In this document: in pieces, positions 1 through 64,000 of the stretch | Layout of the letters: each line of letters opens with the position of its first letter | Numbering within the stretch: position 1 is the stretch's first letter | NCBI GenBank assembly: GCA_022606425.2 | Contig: JAHDVF020001045.1 | Coordinates: 434,001 to 498,000 of the forward strand | Source of the DNA: Lepidostoma basale | Taxonomy: Eukaryota; Arthropoda; Insecta; Trichoptera; Lepidostomatidae | DNA: 64,000 nucleotides | Reading direction: 5' to 3' | Made by a program: the position numbers and the translations under genes | Notes under the pieces: generated by a model | The model's input: only the letters and a program-made list of their open reading frames with translations | Databases searched by the model: none | Told to the model about the DNA's origin: nothing

Positions 1-140
1 GTCTCCATTGTGTCCTGTCGCCCCCTCTCAATCTTGCAGCCCCAGAACCTGATAGTCTGCCACGATACCCCTTAACCATCGCAGTCACTGCCTGCCCACA
101 CTTCTTCGCCCTACTGGGTTATTAAAAAACACCTGCAAGG
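1..140 (-). mobile_element. LINE 3'-region fragment, cut by window edge
   Basis: This stretch aligns by eye with 60569-60700 (shared GTCTCCAT, CGCAGTC and GCCCTACTGG blocks), so it is a dispersed repeat, probably the 3' part of a LINE on the minus strand. Its left end lies outside the window. No intact frame is present. Confidence 0.5.
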
Positions 141-504
141 ATCAACAAAACGCATTGAGCGATTCAACATGCAAAGGCTTACAGACACTGCCAAAAAGAG
201 CCATACGCTGAATCACTTAGCCACGCACAATCAGCCTTCTTTCCTCCACTGCTGGATATGGGCCCCTTTCATTTTTCCTCCATTCGTCCCTGCCTTGTCC
301 CTTCCGCATCCAGGTCGTTCCAACTATTCAGGCAATGTCGTCAGTCCATCTTTTAGGTAGCCACGCGTATCATTGACTTAAATATCTATTGAAGCTATTA
401 TGCTTATTTATGTTAAAACTAGACATAAACTTAAGTATTTTGACCAATAACTTAAGAAATTGTAGACTTTAAACTGAATTGTTTAAAATGAGAAAAGAAT
501 GAAC
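141..504. other. no recognised feature
   Basis: A short pyrimidine-rich open frame (169-360) has no recognisable domain or splice context. The interval may be a leading intron of the gene beginning at 1218. Nothing else could be supported. Confidence 0.4.
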
Positions 505-1040
505 GAAATTATAGGGTGTTTTTTTAGAGGTTTGGTTTTAAAACTGGCAAAATTATTTCTACAGATTGTCAATTTGACAGTTGATAGTTGTTTTATAGTA
601 GGTACGTTTTGCCATTTTAGCCAATTGCTCCATAAAGATGTCGAAAATAGGACTTCACGATTGCGCTTCATTCGAGCTAGCCGTGGCGATATGCCCGAAA
701 TTATATTAAAATAATAATGGCATAAGATTATATATTAAATAAAGCCAATATCATAGACATTAACAATATTTATATGTTTTTTTGTCTTCATTCTGAATTT
801 GTATACCTCTAAAAAGACACCCTTATACACATTGTTATATAAAGGATGTTTTTTTTAAGGTATACAAATTAACAATGAAAATAAAAAACACATTCAAATT
901 ATGTTAATGTCTATGATATTGGCTTTATTTAATAGATAATTTTATGACATTATCGTTTAAATATGATTTCGGGAATATGAGCGCCACGGCTAGCTCGAAC
1001 AAACCAAAACAAACCTCTAAAAAAACACCCTATATTATAA
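505..1040. repeat. foldback (inverted-repeat) element
   Basis: Outer arms ATAGGGTGTTTTTTTAGAGG (about 511) and its complement CCTCTAAAAAAACACCCTAT (about 1014-1033) face each other. A second arm pair (CTAGCCGTGGCG near 676 and CGCCACGGCTAG near 981) and a third pair round AATTTGTATACC (798 and 858) continue the symmetry, with a centre near 835. The left arm carries about 100 extra bases at 545-650. There is no transposase. This is a MITE-like or foldback DNA element lying in the presumed intron 5' of the coding exon. Confidence 0.7.
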
Positions 1041-1217
1041 AAACTCTGTTTTTATTACGTGATTTCCAACAAAAATCTTGTTTATTTTTAATACGATTTG
1101 TTCATTCTCATAACCTGTGTGAACCGATTTATTGTACATGTGGTATTTACACAACAAATTTACACGTGGAAGTTTAATTGCAAGTGAACACTTATATTCT
1201 ATTTTGTAATGTTTCAG

Positions 1218-3400
1218 CCTATGTCACCGAGGGAACCCCCCGCTTGTGTTCAGAACGCAATGATGAACAAAGAAAAGAAGCCATTCACCTACACTCCTGG
1301 TGGCTTGGACCTGTCTCAAATACGATCGGAGAAAATGGCGAGACGACTGATGATTAATGCCATGAGCCCAGGGGTGCAAGAGAGACCCGCTCCTCCAACC
1401 TTCACGCCTCCTTGTGAATCTCCATCGGTTAAACCACCCGTGAATTATTACAATATGCCAGTTCCCGTATTCCCCATGATTCAGATACCCACAAACCCAA
1501 AAGAATTACTTCGCAGAACAAGTGGACCATACAGCAGAACTGACTCAGTCGACAAGGAACTAGAAGTATCACCCCCAAAAGAACCAGTGATAAAAAATAT
1601 TTGTAAGCCAAAAGAAAAGGAATCTATAGTTAAACAAAATAAAGAAATTACACAACAAGATGTTAAAGAAAATCCAATTGATCCGATTCCCGAAGTGAAA
1701 CAAGTTGAAGAACCACAATGTCCAGAACCCATTCCAGAAGAAATTATTGAACCAAGGGTACCAGAAATCGAACAATCTGCTAAAAACATTGTGAATGGGG
1801 ATATTGAATTAACTGTAGAACATAAAATAGAAAGATCTCCTACTCCTGTAAGACTTGCGTCTCCTGTTTTAAATGGAAAATGTGATGAGGAAGAAAAAAA
1901 TGAAGACACTTCAGTATTAGTATCGAATGAAATTGAGATAAATAAAAACGAAGAATTAAATAGTATACCAGCGCCTGAACAAGAAGTAACAACAGATGAT
2001 GCGCAAGATGAAGACGGTGATATAACTCCTAAAATAGATGTGGATACTAAACTATTTGAATCAGTTCTATTGGAAATGAAAAAGAAAGAAAATGCATCTA
2101 ACGTTATAAAAGAAGAAAGTTTAGGGGGTCTTAGGGAAACCGATAGAACACCTGTAAGTAAGTCGGTAAGTCCGCTACCAATGACAGAAAAAGTCGAGTC
2201 TCAGCCTAGTTTCATGAGAGAGAATCGTGATTCGATTGTGTCTCGACGGAATAATGAGAACATCAAAAGCCTCAATAATGATTTGGACAACTTGCCCAGT
2301 CTAAATCTTTGCTCAAAACGATTCTCATTTTTAAGCGAAAGTTCAGCTGTAAGTGATGATGATCCGTACAGCATCGTGACTGGCATTCCACCGAAAATAT
2401 CACTTATTGACCGTAAAGTAAGTAAAGACATCAAAATTGATCCACCAAAAATTGAGATTCTTCCTCCGTGGAAACAAGACGTCGATAATAACATTCCCGA
2501 TATTTCAATGGACTACATGAAGGCTTATGATTCGAAATTCAGTATAGAACCACCGTGGAATCCAAACTCTAAAATAAGTCTCGAAAAATCTACTGATTCT
2601 TATCAACAACAAACACCGCAGTTTAACGAGTACAGTAAAGATTGGAAAAGCAATTCTTGGACTAAGACAAAACCAACTGAAAATCTACAGCCAGTTAATT
2701 CACAAAATAACAATGAGAATGACAATGAACCAGCATGGAAACGAGAGCTGAGAGAGATAGCTAATCAAAAACGTGAAGCACAGCAAGAGAGCGAGTTTTA
2801 TAAAGAAGAGATCGAGCCACCATGGAGAAGGGAGTTGAGAGAATTGTCTGAATCTAGGTCTTCAAGGGGTTCATCTACAACAAAGGAAGTCAAATATAAT
2901 GTCGAGCCCACGTGGAAACCAGCATGTAAACTCAACTACAGTAAGTCAAACGTAGAAGATAAATCATCCATTACGAATCCGCTCTGGAGCCAAACAGTCC
3001 GACCAAAAACGTGGAGAGAAAGAAAGGCAGACCTGGCTAGAGATAAAGAAGTTGAAATTCCTGAATGGAAAAAAGTTGGAGAATTGAGACGAAATATTGT
3101 CAATTCCTTCATTAACAAAAGTACTCCCAGCTCTTCGTCGTGTAGTTCACCAGCTAGAGATATAAGGAAAACTCCAGAAATAACGGTTGAAATCGCTGGT
3201 CATCCAAATAGCACTCCGGCCAATACAGGCAACAGTAATGGATACACATATCCTTGGGAGTCTTCTTCAGAATCCAGCACAGCATTTTCGCCTGAACCGT
3301 ATATGTTTGATCGTACTCCAACACCCCAGTCGAGAAATAGTCCGTTTAGGCAAACCCAACAATATGTGTATGCTGATATGCATTCGCCTAGCGTTCCAAG
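1218..3400 (+). CDS. internal coding exon of a Pro/Ser/Glu-rich protein with repeated PxWK motifs
   Basis: One uninterrupted frame of about 2.2 kb. It can be read from an ATG at 1209, but ATGTTTCAG there is best taken as a pyrimidine-rich intron end with acceptor AG at 1216-1217, so the exon probably starts at 1218 and the true start codon lies upstream. It begins with a compact basic block (KKPFTYTPGGLDLS, then MARRLM) at about 1275-1360. A long acidic, disordered-looking middle follows. From about 2460 there is a series of tryptophan motifs: LPPWK, EPPWN, EPAWKRELRE, EPPWRRELRE, EPTWK and IPEWKK. The PWxRELRE pair is nearly duplicated. No membrane segment, signal peptide or enzyme motif is visible. 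It looks like a cytoskeletal or muscle scaffold. A PDZ/ZASP- or synaptopodin-2-like protein is only a weak guess from the tail exon. The exon ends ..CCAAG|GTAAAA with two bases of an Arg codon. Confidence 0.85.
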
Positions 3401-3938
3401 GTAAAAATACATGTTTAATTAGCGTTAAATCTACGTTGTCAATTATTGTGAAATCATAGGGAATATTAAAAAATACAAAGCATTTTAATTAGTTACACAT
3501 ACCTAATACAAGTTTGACTAACACACCGAAGGTCCCGGGTTCGATTTCCGGCGGTAACGTTGTAAAACAAATTCACACTGTCTTTGACCTGGTAGAATTC
3601 ACAGACAAAAAATGGCAATAGACTACTATCAAATACATGACATGAGAAACAATAGATTAAAAATGGATACAGTAATTTGGTTCATATAACCTGTCGTATA
3701 CAAAAAGAAACTACCACATTAAAAAGGCCCAAGTGGTATCCAAAGAATCAAAAAAGATGTTAATAGACTTTGCAACTAATCAATTCGTAGTATTGAAACT
3801 TACACACAAGAACTTTTCACCAAAATCCTTTCGATATCAATCTAAAAAAAATAAATAACAGACAATATAACACATCACACTTCATCATCATAAAATGTAA
3901 AATTAATTGTAAATTGTTGATTCTTTCATGTCTTCCAG
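3401..3938 (+). other. intron with GT-AG ends
   Basis: The donor is AAG|GTAAAA at 3401. The acceptor is TTCTTTCATGTCTTCCAG|G, ending at 3938. Joining 3400 to 3939 restores AGG (Arg) and keeps the frame open to 4119. The TAA inside the donor (3402-3404) would stop an unspliced transcript immediately. Confidence 0.8.
3517..3660 (+). mobile_element. tRNA-derived SINE fragment in intron
   Basis: It contains the B-box-like GGGTTCGATTTCC and the same body (GTAGAATTCAC, AAAATGGCAATAGA) as the fuller copies at 15088 and 12388. The 5' A-box part is missing or diverged. Confidence 0.65.
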
Positions 3939-4119
3939 GGAATATGGCACACTCAGCTACCAGCCCAACAGGCGTCAACAGATCCGATCCTGCCCGATCC
4001 AGTCCAGGTCCTTCAAGTACCTCCAACTCCTGACTGGTACCACGGACACGTACGAAGATGACGAACCATTCATCCCGCAGTCGCCGCTTCACGCTCATCT
4101 CAGACCAGAGAACTTATAA
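3939..4119 (+). CDS. terminal coding exon of the PxWK-motif protein
   Basis: The frame runs from the splice junction as (R)EYGTLSYQPNRR to HLRPENL and a TAA stop at 4117-4119. The conserved-looking stretch IQSRSFKYLQLLTGT recalls the QSxSFxxLQ motif seen in ALP/Enigma/ZASP-type Z-disc proteins. That resemblance is from memory and is only suggestive. The base composition is clearly richer in GC than the flanking intron and 3' UTR, as expected for coding sequence. The short open frame from 3928 begins in the intron and is not the real start. Confidence 0.8.
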
Positions 4120-4323
4120 AGTTAATATTAAATTTGTTGGATTACTAATATATTGCTTTCCATAGTAAAGTATCATTGATAAAGTTTTACCTTGTTTACT
4201 AAACTAAAACCTGTCTAAACCGTCTGATTTAATTACACTTTAAAGCTATACAAATAAGGCTTAAAATAATCAATGATCAATCTAAAAAATAATTCATCAC
4301 ATAGACAATATATTTTATGTTAT

Positions 4324-4329
4324 AATAAA
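4324..4329 (+). promoter_or_regulatory. candidate polyadenylation signal
   Basis: First AATAAA downstream of the stop codon at 4119, in AT-rich 3' UTR. Further AATAAA copies occur at about 4451 and beyond, so the used site cannot be decided. Confidence 0.4.
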
Positions 4330-4419
4330 ACCATCTAACAAAATATACGTATTATTTAAATATGTAAAAATGATTTACAATAATATTGTACGAGTATATT
4401 AATGATTTTTTTGAAATCT

Positions 4420-4592
4420 CTTGAAGGAAATTCATTTTAAATAATTATACAATAAAACGATGATTTTTTTTATTCAATATTACCACTTATTGTTTTTATT
4501 TTATTTCAAAAGAGACCGGTTTCGTCAGGCTAGGGGGCACCAGTGGAAGTAGTTAATAAAAAACATCGTTTTATATAATTATTTTGTAAAAA
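4420..4592. mobile_element. d-family inverted-repeat element, deleted copy
   Basis: It contains the family hallmarks: GAAATCTCTTGAAGGAA at the left, AATAAAACGATG near 4452, GACCGGTTTCG at 4514-4525, GTGGAAGTAGTT and AAACATCGTTTTAT at the right. The centre is deleted, so only one ribozyme-like half remains. Confidence 0.7.
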
Positions 4593-5059
4593 TGGCTCAT
4601 TCGAAATGAGATTAGTTCTTATAAAATATCTACGATTTAATTTTATAATAAAATTTAAAACACTGCACAAATTGCCAACTGTTTTATTTAATTTTTTTTG
4701 GTAAGTTTATGCACATTATCTAATATTATTTTATATATTTTTGTTGTGTTAGTAACTACAACCATAGTGAAATATTGAAATTATGAATAAGGAAATAAAA
4801 GCTCTTAATTTTATTCACATATCATGTTTAATTTTAAGTTTAAAGGATATATTAATTTAAATGTTAATTTGCTTTCTTAATAAATATAGCATCCTAAATG
4901 CGCTTATTCTACGCAATAAATAAAATATTGTACATAGAAATAAATAATTATATTTCATAAGTTAATAAAAATATACCACATTATGATACTTTTATTCTAT
5001 ATTCCTAATAACTTATCCTGTTTTATTGTTAATTGGAATTTCTTGGTAGAAGTTCATTG
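4593..5059. other. AT-rich, no recognised feature
   Basis: Very AT-rich with scattered AATAAA-like words. No open frame or repeat relationship was noticed. Confidence 0.5.
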
Positions 5060-5101
5060 AAAATAATGTAAATTAAATAAAAATGTTTTCGTTGCGGAAA
5101 A

Positions 5102-5143
5102 ACCAAACATGTTTCGGACATACAAGCCCTCTTCATCAGTGAT
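5102..5143 (-). ncRNA. hammerhead-ribozyme-like module, family a
   Basis: Minus strand: AUCA, exact CUGAUGA (5139-5133), a GGGC/GUCC hairpin, GAA-ACAUGU-U (5115-5106), then UGGU. AUCA/UGGU can form stem I of 4 bp, and ACAUGU can form a very short or intermolecular stem III. Three bases (AGA) lie between the core and stem II, which departs from the canonical fold. Confidence 0.5.
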
Positions 5144-5330
5144 ATTATATGAGTATAAATATTAAAAATATTTTAAAAAATGTTTTCACGAATGTGGTCA
5201 GTTTTGACAGATATTAAAAACTAATATTATAATATTTTAGTATTTGTGAAAATTATTCAAATTACCTACGTTATTCAATTCGTAAAGTTTTTTTTGAATT
5301 TTTATTAATATTAAAATTTATATTATATCA

Positions 5331-5362
5331 CCGATGAAGGGCTTGTGTGTCCGAAACATGTT
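5331..5362 (+). ncRNA. hammerhead-like module, family a, diverged
   Basis: CCGATGA (one change from CTGATGA), GGGC/GTCC hairpin, GAAACATGTT. Stem I pairing seen in the opposite copy is lost by a one-base shift. Probably inactive. Confidence 0.4.
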
Positions 5363-5517
5363 GGTTTCTAATTTTCATTTATTAAAATAAAGTAATAAAG
5401 TTTGTGTTGTATAAAAAAGTATATAAAAAGAAACACAATTTAAAAAAAAAAAATACCTTATAATAAATATTTTATTATTATTCCATTTGTATTTTAGCTT
5501 CGACCTATGATATCTGT

Positions 5518-5562
5518 TGACCAGAAGATGGCAGAGAAACCGAAAGCCGAAACCGCCGGAAG
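5518..5562 (+). repeat. e-family module fragment
   Basis: CAGAAGATGGCAGAGA followed by GCCGAAACCGCCGG resembles the modules at 9103 and 14259. The stem II arms no longer match well. Confidence 0.45.
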
Positions 5563-6039
5563 CTAAAATTTATAAAGAAAAAAACCTAATACATATTTAT
5601 AATCATAATTATAATATAATATGTATTACAAAAGACTTCCCTTTAATTTCCAATATTGATTCTCCTTTCTACCGCTTTTTTAATTTAGCTTTTAAAATTG
5701 CGTAACAATTTTACATATTTGCAATTTATAAGTAAAAAATTTACATCACAAATCTTGTGTTTTATTCGAAAGTAACGGGATTATAAACATATTTTTAAAA
5801 TTGTGTATTTAAATAAACGTGTCTCGAAAACCCCTGCAGGTAACAAATACAGACCGAATATTTATTTTTTATAGATAGTTCATTGAAATGTACTGGTTGT
5901 AACGTCTTTTTAACTTATTTTAAAAACAGTGTATTTTAAAAACATACAAACAGAATTAACTGAAAATGTCATATAGTATTCATTCGAAAGTAAAAAAGTA
6001 TTTTTAAATAGTCCATTGTTTTGGCCGAAACATTATGAT
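5563..6039. other. AT-rich, one short shared repeat
   Basis: AACCCCTGCAGGTAACAAAT at about 5829 has a near copy at about 6827 (AACCCCTGTAGGTACC). Otherwise nothing was recognised. Confidence 0.4.
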
Positions 6040-6210
6040 ATTTCAACATTATTAACTGTTAAAATATAAACGAGGTTTATGGTATCACATTTAAAAATTT
6101 TTTTTACGACGGCTGCTTACGGTTGACGAAACAGCTGTCGCGAAAAATAAAAATGATAAAACATTGTGATACCATTCACTTCATTTTATATTTTAACAGT
6201 TAATAAAGTA
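6040..6210. repeat. c-family inverted repeat with GAAACAGCTGTC module
   Basis: Arms TATTAACTGTTAAAATATAAA (6047) and TTTATATTTTAACAGTTAAT (6184) are complementary. Inside, ACGAAACAGCTGTCGCG (about 6126) carries the 8-bp palindrome ACAGCTGT after GAA. It is shared with 39120 and, diverged, with 19600. Confidence 0.65.
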
Positions 6211-6736
6211 AAACTAACTAACTAACTAACCATCACGCCGTCTCCCCGAAGGGGTAGGCAGAAAGAATGGACTGCAACACCTTTCTTTCCTGACATATTT
6301 CTCTCGCTTCCTCAACATTCATACATCGTGTCATGCACGCGCGTCGATTTCTCTGACTCCTCACATGGCCGACATTCAATATTTGATTTATTTGATCGTG
6401 CCACGTTTTCCTCGGTCTTCCTCTATTTCTGGTTCCATTTACATCGTTTACTTATAATTTTTTTACCATTCTTTCTTCATTCATTCTTTCCATATGTCCT
6501 AACCATCTTTATGATCCTTTCATTATTTTGTTCATGACACCATCATTCGCACCGCTTTCAATTATTATATTTTCATTCGACACTCTATCATAGACAGAGT
6601 ATCCACACATTCGTCTAAGAGATCTCATTTCTACTGCATTTATTCTACTTTCATCCTTCTTTTGCCGGTTCCATGCTTCGCTTCCATACATAAGGGTCGG
6701 TAGAAGAACATCGTTGTGCACTGCCATGTTAGCTTT
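6211..6736 (-). mobile_element. TTAG-LINE, 5'-truncated copy with TSD
   Basis: The minus strand reads the C-terminal tail of a non-LTR retrotransposon ORF, with pieces such as LMYGSEAWNRQKK and MRSLRRMCGYS, then the 3' end CTGCCTACCCCTTCGGGG and a (TTAG)n tail at 6212-6230. TTAATAAAGTA at 6200-6210 and 6737-6747 is an 11-bp target-site duplication. Frameshifts make it a dead copy. The target was a c-family inverted repeat arm. Confidence 0.9.
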
Positions 6737-6747
6737 TTAATAAAGTA

Positions 6748-7519
6748 TTTAATAAAGTATTTTAAGTTTATTTTAAACTATCGCTGTTATTAAAATTATA
6801 AAAAAAAAATATATATATATTTTAAAACCCCTGTAGGTACCACATACAGACAGAATGTCTTGAGAAACTTCTAAAAGAGCATAAAGTTGGAAGGTACAGT
6901 ATGGGTGGGTGTAAAGTACCACGGTTCATGGATGATAGTGAAGGGAGCGCAGTGCGGAAAAGGGTTTTCATGTTCGGCCAGTAGGTGTCACTGAAGCGTC
7001 ATCATATTTTCATGGCTTCCCTAAAATTGTGTAACCGCGGAGACATCACCATTCCACAAGGGAGAATTTGAAAATTAAGTCTTGTTAATTTGAAAAGAAA
7101 ATTAAGATTTTTTTATTTTTTTTTTATTTCATTTTTCATTTCATTCCATTTTCATTTCATTTTCATTTATTTATTTTAAACATATCTAAAGCATTACAGA
7201 TTTTTTTTCCCAATACACTAAAGATACAAGTTAGAGATACGCAATACTGTACATAATAGATTAATAAAAAGAGCGAGAAACATTAGATGCATGACAAATT
7301 AATAAAATAAATATACCATACAATTATAATAAAGATAGTACTTCCCTCAGATGAGCCAAACTATCACAAAATATGTCAAACTCCGAGGTGATACGATTAT
7401 TATATTGCCACGTTTCAGTCACTTAATCTGAAATAAAAATTAACGTATACGTGATACTTAAAAACAATTATCTTTCAAAAATATATGGTGTTTCTTGGCT
7501 ACAACAATTCATTATATAA
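6748..7519. other. no gene; simple TTTCA-rich tract
   Basis: 7110-7175 is a TTTCATTTCA-type simple repeat. 6890-7080 is slightly GC-richer single-copy-looking sequence without a convincing frame. Confidence 0.4.
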
Positions 7520-7680
7520 TTAATACGAATGAAAACGTATTTTTTCTGGAAGTTTTATTATTCAATTATTTCATGATAATCACATGTTTAGGCATTATAA
7601 AATTTCACATTTAATAATGCTTAAGAGACGCGAAATATACCATTCACATTAACTTTAATAAAACTTCTAGAAAACTTATG
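7520..7680. repeat. h-family inverted repeat, diverged
   Basis: TCTGGAAGTTTTATTA (about 7546) and TAATAAAACTTCTAGAAAAC (about 7656) are facing arms of the h family. The central GAAAC modules are eroded (ACATGTTTAGG / GCGAAATATACC). Confidence 0.65.
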
Positions 7681-8084
7681 CTTTTATTCGTATTTATTTT
7701 ATATGGATTTTTACATTACCGTTCAAGAAACTGTTTATTATTAATTTAATTATTTTTTAAAATTGAAAAAATATTTTGTATTGATGACATATTATAGTAG
7801 AAATGAATACTCACATTATTCAAGCTGCTTGGGGTTATTTTCTTGGATTCTTTGGAATTTTCATGTGTTGTATCATTTTTGACCACCCGCAGTTGATATT
7901 CAGATGTTACACGAGACGCAAGCATGCTCAAAGATCTAAAGAAAACGAATAAAATTTGAAAATTGCCAGTTAAAAAAATACTATTATTATAAACGCAACG
8001 TTTTCGTCACCTCAAAAGCTCATTTAGACATATTTTTTCATTAATTGTTACTTGAACAATGATATAAACTCCATAATAAATAAT
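7681..8084. other. no recognised feature
   Basis: AT-rich. A 61-residue frame on the minus strand (7746-7931) has no recognisable domain. Confidence 0.4.
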
Positions 8085-8200
8085 TAATACGACCGAAAAC
8101 GTATTTATTCTAGAAGTTTTATAATATTTTATGTGAATGACATATTTTGTCTGCTTAAGCGATGTCATTTGATAATATGTTAGACAAAAAACTCGCGTGA
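8085..8200. repeat. h-family single arm
   Basis: ATTAATACGACCGAAAACGT then TTCTAGAAGTTTTATAATAT and GTGAATGACATATTTTGTC match one arm of the h family. The opposing arm is absent. Confidence 0.55.
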
Positions 8201-8365
8201 TTCACAAAAAGATAAAAAAAATATAGAAAACAGACGTTTTTATCTGAATAAATTACGTTATTTTAATTTAAAAATCTAAATTTGAGCGCTGTATCTGATA
8301 ATTTCGATCAGAAAAAAAATATATACAAGTTGTGTTATAATTTGGGTTTAAAATATGATGTGTTT

Positions 8366-8677
8366 TTAGCTTAGATATGGGGATGCTACTCGTAAATATA
8401 TTCTGTTCACAAAAAGATTATGGCAGCTAGATACATCTTGATTTACCAGAAACGCATTTAAATTCCGTGCACACGAAATGGTAAAGTTTTCTTGAGCGTG
8501 TTTTCGGCATATCCCAGGAAAACTGCCAGCACCCCTCAACTGAAATTGACAAGTAGATTGACAGTACGTTGAAAATCCATTTCCATCAATGGATGGGTGA
8601 CATCTGGCGGAGCATGCAAGAAGGACGGGCTCAGAGCAGCGCGCTCCACTGCGGTGTATTGTTCTAATTATTGACAA
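8366..8677 (-). other. unexplained cysteine-rich open frame
   Basis: 103 residues open on the minus strand with nine cysteines, including a central block CSARC...YCQSTC...CRKH. It lies in a locally GC-richer patch (about 8440-8650). There is no recognised family, signal peptide or clear splice sites, and the frame may be chance. It could also be a single-copy regulatory patch. Confidence 0.2.
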
Positions 8678-8699
8678 TCGTAATAAGATTGCATTACAT

Positions 8700-9100
8700 C
8701 ATTACGACATTTCGTGATCTTCGTACGATTAATACTCGAATTTCATTGAAGTGTAAAACTCGTGAAACCTTTTAAGCATAGCATATTCTTAAGATGTCTT
8801 TTGTATGAATTATGAATATTCTCAAGATCATTACTATTTATTAATTATTTTACACTAGGGGACTGTAATCAATTTGTATTGTAATCGTATAATTCCTGAA
8901 AAACATTTGGTTATATTTTTATGATACTTTATAATTCCGTAAAAATACATTTGTAAACTTTTTCCATTTTAAAATCATATGTTCCTATAAATAAATAATA
9001 GAAACCTCATAAATTATCCGAAATACCAACAGTTACAAAAAAATGTTTTTGAAAATCCAAGGTAGAATTTGTAAATAATGAAAATTAAAAAATCAGGGAT
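8700..9100. other. AT-rich, no recognised feature
   Basis: No frame above about 60 codons and no repeat relationship was noticed. Confidence 0.4.
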
Positions 9101-9102
9101 CC

Positions 9103-9134
9103 TAGAAGATGGCAGAGAGCTGCCGAAATTGGTC
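9103..9134 (+). ncRNA. hammerhead-like module, e family, diverged
   Basis: TAGAAGA, T, GGCAG-AGAG-CTGCC perfect hairpin, then GAAATTGGTC. The hairpin is intact, but the core (CTGANGA) and the palindrome are mutated. Confidence 0.4.
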
Positions 9135-10435
9135 GACGCGCGACGGCACAAACATTCGTGGATTTTAACTAAATATTTGTTTAAACAATTTTTTTACATT
9201 TTATTTTTATTTTCATTACCAACGGTTACGTCTCCATTGGTGCCGTAAAATAAAGTTAAATTTATTAATTTGAATCACTCTACAGTTGGTGAAACCAAAA
9301 ATAATTATTTTAATGATTTAAAAAAAAACATTGAGAAAGACGGGTACAGAATGAAACACGTAAAAGGTGCAAAAAAGTGTTGTTAAATAAAAATGTTTTT
9401 CATGGATTAATCAAATTTAAAAAAAAAATGCTTAGTTTCTAACGAACATAGTAATTAAAAAAATAAATTCAAATTATAATGGTCAAAATAATACGTAAAT
9501 AATTAAAAAGAATAAATAGTAATCACACCGCTGTTTTCCTATACGGATGTGCAGCCATACAATTTTACATTTTCTAGGATACTTGGAATGGATACTTGAA
9601 TTTTCTAGGTATACTTGAATATTGACCCAAAACAGGGCGTTCTGAAGATGTCATGGCAGGAACGCCGGCCCGACATAAAGTGGGAGTGGCAAAGAGTAAT
9701 AATGAGGTTTTAAAATAAAATGATACTTTTTTTTTTGCCCCCACAAAATTATTTTCAATTGATTTACGTTACATTTAAATATTTAAATAATGCAGTTGGA
9801 AGGCAATCATGTTATTCTCAAAAAATATAATACGACAACTTGAAAATATATCAAATGATTTTACTGAAATCTCTTGATGGAAGTTCATTTTAAGTTATAA
9901 AAAAATAAAAAGAGATTTTAATCCAAACAGAAGATAAAAAACTAGATAAATTAGAATATTTGGAAATCAATAGGCTCATATACAAATCCCCTGACCAAGT
10001 AGTTCTTAATGACCAATTATTGTAAAAAATATTCCTGGAATCGATTACTGACGAAAAAATTATTTATAATATTATGATTCCAGACCTTTGCAGCTCCAAT
10101 GGATTGGGAAAATCCGAATAAGGTGCCAACCTAATGGAACAAGATATATAACATATTATATTTAAATTAAAAATAATAAAGACTAAACAATTAATTTTTC
10201 AAACGTTAATATATAGTATACTCGAGTATACTCGTATATGTCAGCTATAATAAATCTTTAAATCCATAATATTGAATACGAATCCTCTTGAATTACTGTG
10301 ATACCAATATTTAAATTCGGTAAATTTTACACAATTATTTTAAGATTATTTTTGTATAGAATCATAAAAATAATAACAAAATAATAATAATAATCATAAA
10401 AGTAATTAAGGAGAAGAAGAAAATAACACATATTT
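9135..10435. other. AT-rich, one d-family end fragment
   Basis: 9853-9895 (TCAAATGATTTTACTGAAAT and GATGGAAGTTCATTTTAA) is a detached end of the d family, as also found at 29285 and 38445. Nothing else was recognised. Confidence 0.5.
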
Positions 10436-10499
10436 TCTATAATAATGAATTAAAACGGTGTTTTTAAACTACTTCCACTTTTGTCTATATTTCGACAGC

Positions 10500-10532
10500 G
10501 ACCGGTTTCGCTAGGCTCATTGACATCGACAG
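10500..10532 (-). ncRNA. hammerhead-like module, d family (left)
   Basis: Minus strand: CTGTCGA, a hairpin, GCGAAACCGGTC. The flanks CAGT and GCTG can pair as stem I. Base 4 of CUGANGA is U instead of A in the whole family. Confidence 0.45.
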
Positions 10533-10630
10533 ACTGGTGACACTATTGCAAACTAAGTCCTTTATATACACACAGATCGGCCCCTAATCTATATGTATGT
10601 AAGGACTCATTTTGCAATAGTATCACCGGT

Positions 10631-10663
10631 CTGTCAATGCCAGCGAGCCTAGCGAAACCGGTC
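10631..10663 (+). ncRNA. hammerhead-like module, d family (right)
   Basis: CTGTCAATGCCAGCGAGCC then TAGCGAAACCGGTC, mirror of the left module with small changes in core and stem II. Confidence 0.4.
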
Positions 10664-10782
10664 GCTGTCGAAATAAAGACAAATGTGGAATTAGTTTAAA
10701 AACATCGTTTTATTTAATTATTGTATAAAATATATGTTTTCTTCTTCTTCCCTTTAATTACATTTATGATTATTATTATTAT

Positions 10783-10925
10783 TATGAAGTTGAATTGCTC
10801 TTTACATCAAATTGATGTAAAGGGTATACCCTAATCACGGCAGTGTGGCAGTATGACATTCACACTGCCATCGTCAGGAATTTAACCCGGGACATTCGGT
10901 GTGGCAGTCAAATCACTCGGCCATG
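10783..10925 (-). mobile_element. tRNA-derived SINE
   Basis: The minus strand shows an A-box-like segment (GGCCGAGTGATT), a diverged B box (GGGTTAAATTCC) and the SINE body with the family's CATCAATTTG..TTTACATC and GAGCAATTCAAC 3' words. Confidence 0.6.
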
Positions 10926-11098
10926 AAGATCGTCATGTACATTTTGCGATCTGTTTAGATAGGATATTAAATTTCTTCCTGTGATGAAGGCGTCCAGCTT
11001 CCTGTCCATCTCTTTGGTGGTCGTCCATGTGATCGACCGCACTCGGGAGTTTCGTGCATCATGATCTTGGGAATCCTCGCTGGGTAGACCCATCCACT
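10926..11098 (-). mobile_element. LINE-E 3' fragment
   Basis: The minus strand reads GLPSEDSQDHDARNSRV-type remnants and KEMDRKLDAFITGRN, matching the end of the copy at 27342-27770. It is truncated on the right by a d-family fragment. Confidence 0.65.
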
Positions 11099-11165
11099 TT
11101 TGTCTATATTTTGACAGCGACCGGTTTCGCTAGGCTCATGACAGACTGGTGCTCGACAGACTGGT
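11099..11165 (-). repeat. d-family fragment
   Basis: CACTTTTGTCTATATTTTGA then GCGACCGGTTTCGCTAGGCT and CAGACTGGTG. One half of the element with a short deletion in stem II. Confidence 0.65.
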
Positions 11166-11379
11166 GACAGTGATCCAGTATCGCCTTTTCTCACTATGTC
11201 ATCAATTTTGCAGAATCTGTGAATCTCCTTTTTTCTCCTGATCTACCGATGATGAGTTATTCTAGATGTTTTCATACATATTAAATATAAATATATGTAT
11301 ACCTATATTGACATTTAATATGAATGAAATATAAATATACGAGTATGTATACCTTAAAAACCGGAAAATACCGATCAAC
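11166..11379. other. no recognised feature
   Basis: AT-rich with ATAAATATACGAGTATGTAT-type words. Nothing supported. Confidence 0.3.
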
Positions 11380-11845
11380 CTGAAACGAAAAGTCTATGAA
11401 GCCTGCGTTCTGCGTACTTATAGTCTTTAAACTGTTACATTGTCCAAACAAAGTGCCGAGAAACTAAGAGTGACCCAAAGAGCCACGAAAAGAGCCATGT
11501 TAGGAATAAGCCTAAGAGACAGAGTCAGAAACGTTACGGTGAGAGAAAAAACAAAGGTCACTTACATCATCCACCGGGTGGCGGCTCTAAAATGGCAATG
11601 GGCAGGTCACGTAGCCAGAAGCTCAGATGAAACGTGGACAAGAAGTCTGCTGACTTGGAGACCGATGACGGCAAAGAGAAGTGCAGGGCGACCGCAACTA
11701 CGGTAGAAAGATGATCTGAACAGACACGTCGGAATAACCTGGATGCAGTCTGCACAGGACAGAGTGACATGGAAGCGAATGGAGGAGGCCTTTGTCCAGG
11801 ATTGAACGGGAATAGGCTGAGGAAAAAAAAGAAGAAGATATCTGT
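11380..11845 (+). mobile_element. LINE-D 3' end (RTE-like)
   Basis: Encodes the C-terminal part of a non-LTR ORF: QRATKRAMLGISLRDRVRN, VAALKWQWAGHVARSSDETW and AKRSAGRPQLR, then a stop caused by mutation. Conserved VTWKRMEEAFVQD follows, then GAAGAAG-type tail sequence at 11830. No RT core is present. A 5'-truncated dead copy. Confidence 0.85.
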
Positions 11846-12387
11846 AGATTTTAGATTGACAGGCTATTCTTATTTGTAATAGTATAAATTTGTAAATGTT
11901 ATATTGTATATAATACAATGTCAAAATATTCAAATAAGACAATAATAATAATGTTATAGGCATTATGGGTATATTAGTTCACACGAATATCGGGAGAAAG
12001 AAACAAATTCCTAAGGTAAAAAATGTGGAAATTTATTACATGCTATGAAATATAGACACTTATCTACACTCTGGAACAGGGAGACTTCACTGATGATATC
12101 GATAATTCACACATATCACGTGTCAAATTGTCTACAGACGATATCTGAAAATGTCGACTCGATATTCTCTGAATTTTCACTCCGTTATCATCGTTTCACG
12201 TGTACATTTTATTCAGCCGACAGAATACAGCAGCAAACAGAAAAATGTTTCCCTTTTTAAATTTTTTTATTTGATTTTAAGTTATGTATGTTCCCTGGTT
12301 GATTTTTTGACACTTTATTAAGTTATATATTTTTTAAATTCTAACAACTAATACATGGTATAACAGTTTTAACATTATTATTATTAT
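11846..12387. other. no recognised feature
   Basis: A 71-codon frame (12045-12260) has no domain. AT-rich. Confidence 0.4.
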
Positions 12388-12580
12388 TCGGGTAAGATTC
12401 TCGGTAATGGCAGTGTGATTGTCATACTATATTTCGTCTGGTGTAGAATTCACGTGAAAATAAAATGGCAATAAGTCAGCTACTTATCACCTGTCATGGA
12501 AATCAATATGATAGCTAAATACCCTTAACATCAATTTGGCTCGCGCTGTAACGATGTTAAGAGCGATTCAACAAAATAAA
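12388..12580 (+). mobile_element. tRNA-derived SINE, 5'-truncated
   Basis: The body GGTGTAGAATTCACGTGAAA, AAAATGGCAATAAG and the 3' end GAGCGATTCAACAAAATAA match the 15088 copy. The tRNA-like head is lost. Confidence 0.7.
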
Positions 12581-12614
12581 AATAATTATCTATTCATTTG
12601 AATTTGATACTCTA

Positions 12615-12675
12615 TCATTTACATACAACACATTAAGAGATCTCATTTCTACTGCATGAATTTTACTTTAATGAG
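12615..12675 (-). mobile_element. TTAG-LINE scrap
   Basis: AAGAGATCTCATTTCTACTG and ATTTTACTT match the RINAVEMRSLRR coding segment of the LINE on the minus strand. Confidence 0.5.
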
Positions 12676-12724
12676 ATGATATCTCTAGGACGATAACATG
12701 AATAGCTTAAACTTCGTAAGAAGC

Positions 12725-12930
12725 TCTTAATTTGTGGTGAAGCTTTATTAAATATAATGCGACACCACAAATTAAGTGATTAAATAACAATAACTTTTTT
12801 GTTACATCACTTTATTTTGTTTTATGTAACCACCGGTTTTGCTCCCTCTGAAGCTTCGTCAAGTTTGTTTTTGTAACCCTGACGAAACTCTGAAGAGTGC
12901 AAAATCGGCTTATTCGATAAAAAAAAAGTT
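12725..12930. repeat. l-family inverted repeat with two hammerhead-like modules
   Basis: TAATTTGTGGTG (12730) faces CACCACAAATTA (12764). Further on, CACCGGTTTTGCTCC..CTTCGTCAAG (12831-12861, minus) faces CTGACGAAACTC..GAGTGCAAAATCGG (12879-12908, plus). Right stem II is ACTC-TGAA-GAGT. The base after stem II is changed relative to GAAA, so cleavage is unlikely. Confidence 0.5.
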
Positions 12931-13020
12931 TTATTAAAACAATGTAGGTACACAAGTGTTATATATTATTTTAGTATATAAATTGATGATCAAAGTGGAG
13001 TTGAAACAAAATTTAAGAAT

Positions 13021-13190
13021 AATTAATACGAATGAAAACTTCAGTTATCTAGAAGTTTTATTATATTTCATGGGAATGACATGTTTCGCCAATTTTTTGA
13101 TAATGCCTTAGAAGGGCGAAACATGTCATTCCCATAAAATATAATAAAACTTCTAGAAAACTGACGTTTTCATCCGTATTAATTACTTAA
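13021..13190. repeat. h-family inverted repeat, best copy
   Basis: Arms of about 65 bp match almost perfectly (TCTAGAAGTTTTATTATATT facing AATATAATAAAACTTCTAGA). Both carry GGGAATGACATGTTTCGCC / GGCGAAACATGTCATTCCC. The right arm has GCCTT-AGA-AGGGC stem II before GAAACATGTC. The CTGANGA position is degraded to TTGATAA. Confidence 0.8.
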
Positions 13191-13254
13191 TATAGAGTTT
13201 TAAATCATTGTTCAAGAAACAATTAAAGAAAGTTAGAGAAATTTATTGTTTTTT

Positions 13255-13375
13255 GAAGAATGATGTAAGACTCCATATTAAATAATAAATATGAACATTT
13301 GAAAATGCATTAACATGGCGAAACATGTCACTCCCATAAAATATATAATATATTCTAGAAAACACACGTTTTCAT
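13255..13375. repeat. h-family copy, deleted
   Basis: GGCGAAACATGTCACTCCCA then AAATATATAATATATTCTAG. The left arm is largely missing. Confidence 0.6.
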
Positions 13376-13789
13376 CGAGGACACCTTATTTCGTCTCCGA
13401 CTGTACGTGAGTGCAATTTTCAAAGTGCAAGTAATATCGCTTGTCAGCCGAAGAGGCATATTATGTGGATATATTGGGTTCGTTTATTGCGTCATTAACA
13501 ACTTTTATCGCTGAATGCTTTTCTTTGAACGGCATTATTCGGCTACGGGGGAGTTATATGACGTTTGCTGCATCATAATACAGGTATTTAATGCTGGGAA
13601 GCCCAACACATTTGAACACCGCATCAAATTAATAAAATTCTTAGGGTGTCCATGACACAAACATCAATATAATGTGTGGGGGAGTTATAATGAAAAATAA
13701 CTTGGATATGACTGTGTGGTTGTCTCTTTAAATACAATAGGAATTTTAATAATGTTTAACAATTCATTTATTTTCTCCAGAACAATGAT
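13376..13789. other. single-copy-looking, GC-richer sequence
   Basis: 13380-13680 is less AT-rich and shares no repeat with the rest of the window. No frame is supported. A candidate conserved non-coding stretch. Confidence 0.3.
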
Positions 13790-13965
13790 GTAAAAATCCA
13801 TATTAATTAATTAATACCAGATAAAATCGTGTGTTTTCAGAAGTTTTATTATATTTTATGGGAATGAAATATTTTACCTTGCTAAGAGACATAAGTGCCT
13901 TAGTAGTCGAAATACGTCATTCCCATAATATTGTACATAATAAAACTACTTTTTATGACAAAACA
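13790..13965. repeat. h-family inverted repeat
   Basis: CAGAAGTTTTATTATATTTT and GTCATTCCCATAATATTG arms, centre eroded. AGTAGTCGAAATACGTCATT is the decayed GAAACATGTC module. Confidence 0.6.
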
Positions 13966-14194
13966 ATGCTTAAACAAGATATATATATATTGCAAACATA
14001 TTTTTTGTTTATTCATATACCTAACATTTTTCGATAAAATGTGTTTGCAGCAAATTTACTAAAAAGTTAAATTTGTTAACATTTAAATAATTAATATTTT
14101 TATTTGCAATTTTCTTGGTAGTAGTTCAATTTAAATAATGAAAACTAAAGAAATTTGATACAAAATTTCGGTATTATTATATATTTAGTGTGCT
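13966..14194. other. AT-rich, no recognised feature
   Basis: Nothing supported. Confidence 0.3.
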
Positions 14195-14312
14195 TTCACT
14201 TGTGTTTATCGTCGACCGGTTTCCGCAGGTTGTTGCCATCTTCTGGTCTAGAACACATCAGAAGATGGCAGCAAGCTGCCGAAACCGGTCGGCGATAAAC
14301 ACAAGTGTCGTT
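14195..14312. repeat. e-family inverted pair
   Basis: TTTCACTTGTGTTTATCGTC faces GGCGATAAACACAAGTG. Modules: minus 14246-14214 CAGAAGATGGCAACAACC..GGAAACCGGTC, and plus 14259-14290 CAGAAGA, T, GGCAG-CAAG-CTGCC, GAAACCGGTC. Only 12 bp separate the two modules. Confidence 0.75.
14259..14290 (+). ncRNA. hammerhead-like module, e family
   Basis: A perfect 5-bp stem II with CAAG loop precedes GAA-ACCGGU-C. The core is CAGAAGA (second base changed) and no stem I is evident, so it is probably a relic. Confidence 0.4.
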
Positions 14313-14934
14313 TCGCCAACCGATGTTGGCATCAACCGGTATTATAAACAACTGTTGTTTGTAACACCTGTGTATAATAAAAAATGTGATATTTGTAAAT
14401 TTAACAGTTAATAAATAGAAATACTAACTAGACCTCTATCCGGTTTTATGAGACAGTAAATAATATTTGAACGATAGTTAATAAAACGTATATTTTCGAT
14501 TTCATCAGCTCGTAGGAAATGAGATTAAATATCTGTCACTGTAATAAAATTCACGTAGCGTCCATTTATCCTTGGAAACACCTCTTCGGACAAATAAAGT
14601 TCAGGTAATGCGATCTTTTATTGGGCACTTTTGTCGTTTCCTTCCGCCATTTCATTCTTTGTTCATTACTCATTGAATGGTTTATGTATACATAAATACT
14701 CCGTACACAAGAGCGCGTACTTAAACAGAACATATATTTTTATATTTAAGACTTAATTTTTAACGCTACTGTTGATTGGATTATAAAGTGAATATGAATA
14801 TATAAAATATATACGTAAGAACAGTGGTAGCTCACGGTAATTCAGGTATTATTCTAGGTAGATTAAAATATTAAACAGTCAAAGTTATTTGATTTTGCTT
14901 TTAGTACTTCTGAGATTTAAGATTATAACACGCG
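14313..14934. other. no recognised feature
   Basis: 14500-14720 is slightly GC-richer. No frame or repeat was recognised. Confidence 0.3.
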
Positions 14935-15085
14935 GTTTTCTTGAAAACGATGATCTTCGTCGCAGAGTGACAAGAGTTGTGATTGCCATACGGAAGATCC
15001 TGGGTTCGATTCCCTGCGACGGCCGTATGTCAGTGTGTTTAGAATTCACTTGACAATAAAATGGCGAGAGATTAACTACAAGTTA
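14935..15085 (+). mobile_element. tRNA-derived SINE, first of a tandem pair
   Basis: Diverged A box (GTCGCAGAGTGACAAG) and B box GGGTTCGATTCC, then GTTTAGAATTCACTTGACAA. It ends abruptly where the next copy begins. Confidence 0.75.
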
Positions 15086-15087
15086 AC

Positions 15088-15340
15088 AACGACCTTCGTG
15101 GCCGAGTGGTAAGTGCATTGATTGCCACCCCGAAGGTTCCGAGTTCGATTCCCGGCGAGGGCAGTGTCATTGTCACACTGTCTTTGGTCTCGTGTAGAAT
15201 TCACGTGACAATAAAATGGCGATAGATTAGCTATCTATCACATGTCACGAGAATCACAATGATAGCTATAATACCTTTTACATCGATTTGGGTCATGCTG
15301 TGATGATGTAAAGAGCGATTCAACAAAATAATTAAAAATA
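15088..15340 (+). mobile_element. tRNA-derived SINE, most complete copy
   Basis: The head carries an A box (TGGCCGAGTGGTAAG) and B box (GAGTTCGATTCCC) with tRNA-like spacing. The body has TGTAGAATTCACGTGACAAT and the 3' end GAGCGATTCAACAAAATAAT. Pol III promoter boxes are intact enough to suggest a recent subfamily. Confidence 0.85.
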
Positions 15341-15877
15341 ATAATTTGTCATGACAATCAATATAATAGCTAAAACAAATTGCATACAACAATTGTGTCA
15401 AACGAGCTGTTGTGTACAAAAAAAGAAATAAATAAAAAATAAAAAAGACAGACAGAGAGGATTTACCGCCAAAGTCTTCTATTTTCACATACACCTCTAG
15501 ATTCTTGAAAAAATTAAGGCGTTCACACTTGGTAAATATATTATGATGTTTTGTTGGATGAAATATTTAGTTAATATCTTTCGTATCGCTTCTTTGCAAT
15601 CCTTGAAACATCTCAAAAATATTAATTCAATATCGGTAAATAAGTGTTTTAATTCATGAATATTTCTCTACATTCATATAGCAACTCGAGCTAACACATA
15701 GATTTCCGAAATGGCCTGGCTTTCTGGCAAATTTTTTTAATTTGATTAATTTGATCCTGTCAAAATTTCTTCGGCATTCAACGTTTTCGTGCTCCATTTA
15801 CGTCATAAATGCATAATTATTTTTAAAAAAAAATTCTTGTTCCATGTGTTCAAATCTTATAAATAAGCTTTATTATT
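15341..15877. other. no recognised feature
   Basis: AT-rich. An 87-codon minus frame (15231-15494) overlaps the SINE and is not a gene. Confidence 0.4.
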
Positions 15878-15935
15878 CTTCTTCTTCTTCTCCTTATAGA
15901 CCTTAGGTCTGTTCCTGTATATCTATAGTTTTATT
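15878..15935 (-). mobile_element. LINE-E 3' tip
   Basis: TTCTTCTTCTTCTCCTTATA and GACCTTAGGTCTGTTCCTG match the 3' end of the copy at 54695. Confidence 0.6.
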
Positions 15936-16185
15936 TTGTTATTTTATTTTATTTTATAACATCGTATTTTATATGATTTGTTTTAGATTAATTTTGTGGA
16001 TGTTGGATGATCGAAGTGTGAGTGGGAGATGCCTATTGGTGACGATGAGGTTCGTAACCCATCACACCGCGTCTCCCGCGGGGCGAAAAGAGAAGGATGG
16101 AGTGCCGCATCGGTTTAAGTGTGACAGTCCATTCTTTCTGCCTACCCTTTCGGGGAGACGGCGTGATGGTTAGTTAGTTAGTTAG
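15936..16185 (+). mobile_element. TTAG-SINE
   Basis: Non-coding element: T-rich start, GTGGGAGATGCCTATTGGTG head, hairpin arm TCTCCCGCG, GAGAAGGATGGAGTGCCGCA, the LINE-shared 3' end and a (TTAG)n tail at 16168-16186. The stem change C to T still allows a G-T(U) pair. Confidence 0.8.
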
Positions 16186-16267
16186 TGAGTTTATCTAAAT
16201 CATTAAAAATAATTTAAAAGCTTCTCTTAATTAAATATGTATTATATTAAACTAAGCGTAAATAAAG

Positions 16268-16357
16268 AAATATGTCAGGAAAGAAAGGTGTGGCAGTCCA
16301 TTCTTTCTGCCTACCCCTTCGGGGAGACGGCGTGATGGTTAGTTAGTTAGTTAGTTA
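16268..16357 (+). mobile_element. TTAG-LINE, 90-bp 3' fragment with TSD
   Basis: Only AATATGTCAGGAAAGAAAGG through the 3' end and (TTAG)n tail were copied. GTAAATAAAG at 16258-16267 and 16358-16367 is a 10-bp target-site duplication. Extreme 5' truncation. Confidence 0.9.
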
Positions 16358-16367
16358 GTAAATAAAG

Positions 16368-16880
16368 TGTCCTTTGTAAGGGCCTTATTCCTAAATTTGA
16401 AGAAGTACTATGAAACATTGAAATGTATCAAAAATATAATTTATATACTAATATTTGTATCCATATATTTATTTTGCAAACGTGGTGAAAACGAACGATT
16501 TTCAAAGCAGGATATTTTATAGTATTAAAGTCATAAGGGACAAATACGTTATATTCTATCACAATAAATCCAAATATATTTTTTTATCTGTTTACGTTAG
16601 TCTTTTATTCTAGAAACATCTCTACATGAGTATCATTGGGTGAGTATATATTTATTTAATAAACATACAATATTTCATTGTATTCCCATGAGTATATTAC
16701 TCATTATGAGGTAGGTATAATAGGAAGGTGCAATTTTTATTTTTCAATGACATGATGAAATACGAATACCTCGTATCCAACAAATTGAAAATTAATGATA
16801 CAATTGTATAGTATTATTGTTCACAAGTCACATCTTCTCTATCTGGTTCCCTTACTTTTTTTATGTACGAATAATGTTTT
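16368..16880. other. AT-rich, no recognised feature
   Basis: Nothing supported. Confidence 0.3.
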
Positions 16881-17040
16881 TTCGAAAAAATATGTTCTGT
16901 TCCCGGAAACATTTTACATCTTCGTCTCTATTGAGATACAATTAATCCTTATAAAAAATAATTTTTCCGCAATAGGGTAAAATCCAGTATTTGTTTACAA
17001 GAATTTGTATACGAGTACATTCGAAATGTTATGTAAAATA
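16881..17040. mobile_element. R-MITE right-end fragment
   Basis: CATCTTCGTCTCTATTGAGA, TACAATTAATCC, then GGGTAAAATCCAGTATTTG. This is the terminal inverted repeat of the R family (see 28365). Confidence 0.7.
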
Positions 17041-17084
17041 ACTGGTCCAAGTTAAGGCATAAAAATTGGAGAGACATCTCCAGG

Positions 17085-17765
17085 CGTAATCTAGTACTGT
17101 ATGTTTTGCAGAGTCTTTTACAGTGCATTAATAAATATTTTCTGCTTAATTCTTCCCAATCTTAATAGGTGACGCTAGTGTAGAGTGAACTAAAAAATGT
17201 GAAGATAGGCGCAGCATTCTAGCATATATACTACTTCCAAAAATCTGTCAGACATGGTAGTCGTAAGAAGTGCGGAATGGGGAATGTTGTTAAACATAAG
17301 GCGATCGCTCAACCCAACCAATGACAGGTCATAAGTATATAGATATAAGGCCGATAGATATCTCCGACAGCGACAGCACAGATTGTTTTACCTACCGGCA
17401 GCCAGAACCAATCTGCCTCTGGTGACACCGGTGGGAAGAGCAATTAGTCTGCTGAACGCGGTCTCCTCGGAGATCGACGTCTTTCATGTTAGTGAAAGTA
17501 CGTTCAGAAGGCAAATACTATTAATTCTGGAGAGTATCCTGTCTTCCTAATGTTGAACCATCTCTTATGCGTTTCTGGTAGTTCTGGAATTTTACCTGTA
17601 CTCAATAGATGCCTTAAAAATAAATTTTGTAATGTCTGTTGATGAAATAAACTGATTTGATTTGATTTTATTTGATAAGTCCTGTAAGCGCCTCGGCCAT
17701 CATATTCTGTTCCCAGAAAACAATTTACATATTCGTCTCTATTGAGATACAATTAATCCTTACAG
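17085..17765. mobile_element. R-MITE copy interrupted by a LINE tail
   Basis: Internal R sequence (GACGCTAGTGTAGA, GGAATGGGGAATGTTG, ATGACAGGTCATAAG) resumes after an insertion with TCCTGTAAGCGCCTCG and the terminal CGTCTCTATTGAGATACAAT. Confidence 0.75.
17338..17684 (+). mobile_element. LINE 3' end with TTTGA-type tail, nested in R-MITE
   Basis: The segment starts after ATAAG and ends GATTTGATTTTATTTGATAAG, so ATAAG flanks both sides. It shares weak similarity with 54430-54600 (GTTTTACCTACCGGCAG / AGTTATGCCGGTAGG region). The tail repeats TTTGA. No intact frame. Confidence 0.6.
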
Positions 17766-18164
17766 AAAAAATATGTGTTTGGAAAATATATTAATAATAA
17801 TTTTATTAGTCTTATTTGGTGTCATTTTACAATATGTTTTCAACACATCACAATTAATTTTTTTATCCTTTGATTTAAGCGTAAGTAATGTGCGTTTTCT
17901 AAGACCAAATATCACCAATTATTAAAATTTTAATAAGTTTAAAAAATCCTGTTATTCTCCAAAACAAATATGCTTATGAACGCACACAACAATAAAACAT
18001 GTTGAGACAACCACTCATTAAATTATAATAATATATATATGTAGTGTATGATTGTATTGATATTTAAAAAATATCTTTCATGGGATATAAATCGTTATAA
18101 ATTAATGAACGAAGGAACCATTCTAATGAATAATATGTGATATATCAAAAGGAAATTTAAAGAA
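17766..18164. other. AT-rich, no recognised feature
   Basis: Nothing supported. Confidence 0.3.
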
Positions 18165-18720
18165 GAATCACAATTGGCAACAAAACATTCTTCTCACTAC
18201 TACCAGTGCTCAAATCAAGATACGTACACAGGAAAATCAAAATCATCCTGTATAAAACAATCATCCGAATAGTACTGACCTATGAGTGTGAGGCATGGAC
18301 AATGGCAGCGAAATCCGAAGAGCGACTGGATACTTTTGAGAGAATGGTGCTGCGCAGAATTCTGGGACCTGTGAATGGCGGTGAAGGCTGGGGAGTGCGG
18401 CATAATGACGAGCTGTACCGTATTTATAAAAGCTACCAGTCTCTCCATACAGGTCAGACTGAATAGGCTGAGATGGGCCGGTCACGTGCAGAGGATGCTT
18501 TCATCGCGAACACCAAAAAGATTGCTGAAGTGGCACCCAGGTGGTAGAAGACCAATTGGATGGCTGCGATAGGAGGATGAAGTTGGGAGAGATGGGGCGA
18601 AGTTGTTACAAGTGTCAGATTGGAGGGTTGAAGCTGAGGACAGGAGAAGTTGGAGGCGAAGAATACTGGAGGCTAAGGGTCGCTATGGGCTGTAGGGCCA
18701 TCGAAAAAGAAGAAGAAGAG
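18165..18720 (+). mobile_element. LINE-G 3' end
   Basis: Encodes a non-LTR C-terminus in broken frames: YKTIIRIVLTYECEAWTM, EERLDTFERMVLRRILGPV and RLNRLRWAGHVQRM. It ends with a GAAGAAGAAGAGG tail at about 18707. At least two frame breaks. RT core absent. Confidence 0.75.
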
Positions 18721-19555
18721 GATGATGTAGAAAATAAACGTTAACATTGTGAATGGAGAACGAAATCAAGGAAGACGCAGAAACATCAATTAGGGTAAAA
18801 AAAATCTGAAATGTGAACTACGCGAGATGTTGGAAATTGTTTAGAAGAGAATAGTGTGGCGGCTCATTTTCTCTGCATAGCTCGTCGGAAAACGGTGTGA
18901 TGATAAGACTTTAGTCCAAATAATGACGACTCCGTATTGTATAACAGCGGTGTCTCGTGTGTTTTGTACATAAATTAAACGCACGCCGCACATTTTATTA
19001 AAACATCTCCACCACACTCGTGTTTAATGTCCATTGCACCTTCCGTGAACGGCGGGCATAACCATAACCTTCCCTCAACTTCCCTAAAGTAAGGGTTGTA
19101 AGGTTCCCTTATTTCCTCGGGCGCGTGCCTCCTGAATGGACCTTTGTTCGCATCCATCCCTCCGCCAGAGGCATTTCCCTTTTGGCACCTCTTTCAAAAC
19201 AGCCCCTATTGCTACTTCACAAGGGCGGGACAAATGGCGACCGACTAAACACGATTCGATTATATTCTAAGTGCCCGAGAAGCATTAAATGTTCCGGAGA
19301 TTAATCAGATTAAGCATTGTGGAAGTCTGTTCGGCAATATATCCACGTCTCTAATTTGTATGTGCCGCCTGCGGGCCCTTCGCTTTTAGCGGGAAATTCT
19401 TTCCATAAGAAGGGGACCATTGCTTTTACAATTTTACAATTTTATTTTATTTTGACATATGCAAGTTATATTTAAGAATATAAATATTTTTTAAATGATT
19501 TTTTTTACTAATTAATTTTTTTTTTAAATGAATTAATGTAAAAAAATTAGCTGTT
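18721..19555. other. single-copy-looking; GC-rich patch at 19000-19420
   Basis: 19000-19420 is notably GC-richer (CCTCGGGCGCGTGCC, GTGCCGCCTGCGGGCCC) and matches no repeat here. No splice-flanked frame was found. Candidate conserved non-coding element of the host. Confidence 0.35.
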
Positions 19556-19770
19556 AAATAAAATAACTTTGTTTTTTGTATCACAATTGTATTTTATTTT
19601 ACGCGACAGTGTGACAGTTGACATCATCAGGTGTTACAATAATATATCAAATGTAAAATTTTCGTGATTTTTCGAATCTTTATGTGTTTTTGTTCCTATG
19701 TCAATTTGAATAATTTCTTTGATTTAATTTTGAAGTTCTTTCTGAAATTGAGTTAGGTACCTAAATATTT
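19556..19770. repeat. c-family copy (minus) and a shared AT repeat
   Basis: The minus strand has ACCTGATGATGTCAACTGTC then GTCGCGTAAAATAAAA, a c-family module with intact CTGATGA but lost GAAAC. 19696-19760 (GTCAATTTGAATAATTTCTT) matches 32985-33050, the 5' flank of a TTAG-SINE. Confidence 0.5.
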
Positions 19771-20202
19771 CAATTAAAAGAACGGTTAGTTACTATTTAT
19801 AGGAGAACATGTAAAGGGGGAAAATATAATAATAAATAATAATATAAATTATAAAACAGTAATTAGAAGGAACAATTACACATAGTATAGAGTCAAAAAC
19901 AATGGAGAATTTAATAAAAAAATAATGATGTCTATTGTTGTAATAAAATTAGTTTTTTTGGAATATATTAATAAAAAAATATTATTCTTTCATTTGAGAG
20001 CAAAAAAAACAGATTCCAAAATACATACATTTTCCTCGGTATTAAATATTTTATATGCAATTTTACATCAATTTTAGAGCAAAAATATATTAAAATGTAT
20101 TGATTTTTACGTAAAATTGGTTACACGGGTTTATTGTATATGCGTATAAGCTTTATTTATTTATTTATAAAGGGAAATATACAGCGATATTATTAACATA
20201 TA
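19771..20202. other. AT-rich, no recognised feature
   Basis: Nothing supported. Confidence 0.3.
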
Positions 20203-20213
20203 TTAGAACAAAA

Positions 20214-20354
20214 TATTGAATGTCGGCCATGTGAGGAGTCAGAGAAATTGACGCGAGTGCATGACACGATGTGTGAATGTTGGAGAAAGCGAGGGAAATA
20301 TGTCAGGAAAGAAAAGTTGGTCAGAATTGATTAGTTGGTTAGTTAGTTAGTTAG
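20214..20354 (+). mobile_element. TTAG-LINE fragment with TSD and internal deletion
   Basis: TTAGAACAAAA at 20203-20213 and 20355-20365 flanks the insert. The insert reads VGHVRSQRN-type coding sequence, then skips the CTACCCCTTCGGGG hairpin and goes directly into GGTTAGTTAG. Confidence 0.85.
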
Positions 20355-20365
20355 TTAGAACAAAA

Positions 20366-22569
20366 AACCATTTAGAAAAAATATAGTGGGGCCAATTACA
20401 TGCTATTACAAAAAAAAAAAAATTAACAGTTAACAGACTTCAGTGTGAAACGAGATTGAAGTTAAACTTAGACAAAATGAAGCTAAACAAAATGTTTAAG
20501 AGTTAAAAATATTTAAGTAGTGGAAATAAAAATAAAAATGTAATATATTATAATATCATGTAACATTATGGTTTCATCCACGCCGAATGGTTGCTCCGAT
20601 TAATTTTTTTTAAATTTCCCTCGTTCAAATGGAAAACATCAATGTCTCCAAACTGATTACGTAGTTGTCACAAATTCGATACATTGCCGCCCTCTGAGCG
20701 TGGTTAGTGCGATAAACAGGAAGATGGAAAACTTGGCTCGCGGTGTGACTTGTGCGAGATATAGGGGGTATTGAGTGTCAATTTGCAGAGAAACTCAGAG
20801 TTGTCAATTTTATAGTGAACATTTTCCATTATGCATTTTTAACCGGTTTTGTAAATAAATACAAACTACTCGTACCAACATGAATAATTTGTTTTTGACA
20901 ATATCAAATTAACATATAGTATGCCAAATATGTCGCGAATAAAGAATGTAAAATTGTTTACCTCTAAAAATGCTTGAGTCAATTGACTTTTGAAGTCTAT
21001 CAATAAGTCCAACCTTTCAATTGCTACATTTTTGGAAAGATTACGATTTATTTGATGTTTGTTTGGAAAAGCTTACTGGGAAACATCTGAATTTTGTATG
21101 TAAATATTATAATATATATTATGTAATCTCTTCTGCTCGTTTAAATTTGTTTTTTAAGATTCAAAATCCATGACGTGTATTGTTTAAAAATAAAACTCAA
21201 ATATGTTTTGTTACCCAATAAAATTATTTCGTTCTTTAGTTGGTACGTTTCAAGACATATTGTATTATTCCTTGAAGGACAGACAGGGAATATGGTTGTT
21301 ATTTCTAAAGGATGAGGGATTTATTCAATTTCAACATCCTTTTCTCACCTGAGTCTCAGAAAACTTTAATACCGAGGTAAAGGATCTTTAGATACACTTG
21401 TTTATCCTTAAACGTTCAATAATCATATTTTGGATTGGTTTTGACATTTAAGATAATTATTTATTATTGGTAAACAGATTTTTTATTATACTTTTAAAAC
21501 TAATTTATTTTAGGATAATCAAATGATTTTACTGAAATGATTTTATTTTAGATATATTTTTTATAATAATTTTTAAGATGAAAAATCTAAAGGTGTCATA
21601 TATAAGTCCATCACTAAAAAAAATTATAAATGCGACACACTATATTAAAATAAAGCATAATTTAGCATTTAATTGTAAAGTTTATATCGATATTTTATTC
21701 ACAATTTTTTTTTAAAAACAATAAAAATAGTTTTAAACAATGGTATTAGATTTTGTTACACAATCTTCAATGTGATCAAAATAGTTCATTATTATGAAAA
21801 ATCAATCGAGTGGGGAGGGAAAGAAATAAAAAAAAGAAAAGAAGACGAAGTGAATGTTGAGTCTTTCGAACTTTCACAAGTCGGGATTTCCAACATTGGA
21901 CGAAGGACGAATAAGGATAATTTTCATTTTATGTTATTTGCAATTAAACAGACCACTTGGCAAGCGTAGGTTTGATTTGTTTTACTTTGTCGCAACCAAT
22001 TTACTAAAAGCTACTAATTTATTTTTAAAAAATCTATGTAGGTTTACTTGTAGCTTCAAACGTAGCAAGTACTTTGTAATCATTTTAAAGTAAAAAGTGC
22101 ATCATGTTTGTCTAATTTTAACATACAAAAAAAATTCGACAATACGCAAGTGTTTAAATAAATATATTAATTATTTAATTTTCTTAATTTAGTAAAGTGT
22201 TTTTACTAAATTGTGATAATATAATTACAGACTTTGAGTGCGTATTTTTTTATAAAGGCTAGTTATAAGTACTATACATACATTTAACGTGAGATCAGAA
22301 ATTATCTCAATGTTTATAAGTGTATGAATATTTCACATTTCATCAAATATATAAGTATGTTCGATGAAATTTACGAATTCTATGTATAAATATACTTTGT
22401 TAGCTAATTATTTTGAACTTAAACAATACCTCTCCTTTTTATCCAACGAAGACATTAACTTCTTTTTTTTTACTTATATTATGAAATTTTACAAAATTGT
22501 AGCATATATGCTAAATTATTAGAATCTTTGCATACGTTTATATTCTAAGTTTATTTAAACTTGCGACGT
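20366..22569. other. 2.2 kb AT-rich stretch without recognised gene
   Basis: 20575-20830 is GC-richer and single-copy here. 21518-21545 repeats the d-family end words TCAAATGATTTTACTGAAAT. Two overlapping frames at 21772-22093 show no domain. Nothing else was supported. Confidence 0.4.
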
Positions 22570-22676
22570 TAACATTGTTGAAATGCACCAAAATCAAGCC
22601 TTGTATTGCCCCGATGACACCCAGGGAGCAATCAGTCATAACGTTGAATTTTACAAAAAAATCAAAGCTTTATACA
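22570..22676. repeat. minisatellite, left block
   Basis: One and a half units of a 66-75 bp tandem repeat (TTGTATTGCCC, GAGCAATCA, AACGTTGAATTTTAC, AAAAAAATCAAAGC) that continues after the SINE at 23031. Confidence 0.7.
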
Positions 22677-23030
22677 ACTAACTAACTAACCATCACGCCG
22701 TCTCCCCGAAAGGGTAGGCAGAAAGAATGAACTATCACACTTTTACTGATGCGGCACTTTATCCTTCTCTTTTCGCCCCGCGGGAGACGCGGTGTGATGG
22801 GTTGCGAACCTCATCGCCACCAATAGGCATCTCCCGCGCACACTTCGATCGTCCAACACCCACAAAATAAATCTAAAACAAAAAATATAAAAACAATGAT
22901 ATAAAATAAAATAACAAAATAAAAATAGTTTAACACAAAGTGTTCTTTTTAGATGGTGCACATATTGTCTTTTTATTTTATGTTGCACGTATCCACCGTT
23001 TTTTAATTTAGCACATAATGTAATAACACA
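22677..23030 (-). mobile_element. TTAG-SINE, long copy, inside minisatellite
   Basis: The minus strand runs from CATTATGTGTTATTACATTA through AACGGTGGATACGTG, the CGCGGGAGA..TCTCCCGCG hairpin (22779-22838) and the LINE-shared 3' end to a (TTAG)n tail. It splits the tandem array. It is the same length class as the 33-kb copy. Confidence 0.85.
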
Positions 23031-23395
23031 TAATGTTTGTGTATTGTCTTGTTAAATCTTTGATGCAATCAATAATAATGTGGAATTGTACAAAAAAATC
23101 AAAACTTGTAATGTATTGTTAGGGCTTGGGTGCAATCCATATTAATGTTGAAAATGTACAAACAAATCAAATATTATACGAGTATTGCCCTGATGAAGCT
23201 TAGGTGCAATCAATAATAATGTTGAAAATGTACAAAAAAATCAAAACTTGTAATGTTCTGTTAGGACTTAGGTGCAATCAACAAAACTTGTATTGTCCTG
23301 TAAAATCTTGGGTGCAATAAAAAATTATGTTAAATTGTACAAGAAAATCCAATCAAATATTGCCCTAATAAAACATGCTTACAAACAACAATAAA
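23031..23395. repeat. minisatellite, right block (about 5 units)
   Basis: Units keyed by TTGTATTGTCCTG, TTAGGTGCAATCAATAATAA, TGTTGAAAATGTAC and AAAAATCAAAAC, period about 66-75 bp. One unit (23250-23290) lacks its second half. Confidence 0.8.
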
Positions 23396-25136
23396 CTTAG
23401 CGTGGTTAATAACATTTTTTTTTTACAGATTTAAATCATCTCAACATAAAAAGATTTATATGAAAATAATAATAAAACTCACTGGAAAATATTTAAATAG
23501 GTATCTAAAGAATTTTATGTTACATAAAACAATTCATGTATGATATATGAGCGAATTTTCTACTATTGTTGCAACTGAACAATATAAATGCGTAAAGTAA
23601 ATAAAATTCACCTCACCAAGGGGTGACTACCCCCAGTCCTGGATCCCATTTGTACAATATTAGATAGTCTTCCACCCCTAATGCAATTTAATGCATTTTT
23701 TATTACAACTTATACGGCTGTCGGGGGGCGACGAAACCGTACGACTTCAAATTGGTTCGCTAATATGACGGACAGGCGGATTACCTTATGACATTTTAAA
23801 CAATTTCTGTCATATTTATATTTAAATCCCCGGCGAGGTTGGGCCGATTTTAATCTCTGGGCATGACACATGTAATCCCATCTTTATTTATAGGTTTGCC
23901 TGTAGTGTTGAGAATAATTAGATTAAAAAAATCGTTCGTTTCGATTAATTTTGTTTTTGTTTAAAATAATCAGTTAACTAATAATGGCTTGAGTGAAGGT
24001 GAAATGGCTTGAGTGAAGCTCAGAAACGTAAGAAGTACAGCCTGAGATCGAGAAGAGCCGACCTCAACAGTCAATACAGACAATGAGTTGGGATAGCGTT
24101 GGGATAGAGTTGGGATAGAAGAAAAAGATTATTTATTTGAAATGTGAAGTAATGTTTCCAGAAATTCAGTGCACTCCAACATTAAAAAAAACAGCGGAGA
24201 TAAATGGTGTTTTTTCGTACAAGTTTTTTTTGTTATATACAAATGAAGATATTAATAACGAAGTGAACAAATTAGTGCAATTACTTCCTTGAAAATTCAA
24301 TTTATCAGTCCGTCAAAAACAAAGTTAAAAGTTAATACTTTGTGGAGAAAACTTGCAAGTCTGCGCTCCGATTCCGTATGCATTCAGCTCACGACTGCAT
24401 CCAATAATTTCTGCTATTGCCTCCATCACAGACCGAACTCCGACTCGGTATGTATCAGTTTAATTTAATATCGCGCTGCATCCACCATACCTACCGTTGG
24501 AAATATTTATGCACACGGCTCGAGTATTTCAATTTCCCGTAACTTCACTCGACACATTGCATTTATTACATTTCGAAATATTCAAACGTACCACCAGATT
24601 TATTTAAAATTCTCTTGTCCCGGAGCGATACACCCTCCCCTTTGTATTCTCTTCGAATGATTTTTTTCCTCATTGAGACATATGGCCGCGGGCTAAATAA
24701 ATTATTAGGTGGGAGGGGAGAGTGGCTGCGCGAGACCAAATAACGGAGTTGAAAGAATTTGTTGCGTGCGAGTGCGAATGAAGGATTTACGCTTAAAGCT
24801 TCAAAGCTACAAATGAACGACATGAACAGGGGTGGGGTACATTCGCGTATTTCATTTACATCAGGATTCTGCGTTCAAATATTTTATTTACCAAGCCATT
24901 ACACACAAATTTAATTTTTATGATTCGGGAAAAGCATTAAGTATCTACCCATTAAAACGTTTGTGTGAACATAAATATTGGAGTTGTTTGATGTTCTTAA
25001 AAAAATATTCCAAAAATACATATTAAGTTTTAAGTACCGCGCAAAGCATATGTAGAAAATTATATTCTTCGTTATTTTTTTATTGCATGTGAATTTATTT
25101 TACTATATTTTGATGAAATCATACTACTTAAACTGA
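23396..25136. other. no recognised gene; GC-richer patches
   Basis: 23600-23900 and 24350-24830 are GC-richer and not repeated in this window. The 85-codon minus frame at 24566-24823 has no recognised domain. Could contain host regulatory DNA. Confidence 0.35.
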
Positions 25137-25297
25137 CTAACTAACCATCACGCCGTCTCCCCGAAGGGATTGGCAGAAATAACAGACTGCCACAATTTAA
25201 CAGATGCGGCATTCCATCCTTCTCTTTTCGCCCCCGCGGAAGACGCGGTGTAATGGGTTGCGAGCCTCATCGTCACCAATAGGCATCTGCCGATAAG
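25137..25297 (-). mobile_element. TTAG-SINE, 5'-truncated
   Basis: Tail GACTAACTAACC at the left, 3' end, GATGCGGCATTCCATCCTT, and a hairpin arm weakened to CGCGGAAGA. It ends within the opposite stem. Confidence 0.8.
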
Positions 25298-25344
25298 ATA
25301 AATATATGAAGTAGTTAATGAGGAAATTAATATTAAAGGATTCG

Positions 25345-25412
25345 GTTAAAGTGTGACAGTCCATTCTTTCTGCCTACCCTTTCAGGGAGACGGCGTGATG
25401 GTTAATGGTTTG
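25345..25412 (+). mobile_element. TTAG-SINE/LINE 3' fragment
   Basis: GGTTAAAGTGTGACAGTCCA through GGCGTGATGGTTAATGG. Oriented head-to-head with the copy at 25137, 48 bp away. Confidence 0.75.
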
Positions 25413-25439
25413 TTAGACAATTAGTATTGTACAATTCTA

Positions 25440-25530
25440 ACAATTATGTTGTCATCCTGAGGGAACAGGCAGAGAGAATGGTTCGACAGACACCTTTATC
25501 CATATGATCATATCTTGATTTCCTTTACAT
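25440..25530 (-). mobile_element. GTT-tailed LINE scrap
   Basis: GAGGGAACAGGCAGAGAGAA resembles the 3' end of the LINE at 26691, followed by unrelated sequence. Confidence 0.35.
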
Positions 25531-26524
25531 TAATATGTTGTACAACACATAATCATTGGTCGCTTCAACACTGAATACACCTGCCTTTTAATAATACACA
25601 ATTTGCATTGATATACGCTTTCCTATATTTCGTTTATAAAAAAAAAATCGACCATTATTACTTCATAAGTTTTGAAACTATGGTTTTATTATACCAGATT
25701 AAAAATGCTAATTTATAATACTATTTTTAAACCCATTTTTTACTCCAAAACTTATAAATGGTTTATACTCATAAGGTATCTCTTACATTTTATTGATTGA
25801 ATTTGAAACAATAAATACTGTGTTAAAAATAACATGTATTTTGATGTTGAATGCACTACGTAGGTTCATTTTTTTAAATAAATAACAATACATATAATAT
25901 AATAATCAGTTATAATAATATATCTGTGCCTGAGAGCCTTAAAGCCTTAAAATAATTTTTGAAGAAGAAGAATAAATGTATTCCGTAGTGATTCAAAACG
26001 TTAGAATATTTAGTGAAATTAACTGAGAATTAGTAACAATAACCAAATTATACGCTAAGATATAGAGCATTCCAATTGTGAATTTCGCTTGACTCTAATT
26101 GTAACGGATTTTCCCCCTAATTAGCGGAGTGCATTAGGGTGAGCTTGCAAAATCACAGCACTAGCATCAATCAAATTTGAATAAGCCTGAAGGAGAATTG
26201 GCCACTACTTATTTGATTAAATATCAACGATTCTGGGAGATTTAAGTTGATTACTGGACTAGCTATTAGATTTATAGACGCTAATGTGCTCTGAGTGAAC
26301 ACAATTGAGGAGATTAGCTTAAACAATATCATGTGCATAGATAAACTACTAATATTACTTGAGTTCTTAAATCTTTTGTTTCAGTTCAAACCTTGAGTTT
26401 TAAAAAAATAATATTGATAATAAAGCATCCATTTTGAATTCAAAAGGCAATCTTTCTGAATTATTCAGGAGTAAAGTACAATCGAATGCTTTATCGATTC
26501 CATCTTGCATCTAAGTAGATATGA
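25531..26524. other. AT-rich, no recognised feature
   Basis: Nothing supported. 26050-26330 is less AT-rich and single-copy here. Confidence 0.35.
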
Positions 26525-26690
26525 CGATATCCGTCGACAAAACTAAATGTCTTACAATATCCAGACAACTTCTCAGATGCAAACTGGTTGTAGACGGCAG
26601 ACCCATAGACCAATAGGTCACGAAGTTTAGATACTTGGGTGAGAGATATCTATTTGCATAGATCTGTATAATGAAATTTTACAACTACAA
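26525..26690 (+). mobile_element. LINE-E, upstream part of a split copy
   Basis: Encodes KTKCLTISRQLLRCKLVVDG and KFRYLG, the segment just downstream of the RT palm in such elements. The frame stops where the next LINE inserted. It continues at 27342. Confidence 0.75.
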
Positions 26691-27341
26691 CAAACCATCA
26701 CGCCATTTCCCCGTAGAGGTAGGCAGAGAGAATGGATCGTCACACTACTCTATCCTGGCACACCTCTCTAGATTCCTCCACATTCATATAGCGAGTCATA
26801 CACGCACGTCGATTCTTTCGACTTCTAACATGACCATCCTTTAAAATTTGATTAATTTGGTCATCCCATATTTTTCTCAGTCAACCTCGACTCCGTACTC
26901 CATTTACATCATTAAAGTATACTTTTTTACCCATTCTTTCTTTACCCATGCGCTCCATATGTCCGAACCAACGCAGCGATCCTTTCATAATTTTGTTCAT
27001 AATACCTTCATTCGCTCTACATTTCTTTCTATAATAATATCAGCATTTGAAATTATGTCGTACATCGTTCTACCACAAATACGTCTTAGGGACCTCATCT
27101 CTACCGCATTTATTCTGCTCTCATCCTTCTTCTGCCAGTTCCATGCTTCGCTTTCATACATTCGGGTTGGGACCAGAACTCCATTGTCAACGACCGTTTT
27201 CGCTTTCATTGATAAATTCTTGTTTCCGATAACTATTTTTAAAGCTCCGTTCACTTCTTTCGACGTCACTATCCGTTCGGCCATCCGCTGTGAACATGCT
27301 ACCTAAATACAAAAATTCACTCACCTGCTCCAAATTCACAA
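26691..27341 (-). mobile_element. GTT-tailed LINE (C family), nested in LINE-E
   Basis: The minus strand encodes SEWLYLGS-like to AKTVVDNGVLVPTRMYESEA, WNWQKKDESRINAVEMRSLR and CGRTMYDIISNADI, sister to the TTAG-LINE but with a GTT-rich tail (GTTTGTTGTAG at 26690). 5'-truncated, with a shortened RNADIRxxC region. It splits LINE-E. Confidence 0.85.
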
Positions 27342-27770
27342 CGAAGTGTTAAATAATCGAATATCATTATCACAGACGAAATAAGCAGCAGTTATCTCTG
27401 GATGCCTGAGGGACATTGTTTGGGACATCGAAGCAAGAGCAGACACTGTCAGAACCAAACATCTCCTAAGAGTAGCAGAAATAAAAATATTGCGACCTAT
27501 CACGGGAAGAACCCTTAGAAAAAGAGTACCCAATGAAGAGTATTGCAGATTCTACGAATGCTGACAAAGTAAGATGAAGTAGGCAGATAAGAAGATTCTG
27601 GAGGGACCACATCGAGAGGATGGATCCAGCAAGGATTCACGAGACTCCAGAGGGCCGTCGACCACCAAAGAGATGGAGAGAAAGCAGGACATCTTCATCA
27701 CAGGAAGAAATTTTATATCCTGTATAAACAGATCGCAAGATCAAAAATAAAGGGAAGAAGAAGAAGAAAT
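27342..27770 (+). mobile_element. LINE-E, downstream part of a split copy
   Basis: Continues the E frame (ISGCLRDIVWD, KILRPITGRTLRKRV, FWRDHIERMD, KRWRES-like) to a GGGAAGAAGAAGAAG tail at 27755. Several frameshifts. Confidence 0.75.
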
Positions 27771-28364
27771 AACTAAAAAAAAATGGTCTCGATTACGGTT
27801 GGCTACATTTAAAGCTCAGACAGATAGTCCCAGATCATCATGATATTCGCACTTTTAGTAGAGAGAAACTAAAATATAATAAAAAGTTTATAATATTCAT
27901 TCGAATATGAGTTGTAAATGTAACCCGCACTCTAAGGGTCTCCGAAATAGTATTGATTTACAAATCTTAATATATATTTAGATTTGGTACCTAACAATAT
28001 TATACGAGTATATTGTATATAGTATTATTAGGTACCAACAATGAAAACTGCAACATGTAATGTTTCACACAGAGATCGTACAATTTTACGTGTAATATTG
28101 AATATGTTGCACGCTAATGAGGGAGGAATGACAAAGCGAATGGATAATGTATTATGAATTATGGTATACAATCCATTTAGAGTTCACCAAAACTTTCTGG
28201 TGTCCTGGACACGACATTTGTCAAAAGCGAAATTAGTTCTGGTGTAATCCAAACCGCGGGTTTAAATGATTAGTAAAACACCAAAAACATGTTCTATTAA
28301 TATTTTGTTAATATATAATAGACAGAATATAAATATGGAAAATTTTTGAGTTTCACACCTGATA
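27771..28364. other. no gene; one strong palindrome
   Basis: 27984-28004 and 28018-28038 are inverted arms starting TTGGTACCTAA, 19 of 21 positions complementary. Otherwise nothing supported. Confidence 0.45.
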
Positions 28365-28620
28365 TTAAATAACAATAATACAAAATATTTTTAAGGATTT
28401 ATTGTATCTCAATAGAGACGAAGATGCGAATTGGAAACCCGCAATGGGTAGAACGCTTAACCCAACCTGTCCAATGACAAGTCCTGTAAATGCCTCGACC
28501 ACCATATTCTGTTTCCAATTTGCATCTTCGTCTCTATTGAGATACAATTAATCCTTAAAAATAATAACCCGCAATGGGTAAAATCCAGTATTCGTATACA
28601 AGTATTTGTATACATTCAAA
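28365..28620. mobile_element. R-MITE, short copy with both terminal inverted repeats
   Basis: AAGGATTTATTGTATCTCAA, TAGAGACGAAGATGC faces GCATCTTCGTCTCTATTGAG and ATACAATTAATCCTT. CCCGCAATGGGTA and AATCCAGTA flank one end. The interior is deleted to about 60 bp of the R body. Confidence 0.8.
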
Positions 28621-28744
28621 ATGTTTTCAAAATATTTTAAATTCTAGAAGTTGAATATATACAAGAAATTCGTTCACTAATATTTAAATCACTATAACAA
28701 AATATAAATACCAAAAAATAAAAACTATATTAAAAATAACAATT

Positions 28745-28915
28745 CTTTTGTAATAATTACAAATGAAAACACTTGTTTTCTAGAAGTTTTATTATATTTT
28801 ATGGGAATGATTTGTTTCACCATTCTAAGGCATTATCAAATTAATCATTTTATAATGACTTAGCAAGGCAAAACAAGTCAAATCTAGTAGAAAACAAACG
28901 TTTTCATTTGTAATA
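28745..28915. repeat. h-family inverted repeat
   Basis: TTTTCTAGAAGTTTTATTAT with GGGAATGATTTGTTTCACCA faces GGCAAAACAAGTCAAATC and TAGAAAACAAACGTTTTCAT. Modules eroded. Confidence 0.65.
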
Positions 28916-29159
28916 AGATTTAAAATTGTGTTTTACAACACTATTCAAGAAACAATATATAATTCTGAAGTATGCTCAGATTTACTCTCTATTTTATATT
29001 TTTTAATTTTGTTTCACCGGTTTCGGTCATTTTCTCTTATTGTATGTTTAATAGAAATTTAATCCAATAGTAAAAATATTGGATCAGTATCATCCTTATC
29101 TACAGAATATGTGAACTCGATAAAATTATTATGGATTATATATTAATTTTAAATGAAAA
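28916..29159. other. no gene; isolated ACCGGTTTCGG
   Basis: ACCGGTTTCGGTCATTTTCT at about 29015 may be the remnant of a ribozyme-like module without its pair. Confidence 0.3.
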
Positions 29160-29335
29160 TTAAATAAAACGATGTTTTTTAAATACTTCCACTTTTGTCT
29201 TTATTTCGACAGCGACCGGTTTCGCCAGGCTCGCTGGCATCGACAGACTGGTCAAAACATCGTTTTATTTAATCATTATTTAAAATTAACTACCATCAAG
29301 AGATTTCAGTAAAATTCATTTGATTATATTAATTT
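29160..29335. mobile_element. d-family element, half deleted
   Basis: AAATAAAACGATGTTTTTTA, ACTTTTGTCTTTATTTCGAC, one full module, then the other terminus CAAAACATCGTTTTATTTAA and ATCAAGAGATTTCAGTAAAA. Confidence 0.8.
29214..29246 (-). ncRNA. hammerhead-like module, d family, best copy
   Basis: Minus strand: CAGT, CTGTCGA, T, GCCAG-CGAGC-CTGGC, GAA-ACCGGT-C, GCTG. Stem II is a perfect 5 bp, CAGT/GCTG gives a 4-bp stem I (one wobble), and ACCGGT is self-complementary. Confidence 0.5.
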
Positions 29336-29388
29336 TAGATAAACTTAAGGCGTTTAAACTGTGGAATCTCCCAATGAAGTTTATATCA

Positions 29389-29433
29389 TTCTCCCGATGA
29401 TGAAGGTGTTAAACCTTCGAAACATGTCGAGAA
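29389..29433 (+). ncRNA. hammerhead-ribozyme-like module, family i
   Basis: TTCTC, CCGATGA, T, GAAGG-loop-CCTTC, GAA-ACATGT-C, GAGAA. TTCTC/GAGAA is a perfect 5-bp stem I exactly where type I requires it. The core has one change (C at the second position) plus the extra T before stem II. Confidence 0.5.
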
Positions 29434-30221
29434 AAATAATCTCGAAAGAGGAAAAATCAGTATTTTAATTCAAAAAAATACCGCGACATTTTATTTATGT
29501 TTTTCCAATGTTATGTAATCAAAATATTATTCAACTGAGGATATAAAAATGTTATTGCGAGGGCTCTGATGCTTTGAAATGTATACACAATTAAATTACA
29601 AAATGCAAGATACAACAATGGTTTCATCTGCTCCACTGAGATGCCACTTAATTTCGAGTTTGTACACGTGTCATGAATTGTGCATATATTAAGAGTTGTA
29701 CTCTAGACTAGTCTGCCTTCAGTGATCGTTGTCCGACAGGGTCGGCTAGACAACCGTTTCAAATTGTTTAAAATGCAAGGCGCTAATATTTTTTTATTTT
29801 ATTTATAAATTAATTTATACTAGTCGCAACTAGTGAAATATTCACGAAATTAAAGATTTTAACTACAATCGTAATCAATAATAAGTTTTGACTAATTAGT
29901 GTATATATATTTTTTCACACGTGTTAAAAATACCACAATTAACAACACCAACTTGATCTCACTTTGTTTTCCACACTTCTGTCATACAATGATAATCAGA
30001 ACAAAATTAAAAATAATCCAGAAAAATTCTCGGGCACGCGCATCGTGTGCATGTCGAATTACTTTCGGAGATAATCGAAGTATTCCTCTACCGCTCTCTT
30101 ATTAAAATATATTCTTGTACTCTTTATTTTTAACGTTAAACATAATTGTTATAAAACACGTATTTAAATATAACACATTGACATGAAATTTGAATATTTA
30201 ATAAAAATTATATTTTAACTA
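29434..30221. other. no recognised feature
   Basis: 29600-29780 is moderately GC-richer. No frame was supported. Confidence 0.3.
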
Positions 30222-30345
30222 ACAAACTAACCAGCAACCTGTCCCCTCGAAAAGGAAGACATAAATAATGGCTGACACACGGTTTCTAGGAAGATCCTAA
30301 GATTCTTTAATATTCATCTGAGAAATTGTATTCGCTCACACTATT
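30222..30345 (-). mobile_element. possible decayed TTAG-LINE 3' end
   Basis: AACTAACAAACTAACCAGCA then CCTCGAAAAGGAAGACATAA resembles the tail and 3' hairpin of the LINE, strongly diverged. Confidence 0.4.
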
Positions 30346-31057
30346 AGATATTATTAAAGTAAATCTTTAAGCTTCAAGGTAATGTTAGTAAGTTGTTAAG
30401 TGGAAATTTTATTGCCTGTATACCAGGCGGAAAACGTAGTTCAGGCCTGCAGGACGCTCATGAATGGATAATGTATTCATACTTCTTGCCTTCTAACTTT
30501 TCTCGTTCCCATTTTCCCACCGAATTTCCTCTACAAGTCCCATTTGCATAAACCATTGCGAGATGAGGCCGATTGCTCTTTAGCCCCTGCGGTAAGATGC
30601 AGATTCGACAGAATACACATCCACTATTTTTGTATCCTTTTGTAGAATAACTCCCCATTTTAAGACTAATTATTAAGAAATTAAAAGCATACGTTTTCAC
30701 GTCGATATATAAATACGTAGGTCGATATATCGGTCGACTCCAGAAAATAAGGGCTGACGACATTATTTCAGTAGGTGAAAGAAGATGGATAACACGTTGA
30801 ATATCACGTTGAATACCCGTTTTAAAGCAACTATGTCAACCAGTAGGTTAGAACACTTTTTTGTTTTAATCATCGAAATTGGAAAAAATATTGTGATAGT
30901 TAATAAAAAAATATGTAAGGATTTTATAAAATTTACTATTATGTATTAAAACATTTAATACATAATGGTAATCTTGGAATTGGATTACCAACCCTGCTTT
31001 TATTCGATTATTATTTATGAAATATTTTTTATTGTATAAAATAAAAATATCAAAGAC
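30346..31057. other. no recognised feature
   Basis: A 101-codon minus frame (30458-30763) shows no domain. Single-copy-looking. Confidence 0.35.
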
Positions 31058-31088
31058 AACATGTTTCGGAGGAGACCTTCATCTTCAG
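31058..31088 (-). ncRNA. hammerhead-like module, family j
   Basis: Minus strand: CTGAAGATGAAGGTCTCC..TCC then GAAACATGTT. The core CTGAAGA is canonical and the palindrome ACATGT is intact. Stem II is imperfect. Confidence 0.4.
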
Positions 31089-31194
31089 GTGTAAATATAC
31101 AGGATGCGACCGCATAACTTTTAACTTTATTCAAAACTTAATTAAACCCATTGTATGAATTCGATTTCTTTTATTTGTTTTTTATAATGTAGGC

Positions 31195-31428
31195 ACATAC
31201 CAAAAGTTCTGTCACGGGATGGTTATTTAGACGGAATACTTCCAGAGCGCCTCATCTCAATTAGGGGCGATTTGGAGTGGCCGGCCCGCTCTCCCGATTT
31301 GTCCTCTTGTGATTTTTTTCTATAGGGTTTTCTGAGACCAACATCCAGGAAGAAATTGCCACGATAACGCCTGATGTGCTGGCAAGAGTCATGACAAACG
31401 CCAGAAATCATATTTATAAATAAACATT
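31195..31428 (+). pseudogene. Tc/mariner-type DDE transposase, C-terminal remnant
   Basis: In shifting frames the plus strand reads ERLIS, GDLEWPARSPDLSSCDFF, a stop, and EEIATITPDVLARVMTNARN. WPxRSPDLxxxDFF is the motif holding the last catalytic acid of IS630/Tc1/mariner-type transposases, and the VLARVM tail is typical of an insect branch. One stop and frameshifts. No terminal repeats were seen. Confidence 0.7.
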
Positions 31429-31764
31429 CAGTAAAATATTATGACTTAACTAATTAGTGGAATTAAAAAAGTATTCTTAATTCAAAAATCCAAGATTACT
31501 ATTATGCATTAATTTTCAATAAAGTGATTTAAAACATACCATGTTACATATTTTAAAAATTATTAATTCCATTTGAATACATTTATTTGAGGTCACAGGG
31601 AATAACACGCAAATGACAATGAAAAGGAGTTTCAGAAAAATAGTACATACATACAAAATAGTATAATACATTCTCTAAACGCGTTTCAGATTTCTAAAAT
31701 TAATACCAAACATAAGTAATTTCCTATCATTTAAATAAATGATTATGAACGCTACCTGGAAATC
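31429..31764. other. AT-rich, no recognised feature
   Basis: Nothing supported. Confidence 0.3.
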
Positions 31765-31980
31765 GAATTCTTGAAAACGTCAGTTTTCTAGATGTTTAAT
31801 TATATTCTATGGGAATGACATGTTCGCCCTGACTTACATTTGTGTTTACTTAGAGTATAATTACTCACATTTGTAATATATAATTATTCACATTTGATAT
31901 TGCATAAGAAAGGCGAAACATGTCATTCCCATAAAATATAATAAACCTTCCAGAAAACTAACGCTTTCATTCGTAATAAT
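31765..31980. repeat. h-family inverted repeat
   Basis: TTTTCTAGATGTTTAATTAT with GGGAATGACATGTTCGCC faces AGGCGAAACATGTCATTCCC and ATAAAATATAATAAACCTTC. The right module GAAACATGTC is intact. Confidence 0.7.
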
Positions 31981-32061
31981 TACTAACTTTATATATAATA
32001 ATTAGCTAATTTAATTTCAAGATCTATCTTTTCTGTAATAAAATATTACTTTGGATTATAT

Positions 32062-32392
32062 TTGATTATGTTCGGATGAAACTCCTAGCTGGCAAAACCC
32101 TACGTGATCGAGTTAGGAATACAGAAATCCGAGAAATCTGCGAGGTCGAAGATATGGTCAGATGGGGACGTCAAAGACGGCGATACTGGCATCAACATGT
32201 AGAAAGAATGTGCTCAAATAGGATATCATACATAGCTATCCATGGAACGCCAAACGGATAACGCCGACCAGGAAGACCCCCGAAACGGTGGAGAGAAAGG
32301 TGGAGTTCAGCGTCTCAAGAGGACCCGCCTGAAATAACAGACTCCTGAGTCTACCAAAAGTGAAAAAGAAAAAGAAGATTATATTTGTTGAT
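32062..32392 (+). mobile_element. LINE-E 3' end
   Basis: Encodes MKLLAGKTLRDRVRNTEIRE, WGRQRRRYWHQHVERMCSNR and GRPPKRWRERW, then a tail AAAAAGAAAAAGAAG. One stop within the frame. Confidence 0.8.
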
Positions 32393-32404
32393 AGTCGAAC
32401 AATG

Positions 32405-32580
32405 ATTTAACACTTCATAAAAAGTATTAAAAAAAACGCACGTTTTCTAGGAGATTTAATATATAGTTTTTGTAGGAAGAAAAAATATTTAACATTGCAA
32501 AGGTATACCTAAATGTCAAAAACAAAATATTTTGTTTAAGTTCTAAGGAAACACAAAGAAACGGTCTTAATATAAGCTAC
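32405..32580. repeat. possible decayed h-family copy
   Basis: ACGTTTTCTAGGAGATTTAA and AATATATAGTTTTTGTAGGA echo the h arm. No GAAAC module remains. Confidence 0.3.
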
Positions 32581-32883
32581 TTTTTTCAATTATAAAATGG
32601 TAATTTAATTGCTTAGTTTGTACAGTTATGAATGTTTAATGCATTTTTTCCCCTTTGTTTTTCTTAGCACAAAGATCATCGGTTTTCTCGTGCCGGGGAG
32701 CAATAATAACATTTGATATGCATTAACTGTTCAGTACAGGCTGCGTTACTTGGAGTAGAGCTAATGTAATGTAAGGTTAATGCAGTTAATACCCTTGGCA
32801 ATTTCCTGTGCGACAAACGCCGGGCTATTAGGACCGGAAACGCAATGGGAGACACGATTGTACAATACCAATATATGGAAAAT
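32581..32883. other. single-copy-looking, no gene
   Basis: 32640-32850 is GC-richer. The 61-codon frame at 32780 is unsupported. Confidence 0.35.
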
Positions 32884-32935
32884 GTACGTTAATATATCAA
32901 CAGTGTATCTCATATTATACAAATATATTTTTTTT
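32884..32935. repeat. long direct repeat, left copy
   Basis: GTACGTTAATATATCAACAG through TTATACAAATA recurs at 33507 with two mismatches in about 45 bases. The pair brackets the TTAG-SINE. Confidence 0.8.
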
Positions 32936-33506
32936 ATTAAAAATATTTATCATTATTTCAAATGAAAAATAAATTTTTCGATTGTTCCAATGACAATTTG
33001 AATAATTTCTTCAATATTATTTTTAAGTTCTTGCTGGTTAAGTGCCTAATTACAGCTAATTTAAAAAACGGTGGATACGTGAAACATAAATTAAATAAAC
33101 ACAAAAGTCCGGATCGTCCATGTCAACATGTGCAACATCGAAAAAAACATTATGTGTTATTACATTATGTGCTAAATTAAAAAACGGTGGATACGTGGAA
33201 CATAAATTAAATAGACAATATGTGCACCATCTAAAAAGAACGTTTTGTGTAAAATTATTTTTATTTTATATCATTGTATTTTATATTATATGTTTTAGAT
33301 TTATTTTGTGAGTGTTGGACGATCGAAGTGTGCGCGGGAGATGCCTATTGGTGGCGATGAGGTTCGCAACCTATCACACCGGGTCTCCCGGGGGGCGAAA
33401 AGAGAAGGATGGAGTGCCGCATCAGTAAAAGTGTGACAGTCCATTCTTTCTGCCTACCCTTTCGGGGAGACGGCGTGATGGTTAGTTAGTTAGTTAGTTA
33501 TAATAC
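32936..33506 (+). mobile_element. TTAG-SINE, long copy with internal duplication
   Basis: AACGGTGGATACGTG with about 45 bases of context occurs twice (33065 and 33180), about 115 bp apart. The full head follows: hairpin 33333-33392, GAGAAGGATGGAGTGCCGCA, 3' end and (TTAG)n tail at 33479-33500. Non-coding. Bracketed by the direct repeats at 32884 and 33507. Confidence 0.8.
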
Positions 33507-33558
33507 GTACGTTAATACATCAACAGTGAATCTCATATTATACAAATACTATTTTTTT
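33507..33558. repeat. long direct repeat, right copy
   Basis: Second copy of the repeat at 32884, starting immediately after the SINE tail. Confidence 0.8.
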
Positions 33559-33695
33559 GATTTTTTGGGATTTTGGGAAAATCCGTGTAATTCGTCTTTC
33601 TGGACTAACGATTCGGAGATCTTTGCAGTCTCCATCTTTAGGGTGGTCAATAACCACCCTGAAAATATGAGTTACACGGATTTCCCAAAACAAAA
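33559..33695. repeat. T-family inverted repeat, diverged
   Basis: GGGAAAATCCGTGTAA (about 33571) faces TTACACGGATTTCCC (about 33671). The minus-strand module 33641-33608 reads CTAAAGATGGAGACTGC..GATCTCCGAATCGT, a decayed relative of the 34833 module. Confidence 0.7.
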
Positions 33696-34240
33696 AAAAC
33701 AAACCATCACACCATCGCAGGGGTAGGCAGAGAGAATGGACCGCCACACTACTCTATCCTAGCACACCTCTCTAGCTTCCCCCACATTCATACACGCACG
33801 TCTATTCTTCCGACTTCTAACATGACCAACCTTTAAAATTTGATTCATTTGGTCATGCCATCTTTTCCTCGGTCCTCGACTCCGCATTCCATTTACCTTA
33901 TTAACATTTACTTTCTTAACCATTCTTTCTCTACCCATGAGCTCCATATGTCGGAACCAACGCAGCGATCCTTTCATAATTTTGTTCATAATACCTTCTT
34001 CCGCTCTACATTCCTTTCTAATATCAGCATTTGAGATTCTATCGTTAATCGTTCTACCACACATACGTCTTAAGGACCTCATTTATAACGCATTTATTCT
34101 GTTCTTATCCTTCTTTTGCCAGTTCCATACTTCGCTTCCATACATTAGGGTTGGGACCAGAACTCCATTGTGAACGGTCGTTTTCGCTTTCATTGATTGA
34201 TTTTTGTTTTCAATAACAATTTTTTAAGCTCCATTCATTT
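33696..34240 (-). mobile_element. GTT-tailed LINE (C family)
   Basis: The minus strand encodes MRSLRRMCGRTINDRISNAD, RWFRHMELMGRERMVKK, GPRKRWHDQMNQILKVGHVR and NRRACMNVGEA. The copy starts in the GALKxVIxNKN region, so it is 5'-truncated. The 3' hairpin is shortened (ACACCATCGCAGGGG). Confidence 0.85.
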
Positions 34241-34784
34241 TGTTCCCAAAAAAAAAGAGTAATCGATACAAATATACATATAAAAACGACTTAAGAAATC
34301 TGTTTTTTAATTCAATAACTCACTTAACATTATCATATATGACACAAATATGATTTACATAATACGACTTGTTTATAAATACACAAATAGTTTAAGTAAT
34401 AGATATTATTATTAAAATCAGCGATTATCTTATATTAACAGGACACAAACCCATAACCTATCGATTTCATGGCGGGTACTCTTCAAAATTATTTATCAAG
34501 TTATAGTAATTGACGCATAAATGGTACTCGATATTTATAAGTAAGAAACATATACAATAACTGAATACGTAATTCAATAGAAAAAATCAGACATCTCCCG
34601 ACAGATGACACTTTATGCGAAGTCGCTAAATGAAAACTAGAAGAAAAATTGTTTAATATCGTTTGTCATTTGACATCACATTGCCTTGTTTGAAATAATA
34701 TTATCCTAATTGATGGAATAGTTTTTTTGAAAATTTCAACACTGAAAAATAAATTTAATTTATATTTTATAATTTTACTAATTT
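34241..34784. other. AT-rich, no recognised feature
   Basis: Nothing supported. Confidence 0.3.
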
Positions 34785-34832
34785 ATATGTTTGATGTGTT
34801 TTTGGGTAACACCGTGTGATAACTCCTTCTCG

Positions 34833-34873
34833 ACCGACGTTTTGGAGATCGTTGCAGTCTCCATCTTCAGGGT
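34833..34873 (-). ncRNA. hammerhead-like module, T family (left)
   Basis: Minus strand: ACC, CTGAAGA, T, GGAGA-loop-TCTCC, AAA-ACGT-C, GGT. Stem II 5 bp, stem I ACC/GGT 3 bp. The G before AA is mutated to A. Confidence 0.45.
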
Positions 34874-34896
34874 AATGAGAGTTAGAGAGTCTCATT

Positions 34897-34937
34897 ACCC
34901 TGAAGGTGGAGACTGCAACGATCTCCGAAACGTCGGT
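34897..34937 (+). ncRNA. hammerhead-like module, T family (right)
   Basis: ACC, CTGAAGG, T, GGAGA-loop-TCTCC, GAA-ACGT-C, GGT. Complementary defect to the left copy: here GAA is intact but the last core base is G. Confidence 0.45.
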
Positions 34938-34975
34938 CAAGAAGGAGTTATCCAAAAACACATCAAACATATTTC

Positions 34976-35377
34976 TGCCAACCGTGATAATCTACGCAAT
35001 TATTTTACTAATTTATGATTTAAACAAGTTTTATTCGACTTTTTTGTATTTACAATACATTAATATTTTGTTTTTTATTTACGCTGATTTACATGTGTTT
35101 GTTGTAATACATATTTATTATCTCTGTCCTGTTTTCAATATTATGTAAAGATTAAAATGGGTTCATATTTTGTATAACATATCGGTTATAAATTATTCTG
35201 ATGCATTTGTTTGAATTAGGGTGCATATAACAAGTATGAATATTTATGATTTGGGAGACTTCGAGTGTTTGTATCTGTTTATGCATTTGAACAATTACAT
35301 ACGAAATATTAATGTGAACATTATGGTCACAAAGAATATAGAAAGATATTTGTATCGATAAAAACTTTTTCTTTTCT
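34976..35377. other. AT-rich, no recognised feature
   Basis: Nothing supported. Confidence 0.3.
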
Positions 35378-35415
35378 TTCTCCGGCGCTACAACTCTTGG
35401 TGGGTCTCAGCCTCC
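35378..35415 (+). mobile_element. H-repeat, 5' piece
   Basis: CGGCGCTACAACTCTTGGTG and GGTCTCAGCC match the complement of 49520-49556, the start of the H repeat. The rest of H resumes at 35858. Confidence 0.65.
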
Positions 35416-35857
35416 TCCAGTACTCATTAAAGGCATTCCAAAAAAGTCCTATAAAACACAACATTCTCAAAGAACTTCACTGGCTTAAGAGTCCGGAAAG
35501 AATCCAGTATAAACTCTGCTGGACAGTCTTCAAAGCGCTACATGGAATGGCTCCAAATTATATATCCGAACTCTCAATAGGAAGATTAGTTGAGCTAAAA
35601 CGTTGCCCTAGTACAAATTTCGGGTATCGACCGTTTGCGGTAGCCGGTCCATTAGCTTGGAACAATCTTCCTTCACATCTCAGATGCATAAATGATCCGA
35701 CAGATTTCACATCTAAGCTGAAATCCCATCTTTTTCATATTTCATACCCAATATAAAACTTGCATATTTTGTTCTATTATACTTTCTAATCGATCGCGAA
35801 TATCAATCAGATGCAGCATTCACACTTAGCATGTTATTATTATTATTATAATTATTA
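35416..35857 (+). mobile_element. CR1/L2-like LINE C-terminus, nested in H-repeat
   Basis: A frame open from 35397 to 35756 encodes the hallmark C-terminal segment of CR1/L2-type LINEs: LHWLKSPERIQYKLCWTVFK, ALHGMAPNYISEL, YRPFAVAGPLAWNNLPSHLR and FKSHLF-like LKSHLF. A true stop and a short 3' UTR follow, ending in an (ATT)n tail at about 35834-35858. It is the best-preserved coding scrap of any element here. Confidence 0.8.
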
Positions 35858-36175
35858 GGTTGTTGGCTCAATGCCCAACTCCCTTACTAGGAGGTCCAGG
35901 GTTTTTCTGTAGGGGTGTTTCTTCCCTTAGCTGGGGATGACCGGTTTTGTGGCGATGAAAATCACCATTCGCCCTCTTTCTGTTAGCTGTGGCACATCAA
36001 CATACGAGTACATCCAATATGCCACACCAGGGTTTGCGGGATCATAAAGATCACACGTGGATGCAAGAGTGTCGGACTAGATGGTAGTGTTGCTGATGTT
36101 ATGCAACTATGGCGTTTAATGGCATTTATTGGTACACATACCTTCCGGCACTGTATGTCCCCCCACGGCCCTAAT
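35858..36175 (+). mobile_element. H-repeat, 3' piece
   Basis: GGTTGTTGGCTCAATGCCCA, GGGTTTTTCTGTAGGGGTGT, GGTTTTGTGGCG and GGTAGTGTTGCTGATG match the copies at 49140 (minus) and 51286 (plus). Non-coding, about 420 bp family. Confidence 0.75.
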
Positions 36176-36489
36176 CATCTATTAAAACTTCGTATACTGG
36201 ACTGGTAATACTGGAATGTATTTAAAATCTTACACATCATTGATTATTAATTATAATGTTTGATCGAAAATTCCATTTCTCTAGAAATGTGTTATAATAA
36301 ATATTTTTTTTTAAAAACACACTTGGTTATTATAAATAATAATGAAAGAAAACGATATTTTTAACACTTCGACAAGGAAAGGTTAAACAGTTGCTACTTA
36401 TTTAAAACCAAACGGTATGGGGTCTGACTTGGACAGGGACCATCGTTTGTGTACTCCCCTTACCATTGTCCCGGTCAGTGCTCCGCAGT
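36176..36489. other. no recognised feature
   Basis: Nothing supported. Confidence 0.3.
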
Positions 36490-36645
36490 CAAATGTTAAT
36501 AACTACTCCCACTTTTGTTTTTAATTTGACAACGACCGATTTGGCCAGTCTGTCGATTCCAGATTGCCTGGCTAAACCGGTCGCTTTCGTAATACAGATA
36601 AAAGTGGATGTAGTCATTAAAAAACATCGTTTTATTGATTTATAT
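36490..36645. mobile_element. d-family element, collapsed centre
   Basis: ACTACTCCCACTTTTGT, GACAACGACCGATTTGGCCA, module 36550-36582 (CTGTCGA, TTCCAG..CTGGC, TAAACCGGTC), then AAAGTGGATGTAGTCATT and AAACATCGTTTTATT. The two arms now meet at a shared stem. Confidence 0.75.
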
Positions 36646-36657
36646 ATTTTTTTGAAT

Positions 36658-37145
36658 GTAAACTTGTAGACAAATACTGGATTTTACCCATTGTGGGTTA
36701 ATCATTTTTAAAGATTAATTGTATCTCAATAGAGACGAAGGCGTTTTTTTTTTTGGAAACAGAATATGGTAGTCGAGGCGTTTACAGGACTTATGACCTG
36801 TCATTGATTGGGTTAAGCGATCACTTTATGTTAACAACATGCAACAATAATCTTAATACATGGCGCTAGTGTAGATTGACCTAAAAAATGTGAAGTGTTT
36901 TAACATAGTAGCATACGAGTATATACAAGTTTCCATAGTAGCATATATCCAAAAATTTGTGAGACGTGGTGGTCGTAAGAAGGGAGGAATGGGGAATGTT
37001 GTTAACATAAAATGATCGCTTAACCCAACCAATGACAGGTCATAAGGTCCTGTAAACGCCTCGACTACCATATTCTGTTTCCAAAAAAAAAAAACAGTTT
37101 ACATTTTAGTCTTTATTGAGATACAATTAATACTTAAAAAAATAT
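36658..37145. mobile_element. R-MITE, most complete copy
   Basis: Ends CAAATACTGGATTTTACCCA..TGTATCTCAATAGAGACGAA and ..TCTTTATTGAGATACAATTA. The interior is itself symmetrical (GTTTACAGGACTTATGACCT facing AGGTCATAAGGTCCTGTAAA). GGAATGGGGAATGTTGTTAA and GGCGCTAGTGTAGATTGA mark the body. No transposase. Confidence 0.8.
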
Positions 37146-38206
37146 ATTTACAATGAACTTCCATAAAGAGATTTCTTTAAAATCATTACATTATGGTTAT
37201 TATAATGTAAAAGTTCCCATTGGAATCGCATCTGAATAAAGATTAATGTTTCATTATAAATGTAATAACACTGAGTAAGAACTTGTAGTATATTATTTGT
37301 TGTCATTCTTGTTATCTGATTAAAATAATGAATATGTAATTCAAGTACACATCGTTGCATAAAATTACACTTTCATGAGAAACTTTTTCCCGTTTCCAAG
37401 ATAAATTTGCTTACAAAAACAAACGAGCTTACACAGCGCCGTTCTAAACGAAACACTGCAACCGGCTGCATATTGCGTGTGGCTGTTTTCTTTATGCGTT
37501 TGGGCGCGCAATCAATTTCTAATATCTCTCGCATCCAGGGGTAAATATTTGGCAGAGTCCATTATTATTTATGATAACATATTACTTCTACGGTTAGGGG
37601 GGAGTTGGGGTCCTTGGGGAATATCTGTTTCCATGACTAAGCAAAAGTTCTCGAATCTAAATGGGTAGATTAACCCGCCAGCGCCGGCGGACAATGCGGA
37701 AGCATATTGTCCAACTTGCCTTCGAATCGCATGCAGCGGAAATTGGAACTGTTCTTCATGTGACTCGCGACCCCAAGCACTAATATCGCGTATCGCGCTA
37801 AAAGTTGGAGAAAAATGATGGTGCTTGTGTGCATTTGTTCTCTTTAATGCGATATCATGATACTTAGAGTGTTCTCAGAGATAACATCTGTTTCTTTAAT
37901 ATCATACTTAACTCGCCTAAGGGGAATTCATTGCAACCTTAAAGAAAATAAATATGTCAATATTTCAAAAACGATTCGAAGTTCTTAATATTTTGGTTTT
38001 TTGAAAAATTTATAGATATAATTATACCATAATTAATACGAACGAAAACGTCTGTGTAAATTGTTCAAGAAATAATAATTACCCCTCCCTTGTCTAGTTG
38101 TATACTACGTAAATTGTATTATTCTTAATAAACTGTACGTAGTGTCGACAAATGTTAAATTGTAGTAAAATTAAGAAAATTTAGTAACAAACATTTATAA
38201 CAATTA
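37146..38206. other. single-copy-looking; GC-richer at 37400-37800
   Basis: 37400-37800 has no repeat relationship in the window and includes GCGTTTGGGCGCGCAATC and CCAGCGCCGGCGGAC. No splice-flanked coding frame was identified. Candidate host regulatory or conserved DNA. 38035-38055 holds a short h-family scrap. Confidence 0.35.
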
Positions 38207-38475
38207 AATAAAACGATGTTTTTTTAACTACTTCTACTTTTGTCTTTATTTAGACAGCGACCGGTTTCGCCAGGCTCGCTGGCATCGACAGACTGGTGAC
38301 ACTATTGTAAACTTAGTCTTTTATATACATACAAATTAGGGGTGGTAAACATGAGCCTGCGAAACCGGTCGCTGTCTAAATAAAGTCAAAAGTGGAAGTA
38401 GTTAAAAAAAATCGTTTTATAAATTGTTATTTAAAATGAACTTCTATCAAGAGATTTCAGTAAAATCATTTGATT
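38207..38475. mobile_element. d-family element with both ends
   Basis: AAATAAAACGATGTTTTTTT, left module 38291-38259 (minus) intact, spacer, right module truncated to GAGCCTGCGAAACCGGTCGC, AAATCGTTTTATAAATTG and ATCAAGAGATTTCAGTAAAA. Confidence 0.8.
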
Positions 38476-38659
38476 ATCACAAACATTTACATACGAGTAT
38501 TTCAAATCTTTTACTTATCTTACGACCGAAATTATATTATTGTACTGATTTATCTAAAATCTTCGCTATTCTCATTAATTCAGTTTTATAAATATTACCA
38601 ATTTTTCTACACTGTTAGATCTTATATTATCTAACAATAACCATTATCTTTACCTTTAA
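38476..38659. other. AT-rich, no recognised feature
   Basis: Nothing supported. Confidence 0.3.
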
Positions 38660-38935
38660 CTCTTCTTTCTTCTTTTGTCTAGTCATTTCCCGTTATTTGG
38701 GATCGGCTCTCTTAGCCAAGTCTCACGATCCAGGGTCATCTGACTGTCCAGGCCTAGCGCCTTCAGGTCGATCCTAAATGTGGACATCCACGTTGCAGGA
38801 AGCCAACCTGGTCCTCTCCTTCCGTCTTCGAGTTGCAGGGTCTTGTGAACGATGTATTTATTGTCCCTTGTGCTCTTCGTTTCTGTTCTTTTTGTCGTCT
38901 TGCTGCCCAGCATTAAATTTACCTTTAACTGACAC
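38660..38935 (-). mobile_element. LINE C-terminal fragment, unassigned family
   Basis: The minus strand reads GRRGPGWLPATWMSTFRIDL, LDSQMTLDRETWLREPIP and then a CTAGACAAAAGAAGAAAG-like tail. GRRxxGxxPxxW plus a final RDRxxWR is the usual LINE tail pattern. Single copy here. Confidence 0.55.
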
Positions 38936-39099
38936 AATTATTTTGTAAGTAATCAAACTAATAATTATATAAGTGTAGGTATTTGACTTCTTAACTGAAT
39001 ATAGTAAGACTAAGTTCTTATTCGTTTCGATGGTTATATAAAAAATAAATCACGATAAACAATAAAAGGAAGTAGATTACATTAATAAGAGAGGTGAAA
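38936..39099. other. AT-rich, no recognised feature
   Basis: Nothing supported. Confidence 0.3.
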
Positions 39100-39215
39100 T
39101 TTTCTGATATATTATTGTAATACCTGAAGATGTAAACATAGGTTGGTGAAACAGCTGTCGCGTAAAATAAAAATACAATTGTGATACATAAAACAAAGTT
39201 TTTTAATTAACATTT
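39100..39215 (+). repeat. c-family module
   Basis: CTGAAGA (39124-39130), TGTAAACATAGGTTGGT, GAA-ACAGCTGT-C (about 39149-39160), GCGTAAAATAAAAATACAAT and TGTGATACATAAAAC. The stem II arms are weak. The 8-base palindrome is intact. Confidence 0.5.
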
Positions 39216-39234
39216 TTTCAGGTGTTTGGGTCAA

Positions 39235-39455
39235 AATAATGGACTATGAAAAAATTAGTGTCACAGGAAGTGTTCCTGTAAAAAGAAGTGCAGGCAGGTC
39301 TTCTGCGGTGGTGCATTGCGAGAAATCTCTACTCGGCGGTGTGGGCTACGGAGAACAGAGAGGATTGGAGGTGTTTTGTTTTAACCACGGGCAGCTCCAT
39401 GGATCACGACTCTCAGTAATGAGGAAACGAAGAAAGAAGAAGAATGTATAAAAAA
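39235..39455 (+). mobile_element. LINE 3' fragment with GAA tail
   Basis: KRSAGRSS then, after a frame change, NLYSAVWATENREDWRCFV and a tail AACGAAGAAAGAAGAAGAA. A decayed LINE C-terminus of another family. Confidence 0.55.
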
Positions 39456-39830
39456 ACATATTTTGTCATAAACAGCAATGGGTCGAATAAACAAAAGAAG
39501 AAAAAAAAGTTGAACTCTCTTATACGGATAGCTTCCAAAATTCACATAGTAATGCATCGATTTGATGTGTAAACAGTGAGTTCCCCTTTGTATCGCGCAA
39601 CTACTTTTCATCGTTAAGCCGGGGCAAATATTTGTACACGTCACTACTTATTGTGGAAGGCATCCCATAAGATGCACTAGCGAGTCAACAGGATCATATT
39701 TTGTTTAGAAAGCTTTTTATATTTCTAAAACGATTAATACGCTTTTTTATTTACAGATTAACACCATTATTACTCATAAAATTATTAATAAATATAAGAA
39801 ATAAAATAAAATTTTCATTTTTAATATAAA
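39456..39830. other. no recognised feature
   Basis: Nothing supported. Confidence 0.3.
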
Positions 39831-39890
39831 CCTTCTTCTTTTTTCTAGTGCCGTGTCAAATCCCCCCAACGTTGGCGATTTTTGTTAATA
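39831..39890 (-). mobile_element. LINE-F 3' tip
   Basis: CTTCTTCTTTTTTCTAGTGC and GTGTCAAATCCCCCCAACG match the 3' end at 51045. Confidence 0.65.
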
Positions 39891-40235
39891 ATATTACTTT
39901 TTAATAATACTTTTTTTTTTCATATTTCACAAAAGTCTCTTTTCGGTTTAATCACTCTATCAAAACGTACTTTTAATAAATATTATAATGCTCTAGCAAG
40001 CGAAATATGTCACTCGTTTTCATAAATATGAAATATTTAATGTGGAATTTTAAATTATTGTTTGTAAAACAATCTATGATTTAAAAAATATGTTATAGAT
40101 TATTCAAAACTTAAAATATTAACCCATTGAGCTTGTAGTCCCTTGTACATACTTTGTCTAATTTTAATTTGCAAACATTAAATCCTAAGGTTCATTTATT
40201 TTGTTTCCAATATGTTTGATTAGTTTATATCTTAC
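39891..40235. other. AT-rich; possible eroded h-family arm
   Basis: GCAAGCGAAATATGTCACTC at about 39995 resembles a decayed GAAACATGTC module. Confidence 0.3.
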
Positions 40236-40378
40236 TAACTAATTAATCGTCACGTCGTCTCTCCGGAGGAGCAAGCAGAAAAAATGGACCGCCACACTGT
40301 TATCTCTTGATATACTTCTCTAGCTTCCTCTACATTTATACATTGTGTAATGCACGTACGTCGATTTTTTTTGTATAC
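40236..40378 (-). mobile_element. TTAG-LINE 3' end, diverged
   Basis: ACTAACTAATTAATCGTCAC, CTCTCCGGAGGAGCAAGCAG and TTATACATTGTGTAATGCAC correspond to tail, hairpin and RACMxxCMN coding region. Confidence 0.7.
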
Positions 40379-40384
40379 AACAGG

Positions 40385-40600
40385 TTGTTTGAACCTTATT
40401 ACTGTATACAATTTATTTTAGCTATTATATTGATTCTCATGATATGTGATAGGTAGCCAATCTATCGCCATTTTATTTTCACGTGAATACAGTGTGATAA
40501 TCACACTACCATTGCCGGAAATCGAATCCGAGATCTTCGTTTTGGAAGTCAGAACTCTTACCACTCTGCCACGAAGATTGACGAATTTTTCCGACATTTT
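40385..40600 (-). mobile_element. tRNA-derived SINE
   Basis: Minus strand: A-box-like CGTGGCAGAGTGGTAAG, B box GGATTCGATTTCC, body TTCACGTGAAAATAAAATGG. Lies next to a LINE 3' end. Confidence 0.75.
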
Positions 40601-41399
40601 ATATTTGATCGATTTGATGAATAGTTTATATCGTTTTTATAATTCATAAAAATATATAATTTTATTATGTATAAAAATATATGTTTTAACAATGTATCTA
40701 CATTAGGCAATACTTATAATTAGAATTATACTACTTATTAAAACTGGACCCATAACTGACGTATTCCTAGTATTGAAATATATTCCAAAACAACGTACTC
40801 TGTATTATAATCTCCATCAAAGCTTAAACACTGTCAGTAATGGTTTTCATACTTGAAAGAATACTATATCAAATTCATATAAATCTATCGTATCTCTTAC
40901 CTTCCAAACCCTTCTGTGAAACGACGTGATGGTAAATACACTTTTAAAAAACTTTTGTTTGCTTTTTGAAGTCATAAATTTGCCATCCCTGATTCGCGAT
41001 AACCGCTGGAACTATCTCAAATAACATATTGCATTTTGGGTTGTAAAGCAAACAAGGGTTGAACAGCCAGCCTCCACTCTCCCAACCCCTGTCTAACCAC
41101 CCCCAACCTTCCCATTCCCCTGTGCGATCAAACAAAAACATTATTGAAATATGAAAAAATATTTGTATGCATTGAATTTTGTCATACTAACAGGGTGACA
41201 GGGGAGATATATCATTGTTTTATAAACATAATGAAACAAAAAAATGCGTATGCATATGGAATTTTAAGAATTTAAGAAAAAATAATATAATTCAGCGATT
41301 ATATGTAATATAAAAAATGTACTATAATACTACGAATGTATACTGTAATATATAGTCGGGGAACATACACGGAGCTTTACATTATATACAGTATATTCT
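40601..41399. other. no recognised feature
   Basis: AT-rich. A C-rich patch at 41060-41125 (ACTCTCCCAACCCC) has no frame support. Confidence 0.35.
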
Positions 41400-41545
41400 G
41401 TTATCCTGACGAAGCTCCGGCGGGCGCAAAACCGGTTGGTGGTTGTAAAGAATAAAGTGGTTTATATACAAATTTTACAGATGTATTATTATTATATTTA
41501 AAAATGTCACACCACAAATAAAGTACTTTATACGAAAGTAAAGTT
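41400..41545 (+). repeat. l/m-family module with shared 3' sequence
   Basis: CTGACGA (41406), A, GCTC-CGGC-GGGC, GCAAAACCGGTT, GGTGG. Upstream TTATC can pair with GGTGG (wobbles). The G required before AAA is A. Downstream CACCACAAATAAAGT relates it to the 12725 element. Confidence 0.45.
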
Positions 41546-41564
41546 TTTTCTTGAATGTTACCAA

Positions 41565-41905
41565 AACTTGTAGACAAATACTGGATTTTACCCATTGCGG
41601 GTTAATCATTTAAGGATTGATTGTATCTCAATGTATGATAATTGCGTAGCCTTTCACATTGCATTAATAAAGATTTTTTCTGCTTCTTTGCTTACATCTA
41701 ATCTTAATAGATGGCGCGAGTGTAGATTGAATAAAAATATGTTAAGTGTTTCTCAACATAGTAGCATATATACATCTTTTAAATAATTGGCTGAAGTCGT
41801 AAGAAGGGCGGAATGGGGAATGTTGTGTTACATAAAGACAGGTCATAAGTCCCGTAAACGCCTCGACCACCATATTCTGTTTCCGAAAGGAAAGTTGTAT
41901 ATTTT
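41565..41905. mobile_element. R-MITE, right end lost
   Basis: ACAAATACTGGATTTTACCC, GGGTTAATCATTTAAGGATT, GATGGCGCGAGTGTAGATTG, GGAATGGGGAATGTTGTG and TAAACGCCTCGACCACC follow the order of the 36658 copy. Confidence 0.75.
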
Positions 41906-42654
41906 CTATGATCATTTGTTAAATCCATTTTGTCACGCTGTACTTAAATATTCGTATTTCTATTATATAACAGAAAGGTAACCGCAGTTGGCGTCATTTA
42001 TGAATTGAATCCATATCCGTAAATTTCTTGTGGAAATACGATTATTTGATTTATAGTTTATACACGAGTATGTTCACATCTTGAGGTTACCAGTTTTCTA
42101 TCTTTATTTTTTGAGAGAAGCTCTTGTCTCGTTCTTTGTTTATAAGCAAGTCATACCAGAGAATTCGAAAAATTCTTCTGTATACTTAAAGGCTCCTAGA
42201 CGACTGGTAGTACTATCTTACAGGCTTAAGTAGCAACTTCTTATAGAAGTACTGAGCATATGTTACACTCTAAAGTTTTATACGAATAATGTTGTAGATT
42301 AAAAAAAAAAAATATTTTGTTAAATCCCCACGTTTCCCATGTATATTCAATGTTTTATTTCAAAAACTGAATCTACATTCTCTGCAAGGAAGTTTCTAGG
42401 TTATAAGTTTCACTAATAATATAAAATAAATAAACTTGTTTAATTATAAAATCAAACAAACACAAAATTTGTTCTTATGCCACATTATTTTGAAATTTAA
42501 ACTACCAATCGGTTTCGCTGAGGGTTCCTAAGGCTACCACTACATCGAAGTGTTTTGCTTACTATCTATCCGAAAATGGCATAAACTAATTTGACAGTGT
42601 TATGTTTTTTTTTTGAAAATATCACGCCATTGATTAAGCTTTCAATATCACCCT
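41906..42654. other. no recognised feature
   Basis: CAATCGGTTTCGCTGAGGGT at about 42508 may be an isolated module remnant. Otherwise nothing. Confidence 0.3.
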
Positions 42655-42915
42655 CAAGTGGCGATGGGCGGGACATGTCGCTTGCGATCCAGATGAAAAG
42701 TGGACGAGGCGACTGCTGTGCTGGTGGCCAAGGACGGCAAAGCGTGGGTTGGGCGCCCACAGTTGCGTTGGCGCGACGATGTCCGGAGAAGTGCGGGAAG
42801 TGCCTGGATGCGGACCGCTCAGAATAGAAGAGAATGGGAAATGCTAGAGGAGGCCTACGTCCAGGAGTAGACGGTCAATACAGGCTGAAGAAGAAGAAGA
42901 AGAAGAAGATTAGGC
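42655..42915 (+). mobile_element. LINE-D 3' end
   Basis: Same sequence class as the minus copy at 48268: GATGGGCGGGACATGTCGCT, GGTTGGGCGCCCACAGTTGC and GTGCCTGGATGCGGACCGCT, then AGGAGGCCTACGTCCAGGAG and a (GAA)n tail at 42890-42912. Confidence 0.85.
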
Positions 42916-43549
42916 TTTAACAATGACTTAAATTTATTAATTAAACGATTAAAGTAAAGGGTACTTATGATTTGTAATCATAAAGTCAAAAGTGAAAAAA
43001 AATATGAACTAACATTTATTTTTAAATCGAATATTTCTTTATTTTAAATTGAGTAATATCTTACCATAAAAAAAGGCTTATCATAAATAAAGTATTTTTT
43101 GTGAATGTTTTAAATTGTTTATAATATACACGTTTATGTGCATTATGTAATATATTTTCCGTAATTAAATATAAGATTTTGATTATGTAACAAAAAAATA
43201 TGTGATTCAATTTGATTCCTAGAATATTTTATTACAAAATATGCCAATATAGTTCCTGTACGCCTAGTCTTGGTCAAACAATATTTGACAAGTCATATTT
43301 CAGGCATCATTCGAACGCTATTTCCCCCTACAAAAAGTAAAACAAATAAAATATGGACCTTCCCAGCAGATATGCCCATCGATTTGTATTGCTAGCCAAG
43401 ATAACGAAGTTTCCAAACACATTGCATACCATTTTATGGTGAATATTTCGCTCTCTGTTTATCTTCCATAAATTAATATATTTAAATCGGTAATAAATGC
43501 TTTATTACAGTACCCGCTGTGAAATATGCACAGTAGCACTCGTTGGGTA
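42916..43549. other. AT-rich, no recognised feature
   Basis: Nothing supported. Confidence 0.3.
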
Positions 43550-43560
43550 ATAAAATAGTA

Positions 43561-44260
43561 AACTAACTAACTAACTAACCATCACGCCGTCTCTCCGAAG
43601 GGGTAGGCAGAAAAGTGTGGCACACTTTTCTTTCCTGACATATTTCTCTCGCTTCATCAACATTCATACATCGTGTCATGCACGCGCGTCGATTTCTCTG
43701 ACTTCTCACATGGCCGACATTCAATATTTGATTTATTTGATCGTGCCACGTTTTCCTCGGTCTTCCTCTATTTCTGGTTCCATTTACATCATTAACATAT
43801 ATTTTTTTTACCATTCTTTCTTCATTTATTCTTTTCATATGTCCAAACCATCTTAATAATCCTTTCATTATTTTGTTCATGACACCATCATTCGCACCGC
43901 ATTCACTTCGTATATTTTCATTCGACACTCTATAATACACAGAGTATCTCCACATTCGATTTCACAAGAGATTTCATTTCCACTACATTTATTCTACATT
44001 TATCCTTCTTTTGCCAGTTCCATTCTTCGCTTCCATACATAAGGGTCGGTAGAAGAACACCATTGTGCACTGTCATTCTTGCTTTATTGGATAGGTTTTT
44101 GTTTGCGATGACAACTTTAAGTGCACCTTTCACTTTGTTGCCTGCCCCAACCCTTCTTTCAATATCCCAACATAAGCGTGAATGGTGAAAATTTAGAGCA
44201 AGTAGTTGAGTTCGTGTATTTAGGTAGTATGTTTACAAGAGACGGGCGAGTGGAGAGGGA
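43561..44260 (-). mobile_element. TTAG-LINE with 5' inversion (twin priming) and TSD
   Basis: The minus strand from about 44170 down to 43561 encodes RRVGAGNKVKGALKVVIANK, LMYGSEEWNWQKK, RWFGHMKRINEERMVKK and NRRACMTRCMNVDEAREIC, with 3' hairpin and (TTAG)n tail. The adjoining 44175-44260 encodes the immediately preceding segment (NGENLEQVVEFVYLGSMFTR) on the plus strand. ATAAAATAGTA (43550-43560) and ATAAAAAAGTA (44260-44270) form a near-perfect TSD enclosing both parts. Confidence 0.9.
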
Positions 44261-44334
44261 TAAAAAAGTATGTTTAATTATAATATTTTTTTAATCTTCA
44301 AGCGAATTAAATGTAACATATTTATTTTAAATAA

Positions 44335-44705
44335 GACACCCACGCAGCGTTCCATGGAAAGACATATGCTCGGCGTCAGTCTCCGAGATAGAATCAGAAA
44401 TGAGGAGATTAGACGCCGAACAAAAATAACGGACATCATGGAACGACTAGCGAGACTGAAGTGGCAATGGGCGGGTCATGTGGTGAGACAGAGTGAGGAT
44501 AGATGGACCCAGAAAATAATAAGGTGTAGACCATGGGAGAATAGGAGAAACGTCGGCAGGCCGCAAAAAAGGTGGGCCGACGACATTGCTGCCGTGAGGG
44601 GGAAAATGCGGCTACGGCTGGCAAGAGATAGAAACGAGTGGAAGGGAAGGGAGGAGGCCTATGTCCAGCATTGGACCGATAAGGGCTGACGAAGAAGACG
44701 AAGAA
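44335..44705 (+). mobile_element. LINE-D relative, open C-terminus
   Basis: A frame open for 139 codons (44270-44689) gives QRSMERHMLGVSLRDRIRNE, LARLKWQWAGHVVRQSEDRW, VGRPQKRWADDIAAVRG and EAYVQHWTDKG, then a stop and a GAAGAAGACGAAGAA tail. It starts within the ORF, so it is 5'-truncated but little damaged. Confidence 0.85.
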
Positions 44706-45110
44706 CATACAGTGATTGTTAATACAAATGCAAATGAACAAACTAACAGTGAAATAAAGACATAGAAGGTTACCCGCCGCTTACCCGAAGCTGTTATAGG
44801 ACGCAGTGGCGCCCCTTCGTCAGCTTCGCTCAAACAATTCATAGGCCCGCCCCCCATCCACACAGGACTTACATTAGCTGGAGAATGCACCGTTCCAGAA
44901 AAAAAAGTAAAAGGCAAAAGGGTATCTAGGCCACATTTAATCCAGTTTAATTTCAATCCACTTCTATGTCCCAATCTAACAAAACAAGGCAAAATATGGT
45001 AGGTACATGATTGTATGGCCTATTATAAAATTGTGAATTGAGTGTGGGATGGGAGAGAAAAATTGGAATGATGAAAGAAATAAAGAAATCTTAAGTAAAT
45101 AGAGAAAACA
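44706..45110. repeat. S-repeat copy
   Basis: ACATACAGTGATTGTTAATA, CACATTTAATCCAGTTTAAT, TTCAATCCACTTCTATGTCC and GAGTGTGGGATGGGAGA recur at 56765-57115. Family type unknown. Both copies follow a LINE 3' end directly. Confidence 0.65.
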
Positions 45111-45179
45111 GTCATGGAAACTAGGGACAGGAACACAGGGAACCTACCATTTTAATGTGTATAATTTAAAAAGAAAATT

Positions 45180-45445
45180 GATCCAAGAGGAAAGAACGGG
45201 GCCTACGTAAGGTGCCCCCTCGCCCATGGCGAGGAGTCCGACACCCCCTCAAAGGGGCGGATGTACGACACAAGACATTGTAATGTACATAGTTTGTGTT
45301 ATGAAGATATAAGAGGTGGGACACATATCTTCCGTTCGTAGTTAAGAGAACTCAGATTCCAGTGATCCCAGCATTCGCCATTAATTAGTAACAAGGCTAA
45401 AGTTTTGAACATACTGGAAACCGTTTGCCTAATACAGTGTTTAGT
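45180..45445 (+). repeat. possible solo LTR or structured element
   Basis: GC-rich hairpins (CTCGCC-CAT-GGCGAG and CCCC-TCAAA-GGGG) are followed by TATAAGAGGTGGGAC and TTAGTAACA, a layout like an LTR promoter. No second copy, primer-binding site or TSD is seen, so this is tentative. Confidence 0.25.
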
Positions 45446-45604
45446 CATGGTCAATTATATGCGGCTTTTTAGAAAATTAAGTCTTTGAACATTAATGAAC
45501 CCAATTTTTTTTTAATTAAAAATATTTTTTAAATGTAGAATTTGGTTTACATCCGTGAATATATCACGGATCGCAACTAGTATAAACAGATTTTCACATG
45601 GTTT
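45446..45604. other. AT-rich, no recognised feature
   Basis: Nothing supported. Confidence 0.3.
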
Positions 45605-45720
45605 TCGGCACAATTAATAATGCCTCAACAAACTAAACATGTCACACTAATAAAATAAAACAAAATGTATTTAAAACTGACGTTTTCAGCAATATTAAAT
45701 ACATACTTTTTTGCATGAAA
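45605..45720. repeat. h-family copy, decayed
   Basis: CTAAACATGTCACACTAATA, AAATAAAACAAAATGTATTT and AACTGACGTTTTCAGCAATA correspond to the right arm. Left arm largely lost. Confidence 0.5.
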
Positions 45721-45828
45721 GTACGAATCTGCTTTGTTATTTATTTATGTAAATTTAAACGTTGAAACCTAAGTAAGAGAGTTCCTACTCAGAAGCAACC
45801 TAACGATTACCAAAAAAAAAAAAAATAA

Positions 45829-45888
45829 CTAACCATCACGCCGTCTTCCCGAAGGGGTTGGCAGAAAAAATTGACTGCCCCACATTTC
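45829..45888 (-). mobile_element. TTAG-LINE, 3' part of a split copy
   Basis: TAACTAACCATCACGCCGTC, TTCCCGAAGGGG hairpin, up to CCACATTTC (45880-45888), the duplicated target of the nested LINE. Continues at 46987. Confidence 0.9.
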
Positions 45889-46977
45889 TTCTTCTTCCTT
45901 CTCTGGTTTCAATCCTGGGATTGGTTTGCAGCAATTTCCTCCATTATTCTCTTCCATTTTTCCCTGTCTTGTGCGGCTCTTTTGAGATCTGCATATGATG
46001 AGCAGCGTAGTATCTGCATATGATGAGCAGCAGGACTCTCGGCGTGGGCGTCCCCTAGAGTTTGTCCCCTCGATCATACCCTCCATTATGGCATGCAAGA
46101 GACCTTCTTGACGTATTACATGGCCGATCCATCTTGCACGCCTTTCGGACAAGGTCCTGAGCAGGTGCCTTCCTCCTTCGATTCCTTGAAGAACTTCCTC
46201 ATTCGTGATGTGGTCTCTCCAGGAAATTCCAAAGAGTCTTCTATAGGACCACATCTCAAAAGCCTCTAGTCTCCGCTTATCCCTTTCGGATAGGCACCAT
46301 GTCTCGCAGCCGTACATCAAGACACTCCATACATAGGTCTTGATGAGGAGTATTCTCAGTTTTAGGTCTATATTATTTGACTGTATTATTTTCGACCTTT
46401 TATTAAATGCAAGCCTAGCCTGATGTATACGGCTGTCGACCTCGCTCTTAGACCGACCGTCCCATGTTATTTTGCTCCCGAGGTAGACAAACTCCTTGGT
46501 GTTCTTTAGTGGAACTCCTGACATCACTACTCTCATCTGATGTTGCGTTCGGCCTACAGTCAGCAGCTTTGTTTTGTCCTTATTTATCTTCATGTTGTAG
46601 CTATCTTGAAGAATGTCTTGCAAAGTATCTAAGGCCTCCTGCAGTTCCTCCTCACTTTCAGCAACCATAACAATATCGTCAGCAAACCTTATCATGTCTA
46701 TCTTTTGCCCGTGTATCCTTACACCTTTTCTGTGACTCATTCTCTCTCTCAAGTCGTCAATCGCATTCTGTATGTAAACGTTAAAAAGAGCAGGTGACTG
46801 TCTTACCCCTTGTCTTATACTGGCTTCCTTTGTACCCTCGTCACATCTGATTATGGCGGCCTCATTCTTGTATAGCGCCTGGATTATTTGTCTATCTCTA
46901 TATTTAATATCAATTTTTTTCAAAATCTCGAAGAGCTTCCTCCATTCCACCCTGTCGAAAGCCTTCTCCAGGTCCTT
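45889..46977 (-). mobile_element. LINE with RT palm, nested in TTAG-LINE
   Basis: The minus strand encodes DLEKAFDRVEWRKLF (RT motif A), SIRQGVRQ, MIRFADDIVMVAESEEEL (FADD catalytic box), YLGSKITWDG and RARWIGHVIRQEG, ending GRPRR. Then the frame shifts; the correct reading ends ADLKRAAQDREKWKRIMEE and a stop, with a GAAGAAGAAG tail. 5' truncation falls inside RT motif A. A small tandem duplication (TGCATATGATGAGCAGC twice, about 46000-46030) causes the frame break. TSD CCACATTTC on both sides. RTE-like by its GAA tail and C-terminus. Confidence 0.9.
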
Positions 46978-46986
46978 CCACATTTC

Positions 46987-47790
46987 TATCCTGACATATT
47001 TCTCACGCTTCATCAACATTCATACATCGTGTCATGCACGCGCGTCGATTTCTCTGACTCCTCACGTGGCCAACATTCAATATTTGATTTATTTGATCGT
47101 GCCACGTTTTCCTTGGTCTTCCTCTATTTCTAGTTCCATTTATATCTTTAAAATATATTTTTTTACCATTCTTTCATCATTCATTCTTTCCATGTGTCCA
47201 AATCATCTTAATGATCCTTTAATTATTTTGTTCATAACACCAACATTCGCACCGCATTCACTTTTTATAGTTTCATTCGACACTCTTTTCATACACAGAG
47301 TATCTACACATTCGTCTAAGAGATCTCATTTCTACTGCATTTATTCTACTTTCATCTTTCTTTTGCCAGTTCCATGCTTCGCTTCCATACATAAGGGTCG
47401 ATACAAGAACACCATTTTGCACTGCCATTCTAGCTTTTTTGGATAGGTTTTTGTTTGCGATGACAGCTTTAAGTGCACCATTCACTTTGTTGCATGCCCC
47501 AACCCTTCTTTTAATATCCCTCTCCACTCGCCCATCTCTTGTAAACATACTACCTAAATACACGAACTCATCTACTTGCTCCATATTTTTTACAATTCAC
47601 TCTAATGTTGCAGACTGTCATGATTTCTTATTTTTCCAAAATCATTATGCAAACCTCATACACACTATTCACCAGGACTTGTAGTTCATGCTCATTGTCT
47701 GCAAGTAAGACAGCGTCATCTGCACTCTGCGCATTTTGGCACTTACATCCATCCCTTTCAGCTCTTTCGATTACCAACGGTTTGTTAATA
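46987..47790 (-). mobile_element. TTAG-LINE, 5' part of a split copy
   Basis: The minus strand encodes ADDAVLLADNEHELQVLVN (RT YADD box, Y changed to S), MEQVDEFVYLGSMFTRDGRV, KVNGALKAVIANKNLSKKAR and LMYGSEAWNWQKKDESRINA. It reaches further 5' than any other copy here. Begins at TSD CCACATTTC (46978-46986). Confidence 0.85.
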
Positions 47791-48267
47791 TGAAATGCTG
47801 ACTTCAATCGAAATGTTTTAAGATAAAAACGAAAGAGATAGAAAGTAAATATAAATTGTTTAAAAACTTGCAGAACTCATAAGTTAAAGTATTTTTAATT
47901 TAATATATTTGATTAGAGACGTAATGATTTTATATTTTATATACATTTAAAAAGTTTACGTAAGCGGAGGGTTATATAAATTCTCGGAAGTAAAACAATC
48001 AATATCACCACATTTTTATTAAGAAACTTTTTTATTATATTCGCCATGACGCACGAGTTTCGTTTCTTAAGAATTTTATTGGAAAGCCGTTAAAACTTTG
48101 TTGTTTGATGGACGACTTAAATAAAAGAATCCGTCGGAATCTGCTCCAGACTTGTTACATTTTACACAGCTCGGGAAGCCGTGTGCCACCCTTGTCCATA
48201 AATAAATCAATCATTCAGAAATTATGTTTTAATGAACTCACATAAAAAATACACAAATTTATATATT
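47791..48267. other. no recognised feature
   Basis: 48040-48200 is less AT-rich. Nothing supported. Confidence 0.3.
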
Positions 48268-48555
48268 CTTCTTCTTCTTCTTCAGCCTGTATTGAACGTC
48301 CACTCCTGGACGTAGGCCTCCTCTCGCATTTTCCATTCTCTTCAATTCTGAGCGATCCGCATCCAGGCACTTCCCGTACTTCTCCGGATATCGTCGCGCC
48401 AACGCAACTGTGGGCGCCCAACTCCACGCTTTGCCGTCCTTGGCCACCAGCACAGCAGTCGCCTTGTCCGCCTGGATCGCGAGTGACATGATACCCAACA
48501 TGCTCTTAGCTTGTTGGCACTTTTTTGTGACATTGTGACTGTCTCAATACCATAA
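48268..48555 (-). mobile_element. LINE-D, 3' part of a copy split by a MITE
   Basis: The minus strand reads YGIETVTMSQKSANKLR, a deletion, VGRPQLRWRDDIRRSTGSAW and a (GAA)n tail at 48268-48283. Continues at 48951. Confidence 0.85.
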
Positions 48556-48947
48556 GCGCTACCGCGCACTAAGCAGCCAAGTTGCAGCAGCCAGTTCGAC
48601 ATATGGCGGTGTATGGGAGCCCGCGGACTAGGTAACCACGATTTTCTGGTTGTGGCAGCCAGCCGAACGCGTCTGAGTGCACGGCAACCAGCTGGCTGCT
48701 AGCAACCAGAACTAGCGCGAACAATAGTAGGCGATTGTATGTGGCTGCCGTCAGTCCTCGCGCACTTGTTATAGCGGCCAGACGTATTTTGTGCTCCGTG
48801 ACGGAGAAGTTTATTCTGGGTATTATTATTATAGATATTTTTTTTATTTATGTAGGTACTCATTGGTTGCTATAAACTGGCTGCTTTTTAACTGGCTGCT
48901 CAATATTTCTGGTTGCGGCAACTTGGCTGCTTAGTGCGCGGTAGCGC
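48556..48947. mobile_element. Harbinger-like MITE, 392 bp, TSD TAA
   Basis: Terminal inverted repeats GCGCTACCGCGCACTAAGCA, GCCAAGTTGC and the exact complement at the right end, flanked by TAA (48553-48555, 48948-48950). Removing element plus one TAA restores the LINE codons PVFT|YGIET. Many internal CAGCCAG and AACCAG words in both directions look like transposase-binding repeats. No coding frame. Confidence 0.9.
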
Positions 48948-48950
48948 TAA

Positions 48951-49115
48951 GTGAACACTGGCAGTACACAGGCATTGAACACTCTCCTTTTCAAATTGAT
49001 GGGTATTTTCGGATTTTTCAAAATGTGACCAAGATTTTTGAATGCTGCCCAGCTTAGTCCGACTCTTCTATTCAGTTCTGCTGTCTGGTTATCTCGCCCA
49101 AGCTGTAGTTTCAAT
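48951..49115 (-). mobile_element. LINE-D, 5' part of the split copy
   Basis: The minus strand reads LQLGRDNQTAELNRRVGLSW, AAFKNLG and RRVFNACVLPVFT, running directly into the MITE. Confidence 0.85.
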
Positions 49116-49139
49116 TTATATATACGTAAGAGTTTTGAA

Positions 49140-49565
49140 TGTGTGGTTAAGGCCGTGGGGTGACATACCGTGCTGGAAGGTGTGTGTAACAGTAAATCCT
49201 ATAAAAAGCCATAGTTGCATAACATCAGCAACACTGCCACTTCAGTCCGACTCTCTGGCGTCCACGTGTGATCTTTGTGATCCCGCAAACCCTGAGTGTG
49301 GCATATTAAATGTACTCTTATGTTGATGTGCCACATTTAACAGAGAGAGGGAAAATGACAATTTTCGGCGCCACAAAATTGGTCACCCCCAGCTGGTCAA
49401 GGAAAGGAACACCCCTACAGAAAAACCCTGGTCCTTCTAGTAAGGGGGTTGGGCGTTAGGCCAACAACATAACCTCGTAAAACAACCAATGTTACGAACA
49501 CTAGAAATTCGTTTCTTGGAGAAGGCTGAGACTCACCAAGGGTTTAAGCGCCGAAGAAAATAAAA
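49140..49565 (-). mobile_element. H-repeat
   Basis: Complement of the 35858 and 51286 copies: GCATAACATCAGCAACACTG, GGCGCCACAAAATTGG, ACACCCCTACAGAAAAACCC, AGGCTGAGACTCACCAAGGG. The most complete copy of the family. Non-coding. Confidence 0.75.
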
Positions 49566-49589
49566 AAAAATTGTCATATAATAAACAAA

Positions 49590-49617
49590 TTGACTAACCA
49601 TCACGCCGTCTCCCGGA
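49590..49617 (-). mobile_element. TTAG-LINE 3' tip
   Basis: TTGACTAACCATCACGCCGT and CTCCCGGA only. Truncated by the mariner fragment. Confidence 0.7.
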
Positions 49618-50182
49618 GGGTTACCGCAAAAGAAAACACAGTGCGTTTTTGGTTCCAAAGTTTTCGTTCTGGAAATTTCGACCTGCAGAACAAGCCCCGT
49701 GGACGGCCGGAGACCAAAGTTGATAATGAAGAATTGAAGGTTATTGTGGAAGCGGATCCATCGCAAACCACGTCCGAGCTGCAGGCTGCGGTGTTAGTGA
49801 TAAAACTGTTTTAATCCACTTGAAGCAAATTGGGAAGGTGAAAAAGCTTGAAAGGTGGGTACCTCACGAATTGAGTGAAGCAAATCAACAAACGCGCGTT
49901 GACTGCTGCGTTGCATTACTCCGAAAGGAAGCGAAAATTGACTCCAAAAAAGTTATTTGTGAGCGTTTGGTGGACTAGTGCTGGTGTCGTTCACTACAGC
50001 TTTCTTAAATCTGGCCAGACGATTACGGCAGATGTCTATTGTCAGCAACTGCAAACCATGATGGAAAAGCTAGCTGCTAAACAACCGAGGCTGGTTAATC
50101 GCTCTAGACCACTGCTGCTTCGTGATAACGCTAGACCACACACTGCACAACAGACGGCTACCAAATTGAATGCGGTGAAAAA
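49618..50182 (+). pseudogene. mariner transposase, internally deleted
   Basis: Three frames together cover a mariner transposase: VRFWFQSFRSGNFDLQNKPR and VEADPSQTTSEL (N-terminal DNA-binding part), then after a frameshift near 49785 GCGVSDKTVLIHLKQIGK and RWVPHELSEAN, then after a junction at about 49925 KLTPKKLFVSVWWTSAGVVH and LLLRDNARPHTAQQTATKL. The block that should hold the first catalytic Asp (CDEKW region) is deleted, as is everything after the second. No terminal repeats remain. Confidence 0.85.
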
Positions 50183-50490
50183 GAAGTGAATGCGGTGCGA
50201 ATGATGGTGTCATGAACAAAATAATGAAAGGATCATTTAGATGGTTTGGACATCTGGAAAGAATGAATGAAGAAATAATGGTAAAAAAATTATATTTTAA
50301 TGATGTAAATGGAACCAGAAAAAGAGGAAGACCGAGGAAAACGTGGCACGATCAAATAAATCAAATATTGAATGTCGGCCATGTGAGGAGTCAGAGATAT
50401 CGACGCGCGTGCATGACACGGTGTATGAATGTTGTGGAAGCTGCCTACCCCTTCGGGGAGACGGCGTGATGGTTAGTTAGTTAGTTAGTT
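50183..50490 (+). mobile_element. TTAG-LINE 3' fragment with in-frame deletion
   Basis: MNKIMKGSFRWFGHLERMNE, GRPRKTWHDQINQILNVGHV and RRACMTRCMN, then a jump straight to AYPFGETA: the REICxxRKxW stretch is missing. (TTAG)n tail at 50470-50490. Confidence 0.85.
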
Positions 50491-51039
50491 ATATTATGAA
50501 ATAAATGTTTTAAAAATGTATTAAACCATATTTTAGTTAAAGCGTTCAGAGTACTTGATTCTTAGACCTCACTTCACGCTCTTATTAAACTGAATTACTC
50601 GGGAGAATTATGGATGCGCTAAGAGGTAAGATATTATTATTAATGCAGCTACCTGTTGTGGGCTTTCAGAGTATTCAGCGGGCTTTAGCCTTTAGCATAT
50701 GGAGGAAGGTTATTTGCCGTCAGTACATACAAACTATTTATTTTTTTATTATTATTTTTTATTATCTTACAGATATGTTTAAAAGATCACTTTCTTCTTC
50801 TTCTTTTAACCACCCTTCGTATTTGAACGTACGTGATACGTTCACTTTGATTGTACCATTCTGCGCTATTCTGTATCACGTACGCGCTCGAGAAAAAGTA
50901 ATATACCTAAAATGTACAAACTGTTAGGGATACGCGCGTATGCCAACAACACTTGAGTACAAGTCTTTATAAATTTGATAGTTTTTTGAAAGGCCGAGTA
51001 TTTGACGTTTAGTAATTTAAAAAATAAAATTAATTATAC
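50491..51039. other. no recognised feature
   Basis: A 105-codon plus frame (50610-50927) shows no domain. GAACGTACGTGATACGTTCA and ATCACGTACGCGCTCG at about 50827-50890 form a weak inverted pair. Confidence 0.35.
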
Positions 51040-51285
51040 TTCTTCTTCTTCTTCCTGTGCCGTGTCAGGTCCCCCCGACGTTGGCGATCACTCCGGCGAA
51101 AACCCCCCTGTCCTGCGCTGCCCGAAACAGGTCATCCACCGTCCTCATTCCGGTTAATGTTGCGCAGCCAGGACATCTGTTTTCTGCCAACTCCCCGTCT
51201 TCCCTCTATCTTGCCCTCCAATATAAGTCGGAGGAGGCGGTACTTTTCTCCACGCTATTTTGAGCCGGGAGATTCTTCGCACCCC
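51040..51285 (-). mobile_element. LINE-F 3' end
   Basis: The minus strand encodes SWLRNINRNEDGG, frame break, DLFRAAQDRGVFAGVIAN-like sequence and GGT stop, with a (GAA)n tail. Abuts the H-repeat. Confidence 0.75.
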
Positions 51286-51690
51286 CTGCCCACTGAAGGG
51301 CTGCCCGGGACTAGGGGCCGTTGCTTTGGGTTTTCTCGCCATAGTGATTTCCTGGGAATGATAATCAGAGTGGTTTCCCGTTGCCTTCTCTGATGGGTTT
51401 TTCTGTAGGGGTCACCTTCCCTTAGCTGGGGGGGGTCCGGTTTTGTGGCGCCGGACACTCGCCATTCATCCTCTCCCTATCTGCTATGGCTGTTGTTAAT
51501 GCCAGTGGCCACATTGCCCGGGGCTCGCGGGGCCTTAGAGACCACTCGTGGACGCTAGGGAGTAGGACTATTGGTAGTGTTGCTGATGGAATGCAACTGT
51601 GGCGTTACACGGCATTTTATAGGCACATATTTTCCAGCGGAATATGCACCACCGTGACCCTACCAAACTTTGAGCCCCTTAAAATTATAC
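51286..51690 (+). mobile_element. H-repeat
   Basis: GGGTTTTTCTGTAGGGGTCA, CCTTCCCTTAGCTGGG, GGTTTTGTGGCGCCG and TTGGTAGTGTTGCTGATGGA align with the 35858 copy. An open minus frame here (to 51458) is incidental. Confidence 0.7.
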
Positions 51691-51717
51691 TTAAATTTCA
51701 TTAATATAAAACCTGCT

Positions 51718-52080
51718 TTATTTTTGCAAGTTTCTCGGAAAATTGCCTGAAGGTAGGGCGGTTAATAGATCTAACGGTCTGTTGCACAGAAATCTTGTCT
51801 CATCGGATGATGAGGTCCAGCTGTCTCTCCATCTCTTATGCGATCTTCCGGGTGGACAGTGTCCGGAGGGGATTTCATAAGCGGCTGTATATGCGAGTCT
51901 GTCACCATCCATTCGGGATACATGGTCCCTCCAGTATCTTCTTCTGAATCTACTTCACTGAACGATATCCATTTTTTCACAAGTTTTTCTTATGTCTGCG
52001 TTGCGGACACGATTTCGGAGAGTTCTTCCAGTAATTGATCTCAGGGCCTTCATCTCCGATGTTCTTTTTAAACTCACCGA
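51718..52080 (-). mobile_element. LINE-E 3' end
   Basis: The minus strand: TSEMKALRSITGRTLRNRVR, NADIRKTCEKMDIVQ, a frame change, GTMYPEWMVTDSHIQPLMKS / YEIPSGHCPPGRSHKRWRDS and WTSSSDETRFL. Frameshifted but well matched to 63011-63810. Confidence 0.8.
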
Positions 52081-52254
52081 TACTCTTAATAAAGTAAAAT
52101 TGTATGAGTTTTGAGTAAGATTAAATACAAACCAAAATCCCCGGTTTTCAATCAAATTATATTTTTTAAATATAATGTTATATGTTGTAAATAATTTTTT
52201 TATGGTTTGTTCTAAAATCTATTTTTGAAACTATACATGTCAATGTTGTATTTT
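52081..52254. other. AT-rich, no recognised feature
   Basis: Nothing supported. Confidence 0.3.
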
Positions 52255-52355
52255 ATCATACACACGTCTAAGGCATCTCATCTCTACCGCAATATCTGAT
52301 CTCATCTTTCTTATGCCAGTTCTATGCTTCGCTTCCATACATAACCCTTTCGCTC
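52255..52355 (-). mobile_element. LINE scrap (TTAG/GTT-LINE coding region)
   Basis: GTCTAAGGCATCTCATCTCT and TTCTATGCTTCGCTTCCATA correspond to MRSLRR and LMYGSEAW codons. Confidence 0.6.
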
Positions 52356-52589
52356 CTGAGATTTTTTTTTCCAATTATCTCTTCTTTTCTTCTTTTTTTT
52401 TGTTTCATTTGGATTGATTACATGATTAAAAAATGAAAAAAAAAATCTACTTCTAGCAAATTTTAAGAAAAGTGACACACACGATTGTGTGGGTTGGGCT
52501 TATATTCATAAATTAATACCATATTTTCATAAAAAATATGTATGTTTGTACCCACACAAACGAGTTGGCCGGGAGCGAAAGGCATAAGC

Positions 52590-52705
52590 TTTGTGGCCGA
52601 GTGGAAAGTACTTTGATTGTCATACCGAAGATCCCGGGTTCGATTCCTGACGATGGCGATTGCCACACTATTTTTGGTGTAAAATTCACGTGACAATGTG
52701 AGAAA
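52590..52705 (+). mobile_element. tRNA-derived SINE, 3'-truncated
   Basis: A box TGTGGCCGAGTGGAAAG and B box GGGTTCGATTCC with tRNA-like spacing, then AAAATTCACGTGACAATG. Ends abruptly at a LINE-F fragment. Confidence 0.8.
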
Positions 52706-52916
52706 TACGATATGCTTCACCTCATCATAAATGAGAAGATCGAGGGTAAACGCGGTGTGAGAAGACCCCAAATGTCCTAGCTCGAAAATATCAAGGAATG
52801 GACCGGAGTCCGGGAGGTGGGGAAGTTGTTCTGTCTGGAACAGGACAGAGAGGCCTACGCCAGAGTGATAGCCGACGTCGGGGGGACCTGACATGGCACT
52901 CGAAGAAGAAGAATAT
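52706..52916 (+). mobile_element. LINE-F 3' end
   Basis: LHLIINEKIEGKRGVRRPQM, IKEWTGVREVGKLFCLEQD (one frame shift), ARVIADVGGT stop, and a CGAAGAAGAAG tail. A typical LINE C-terminus. Confidence 0.8.
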
Positions 52917-53014
52917 TAAAAAATAAAAATATCACGATTCACAAAGATTTAACTAACACTAATTCGAATCTACAAGATATGAGTACGTCCCATATTGATA
53001 TATGGAATAGAAAC

Positions 53015-53372
53015 GAGAGCTGACACCATCTGAACAAAAAATCTCCTAAGAACCACAGAAATGAAGACTCTCCGATCAGTTGCGGGAACGACACTCCGAG
53101 ACAGAATAAGAAATTCTGAAATAAGAAAGATCTGCAATTTAGAAGATGTCGTGCGATGGGAAAGACAAAGGAGACGCTACTGGAGAGATTATGTGGAAAG
53201 AGCATATTCTGAAAGAGTGATCAATATAGCTGCAAATGAAGTACCAACAGGAAATCGACCTGCAGGAAGACCATCTAAAAGATAGTGAGACAGTTGAACA
53301 TCTGCATCCCAGGAACAGTCTCCGAGAAATAACAGAACACAATCCTAAATAAAGCAAAAGAAGAAGACTAAG
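53015..53372 (+). mobile_element. LINE-E 3' end
   Basis: MKTLRSVAGTTLRDRIRNSE, WERQRRRYWRDYVERAYSER and NEVPTGNRPAGRPSKR then a stop, followed by the family 3' UTR and AAAAGAAGAAGAC tail. The cleanest E-family C-terminus in the window. Confidence 0.85.
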
Positions 53373-53799
53373 ATTTAACATGTTAAGTTAATCGGCTTCA
53401 CTTTTTTAAATAATGCGTCATCCAAGGTGCAATCTAGCTCCTTTGCTTTAACCCAATGGAATGCACCACCGCACACATGCAGTATGTACTAAACTCCACG
53501 CTTCTCCCCGCTCTGTGCTCCTCCAGCCTTCGCTCTATGCACGTCTCGCCATAAAATAGATTGGGAGGATTCATAACCACGATGAAATACCCACCTCAAC
53601 CCGAATGCAACCATCGAATGAATTTCAGTTTATGCGCAATTCAAAACGTTTTATTCGCATAAATTTACCTTTCACCTTATGTGTGGAAACGATACATGAC
53701 GACGGTATAATGAGTATGGATCTATGGATTCAGTATATTATTTATCTTGGAATAATCTCAGAGATTTAACATAAAATTACAATAATTTCAAAGTCCCTT
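53373..53799. other. single-copy-looking, no gene
   Basis: 53430-53640 is GC-richer (GCATGCAGTATG absent elsewhere). No coding support. Confidence 0.3.
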
Positions 53800-54030
53800 T
53801 TAATAACCATCACGCCGTCTCTCGAAGATGTAAGTAGAAATAATCGACTGCCACACTTTTCTTTTCTAACATACTTCTCTAGTTTCCTCAACATTCATTT
53901 ATCATGTCGATTTCTCCGACTCCTCACATGGCCGACATTCAATATTTGATTTTTTTGATCATGTCACGTTATCCTCGATTTTTCTCGATTTCTAGTTCCA
54001 TTTAGGTACATCGTTAACATATACTTTCTT
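53800..54030 (-). mobile_element. TTAG-LINE, decayed
   Basis: TAATAACCATCACGCCGTCT, GACTGCCACACTTTTCTTTT, ATGGCCGACATTCAATATTT and GATCATGTCACGTTATCCTC. Tail nearly gone. Deletions in RRACM region. Confidence 0.75.
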
Positions 54031-54420
54031 TTTACCGAAAAAAAACAACTATTTTTTAATTAGCCGCATATTCACCATTAATGCATGAAAGTACGGATTT
54101 AATTTTTAATAAATTTAAGGTGATAACACTGTGGTCTCCACAAAAAAAAATTTTTTTCTTAATTAAATCTCAATTGTGTGTTTTTTTTTTTTACAAAATA
54201 AAGAGTTTCTGTGAATTGATATATAACATAATTCTGCTCTCTCCCGTGATATTACCCGTAGCTCTTTCCGGCTTATTTCTTGCTAGGGATGCTAGGCTAC
54301 CAGTCACTCGAGAGATTCTCTTGAGTGTTCACTTCTTTCGACTGATAGGCGGTGGTATACAACTCAGAAATCCTGAGAAATCCTGAGCGATGTAGATCTG
54401 TTCGTCCTTGATAATTATCT
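54031..54420. other. AT-rich with a short GC-richer stretch, no recognised gene
   Basis: A 101-codon frame (54081-54386) has no domain. Nothing supported. Confidence 0.3.
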
Positions 54421-54600
54421 TCGACAAAGGGGCCACATATTGTTTTATCTCCCATGACGCATAGCCAACCTGCCAATAGTTATGCCGGTAGGTAGAACAA
54501 TATCTTTGCTAAATCGTTTCACCTCGGAAGTCCACGTATTTTGTGAAAGTGTTTTTGACCTGAGGGAGATGCTGTCTCTGTTATTATTGTGAGTTCATCT
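54421..54600 (+). mobile_element. possible LINE 3' fragment related to 17338
   Basis: GCCGGTAGGTAGAACAATAT and TCGTTTCACCTCGGAAGTCC resemble CACCGGTGGGAAGAGCAATT and CGCGGTCTCCTCGGAGATCG at 17430-17475 in order and spacing. Confidence 0.4.
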
Positions 54601-54694
54601 ATTATTTCATTATGTATTATTTACTATTTTGTCTCTTTTAATTAATAATATTATGTATCTTTAAAGTATTGGAATATAGTTCTGTGATGCATTT

Positions 54695-55110
54695 CAGTTC
54701 TTCTTCTTCTTCTTCTTCTCCTTATAGACCTTTGGTCTGTTCCTGAAATCAGGCTGACCTCTCTTGGAAGATTGACTGCCAACTATCTCTCCATCTCTTC
54801 GGCGGTCTTCCGGGGGGACGGCTGCCGGCAGGAATCTGATGCGCCACAGCGTGTGGGATTCTGGTGGAATCCATCTTCTGCACGTGCGCATTCCAGTATC
54901 TTCTGCGTTGTCTACCCCATCTCACGACATCCTTTACCTTGCAGATCTCCTTCCTGCTAACATCCTCACCGTCCTCATCTCTGCCACCCGTACTTTAGCC
55001 TTCGTTCTTATGGTATCCGCTCTGGTATCAATGGTATATGTCAGTATAGGCCTTACGCAGGTTTTATATATTCTGACCTTACTCTCAGTTCTCATATACT
55101 TGATGCATTT
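54695..55110 (-). mobile_element. LINE-E 3' end, long copy
   Basis: (GAA)n tail at 54700-54718 (minus). Coding scraps include VRIYKTCVRPILTYTIDTRA-like at 55000-55080, then GVGWNPPESHTLWRIRFLPA and EDRRRDGEIVGSQ. Multiple frameshifts. Confidence 0.75.
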
Positions 55111-55129
55111 GATATATTTAAATAAATAA

Positions 55130-55260
55130 ATGAAATTACGTATTAATGAAAACGATCGTTTTCTAGACGTTTTATTATATTATATGGGGGAGACAGAATT
55201 TGAGGGGCTTACAATGTCATTTAATATGAAATAAAATTTCTAGAAAGTTGAATATTTTAA
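55130..55260. repeat. h-family copy
   Basis: ATTAATGAAAACGATCGTTT, TCTAGACGTTTTATTATATT and AAATTTCTAGAAAGTTGAAT arms. Centre replaced. Confidence 0.55.
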
Positions 55261-56194
55261 GCGATCTATGACCCACCGTCTGCTATGGAAAACCGCTATC
55301 AGTCTTTGTATCATATTGTAGATCAGGTACAGTGTGTGCCAATCTAAAGTATTCAAAAGTGCACAAGTCAGGTCACGGTTGAAATGACTCAATAAAGGTG
55401 GGTTAGGAGGACGCCAAGTGTTTCGTTTGATTAAAGAGGCAATACCTCCGCGACCGCGTACTGCATTCATCCCCCAGTGGGTGTAATCAATTCATAACCA
55501 CCCGGTGCCAGGGCCGGTCTTGAGAATTTCATAAAATGATCAAGAGAAGCTTGACATATTATATATTTTTTTATTAGTTAAAACGTGAACCTCATTTATC
55601 ATAACAGCAGCATATGCAGTACATGAGATGCTGGGAACGCTGATGGGTTTTTAATTAAAACAGTGGAGTCTGTTCTATTTTTTATTTTATTTATTACAAA
55701 TCATAAACATCTTTTTTACGAAATAAAAAAAAAACATATTATTTTAACTTACCATAGTAAATAAATTAAATAAGATGAAAATTTTAAATCATAAGTAGCC
55801 GTCAAAACGATGTTTTCGCCCCTTCTGTAATGTTTTTGTACTTTACATTGTATACTGAAATTTTAATAATTACATTATGTTTTATTAAATACTTCATGTT
55901 TTTGTTTTAATAAAAAATATTTAATTTAACGGTTCCAACGGCCAATCAAGAATCAGAAGGGGTAATTTGAGAAAATTTTAAACATTCAAATTATATTTGG
56001 AAACTTGAATATAATGAACAAAATAAATTAAAAAATGCGTTTAAATCTGAAATTAAGGCTAAATTTTCATGAATTAAAACACTGTTTTTTTTTTCACAGA
56101 AAAACAATGTTTTAATTTACTCGTGTACGTATTTCGTTATCCTCACAATTCAATTATACATATTATATCAATAGAACAACTATTTATTTTTTAA
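55261..56194. other. no recognised gene
   Basis: 55260-55540 is GC-richer and single-copy-looking (76-codon minus frame, no domain). The rest is AT-rich. Confidence 0.35.
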
Positions 56195-56250
56195 ATATTT
56201 TCTTCTTCTTCTCCTTTAATACCATTGTCTGTCCTGTATTTTAAGTTATT
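56195..56250 (-). mobile_element. LINE-E 3' tip, diverged
   Basis: TTCTTCTTCTTCTCCTTTAA and TACCATTGTCTGTCCTGTAT match the 3' terminus of the E family. Confidence 0.5.
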
Positions 56251-56609
56251 TTTACAAATTATTACTTTAATACTTGATAATTTTTACTTAAATTTTCTAT
56301 AGAAGACTGAAAAAGTAGTCGTGTATGATAATCTCGAGTCTCTGATATTCTGCAAAATCTCCACCACTGCTCTATAACCCCATTGTACGAGATCATATTA
56401 TGTGAGAAGATGCGGTCCAATATTTAATGAAATTCTGTAGAGCGTTTATCTTCCACAAACACTGAAATGTATCATGAAAATTTATATGCGTTTTACTGGA
56501 AACACGTTTGTTGCATGCATATCCAAGAGCTGAAGGAGATGAAGGTTCTACCATATTACATATTTTTGTAACAGAAATTATGTACATGAATAAACAATAT
56601 GACCGATAC
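56251..56609. other. no recognised feature
   Basis: Nothing supported. Confidence 0.3.
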
Positions 56610-56760
56610 AATACGAACTAAAAAAAATCTCAGAACATCAGAGATGAAAACTCTTCGCGCAATTGCAAGAAAAACTCTCAGAGAAAGGGTAAGCAATCCA
56701 GAAATAAGGAAAATCTGTAATACTGAGGAATGTTATATCGTGAGATGGAGCAGTTATAAT
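56610..56760 (+). mobile_element. LINE-E internal fragment
   Basis: LRTSEMKTLRAIARKTLRER and NPEIRKICNTEE, then VRWS. Truncated on the right by the S-repeat. Confidence 0.75.
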
Positions 56761-56764
56761 TTTT

Positions 56765-57115
56765 GCAGTGTAACATACAGTGGTTGTTAATACATATACA
56801 GATGAACAGACATACAGTTATATTAAGATATAGAATATTAAATACAATCCCTAGGCCTGTCCTCCGTCAATCGGGACTTAAGTTTACTCGGAAATGTAAC
56901 ATTAAAAAAAGCAAAAGACACACGGGTCTCCAGGGCACATTTAATCTAGTTTAATTCCAATTCACTTCTATGTCCCCATTTCACAAAACAGAGCAAAAAA
57001 AACATGGTTCATGATTTTTTGGCATATCATAAAATTATTTCAGACAGATATTGATTAGTGTGAGATAGGGTGTGAGATGGGAGAAAAAATGTGGAATGAT
57101 TGATGGAGATGGAAC
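56765..57115. repeat. S-repeat copy
   Basis: ACATACAGTGGTTGTTAATA, GGCACATTTAATCTAGTTTA and GTGTGAGATGGGAGAAAAAA match 44706-45110 in order. Confidence 0.65.
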
Positions 57116-57284
57116 AGTATGAAAAGACAATTTTGACAAAACCGTGTAAACCATATGGACACTTACAGAATCGCATACACTACTGCAAATGAGATTCCTG
57201 TAAGCCAACGCTAATATTAGATTTATCGCAATAAAAACAATGCAATTATTAAACAGTATTTATTGTTTCTTGAACAATCGTGTC
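57116..57284. other. no recognised feature
   Basis: Nothing supported. Confidence 0.3.
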
Positions 57285-57399
57285 AAACTCCATATTAAGT
57301 AATCAATACGAATAAAAATGTCTGTTTCCTAGAAGTTTTATTATATTTTATGTGAATGACATGTTTCGATTGTCTAAGGCAATTGATGATCATAATTCA

Positions 57400-57500
57400 A
57401 TTAAGTTTTTTTTTTATTAAGTACTTCTACTTATTGTCTTCATTTCGAAAGCGTTCGGTTTCGCCAGGCTAGCTGACATCGACAGACAGGTGACATTTGA
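57400..57500 (-). mobile_element. d-family fragment nested in h-family
   Basis: ATTAAGTACTTCTACTTATT, CTTCATTTCGAAAGCG, module 57485-57453 (minus), CAGACAGGTGAC. One half of the d element. Confidence 0.7.
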
Positions 57501-57547
57501 TACTGCCTTGGACAGGCGAAACATGTCGGTTACATAAAATATAATAA

Positions 57548-57750
57548 CTAACTAACTAACTAACCATCACGCCGTCTCCCCGAAAGGGGAGGCAGAAAGA
57601 ATGGACTGTCACACTTTTACTGATGCGGCACTCCATCCTTCTCTTTTCGCCCCGCGGGAGACGCGGTGTGATGGGTTGCGAACCTCATCGCCACCAATAG
57701 GCATCTCCCGCGCACATTTAGATCGTCCAACACCCACAAACTAAATCACC
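57548..57750 (-). mobile_element. TTAG-SINE with 15-bp TSD
   Basis: CATAAAATATAATAA at 57533-57547 and 57751-57765. The insert has the (TTAG)n tail, LINE-shared 3' end, and the perfect hairpin arms CGCGGGAGA / TCTCCCGCG (57653-57712). 5'-truncated at ACTAAATCAC. Confidence 0.92.
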
Positions 57751-57894
57751 CATAAAATATAATAAAACTTTATAAAACAGGCGATTTCATTCGTATTAAT
57801 TAATTAAACATTTAGGTTACAAATTCTGATTTTAATATCATTCACCGTTATATCATTCATTTTTAATATCATTAATAATAAAGCTCCCTTTCAT

Positions 57895-58045
57895 TTAAAA
57901 CGCTATCTCCCCGAAATGATAGTCAAAAAATGGACTGCCACGCTGTTCTTTCTTGACATATTTCTCTTGCTTCTTTAATAATCATACTTCGTGTCATGCA
58001 TGCACGTCAATTTCTCCGACACCGCACGTGGCCGACATTTTATAT
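57895..58045 (-). mobile_element. TTAG-LINE, decayed
   Basis: CTATCTCCCCGAAATGATAG, GACTGCCACGCTGTTCTTTC, GTGTCATGCATGCACGTCAA and ACGTGGCCGACATTTTATAT. No tail left. Confidence 0.75.
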
Positions 58046-58504
58046 TTTAACCGAATTTATTAAACAATTTTAAATTTAATTGTATTTAATATTAAGAGGG
58101 AATTAAAATAAACATGTTGTGGGTTGTATGCACACAGCAGTAACACGTTTTCCTTTAATATTGTCATTTTATATTCTCTTAAATTCAAAGCTGTGTAAAT
58201 CTTCCGCCACATTTTTGCAGCAAACATCTGCCTCGCCTCGGAGGGGCGCACATAGTGAGTCGGGTATACATCGCGATGCGGTCCCGTAATATAATGTTTA
58301 CAATTTTATCTTGCGCGCAATATACAGCTCCGTGACAATTTATTACTGCTGCAACATGTTTTTACTTTGTATTAAGTAATGTTAAGTATTTGATTTCACC
58401 AATTCTTAATTAGTGAAAACTTTATCAAGTGTCGTGTCTATATTTTGAAATTTACAGTAACCAATATTTTCTATGACTTATATTTTTTTCACATTAATTT
58501 TATT
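58046..58504. other. no recognised feature
   Basis: Nothing supported. Confidence 0.3.
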
Positions 58505-58658
58505 TCTTCTCCTTCTTCTTCTTCTTCTACCCCTTCTTCCTCTTCTTCCTCTTCTTCCTCTTCTTCCTCTTCTTTCTCTTCTTCCTCTTCTTCCTCTTCT
58601 TCCTCTTCTTCCTATTCTTCCTCTTCTTTCTCTTCTTCCTCCTCCTCATCTTTTTCTT
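58505..58658. repeat. (TTCTTCCTC)n microsatellite, left part
   Basis: Pyrimidine-only tract with 9-bp TTCTTCCTC periodicity. Interrupted by a LINE and resumed at 59262. The long Ser- or Leu-only frames here are artefacts. Confidence 0.95.
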
Positions 58659-58661
58659 GAA

Positions 58662-59245
58662 ATGCAAGGCAACAAAGTAAATGGTGCACTTAAAGTTGTC
58701 ATCGCAAACAAAAACCTGTCCAAAAAAGCTAGAATGGCAGTGCACAACGGTGTTCTTCTACCGACCCTTATGTAGGGAAGCGAAGCATGGAACTGGCAAA
58801 AGAAGGATGGAAGTAGAATAATTGCAGTAGAAATGAGATCACTTAGACGAATGTGTCAATACTCTGTGTATGATAGTGTCGAATGAAAATATAAGAAGTG
58901 AATGCGGTGCGAATGATGGTGTTATGAACAAAATAATGAAAGGATCATTAAGATGGTTTGGACATATGGAAAGAATGAATGAAGAGAGAATTGTAAAAAA
59001 TTATATGTTAACGATCTAAATGGAACCAGAAAAAGAGGAAGACCGAGGAAAATGTGGCCCGATCAAATAAATCAAATATTGAATGTCGGCCATGCGAGGA
59101 GTCAGATAAATCGACGCGCGTGCATGACACGATGTATGAATGTTGAGGAATCGATTAAAAATTTCAGGAACGAAAAGTGTGGCAGTCCATTATTTCTGCC
59201 TACTCCTTCGGGGAGACGGCGTGATGGTTAGTTAGTTAGTTAGTT
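58662..59245 (+). mobile_element. TTAG-LINE inside microsatellite
   Basis: KVNGALKVVIANKNLSKKAR, MAVHNGVLLPTLM then a TAG in place of the Tyr codon of LMYGSEAW. RWFGHMERMNEERIVK and NVGHARSQINRRACMTRCMN follow with frameshifts. 3' hairpin and (TTAG)n tail at 59226-59245. Confidence 0.9.
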
Positions 59246-59261
59246 TTTTCTACCTCTACTT

Positions 59262-59530
59262 CCTCTTCTCGTTCTTCTTCTTCTTCTTTCAGTTATTCTT
59301 CCTCTTATCCTCTTCTTCCTCTTCTTCCTCTTCTTCCTCTTCTTCCTCTTCTTCCTCTTCTTCCTCTTCTTTCTCTTCTTCCTCTTCTTCCTCTCCTTCC
59401 TCTCCTTCCTCTTCTTCTTCTTCTACCTCTTCTTCCTCTTCTTCCTCTTCTTCCTCTTCTTCCTCTCCTTCCTCTTCTTCCTCTTCTTCCTCTTCTTCCT
59501 CTTCTTCCTCTTCCCCCCTCCTGTTCTTCT
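59262..59530. repeat. (TTCTTCCTC)n microsatellite, right part
   Basis: About 250 bp of the same 9-bp pyrimidine repeat. The Glu-only frame on the minus strand is not a gene. Confidence 0.95.
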
Positions 59531-60084
59531 TGACGTTTTCATTCGTATTCATAATTCATTAATTTTTATAAAAATTTTCAGGAATCAAATATATATGGTA
59601 AAGTTTTTTTTTTTAATGGAAAATGCAAAGATTTAGGGCAAAATTCAAGCATTCCGAAATACATAAATTAACAATAGTTTCATACGCGTCTAATGATCTT
59701 AATAAAACCACCTTTCCTAAATTCGATTCAGTGGTTTATAACCGTGGACTGTATGTTGGTAAATGATGAAGTGAAATTAAACCGCTTTAGATGGATGTTC
59801 TTATGCGCCGCGCTATTCTCACTGGAAATGCTTCTGTCGTGACTTTTATGGGACTCTATATATTTGTCTTGAAACCACAAGGCGGTTATTTCGTTTAAAG
59901 CTTTTAAAAAGCATTTCAATCTATGAACCTATATTTGCTTCATAGCATATGGATGTTTATTAAAATAGGTATTAATTTGTTTTTCATTTGCTGGTTATAA
60001 AAACTACTAACTAGCTAATTAACTATCATACTAAATTGCTTTAAAATTTGGTTATAGAGTAGATGTAGTTTAAGACGAGTTTAA
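59531..60084. other. no recognised feature
   Basis: 59690-59920 is GC-richer, single-copy-looking; 63-codon minus frame without domain. Confidence 0.35.
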
Positions 60085-60325
60085 AGACTATACAATGTTA
60101 ACCATGTAAATGGAACTAGAAATAGAGAAAGACCGAGGAAAACGTGGCAGATCAAATAAATCAAATATTGAATGTCGGTGAGTCAGAAAATTCGACATGC
60201 GTGCATGACACGATGTATGAATGTTGAGGAAGGGAGAAAAATATATCAGGAAAGAAAAGTATGACCGTCCAATCTTTCTGCCTACCCCTTCGAGGAGAAA
60301 GCGTGATGGTTAGTTAGTTAATACT
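60085..60325 (+). mobile_element. TTAG-LINE 3' fragment
   Basis: ATGTAAATGGAACTAGAAAT, CAAATATTGAATGTCGG, a short deletion, GTGCATGACACGATGTATGA, 3' hairpin and tail GTTAGTTAGTTAA. Confidence 0.85.
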
Positions 60326-60338
60326 CCCCAAATAATGT

Positions 60339-60498
60339 GTTTTGTAACTAACTTATTAACTAACTCACCATCACGCCGTCTCCCCGAAGGGGTAGGCAGA
60401 AGGAATTGACTACCACACTTTTCTATCTTGACATATTTCTCTCGCTTCCTCAATATTCATAGATCGTGTCATGCACGCATGTCGATTTCTCTGACTCG
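60339..60498 (-). mobile_element. TTAG-LINE 3' fragment with TSD
   Basis: CCAAATAATGT at 60328-60338 and 60499-60509 is an 11-bp TSD. Tail-to-tail with the copy at 60085, only 13 bp apart. Confidence 0.9.
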
Positions 60499-60524
60499 CC
60501 AAATAATGTATTATCATCATCTTC

Positions 60525-60765
60525 TCTTTCTTTGTGTTCTTCATCTGGTGGGGTTTAGCTTCCTCTAAGAAACGTCTCCATCCCATTTCTCACCGCCACC
60601 TCTTAGTCTTGCTGCTCCAGGACAGTCAGCCACAATACCATCAATCGCAGTCTCGGCCTGCTGACACTTCTTTGCCCTACTGGATTGTTAAACATCACTC
60701 ATTTTGGGCTTCTATCTGGGTCATATCTTACGTGGAGACGAGATTCTCTAACTTTTGTTAATGGA
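60525..60765 (-). mobile_element. LINE 3'-region repeat related to 1-140
   Basis: GTCTCCATCCC, CAATCGCAGTCTCGGCCTGC and CTTCTTTGCCCTACTGG align with 1-130. Coding remnants are not readable. Confidence 0.55.
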
Positions 60766-60834
60766 CAAAATTAAAGGACAATATGTTTCTGGCTGAAAGC
60801 AAATGTGTTACCTGCGCAATATTAAAGATTCCAC

Positions 60835-60960
60835 TGGAATAAAGAGTGCGGAGGAGTTATTCCGGGCGGCGTAAGACAGAGAAGTCAATCCCAGCGTCGA
60901 AGTTTGCAATTGTGATTGCCAGCGCGGCGGGGAGACTTGATATGGCACACGAAGAAGAAG
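60835..60960 (+). mobile_element. LINE-F 3' end
   Basis: GTGCGGAGGAGTTATTCCGG (SAEELFR), GCGGCGGGGAGACTTGATAT and a GAAGAAGAAGA tail match 52800-52916. Confidence 0.65.
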
Positions 60961-61529
60961 ATAATTCTACATATGTACATTGAATGGCTGACTTAGTTCA
61001 GGACAAGGCTTAAAAGGTTAAGCAAGGTTTCAAAACAATAAATTACATAACTAATGGATACGATTAATATTTACCCACAAAAACATAGTACACCCGAGTT
61101 GGACCTTTGTCATTTTCGTGAAATATTTAAGATCTGCTTTAAATTTTCGCCTTCACCTTTATCTGGAAGGGTTGGGGCCATAATTAATCGTTTGCCTTTA
61201 AGACGGGGCCCTAAACCTTAAGGGATAAGTGGAACAATTAGTTAAGCAGCATTAAAGGCCTCCTTATGTCCTGACACATAATATATATGAAGACAGAATG
61301 CTCAAACATAAGGAAATCGCATTAATTTGTTACTTTTAGGGACACGTATTATAAATTGATGTTTTTTGTCCAAAAGGAATAATGTTGTGCTTTATTTTTT
61401 ATTCGTCTTTCTACTATATTTCAACTACAATTAAACAAACTTAATATTAATGGAAGATCCAAATTAAATTCATAATATATTTCTTAAAAGCTAAGACATT
61501 AACACTGTGGAATTCCATAGTAAAACACT
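60961..61529. other. no recognised gene
   Basis: 61130-61280 is GC-richer (GGGGCCCTAAACCTTAAGGG), single-copy here. Confidence 0.35.
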
Positions 61530-61770
61530 TTGGAAATTGAAAATAACGTTGTTTATAATTCATAAAATATTAAAAATCACGTCATGTTCCATGTGTTGTT
61601 ACTTTTTATTGTACCGATTTTTACATGCGTTTTTTATTAGTCTTTTTTTCTTTGTTTTGTTTTTATTATATATTTAAATCTGACGATGGAGGTATCCTCC
61701 GAAACATGTCGTGATTTTTAATATTTTGTGGATAATAAACAAGGTTATTTTCATTTTCCAAAGTGAATTT
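61530..61770. repeat. k-family inverted repeat
   Basis: Left arm TTGGAAATTGAAAATAACGT, AATATTAAAAATCACGTCAT faces right arm ATGTCGTGATTTTTAATATT, AAGGTTATTTTCATTTTCCA. The right half carries the module below; the left has decayed to GGAACATGAC. Confidence 0.75.
61680..61710 (+). ncRNA. hammerhead-ribozyme-like module, family k
   Basis: CTGACGA, T, GGAGG-TAT-CCTCC, GAA-ACATGT-C. Core and GAA are canonical and stem II is a perfect 5 bp. Stem I pairing (AAAT with GUGAUU) is weak. One extra T before stem II. Confidence 0.5.
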
Positions 61771-61827
61771 ATATTATATGTTAGTGTAAGTAATTAATAT
61801 GCATTTAATATAATAAAATCATGAAAG

Positions 61828-61965
61828 AAGTCGGAAGAATGCATATATGTGTACGACTAGCTGTACAAATGCGGAGGAAGCTAGAGAGGTGTGTCAGGAT
61901 AGAGTAGTGTGGCGTTCCATTCTCTCTGCCTAGCCTTTCGAAGAAATGGCGTGTTGTTGTTGTTG
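61828..61965 (+). mobile_element. GTT-tailed LINE (C family) 3' end
   Basis: GGAGGAAGCTAGAGAGGTGT, GTGGCGTTCCATTCTCTCTG and CCTTTCGAAGAAATGGCGTG, tail TTGTTGTTGTTGTC. It shows that this family ends in (GTT)n rather than (TTAG)n. Confidence 0.8.
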
Positions 61966-62604
61966 TCAATGAGAATTTGGATAATATCAAGTGGGAAATA
62001 TTTTCCTTCGGTGTAATTAAAGTTTCAGCTAATTAAAAAACTATTTCGATTATTGAATTTAACATTCAATATTAACGATTATGTAATGTGATTGAATTAT
62101 CGTGAATAGCATGTGATATGATCCAAAAATTTATTCGTAAAATAAATATGAATTGTATTATACAGACTGATGTTTGCACAATTTACTGTGTACAAAAGCA
62201 ACATAATCATATGGTAATTGACATTTATAAGGGCTAACATGGCTAAAATCAGAGCATGAAAATTATTCACATTATTAATATCACATAAGTATTTCACGCT
62301 TATTATGTTAATTCAAATAACTATGAATAAAAGCCATCATGAATAGTATACTAATCCAATAGGTATATTAAATATGTATTGTACATAAAAGAGAACATTA
62401 ATCATATTATATAAATAAAATCGAAATCCTCATTTGATTTTACTCATTTATTTTTCATATTTGTCTGTGTAAGTGAGATTTTTCAAAATAGAACATTGAG
62501 TTAACTCATTTGGATACTTTTGAAAAACATAGAATTTTCACAACAATTTTTGGCACTTTTCACAAACATGTTTTGGACTTACATCCACCTAAGTCTTTTT
62601 TCTC
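61966..62604. other. AT-rich, no recognised feature
   Basis: Nothing supported. Confidence 0.3.
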
Positions 62605-62640
62605 TGGTTTCAATCCTGGGGATTGGTTTGTAGCAATTTT
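62605..62640 (-). mobile_element. 3' tip of the RT-bearing LINE family
   Basis: CTGGTTTCAATCCTGGGGAT and TGGTTTGTAGCAATTT match 45902-45935. Confidence 0.65.
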
Positions 62641-63010
62641 TTTGTAGTATTGAGAAGGGCCGGAAAAACGGGTCAATTACTTAAAAAGATTGCCCAGCAA
62701 CGAGTAAACTGGATAGGAAAAATCAAGGATCCGGGCTTGCTTTTAACTGTCGCAGAGAGTTTAACTGAGATTGAGGGCAGATATTCTAGAGGCCCTATAT
62801 GGACCAAATGATAAGAGACATGCGCGCTGTGGCAGCTACACTGAGATGAAAAGACTAGCTGGAGACAGGACTGAGTAGAGGAAACAAGTGAGGCATATTG
62901 CAGACCAAAATTGTAATCATGAAGTAGAAGCCCGAAGCGATAAGGAGAGAGATAGAATGATAGGATTAGAGTAGATTAAATGTGGTCTGGGCACCCCTTG
63001 ATTTCTTACA
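62641..63010 (+). mobile_element. LINE C-terminal fragment, unassigned
   Basis: LKKIAQQRVNWIGKIKDPGL then LTEIEGRYSRG, a broken frame, RDMRAVAA. The RVNWIGK..EGRxxRG order is the LINE tail pattern. Confidence 0.55.
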
Positions 63011-63810
63011 TATATTTTTTCTAACGTAAGTGTCGCAAGGGCGACAGACGGGCCTAGGGGTTGATTGAGCTAATCTGACAAAAGGCGTCGTTCGCCTATA
63101 ACAGCTTCAGATAAGCGTTGGGAAATACTCTATGCCCTAGATCAGGACAACCTTCAAAAGTTAATAATAAACGTCAATAGGAAATAAGCTTACAAGATGT
63201 AAGCTGACGGTTGATGATATATCTGTGGAGCAAGTAATGAGTTTCAGATATTTGGGAGTAGAGATCTACAGCCAAAATACCTTTATACCGAAGCACGAGA
63301 ACAAGTCAGTAAAGCCTATGCCCTGTCAGGATGCCTGAAGAATCTGGTCTGAAAGAACAAGCATATGCGTATCGACAGCAAGATTAGATTTATAAAACAT
63401 GCGTGCGACCTATCATGGCGTACGCTGTAGAGACGCGGGCCGGACAGTGTGCGAACCAAGGGTCTACTAAGAACATCGGAGATGAAGGTCCTAAAATCAA
63501 TTACTGGAAAAACTCTCCGAGATTGTGTCGTAAGTAGACATAAGAAAAACTTGCGAAATAGAGGATATCGTTCAGTGGAGTAGATCCAGAAAAAGATACT
63601 GGAGGGACGATGTAGCCCGAATGGATGGTGATAGATTTGCATATACTCGTATAGCCGCTTATGAAATCCCCTCCGGACACCGCCCAACTGGAAGACCGCC
63701 TAAGAGATGGAAGGACAGCTGGATCTCATCATTCGACGAGACGTGATTTCTGTGTCACAGATCGTCAGATCTATTAAAAGAAAAATAAGAAGAAGGATAT
63801 AATCACAAGG
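63011..63810 (+). mobile_element. LINE-E, longest copy
   Basis: CKLTVDDISVEQVMSFRYLG, VEIYSQ, GCLKNLVW-like, TSEMKVLKSITGKTLRDCVV-like, IEDIVQWSRSRKRYWRDDVA, RMDGDRFAYTRIAAYEIPSG, HRPTGRPPKRWKDSWISSFD. Several frameshifts and stops. 3' tail AAAAATAAGAAGAAGG. Confidence 0.8.
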
Positions 63811-64000
63811 CCGACCACCGAGCCGACGGTCCGATCAAATCAGGGCGCTGACTGACCTCTTAATAGCTGTAGAGACTGGAGACTGATCGGTGACAGGAGC
63901 GTACGGCGATCCACGTTGAATAGTTTACGGGATAGACACGGAGCTTGGTGATGAGTAATGCGACTAAAGAAGAAGTCATATTTTTGTTTCTGTGTGACTA
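63811..64000 (+). mobile_element. possible LINE 3' end at window edge
   Basis: Ends GCGACTAAAGAAGAAGTCAT, a GAA-type tail following non-coding sequence. No second copy in the window. Confidence 0.35.

Follow-up and report, generated by a model that had tools for sequence, protein, structure and literature searches.

Hammerhead-like modules in the window

The window, a stretch of 64,000 nucleotides of Lepidostoma basale DNA, contains short repeats that share a module resembling a hammerhead ribozyme (Table 1). An earlier note had listed 15 such sites in at least six unrelated repeat families. We read each of them and found the architecture recognisable at 15/15: a core-like heptamer, a spacer, a stem-loop region, a GAA-like triplet, a palindrome, and C or T. 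The decay of the copies varies between the sites. The CTGANGA heptamer is intact at 6/15 (5139-, 31088-, 34833-, 39124+, 41406+, 61680+), the GAA is altered at 34833-, 36550+ and 41406+, and several sites, e.g. 10500-, 14214- and 31088-, have a damaged stem II. When an intact heptamer, the palindrome and at least 4 bp in stem II were all required, 61680+ alone of the 15 passed: the recurring architecture is real, but the full module is confined to one site. With one heptamer mismatch permitted, 8 places in the window pass, and 7 of these have a one-base gap; 30 shuffled controls gave 0.2 on average and 1 at most. Most window copies are relics with altered cores.

Table 1. Positions of modules and head-to-head copies in the window
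Feature	Position	Strand	Remarks
Family I module	5106..5139	-	three-base spacer
Family I module	5331..5362	+	inverted partner of 5106-5139; absent from the earlier list
F1 head-to-head pair	10432..10731	.	both arms to q489 (no tail); exception to the tailed/untailed rule
F1 module	10500..10532	-	stem II decayed
F1 module	10631..10663	+	CTGTCAA core
Family F2 module	13097..13127	+	TTGATAA-T-GCCTTAGAAGGGC-GAA-ACATGT-C; U3/A8 replaces C3/G8
Family N module	14214..14245	-	stem II decayed
Family N module	14259..14290	+	CAGAAGA-T-GGCAGCAAGCTGCC-GAA-ACCGGT-C; inverted partner 14214-14245
F1 head-to-head pair	29143..29329	.	arm ends q492 (no tail), q531 (tail)
F1 module	29214..29246	-	CTGTCGA
Family J module	29394..29428	+	CCGATGA core
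Family K-related module	31058..31088	-	akin to 61680; stem II damaged
Family L module	34836..34870 (listed as 34833)	-	ACGT palindrome, GAA altered
Family L module	34900..34934	+	CTGAAGG core; head-to-head with 34836-34870
F1 head-to-head pair	36500..36649	.	arm ends q455 and q484, unclear
F1 module	36550..36582	+	decayed, GAA altered
F1 head-to-head pair	38197..38477	.	left arm to q482 (no tail), right to q529 (tail)
F1 module	38259..38291	-	CTGTCGA, i.e. A6U core
Family A module	39124..39159	+	ACAGCTGT palindrome
Family D module	41406..41437	+	CTGACGA-A-GCTCC.., GAA altered
Family F2 module	57497..57527	+	TTGATAC core
Head-to-head element around 61680 module	61526..61765	.	arms 61526-61588 and 61703-61765, 90% complementary
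Family K module	61680..61710	+	CTGACGA-T-GGAGGTATCCTCC-GAA-ACATGT-C; sole window site with heptamer, stem II and palindrome intact

The 15 sites form about eight families, by a grouping made partly by eye, in line with the claimed minimum of six. One family, F1, comprises 10500, 10631, 29214, 36550 and 38259, and 31088 is related to 61680 (family K). We also found unlisted copies: 5331+, of the family of 5139-, and a further family (F2) at 13097+ and 57497+. Genome-wide, a loose module pattern gave 129,043 matches versus 38,391 for the reversed pattern. In viral contigs at least 120 stretches match the module pattern; these candidates were rejected, as 8/69 matches had a stem of at least 3 pairs at the loci examined and they look like chance in coding DNA. 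No Rfam family matched the window at gathering, the 8 window matches at E<=5 included no hammerhead, and the Rfam hammerhead models gave no match to L149 or L155-L158 at E<=10.

The single extra base before stem II that the earlier note described is present as exactly one T or A in 45/47 of the matches listed able to form the stem, and it fails at 5139-, where the spacer is three bases. This uniform extra base is a point of interest. In a viroid hammerhead studied by De la Pena and Flores (2001), the extra nucleotide reportedly lies between A9 and stem II. A viroid hammerhead with one extra catalytic-core nucleotide is also mentioned in PMC11014351; as mentioned there it concerns a single viroid RNA, whereas the extra base here occurs in many retroelement families of one genome.

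Penelope-like elements carrying the module

F1, the commonest family of the window, is the terminal repeat of a Penelope-like element (PLE) that has a frame of 758 codons and lies elsewhere in this genome, and the window F1 copies align to this terminal repeat. The F1 module flanks the frame on both sides in L149 and L150, and Pfam identified RVT_1 and GIY-YIG in the L149 frame. The Penelope RT/GIY-YIG gene between two such modules, which the earlier note had proposed to look for, was found. Three more PLE families, each with its own version of the module, were assigned by 38-46% similarity to the L149 frame, not by Pfam. The module lies in the terminal repeat of 4/4 PLE families examined, and two of them, C853/C1396 and C887, combine an intact module core with long open frames.

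All six F1 modules of L149, L150 and L151 carry A6U. The F1 arms are 99.3% (L150) and 99.8% (L151) identical; in L149 arm identity is 92.6% over 661 bp, TA repeats included. That a family with this A6U core has been active recently is another point of interest. The likely start of its ORF is at q488, with the start codon 99 nt downstream of C3. These PLE copies have pseudo-LTRs, which are often inverted and may include a tail. A target-site duplication of 14-16 bp was read by eye at the head-to-head pair L158; none was clear in the window elements read.

The window's long ORFs include no PLE frame, and most window families were matched to no PLE. In the F1 fragment L154 the scan detected no module; it also overlooked the module of L155, which was read by eye. 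L152 and L153 were dropped as PLE candidates, since they look bacterial. The traced repeat families are the ends of different PLE families, not one module spread among unrelated repeats. PLEs are a known kind of element, and the interpretation of the repeats as PLE-type relics is supported in substance.

Copy ends and head-to-head joining

Short F1 copies often begin just upstream of the module; relative to the likely PLE start codon, they end either a little ahead of it or about 40 nt past it. These two preferred 3' ends also appear in a second family, C1396. Among the matches listed, 28/44 F1 matches end at q526-533 and 6/44 at q481-495. We surveyed the ends of 35 F1 BLAST pieces from the window plus C1 (264 kb), some of which belong to one longer copy. 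The 3' ends lie at q529-531 in 11 and at q482-492 in 13; the 5' ends lie at q383-384 in 6 and at q422 in 2. One F1 pair has both arms beginning at q422, immediately past the predicted cut.

Copies joined head to head, with their modules facing outward, are often seen. Nine local F1 pairs comprise 7 tailed/untailed, 1 untailed/untailed and 1 unclear, and the same-contig F1 pairs among the matches listed are tailed/untailed in 5/5. CAGT occurs within 20 nt upstream of 9/52 modules versus 3/52 in a control interval, indicating that this initiator is not general.

The F1 copy layout fits published PLE behaviour, i.e. two internal reverse-transcription starts and the use of both target strands. In the cited passages of PMC11167929, Poseidon of Anolis carolinensis (PAc) has an RT and GIY-YIG frame and a hammerhead close to where the ORF begins; its optional tail is set by two internal RT starts, both target strands are cut and extended, and its cleavage required protein. 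The elements here share the frame and the nearby hammerhead, and probably the two RT starts and the use of both strands, but the PAc ORF begins at stem II and the likely F1 start codon is farther downstream. A PAc-like AUG, formed by the extra T over A9-U-G10.1, was rejected as a general rule because the extra base is A in 17/45, the F1 frame from that AUG soon meets a stop (by eye), and the likely F1 ORF start is at q488. In addition, only 1/86 M-initial long homologues (86 of 120 among the matches listed) fits a loose pattern for module-encoded residues, a single match that we read as chance.

For Adineta vaga Penelope, passages of PMC3846280 describe head-to-head pseudo-LTRs, one tailed, the first ORF codons inside the repeat, a TATA box, an initiator-like site and short target duplications. 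The head-to-head arrangement, the single tail, the position of the first ORF codons, the TATA box and the initiator-like site are alike, whereas its copies are far fewer than here, and those passages contain zero occurrences of the hammerhead.

RNA structure and the origin of the copies

In stem II, 87.8% of cells are paired, and covariation is 0.457 compared with 0.267 +/- 0.033 in shuffles and at most 0.113 in slid versions. Two of five measures were less clear: 3 pairs changed on both sides (115/500 shuffles equally high) and 9 further pair types (30/500). This covariation, proposed as a check in the earlier note, speaks against a DNA-only repeat, the case named there as its refutation. The support for stem I pairing is less firm. 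Two clusterings both place it above permutation, with fractions for four pairs of 0.001 in the first and 0.025 in the weaker second (0.052 there for three pairs), and the pairs 2.1:1.1 and 2.2:1.2 form in all four PLE families when read by eye. A MAFFT alignment of 21 modules was set aside because it misaligned the stems. We also dropped the idea that stem I is complete only in read-through RNA, since copies of families J and B contain the whole 5' strand.

Stem III is a loopless palindrome only, and its pairing requires a second copy. In modules not selected for it, the palindrome follows GAA in 12/21 with intact and 16/24 with one-mismatch cores. The core C3 U4 G5 A6 N7 G8 A9 ... G12 A13 A14 is intact at 61680+ and in the PLE families C853/C1396 and C887. 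It is altered in F1 (A6U), J (U4C) and N (U4A), and two families, F2 and C308, have the compensated double change from C3-G8 to U3-A8.

Taken together, the modules are very likely type I hammerhead motifs of minimal form that several PLE families carry in their terminal repeats, with a probable position at the RNA 5' end. This probable 5'-terminal placement is of further interest. Minimal hammerheads of Penelope-like elements were reportedly described by Cervera and de la Pena (2014) and Lunse et al. (2017). Passages of PMC6155905 and PMC7761336 give them as type I, without a stem III loop, in pseudo-LTRs, with thousands of dispersed copies and proposed dimer cleavage. The modules here share the type I form, loopless stem III, location and dispersal, and differ from the motifs described in those passages by one unpaired base, T or A, ahead of stem II at nearly all sites able to form this stem.

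The motif would comprise stems I and II and a loopless palindromic stem III needing a second strand. Transcription may start at an initiator-like site beside the module. Reverse transcription may have two internal start sites, one on either side of the start codon, and PLE RNA could thereby yield short copies of its own 5' end. Priming may occur at both ends of the cut target, which would produce mirror-image pairs. If the motif cleaves, the predicted cut lies roughly 31-36 nt after C3 and would remove the 5' leader. Most window copies are probably decayed by-products without their own function.

It is possible, though unlikely, that the palindromic stem III mainly dimerises two PLE RNAs, one template per target end, with cleavage secondary. 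Secondary cleavage would explain why the palindrome survives in families with an altered core (F1 ACCGGT, J ACATGT, N ACCGGT); the palindrome is no rarer in one-mismatch than in intact modules, and it reaches 10 nt in C308. Each cut end would get its own template, giving head-to-head insertions with one arm tailed, as most pairs are; located right at the RNA 5' terminus, the hammerhead would act as a switch for dimerisation and release. Dimerisation of the PAc protein is predicted in the cited part of PMC11167929. However, one L150 F1 module has a broken palindrome (ACCGAT) and one pair is untailed/untailed. Moreover, minimal hammerheads depend on dimers to cleave in any case, so that the two roles cannot be told apart by the palindrome alone.

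We consider it improbable that hammerhead cleavage is obligatory for making the RNA template, with copies arising from cleaved RNAs. The intact cores of the families with long open frames, the compensated U3/A8 pair of C308 and the F1 pair starting just past the predicted cut agree with it. But starts at q422 are fewer in the survey than those at q383-384, and A6U is present in all six F1 modules of L149, L150 and L151 despite the near identity of the L150 and L151 arms. A natural A6C hammerhead has k <0.1 per min in the cited passage of PMC3088659. In the cited passages of PMC11167929, hammerhead mutants of the Anolis element inserted normally in vitro, and its RNA-seq gave no reads ending at the cut.

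Very improbable, in our view, are retrozyme-like non-autonomous elements spreading as small circular RNAs, a kind that the earlier note had also named. Small size, the type I hammerhead motif and many copies would suit them, and PLEs were proposed as helpers of animal retrozymes in reviews (passage of PMC7761336). Animal retrozymes, in the passages of PMC7229834, are likewise non-autonomous retroelements with type I hammerheads, but these are canonical, in tandem repeats of ~300 bp, with circular RNAs. The motifs here are minimal, and copies in the window plus C1 are single or head-to-head, not head-to-tail repeats of about 300 bp; they do not resemble retrozymes.

Already disfavoured, and hardly credible, are DNA-level foldback (MITE-like) elements that resemble hammerheads by chance without RNA structure: many copies are palindromic and most window cores are broken, but stem II covaries, the U3/A8 change is double, the repeats are linked to RT/GIY-YIG frames, and the two fixed 3' ends are of retro type.

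In the cited passage of a 2020 review (PMC7761336), the retention of a minimal hammerhead by PLEs is described as a mystery. This genome offers many natural variants: some families have an intact core, others a compensated (U3/A8) or an altered (A6U) one, with placement and palindrome common to all. A module near the RNA 5' end and copies ending around the ORF start make definite predictions about capped ends, 5'-OH ends and RNA dimers. By-products of PLE RNA would explain many short palindromic repeats in this genome.

Structure and abundance of the hammerhead-like module

A minimal type I hammerhead-like module (heptamer CTGANGA spanning C3 to A9, an extra base, stem II, GAA and a palindrome) had been claimed for at least six repeat families. 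We recognised this architecture at all 15 window sites given in the earlier note, which form about eight families by our own grouping, and found a ninth family at two further positions. A relaxed scan of the window passed eight sites with at most one core mismatch (30 shuffles: mean 0.2, maximum 1); in seven of these, a single base separated A9 from stem II. Only 61680(+) combined an intact heptamer, stem and palindrome. Thus, the pattern is real and most window copies have decayed. Rfam reported no hammerhead in the window.

Across the 768.8 Mb assembly, CTGANGA-N(5-25)-GAAA gave 63,285 forward and 65,758 reverse matches, compared with 19,446 and 18,945 for the reversed control pattern, an excess of about 90,000. 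Among the 100 matches listed, 47 could pair over 4 bp or more in stem II; the gap before it was one base in 45 (T in 28, A in 17), none in one and three in one. In 200 kb of contig C1, intact cores with a stem of at least 4 bp had gap 1 at 20 sites and gap 0 at a single site, which also admits a gap-1 reading, and shuffled sequence gave about 0.1 such site per shuffle. These listed matches and C1 sites indicate that the one-base insertion is general in the sample.

Covariation in stem II was assessed on 15 distinct 28-nt listed matches beginning CTGANGATG, for which pairing was no criterion. We found 87.8% of cells paired and 12 changed on both sides (shuffle mean 4.1; 0 of 500 as high), with a covariation score of 0.457 against 0.267 +/- 0.033 in shuffles and at most 0.113 in slid versions. 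Stem I, which played no part in module selection, gave 35.1 of 52 paired over 13 clusters versus 23.5 when permuted (fraction 0.001). A second clustering into 14 gave 30.4 of 56 versus 21.6 (fraction 0.025; 0.052 for three pairs), and sliding by 1, 2 and 3 gave 14.3, 21.7 and 16.0. Stem II covaries; stem I pairing is above permutation, supported but not settled. The palindrome, likewise no selection criterion, directly followed GAA in 12 of 21 modules with an intact core and in 16 of 24 with one mismatch.

Family F2 has the core pair U3-A8 instead of C3-G8. In a loosely chosen set of 71 modules, chance matches included, the 3/8 states were C/G 34, T/A 10, A/G 8, T/G 4, C/A 3 and others 12, and nine of the ten T/A modules were F2-like. 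By eye, the Penelope-like element (PLE) family on contig C308 carries the same double change. According to PMC3088659, positions 3 and 8 covary to U3/A8 in nature, and cores of this type are active in vitro.

Linkage to Penelope-like elements

A GIY-YIG search of the genome, with 150 of 541 candidates scored, gave at least 62 matches, some within 758-aa frames, and five inverted pairs pointing outward. At loci L149 and L150, a 758-aa frame with RVT_1 and GIY-YIG (Pfam) is flanked by two outward modules of F1, the commonest window family (A6U core, CTGTCGA). L151 holds two 5'-truncated copies head-to-head; over 1433 bp their arms share 99.8% identity. The scan of L154, an F1 fragment, gave no module match. 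Searching with protein, in which 59 of 3702 candidates were scored, revealed more PLE families at 38-46% identity; their frames reach 873 aa, and they occur in tandem and head-to-head arrays. Three were chosen for long frames or arrays, and a module with one extra base was found in 4/4 PLE families examined, F1 included.

PLE hammerheads have already been described (PMC6155905, PMC7761336). In the literature compared, as excerpted, we found no uniform extra base or 5'-terminal, initiator-adjacent placement; because the primary PLE-hammerhead papers lie outside it, neither feature can be claimed as unpublished. The present families are good material for testing the motif's role.

Copy ends and insertion

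On the F1 reference repeat (q1 = L149:3780), the module starts at q389, with a predicted cut after q421, and an ATG at q488 opens a likely PLE N-terminus (MNFHQEISVKS..; homologues alike, e.g. MEFHQV.., MDFHQV..). Among 44 genome matches reported, 3' ends lay at q526-533 in 28, q481-495 in 6, q535-551 in 9 (query included) and q522 in 1. In 35 BLAST pieces from the window and C1, 3' ends lay at q529-531 (tailed) in 11 and q482-492 (untailed) in 13, and 5' ends at q383-384 in 6 and q422 in 2, a single pair. Nine local head-to-head pairs comprised seven tailed/untailed, one with both arms untailed and one unclear; same-contig pairs among the reported genome matches were tailed/untailed in 5/5. 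L158 is a 3.15-kb palindrome (99.1%; arms about 1.6 kb). One end holds an ORF start, MNPQHKVMANIEE, in frame in L156; the other halts just before that ATG, and a duplication of 14-16 bp, taken by eye as a target-site duplication, flanks the pair.

TATAAA stands at q355, which places it 28-30 nt ahead of q383-385, and in families J and B the copies start at AGTT-like sites that precede stem I. An initiator there is putative, since plain CAGT occurred in only 9 of 52 modules (3 in the control interval).

In the simplest reading, many short elements here were copied from the first 100-150 nt of PLE RNAs. The copied stretch would run from the transcription start to internal reverse transcription starts, and copies would enter at both ends of a cut. 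The observations themselves cover the F1 copy ends, the orientation of copies, the RT linkage and one target duplication; we infer the transcription start, priming order and RNA dimers. According to PMC11167929, PAc, the Poseidon PLE of Anolis carolinensis, cuts both DNA strands and extends them, with reverse transcription starting at two adjacent internal sites, which accounts for the tail. Rotifer Penelope has head-to-head pseudo-LTRs, one with a tail, together with an initiator-like site and a TATA box (PMC3846280).

Alternatively, hammerhead cleavage could be an obligatory step. However, A6U occurs in 6/6 F1 modules of L149-L151, yet the arms of L150 and L151 are nearly identical, and PMC3088659 describes a naturally occurring A6C variant as slow. 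The Anolis hammerhead cleaves only with protein present, and its mutants insert normally in vitro (PMC11167929).

Other features

Of 52 modules from the window and L129-L148, 25 have AATAAA in the 60 nt that follow (mononucleotide shuffles 12.3, maximum 19; upstream 4); it may be a polyadenylation signal near the 5' end of the RNA. The microRNA-model matches at palindromic pairs are likely an artefact of head-to-head copies and a possible trap for automatic annotation. Many copies of the LINE-like family end in CATCACGCCGTCTCCCCGAAGGGG. The repeated L153 sequence is reminiscent of rickettsial palindromic elements, and the assembly probably includes a bacterial symbiont or contaminant.

Features located in the window and elsewhere in the assembly
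Location	Feature	Details
13097; 57497	Ninth module family	Absent from earlier list
L156/L158	PLE module	CTGAAGA-A-GGGGCTTCTGTGTCCC-GAA-ACATGT-C
L157	PLE module	CTGAGGA-A-GCTCGGTTGTGAGC-GAA-ACCGGT-C
L155	PLE module	TTGAAAA-T-GCCCTCGCAAGGC-GAA-ACAAATTTGT-A; missed by scan, read by eye
C308:2096145-2107985; C502:3014-14849	PLE tandem arrays	Two minus frames followed by two plus frames; tandem dimers set head to head; C308 unit 2954 bp
C1:119779-119958 (L140)	F1 pair	Sole pair seen with both arms starting at predicted cut (q422, first base past it); junction a 12-nt palindrome
1188-3404 (+)	Predicted host gene	738-codon frame; named insect matches and one horseshoe crab; one named Zasp-like motif protein, one titin-like
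6212-6566; 26677-27261; 43557-44140; 46913-47492; 58667-59245	Repeat family with LINE-like frames	
45829-47019 (minus)	Frame of LINE-like family	FADD motif
13048-13157; 14209-14295; 38245-38384; L156:434-619	Rfam microRNA models	Below gathering scores
15092-15163 (+)	tRNA-like match	28.3 bits vs gathering 29; possibly SINE head or decayed tRNA
G000:C102:20001-24000 (L152); G000:C729:134801-138800 (L153)	Bacterial-looking frames, long and adjacent	uvrC-like on visual inspection; L153 with repeated 150-nt sequence
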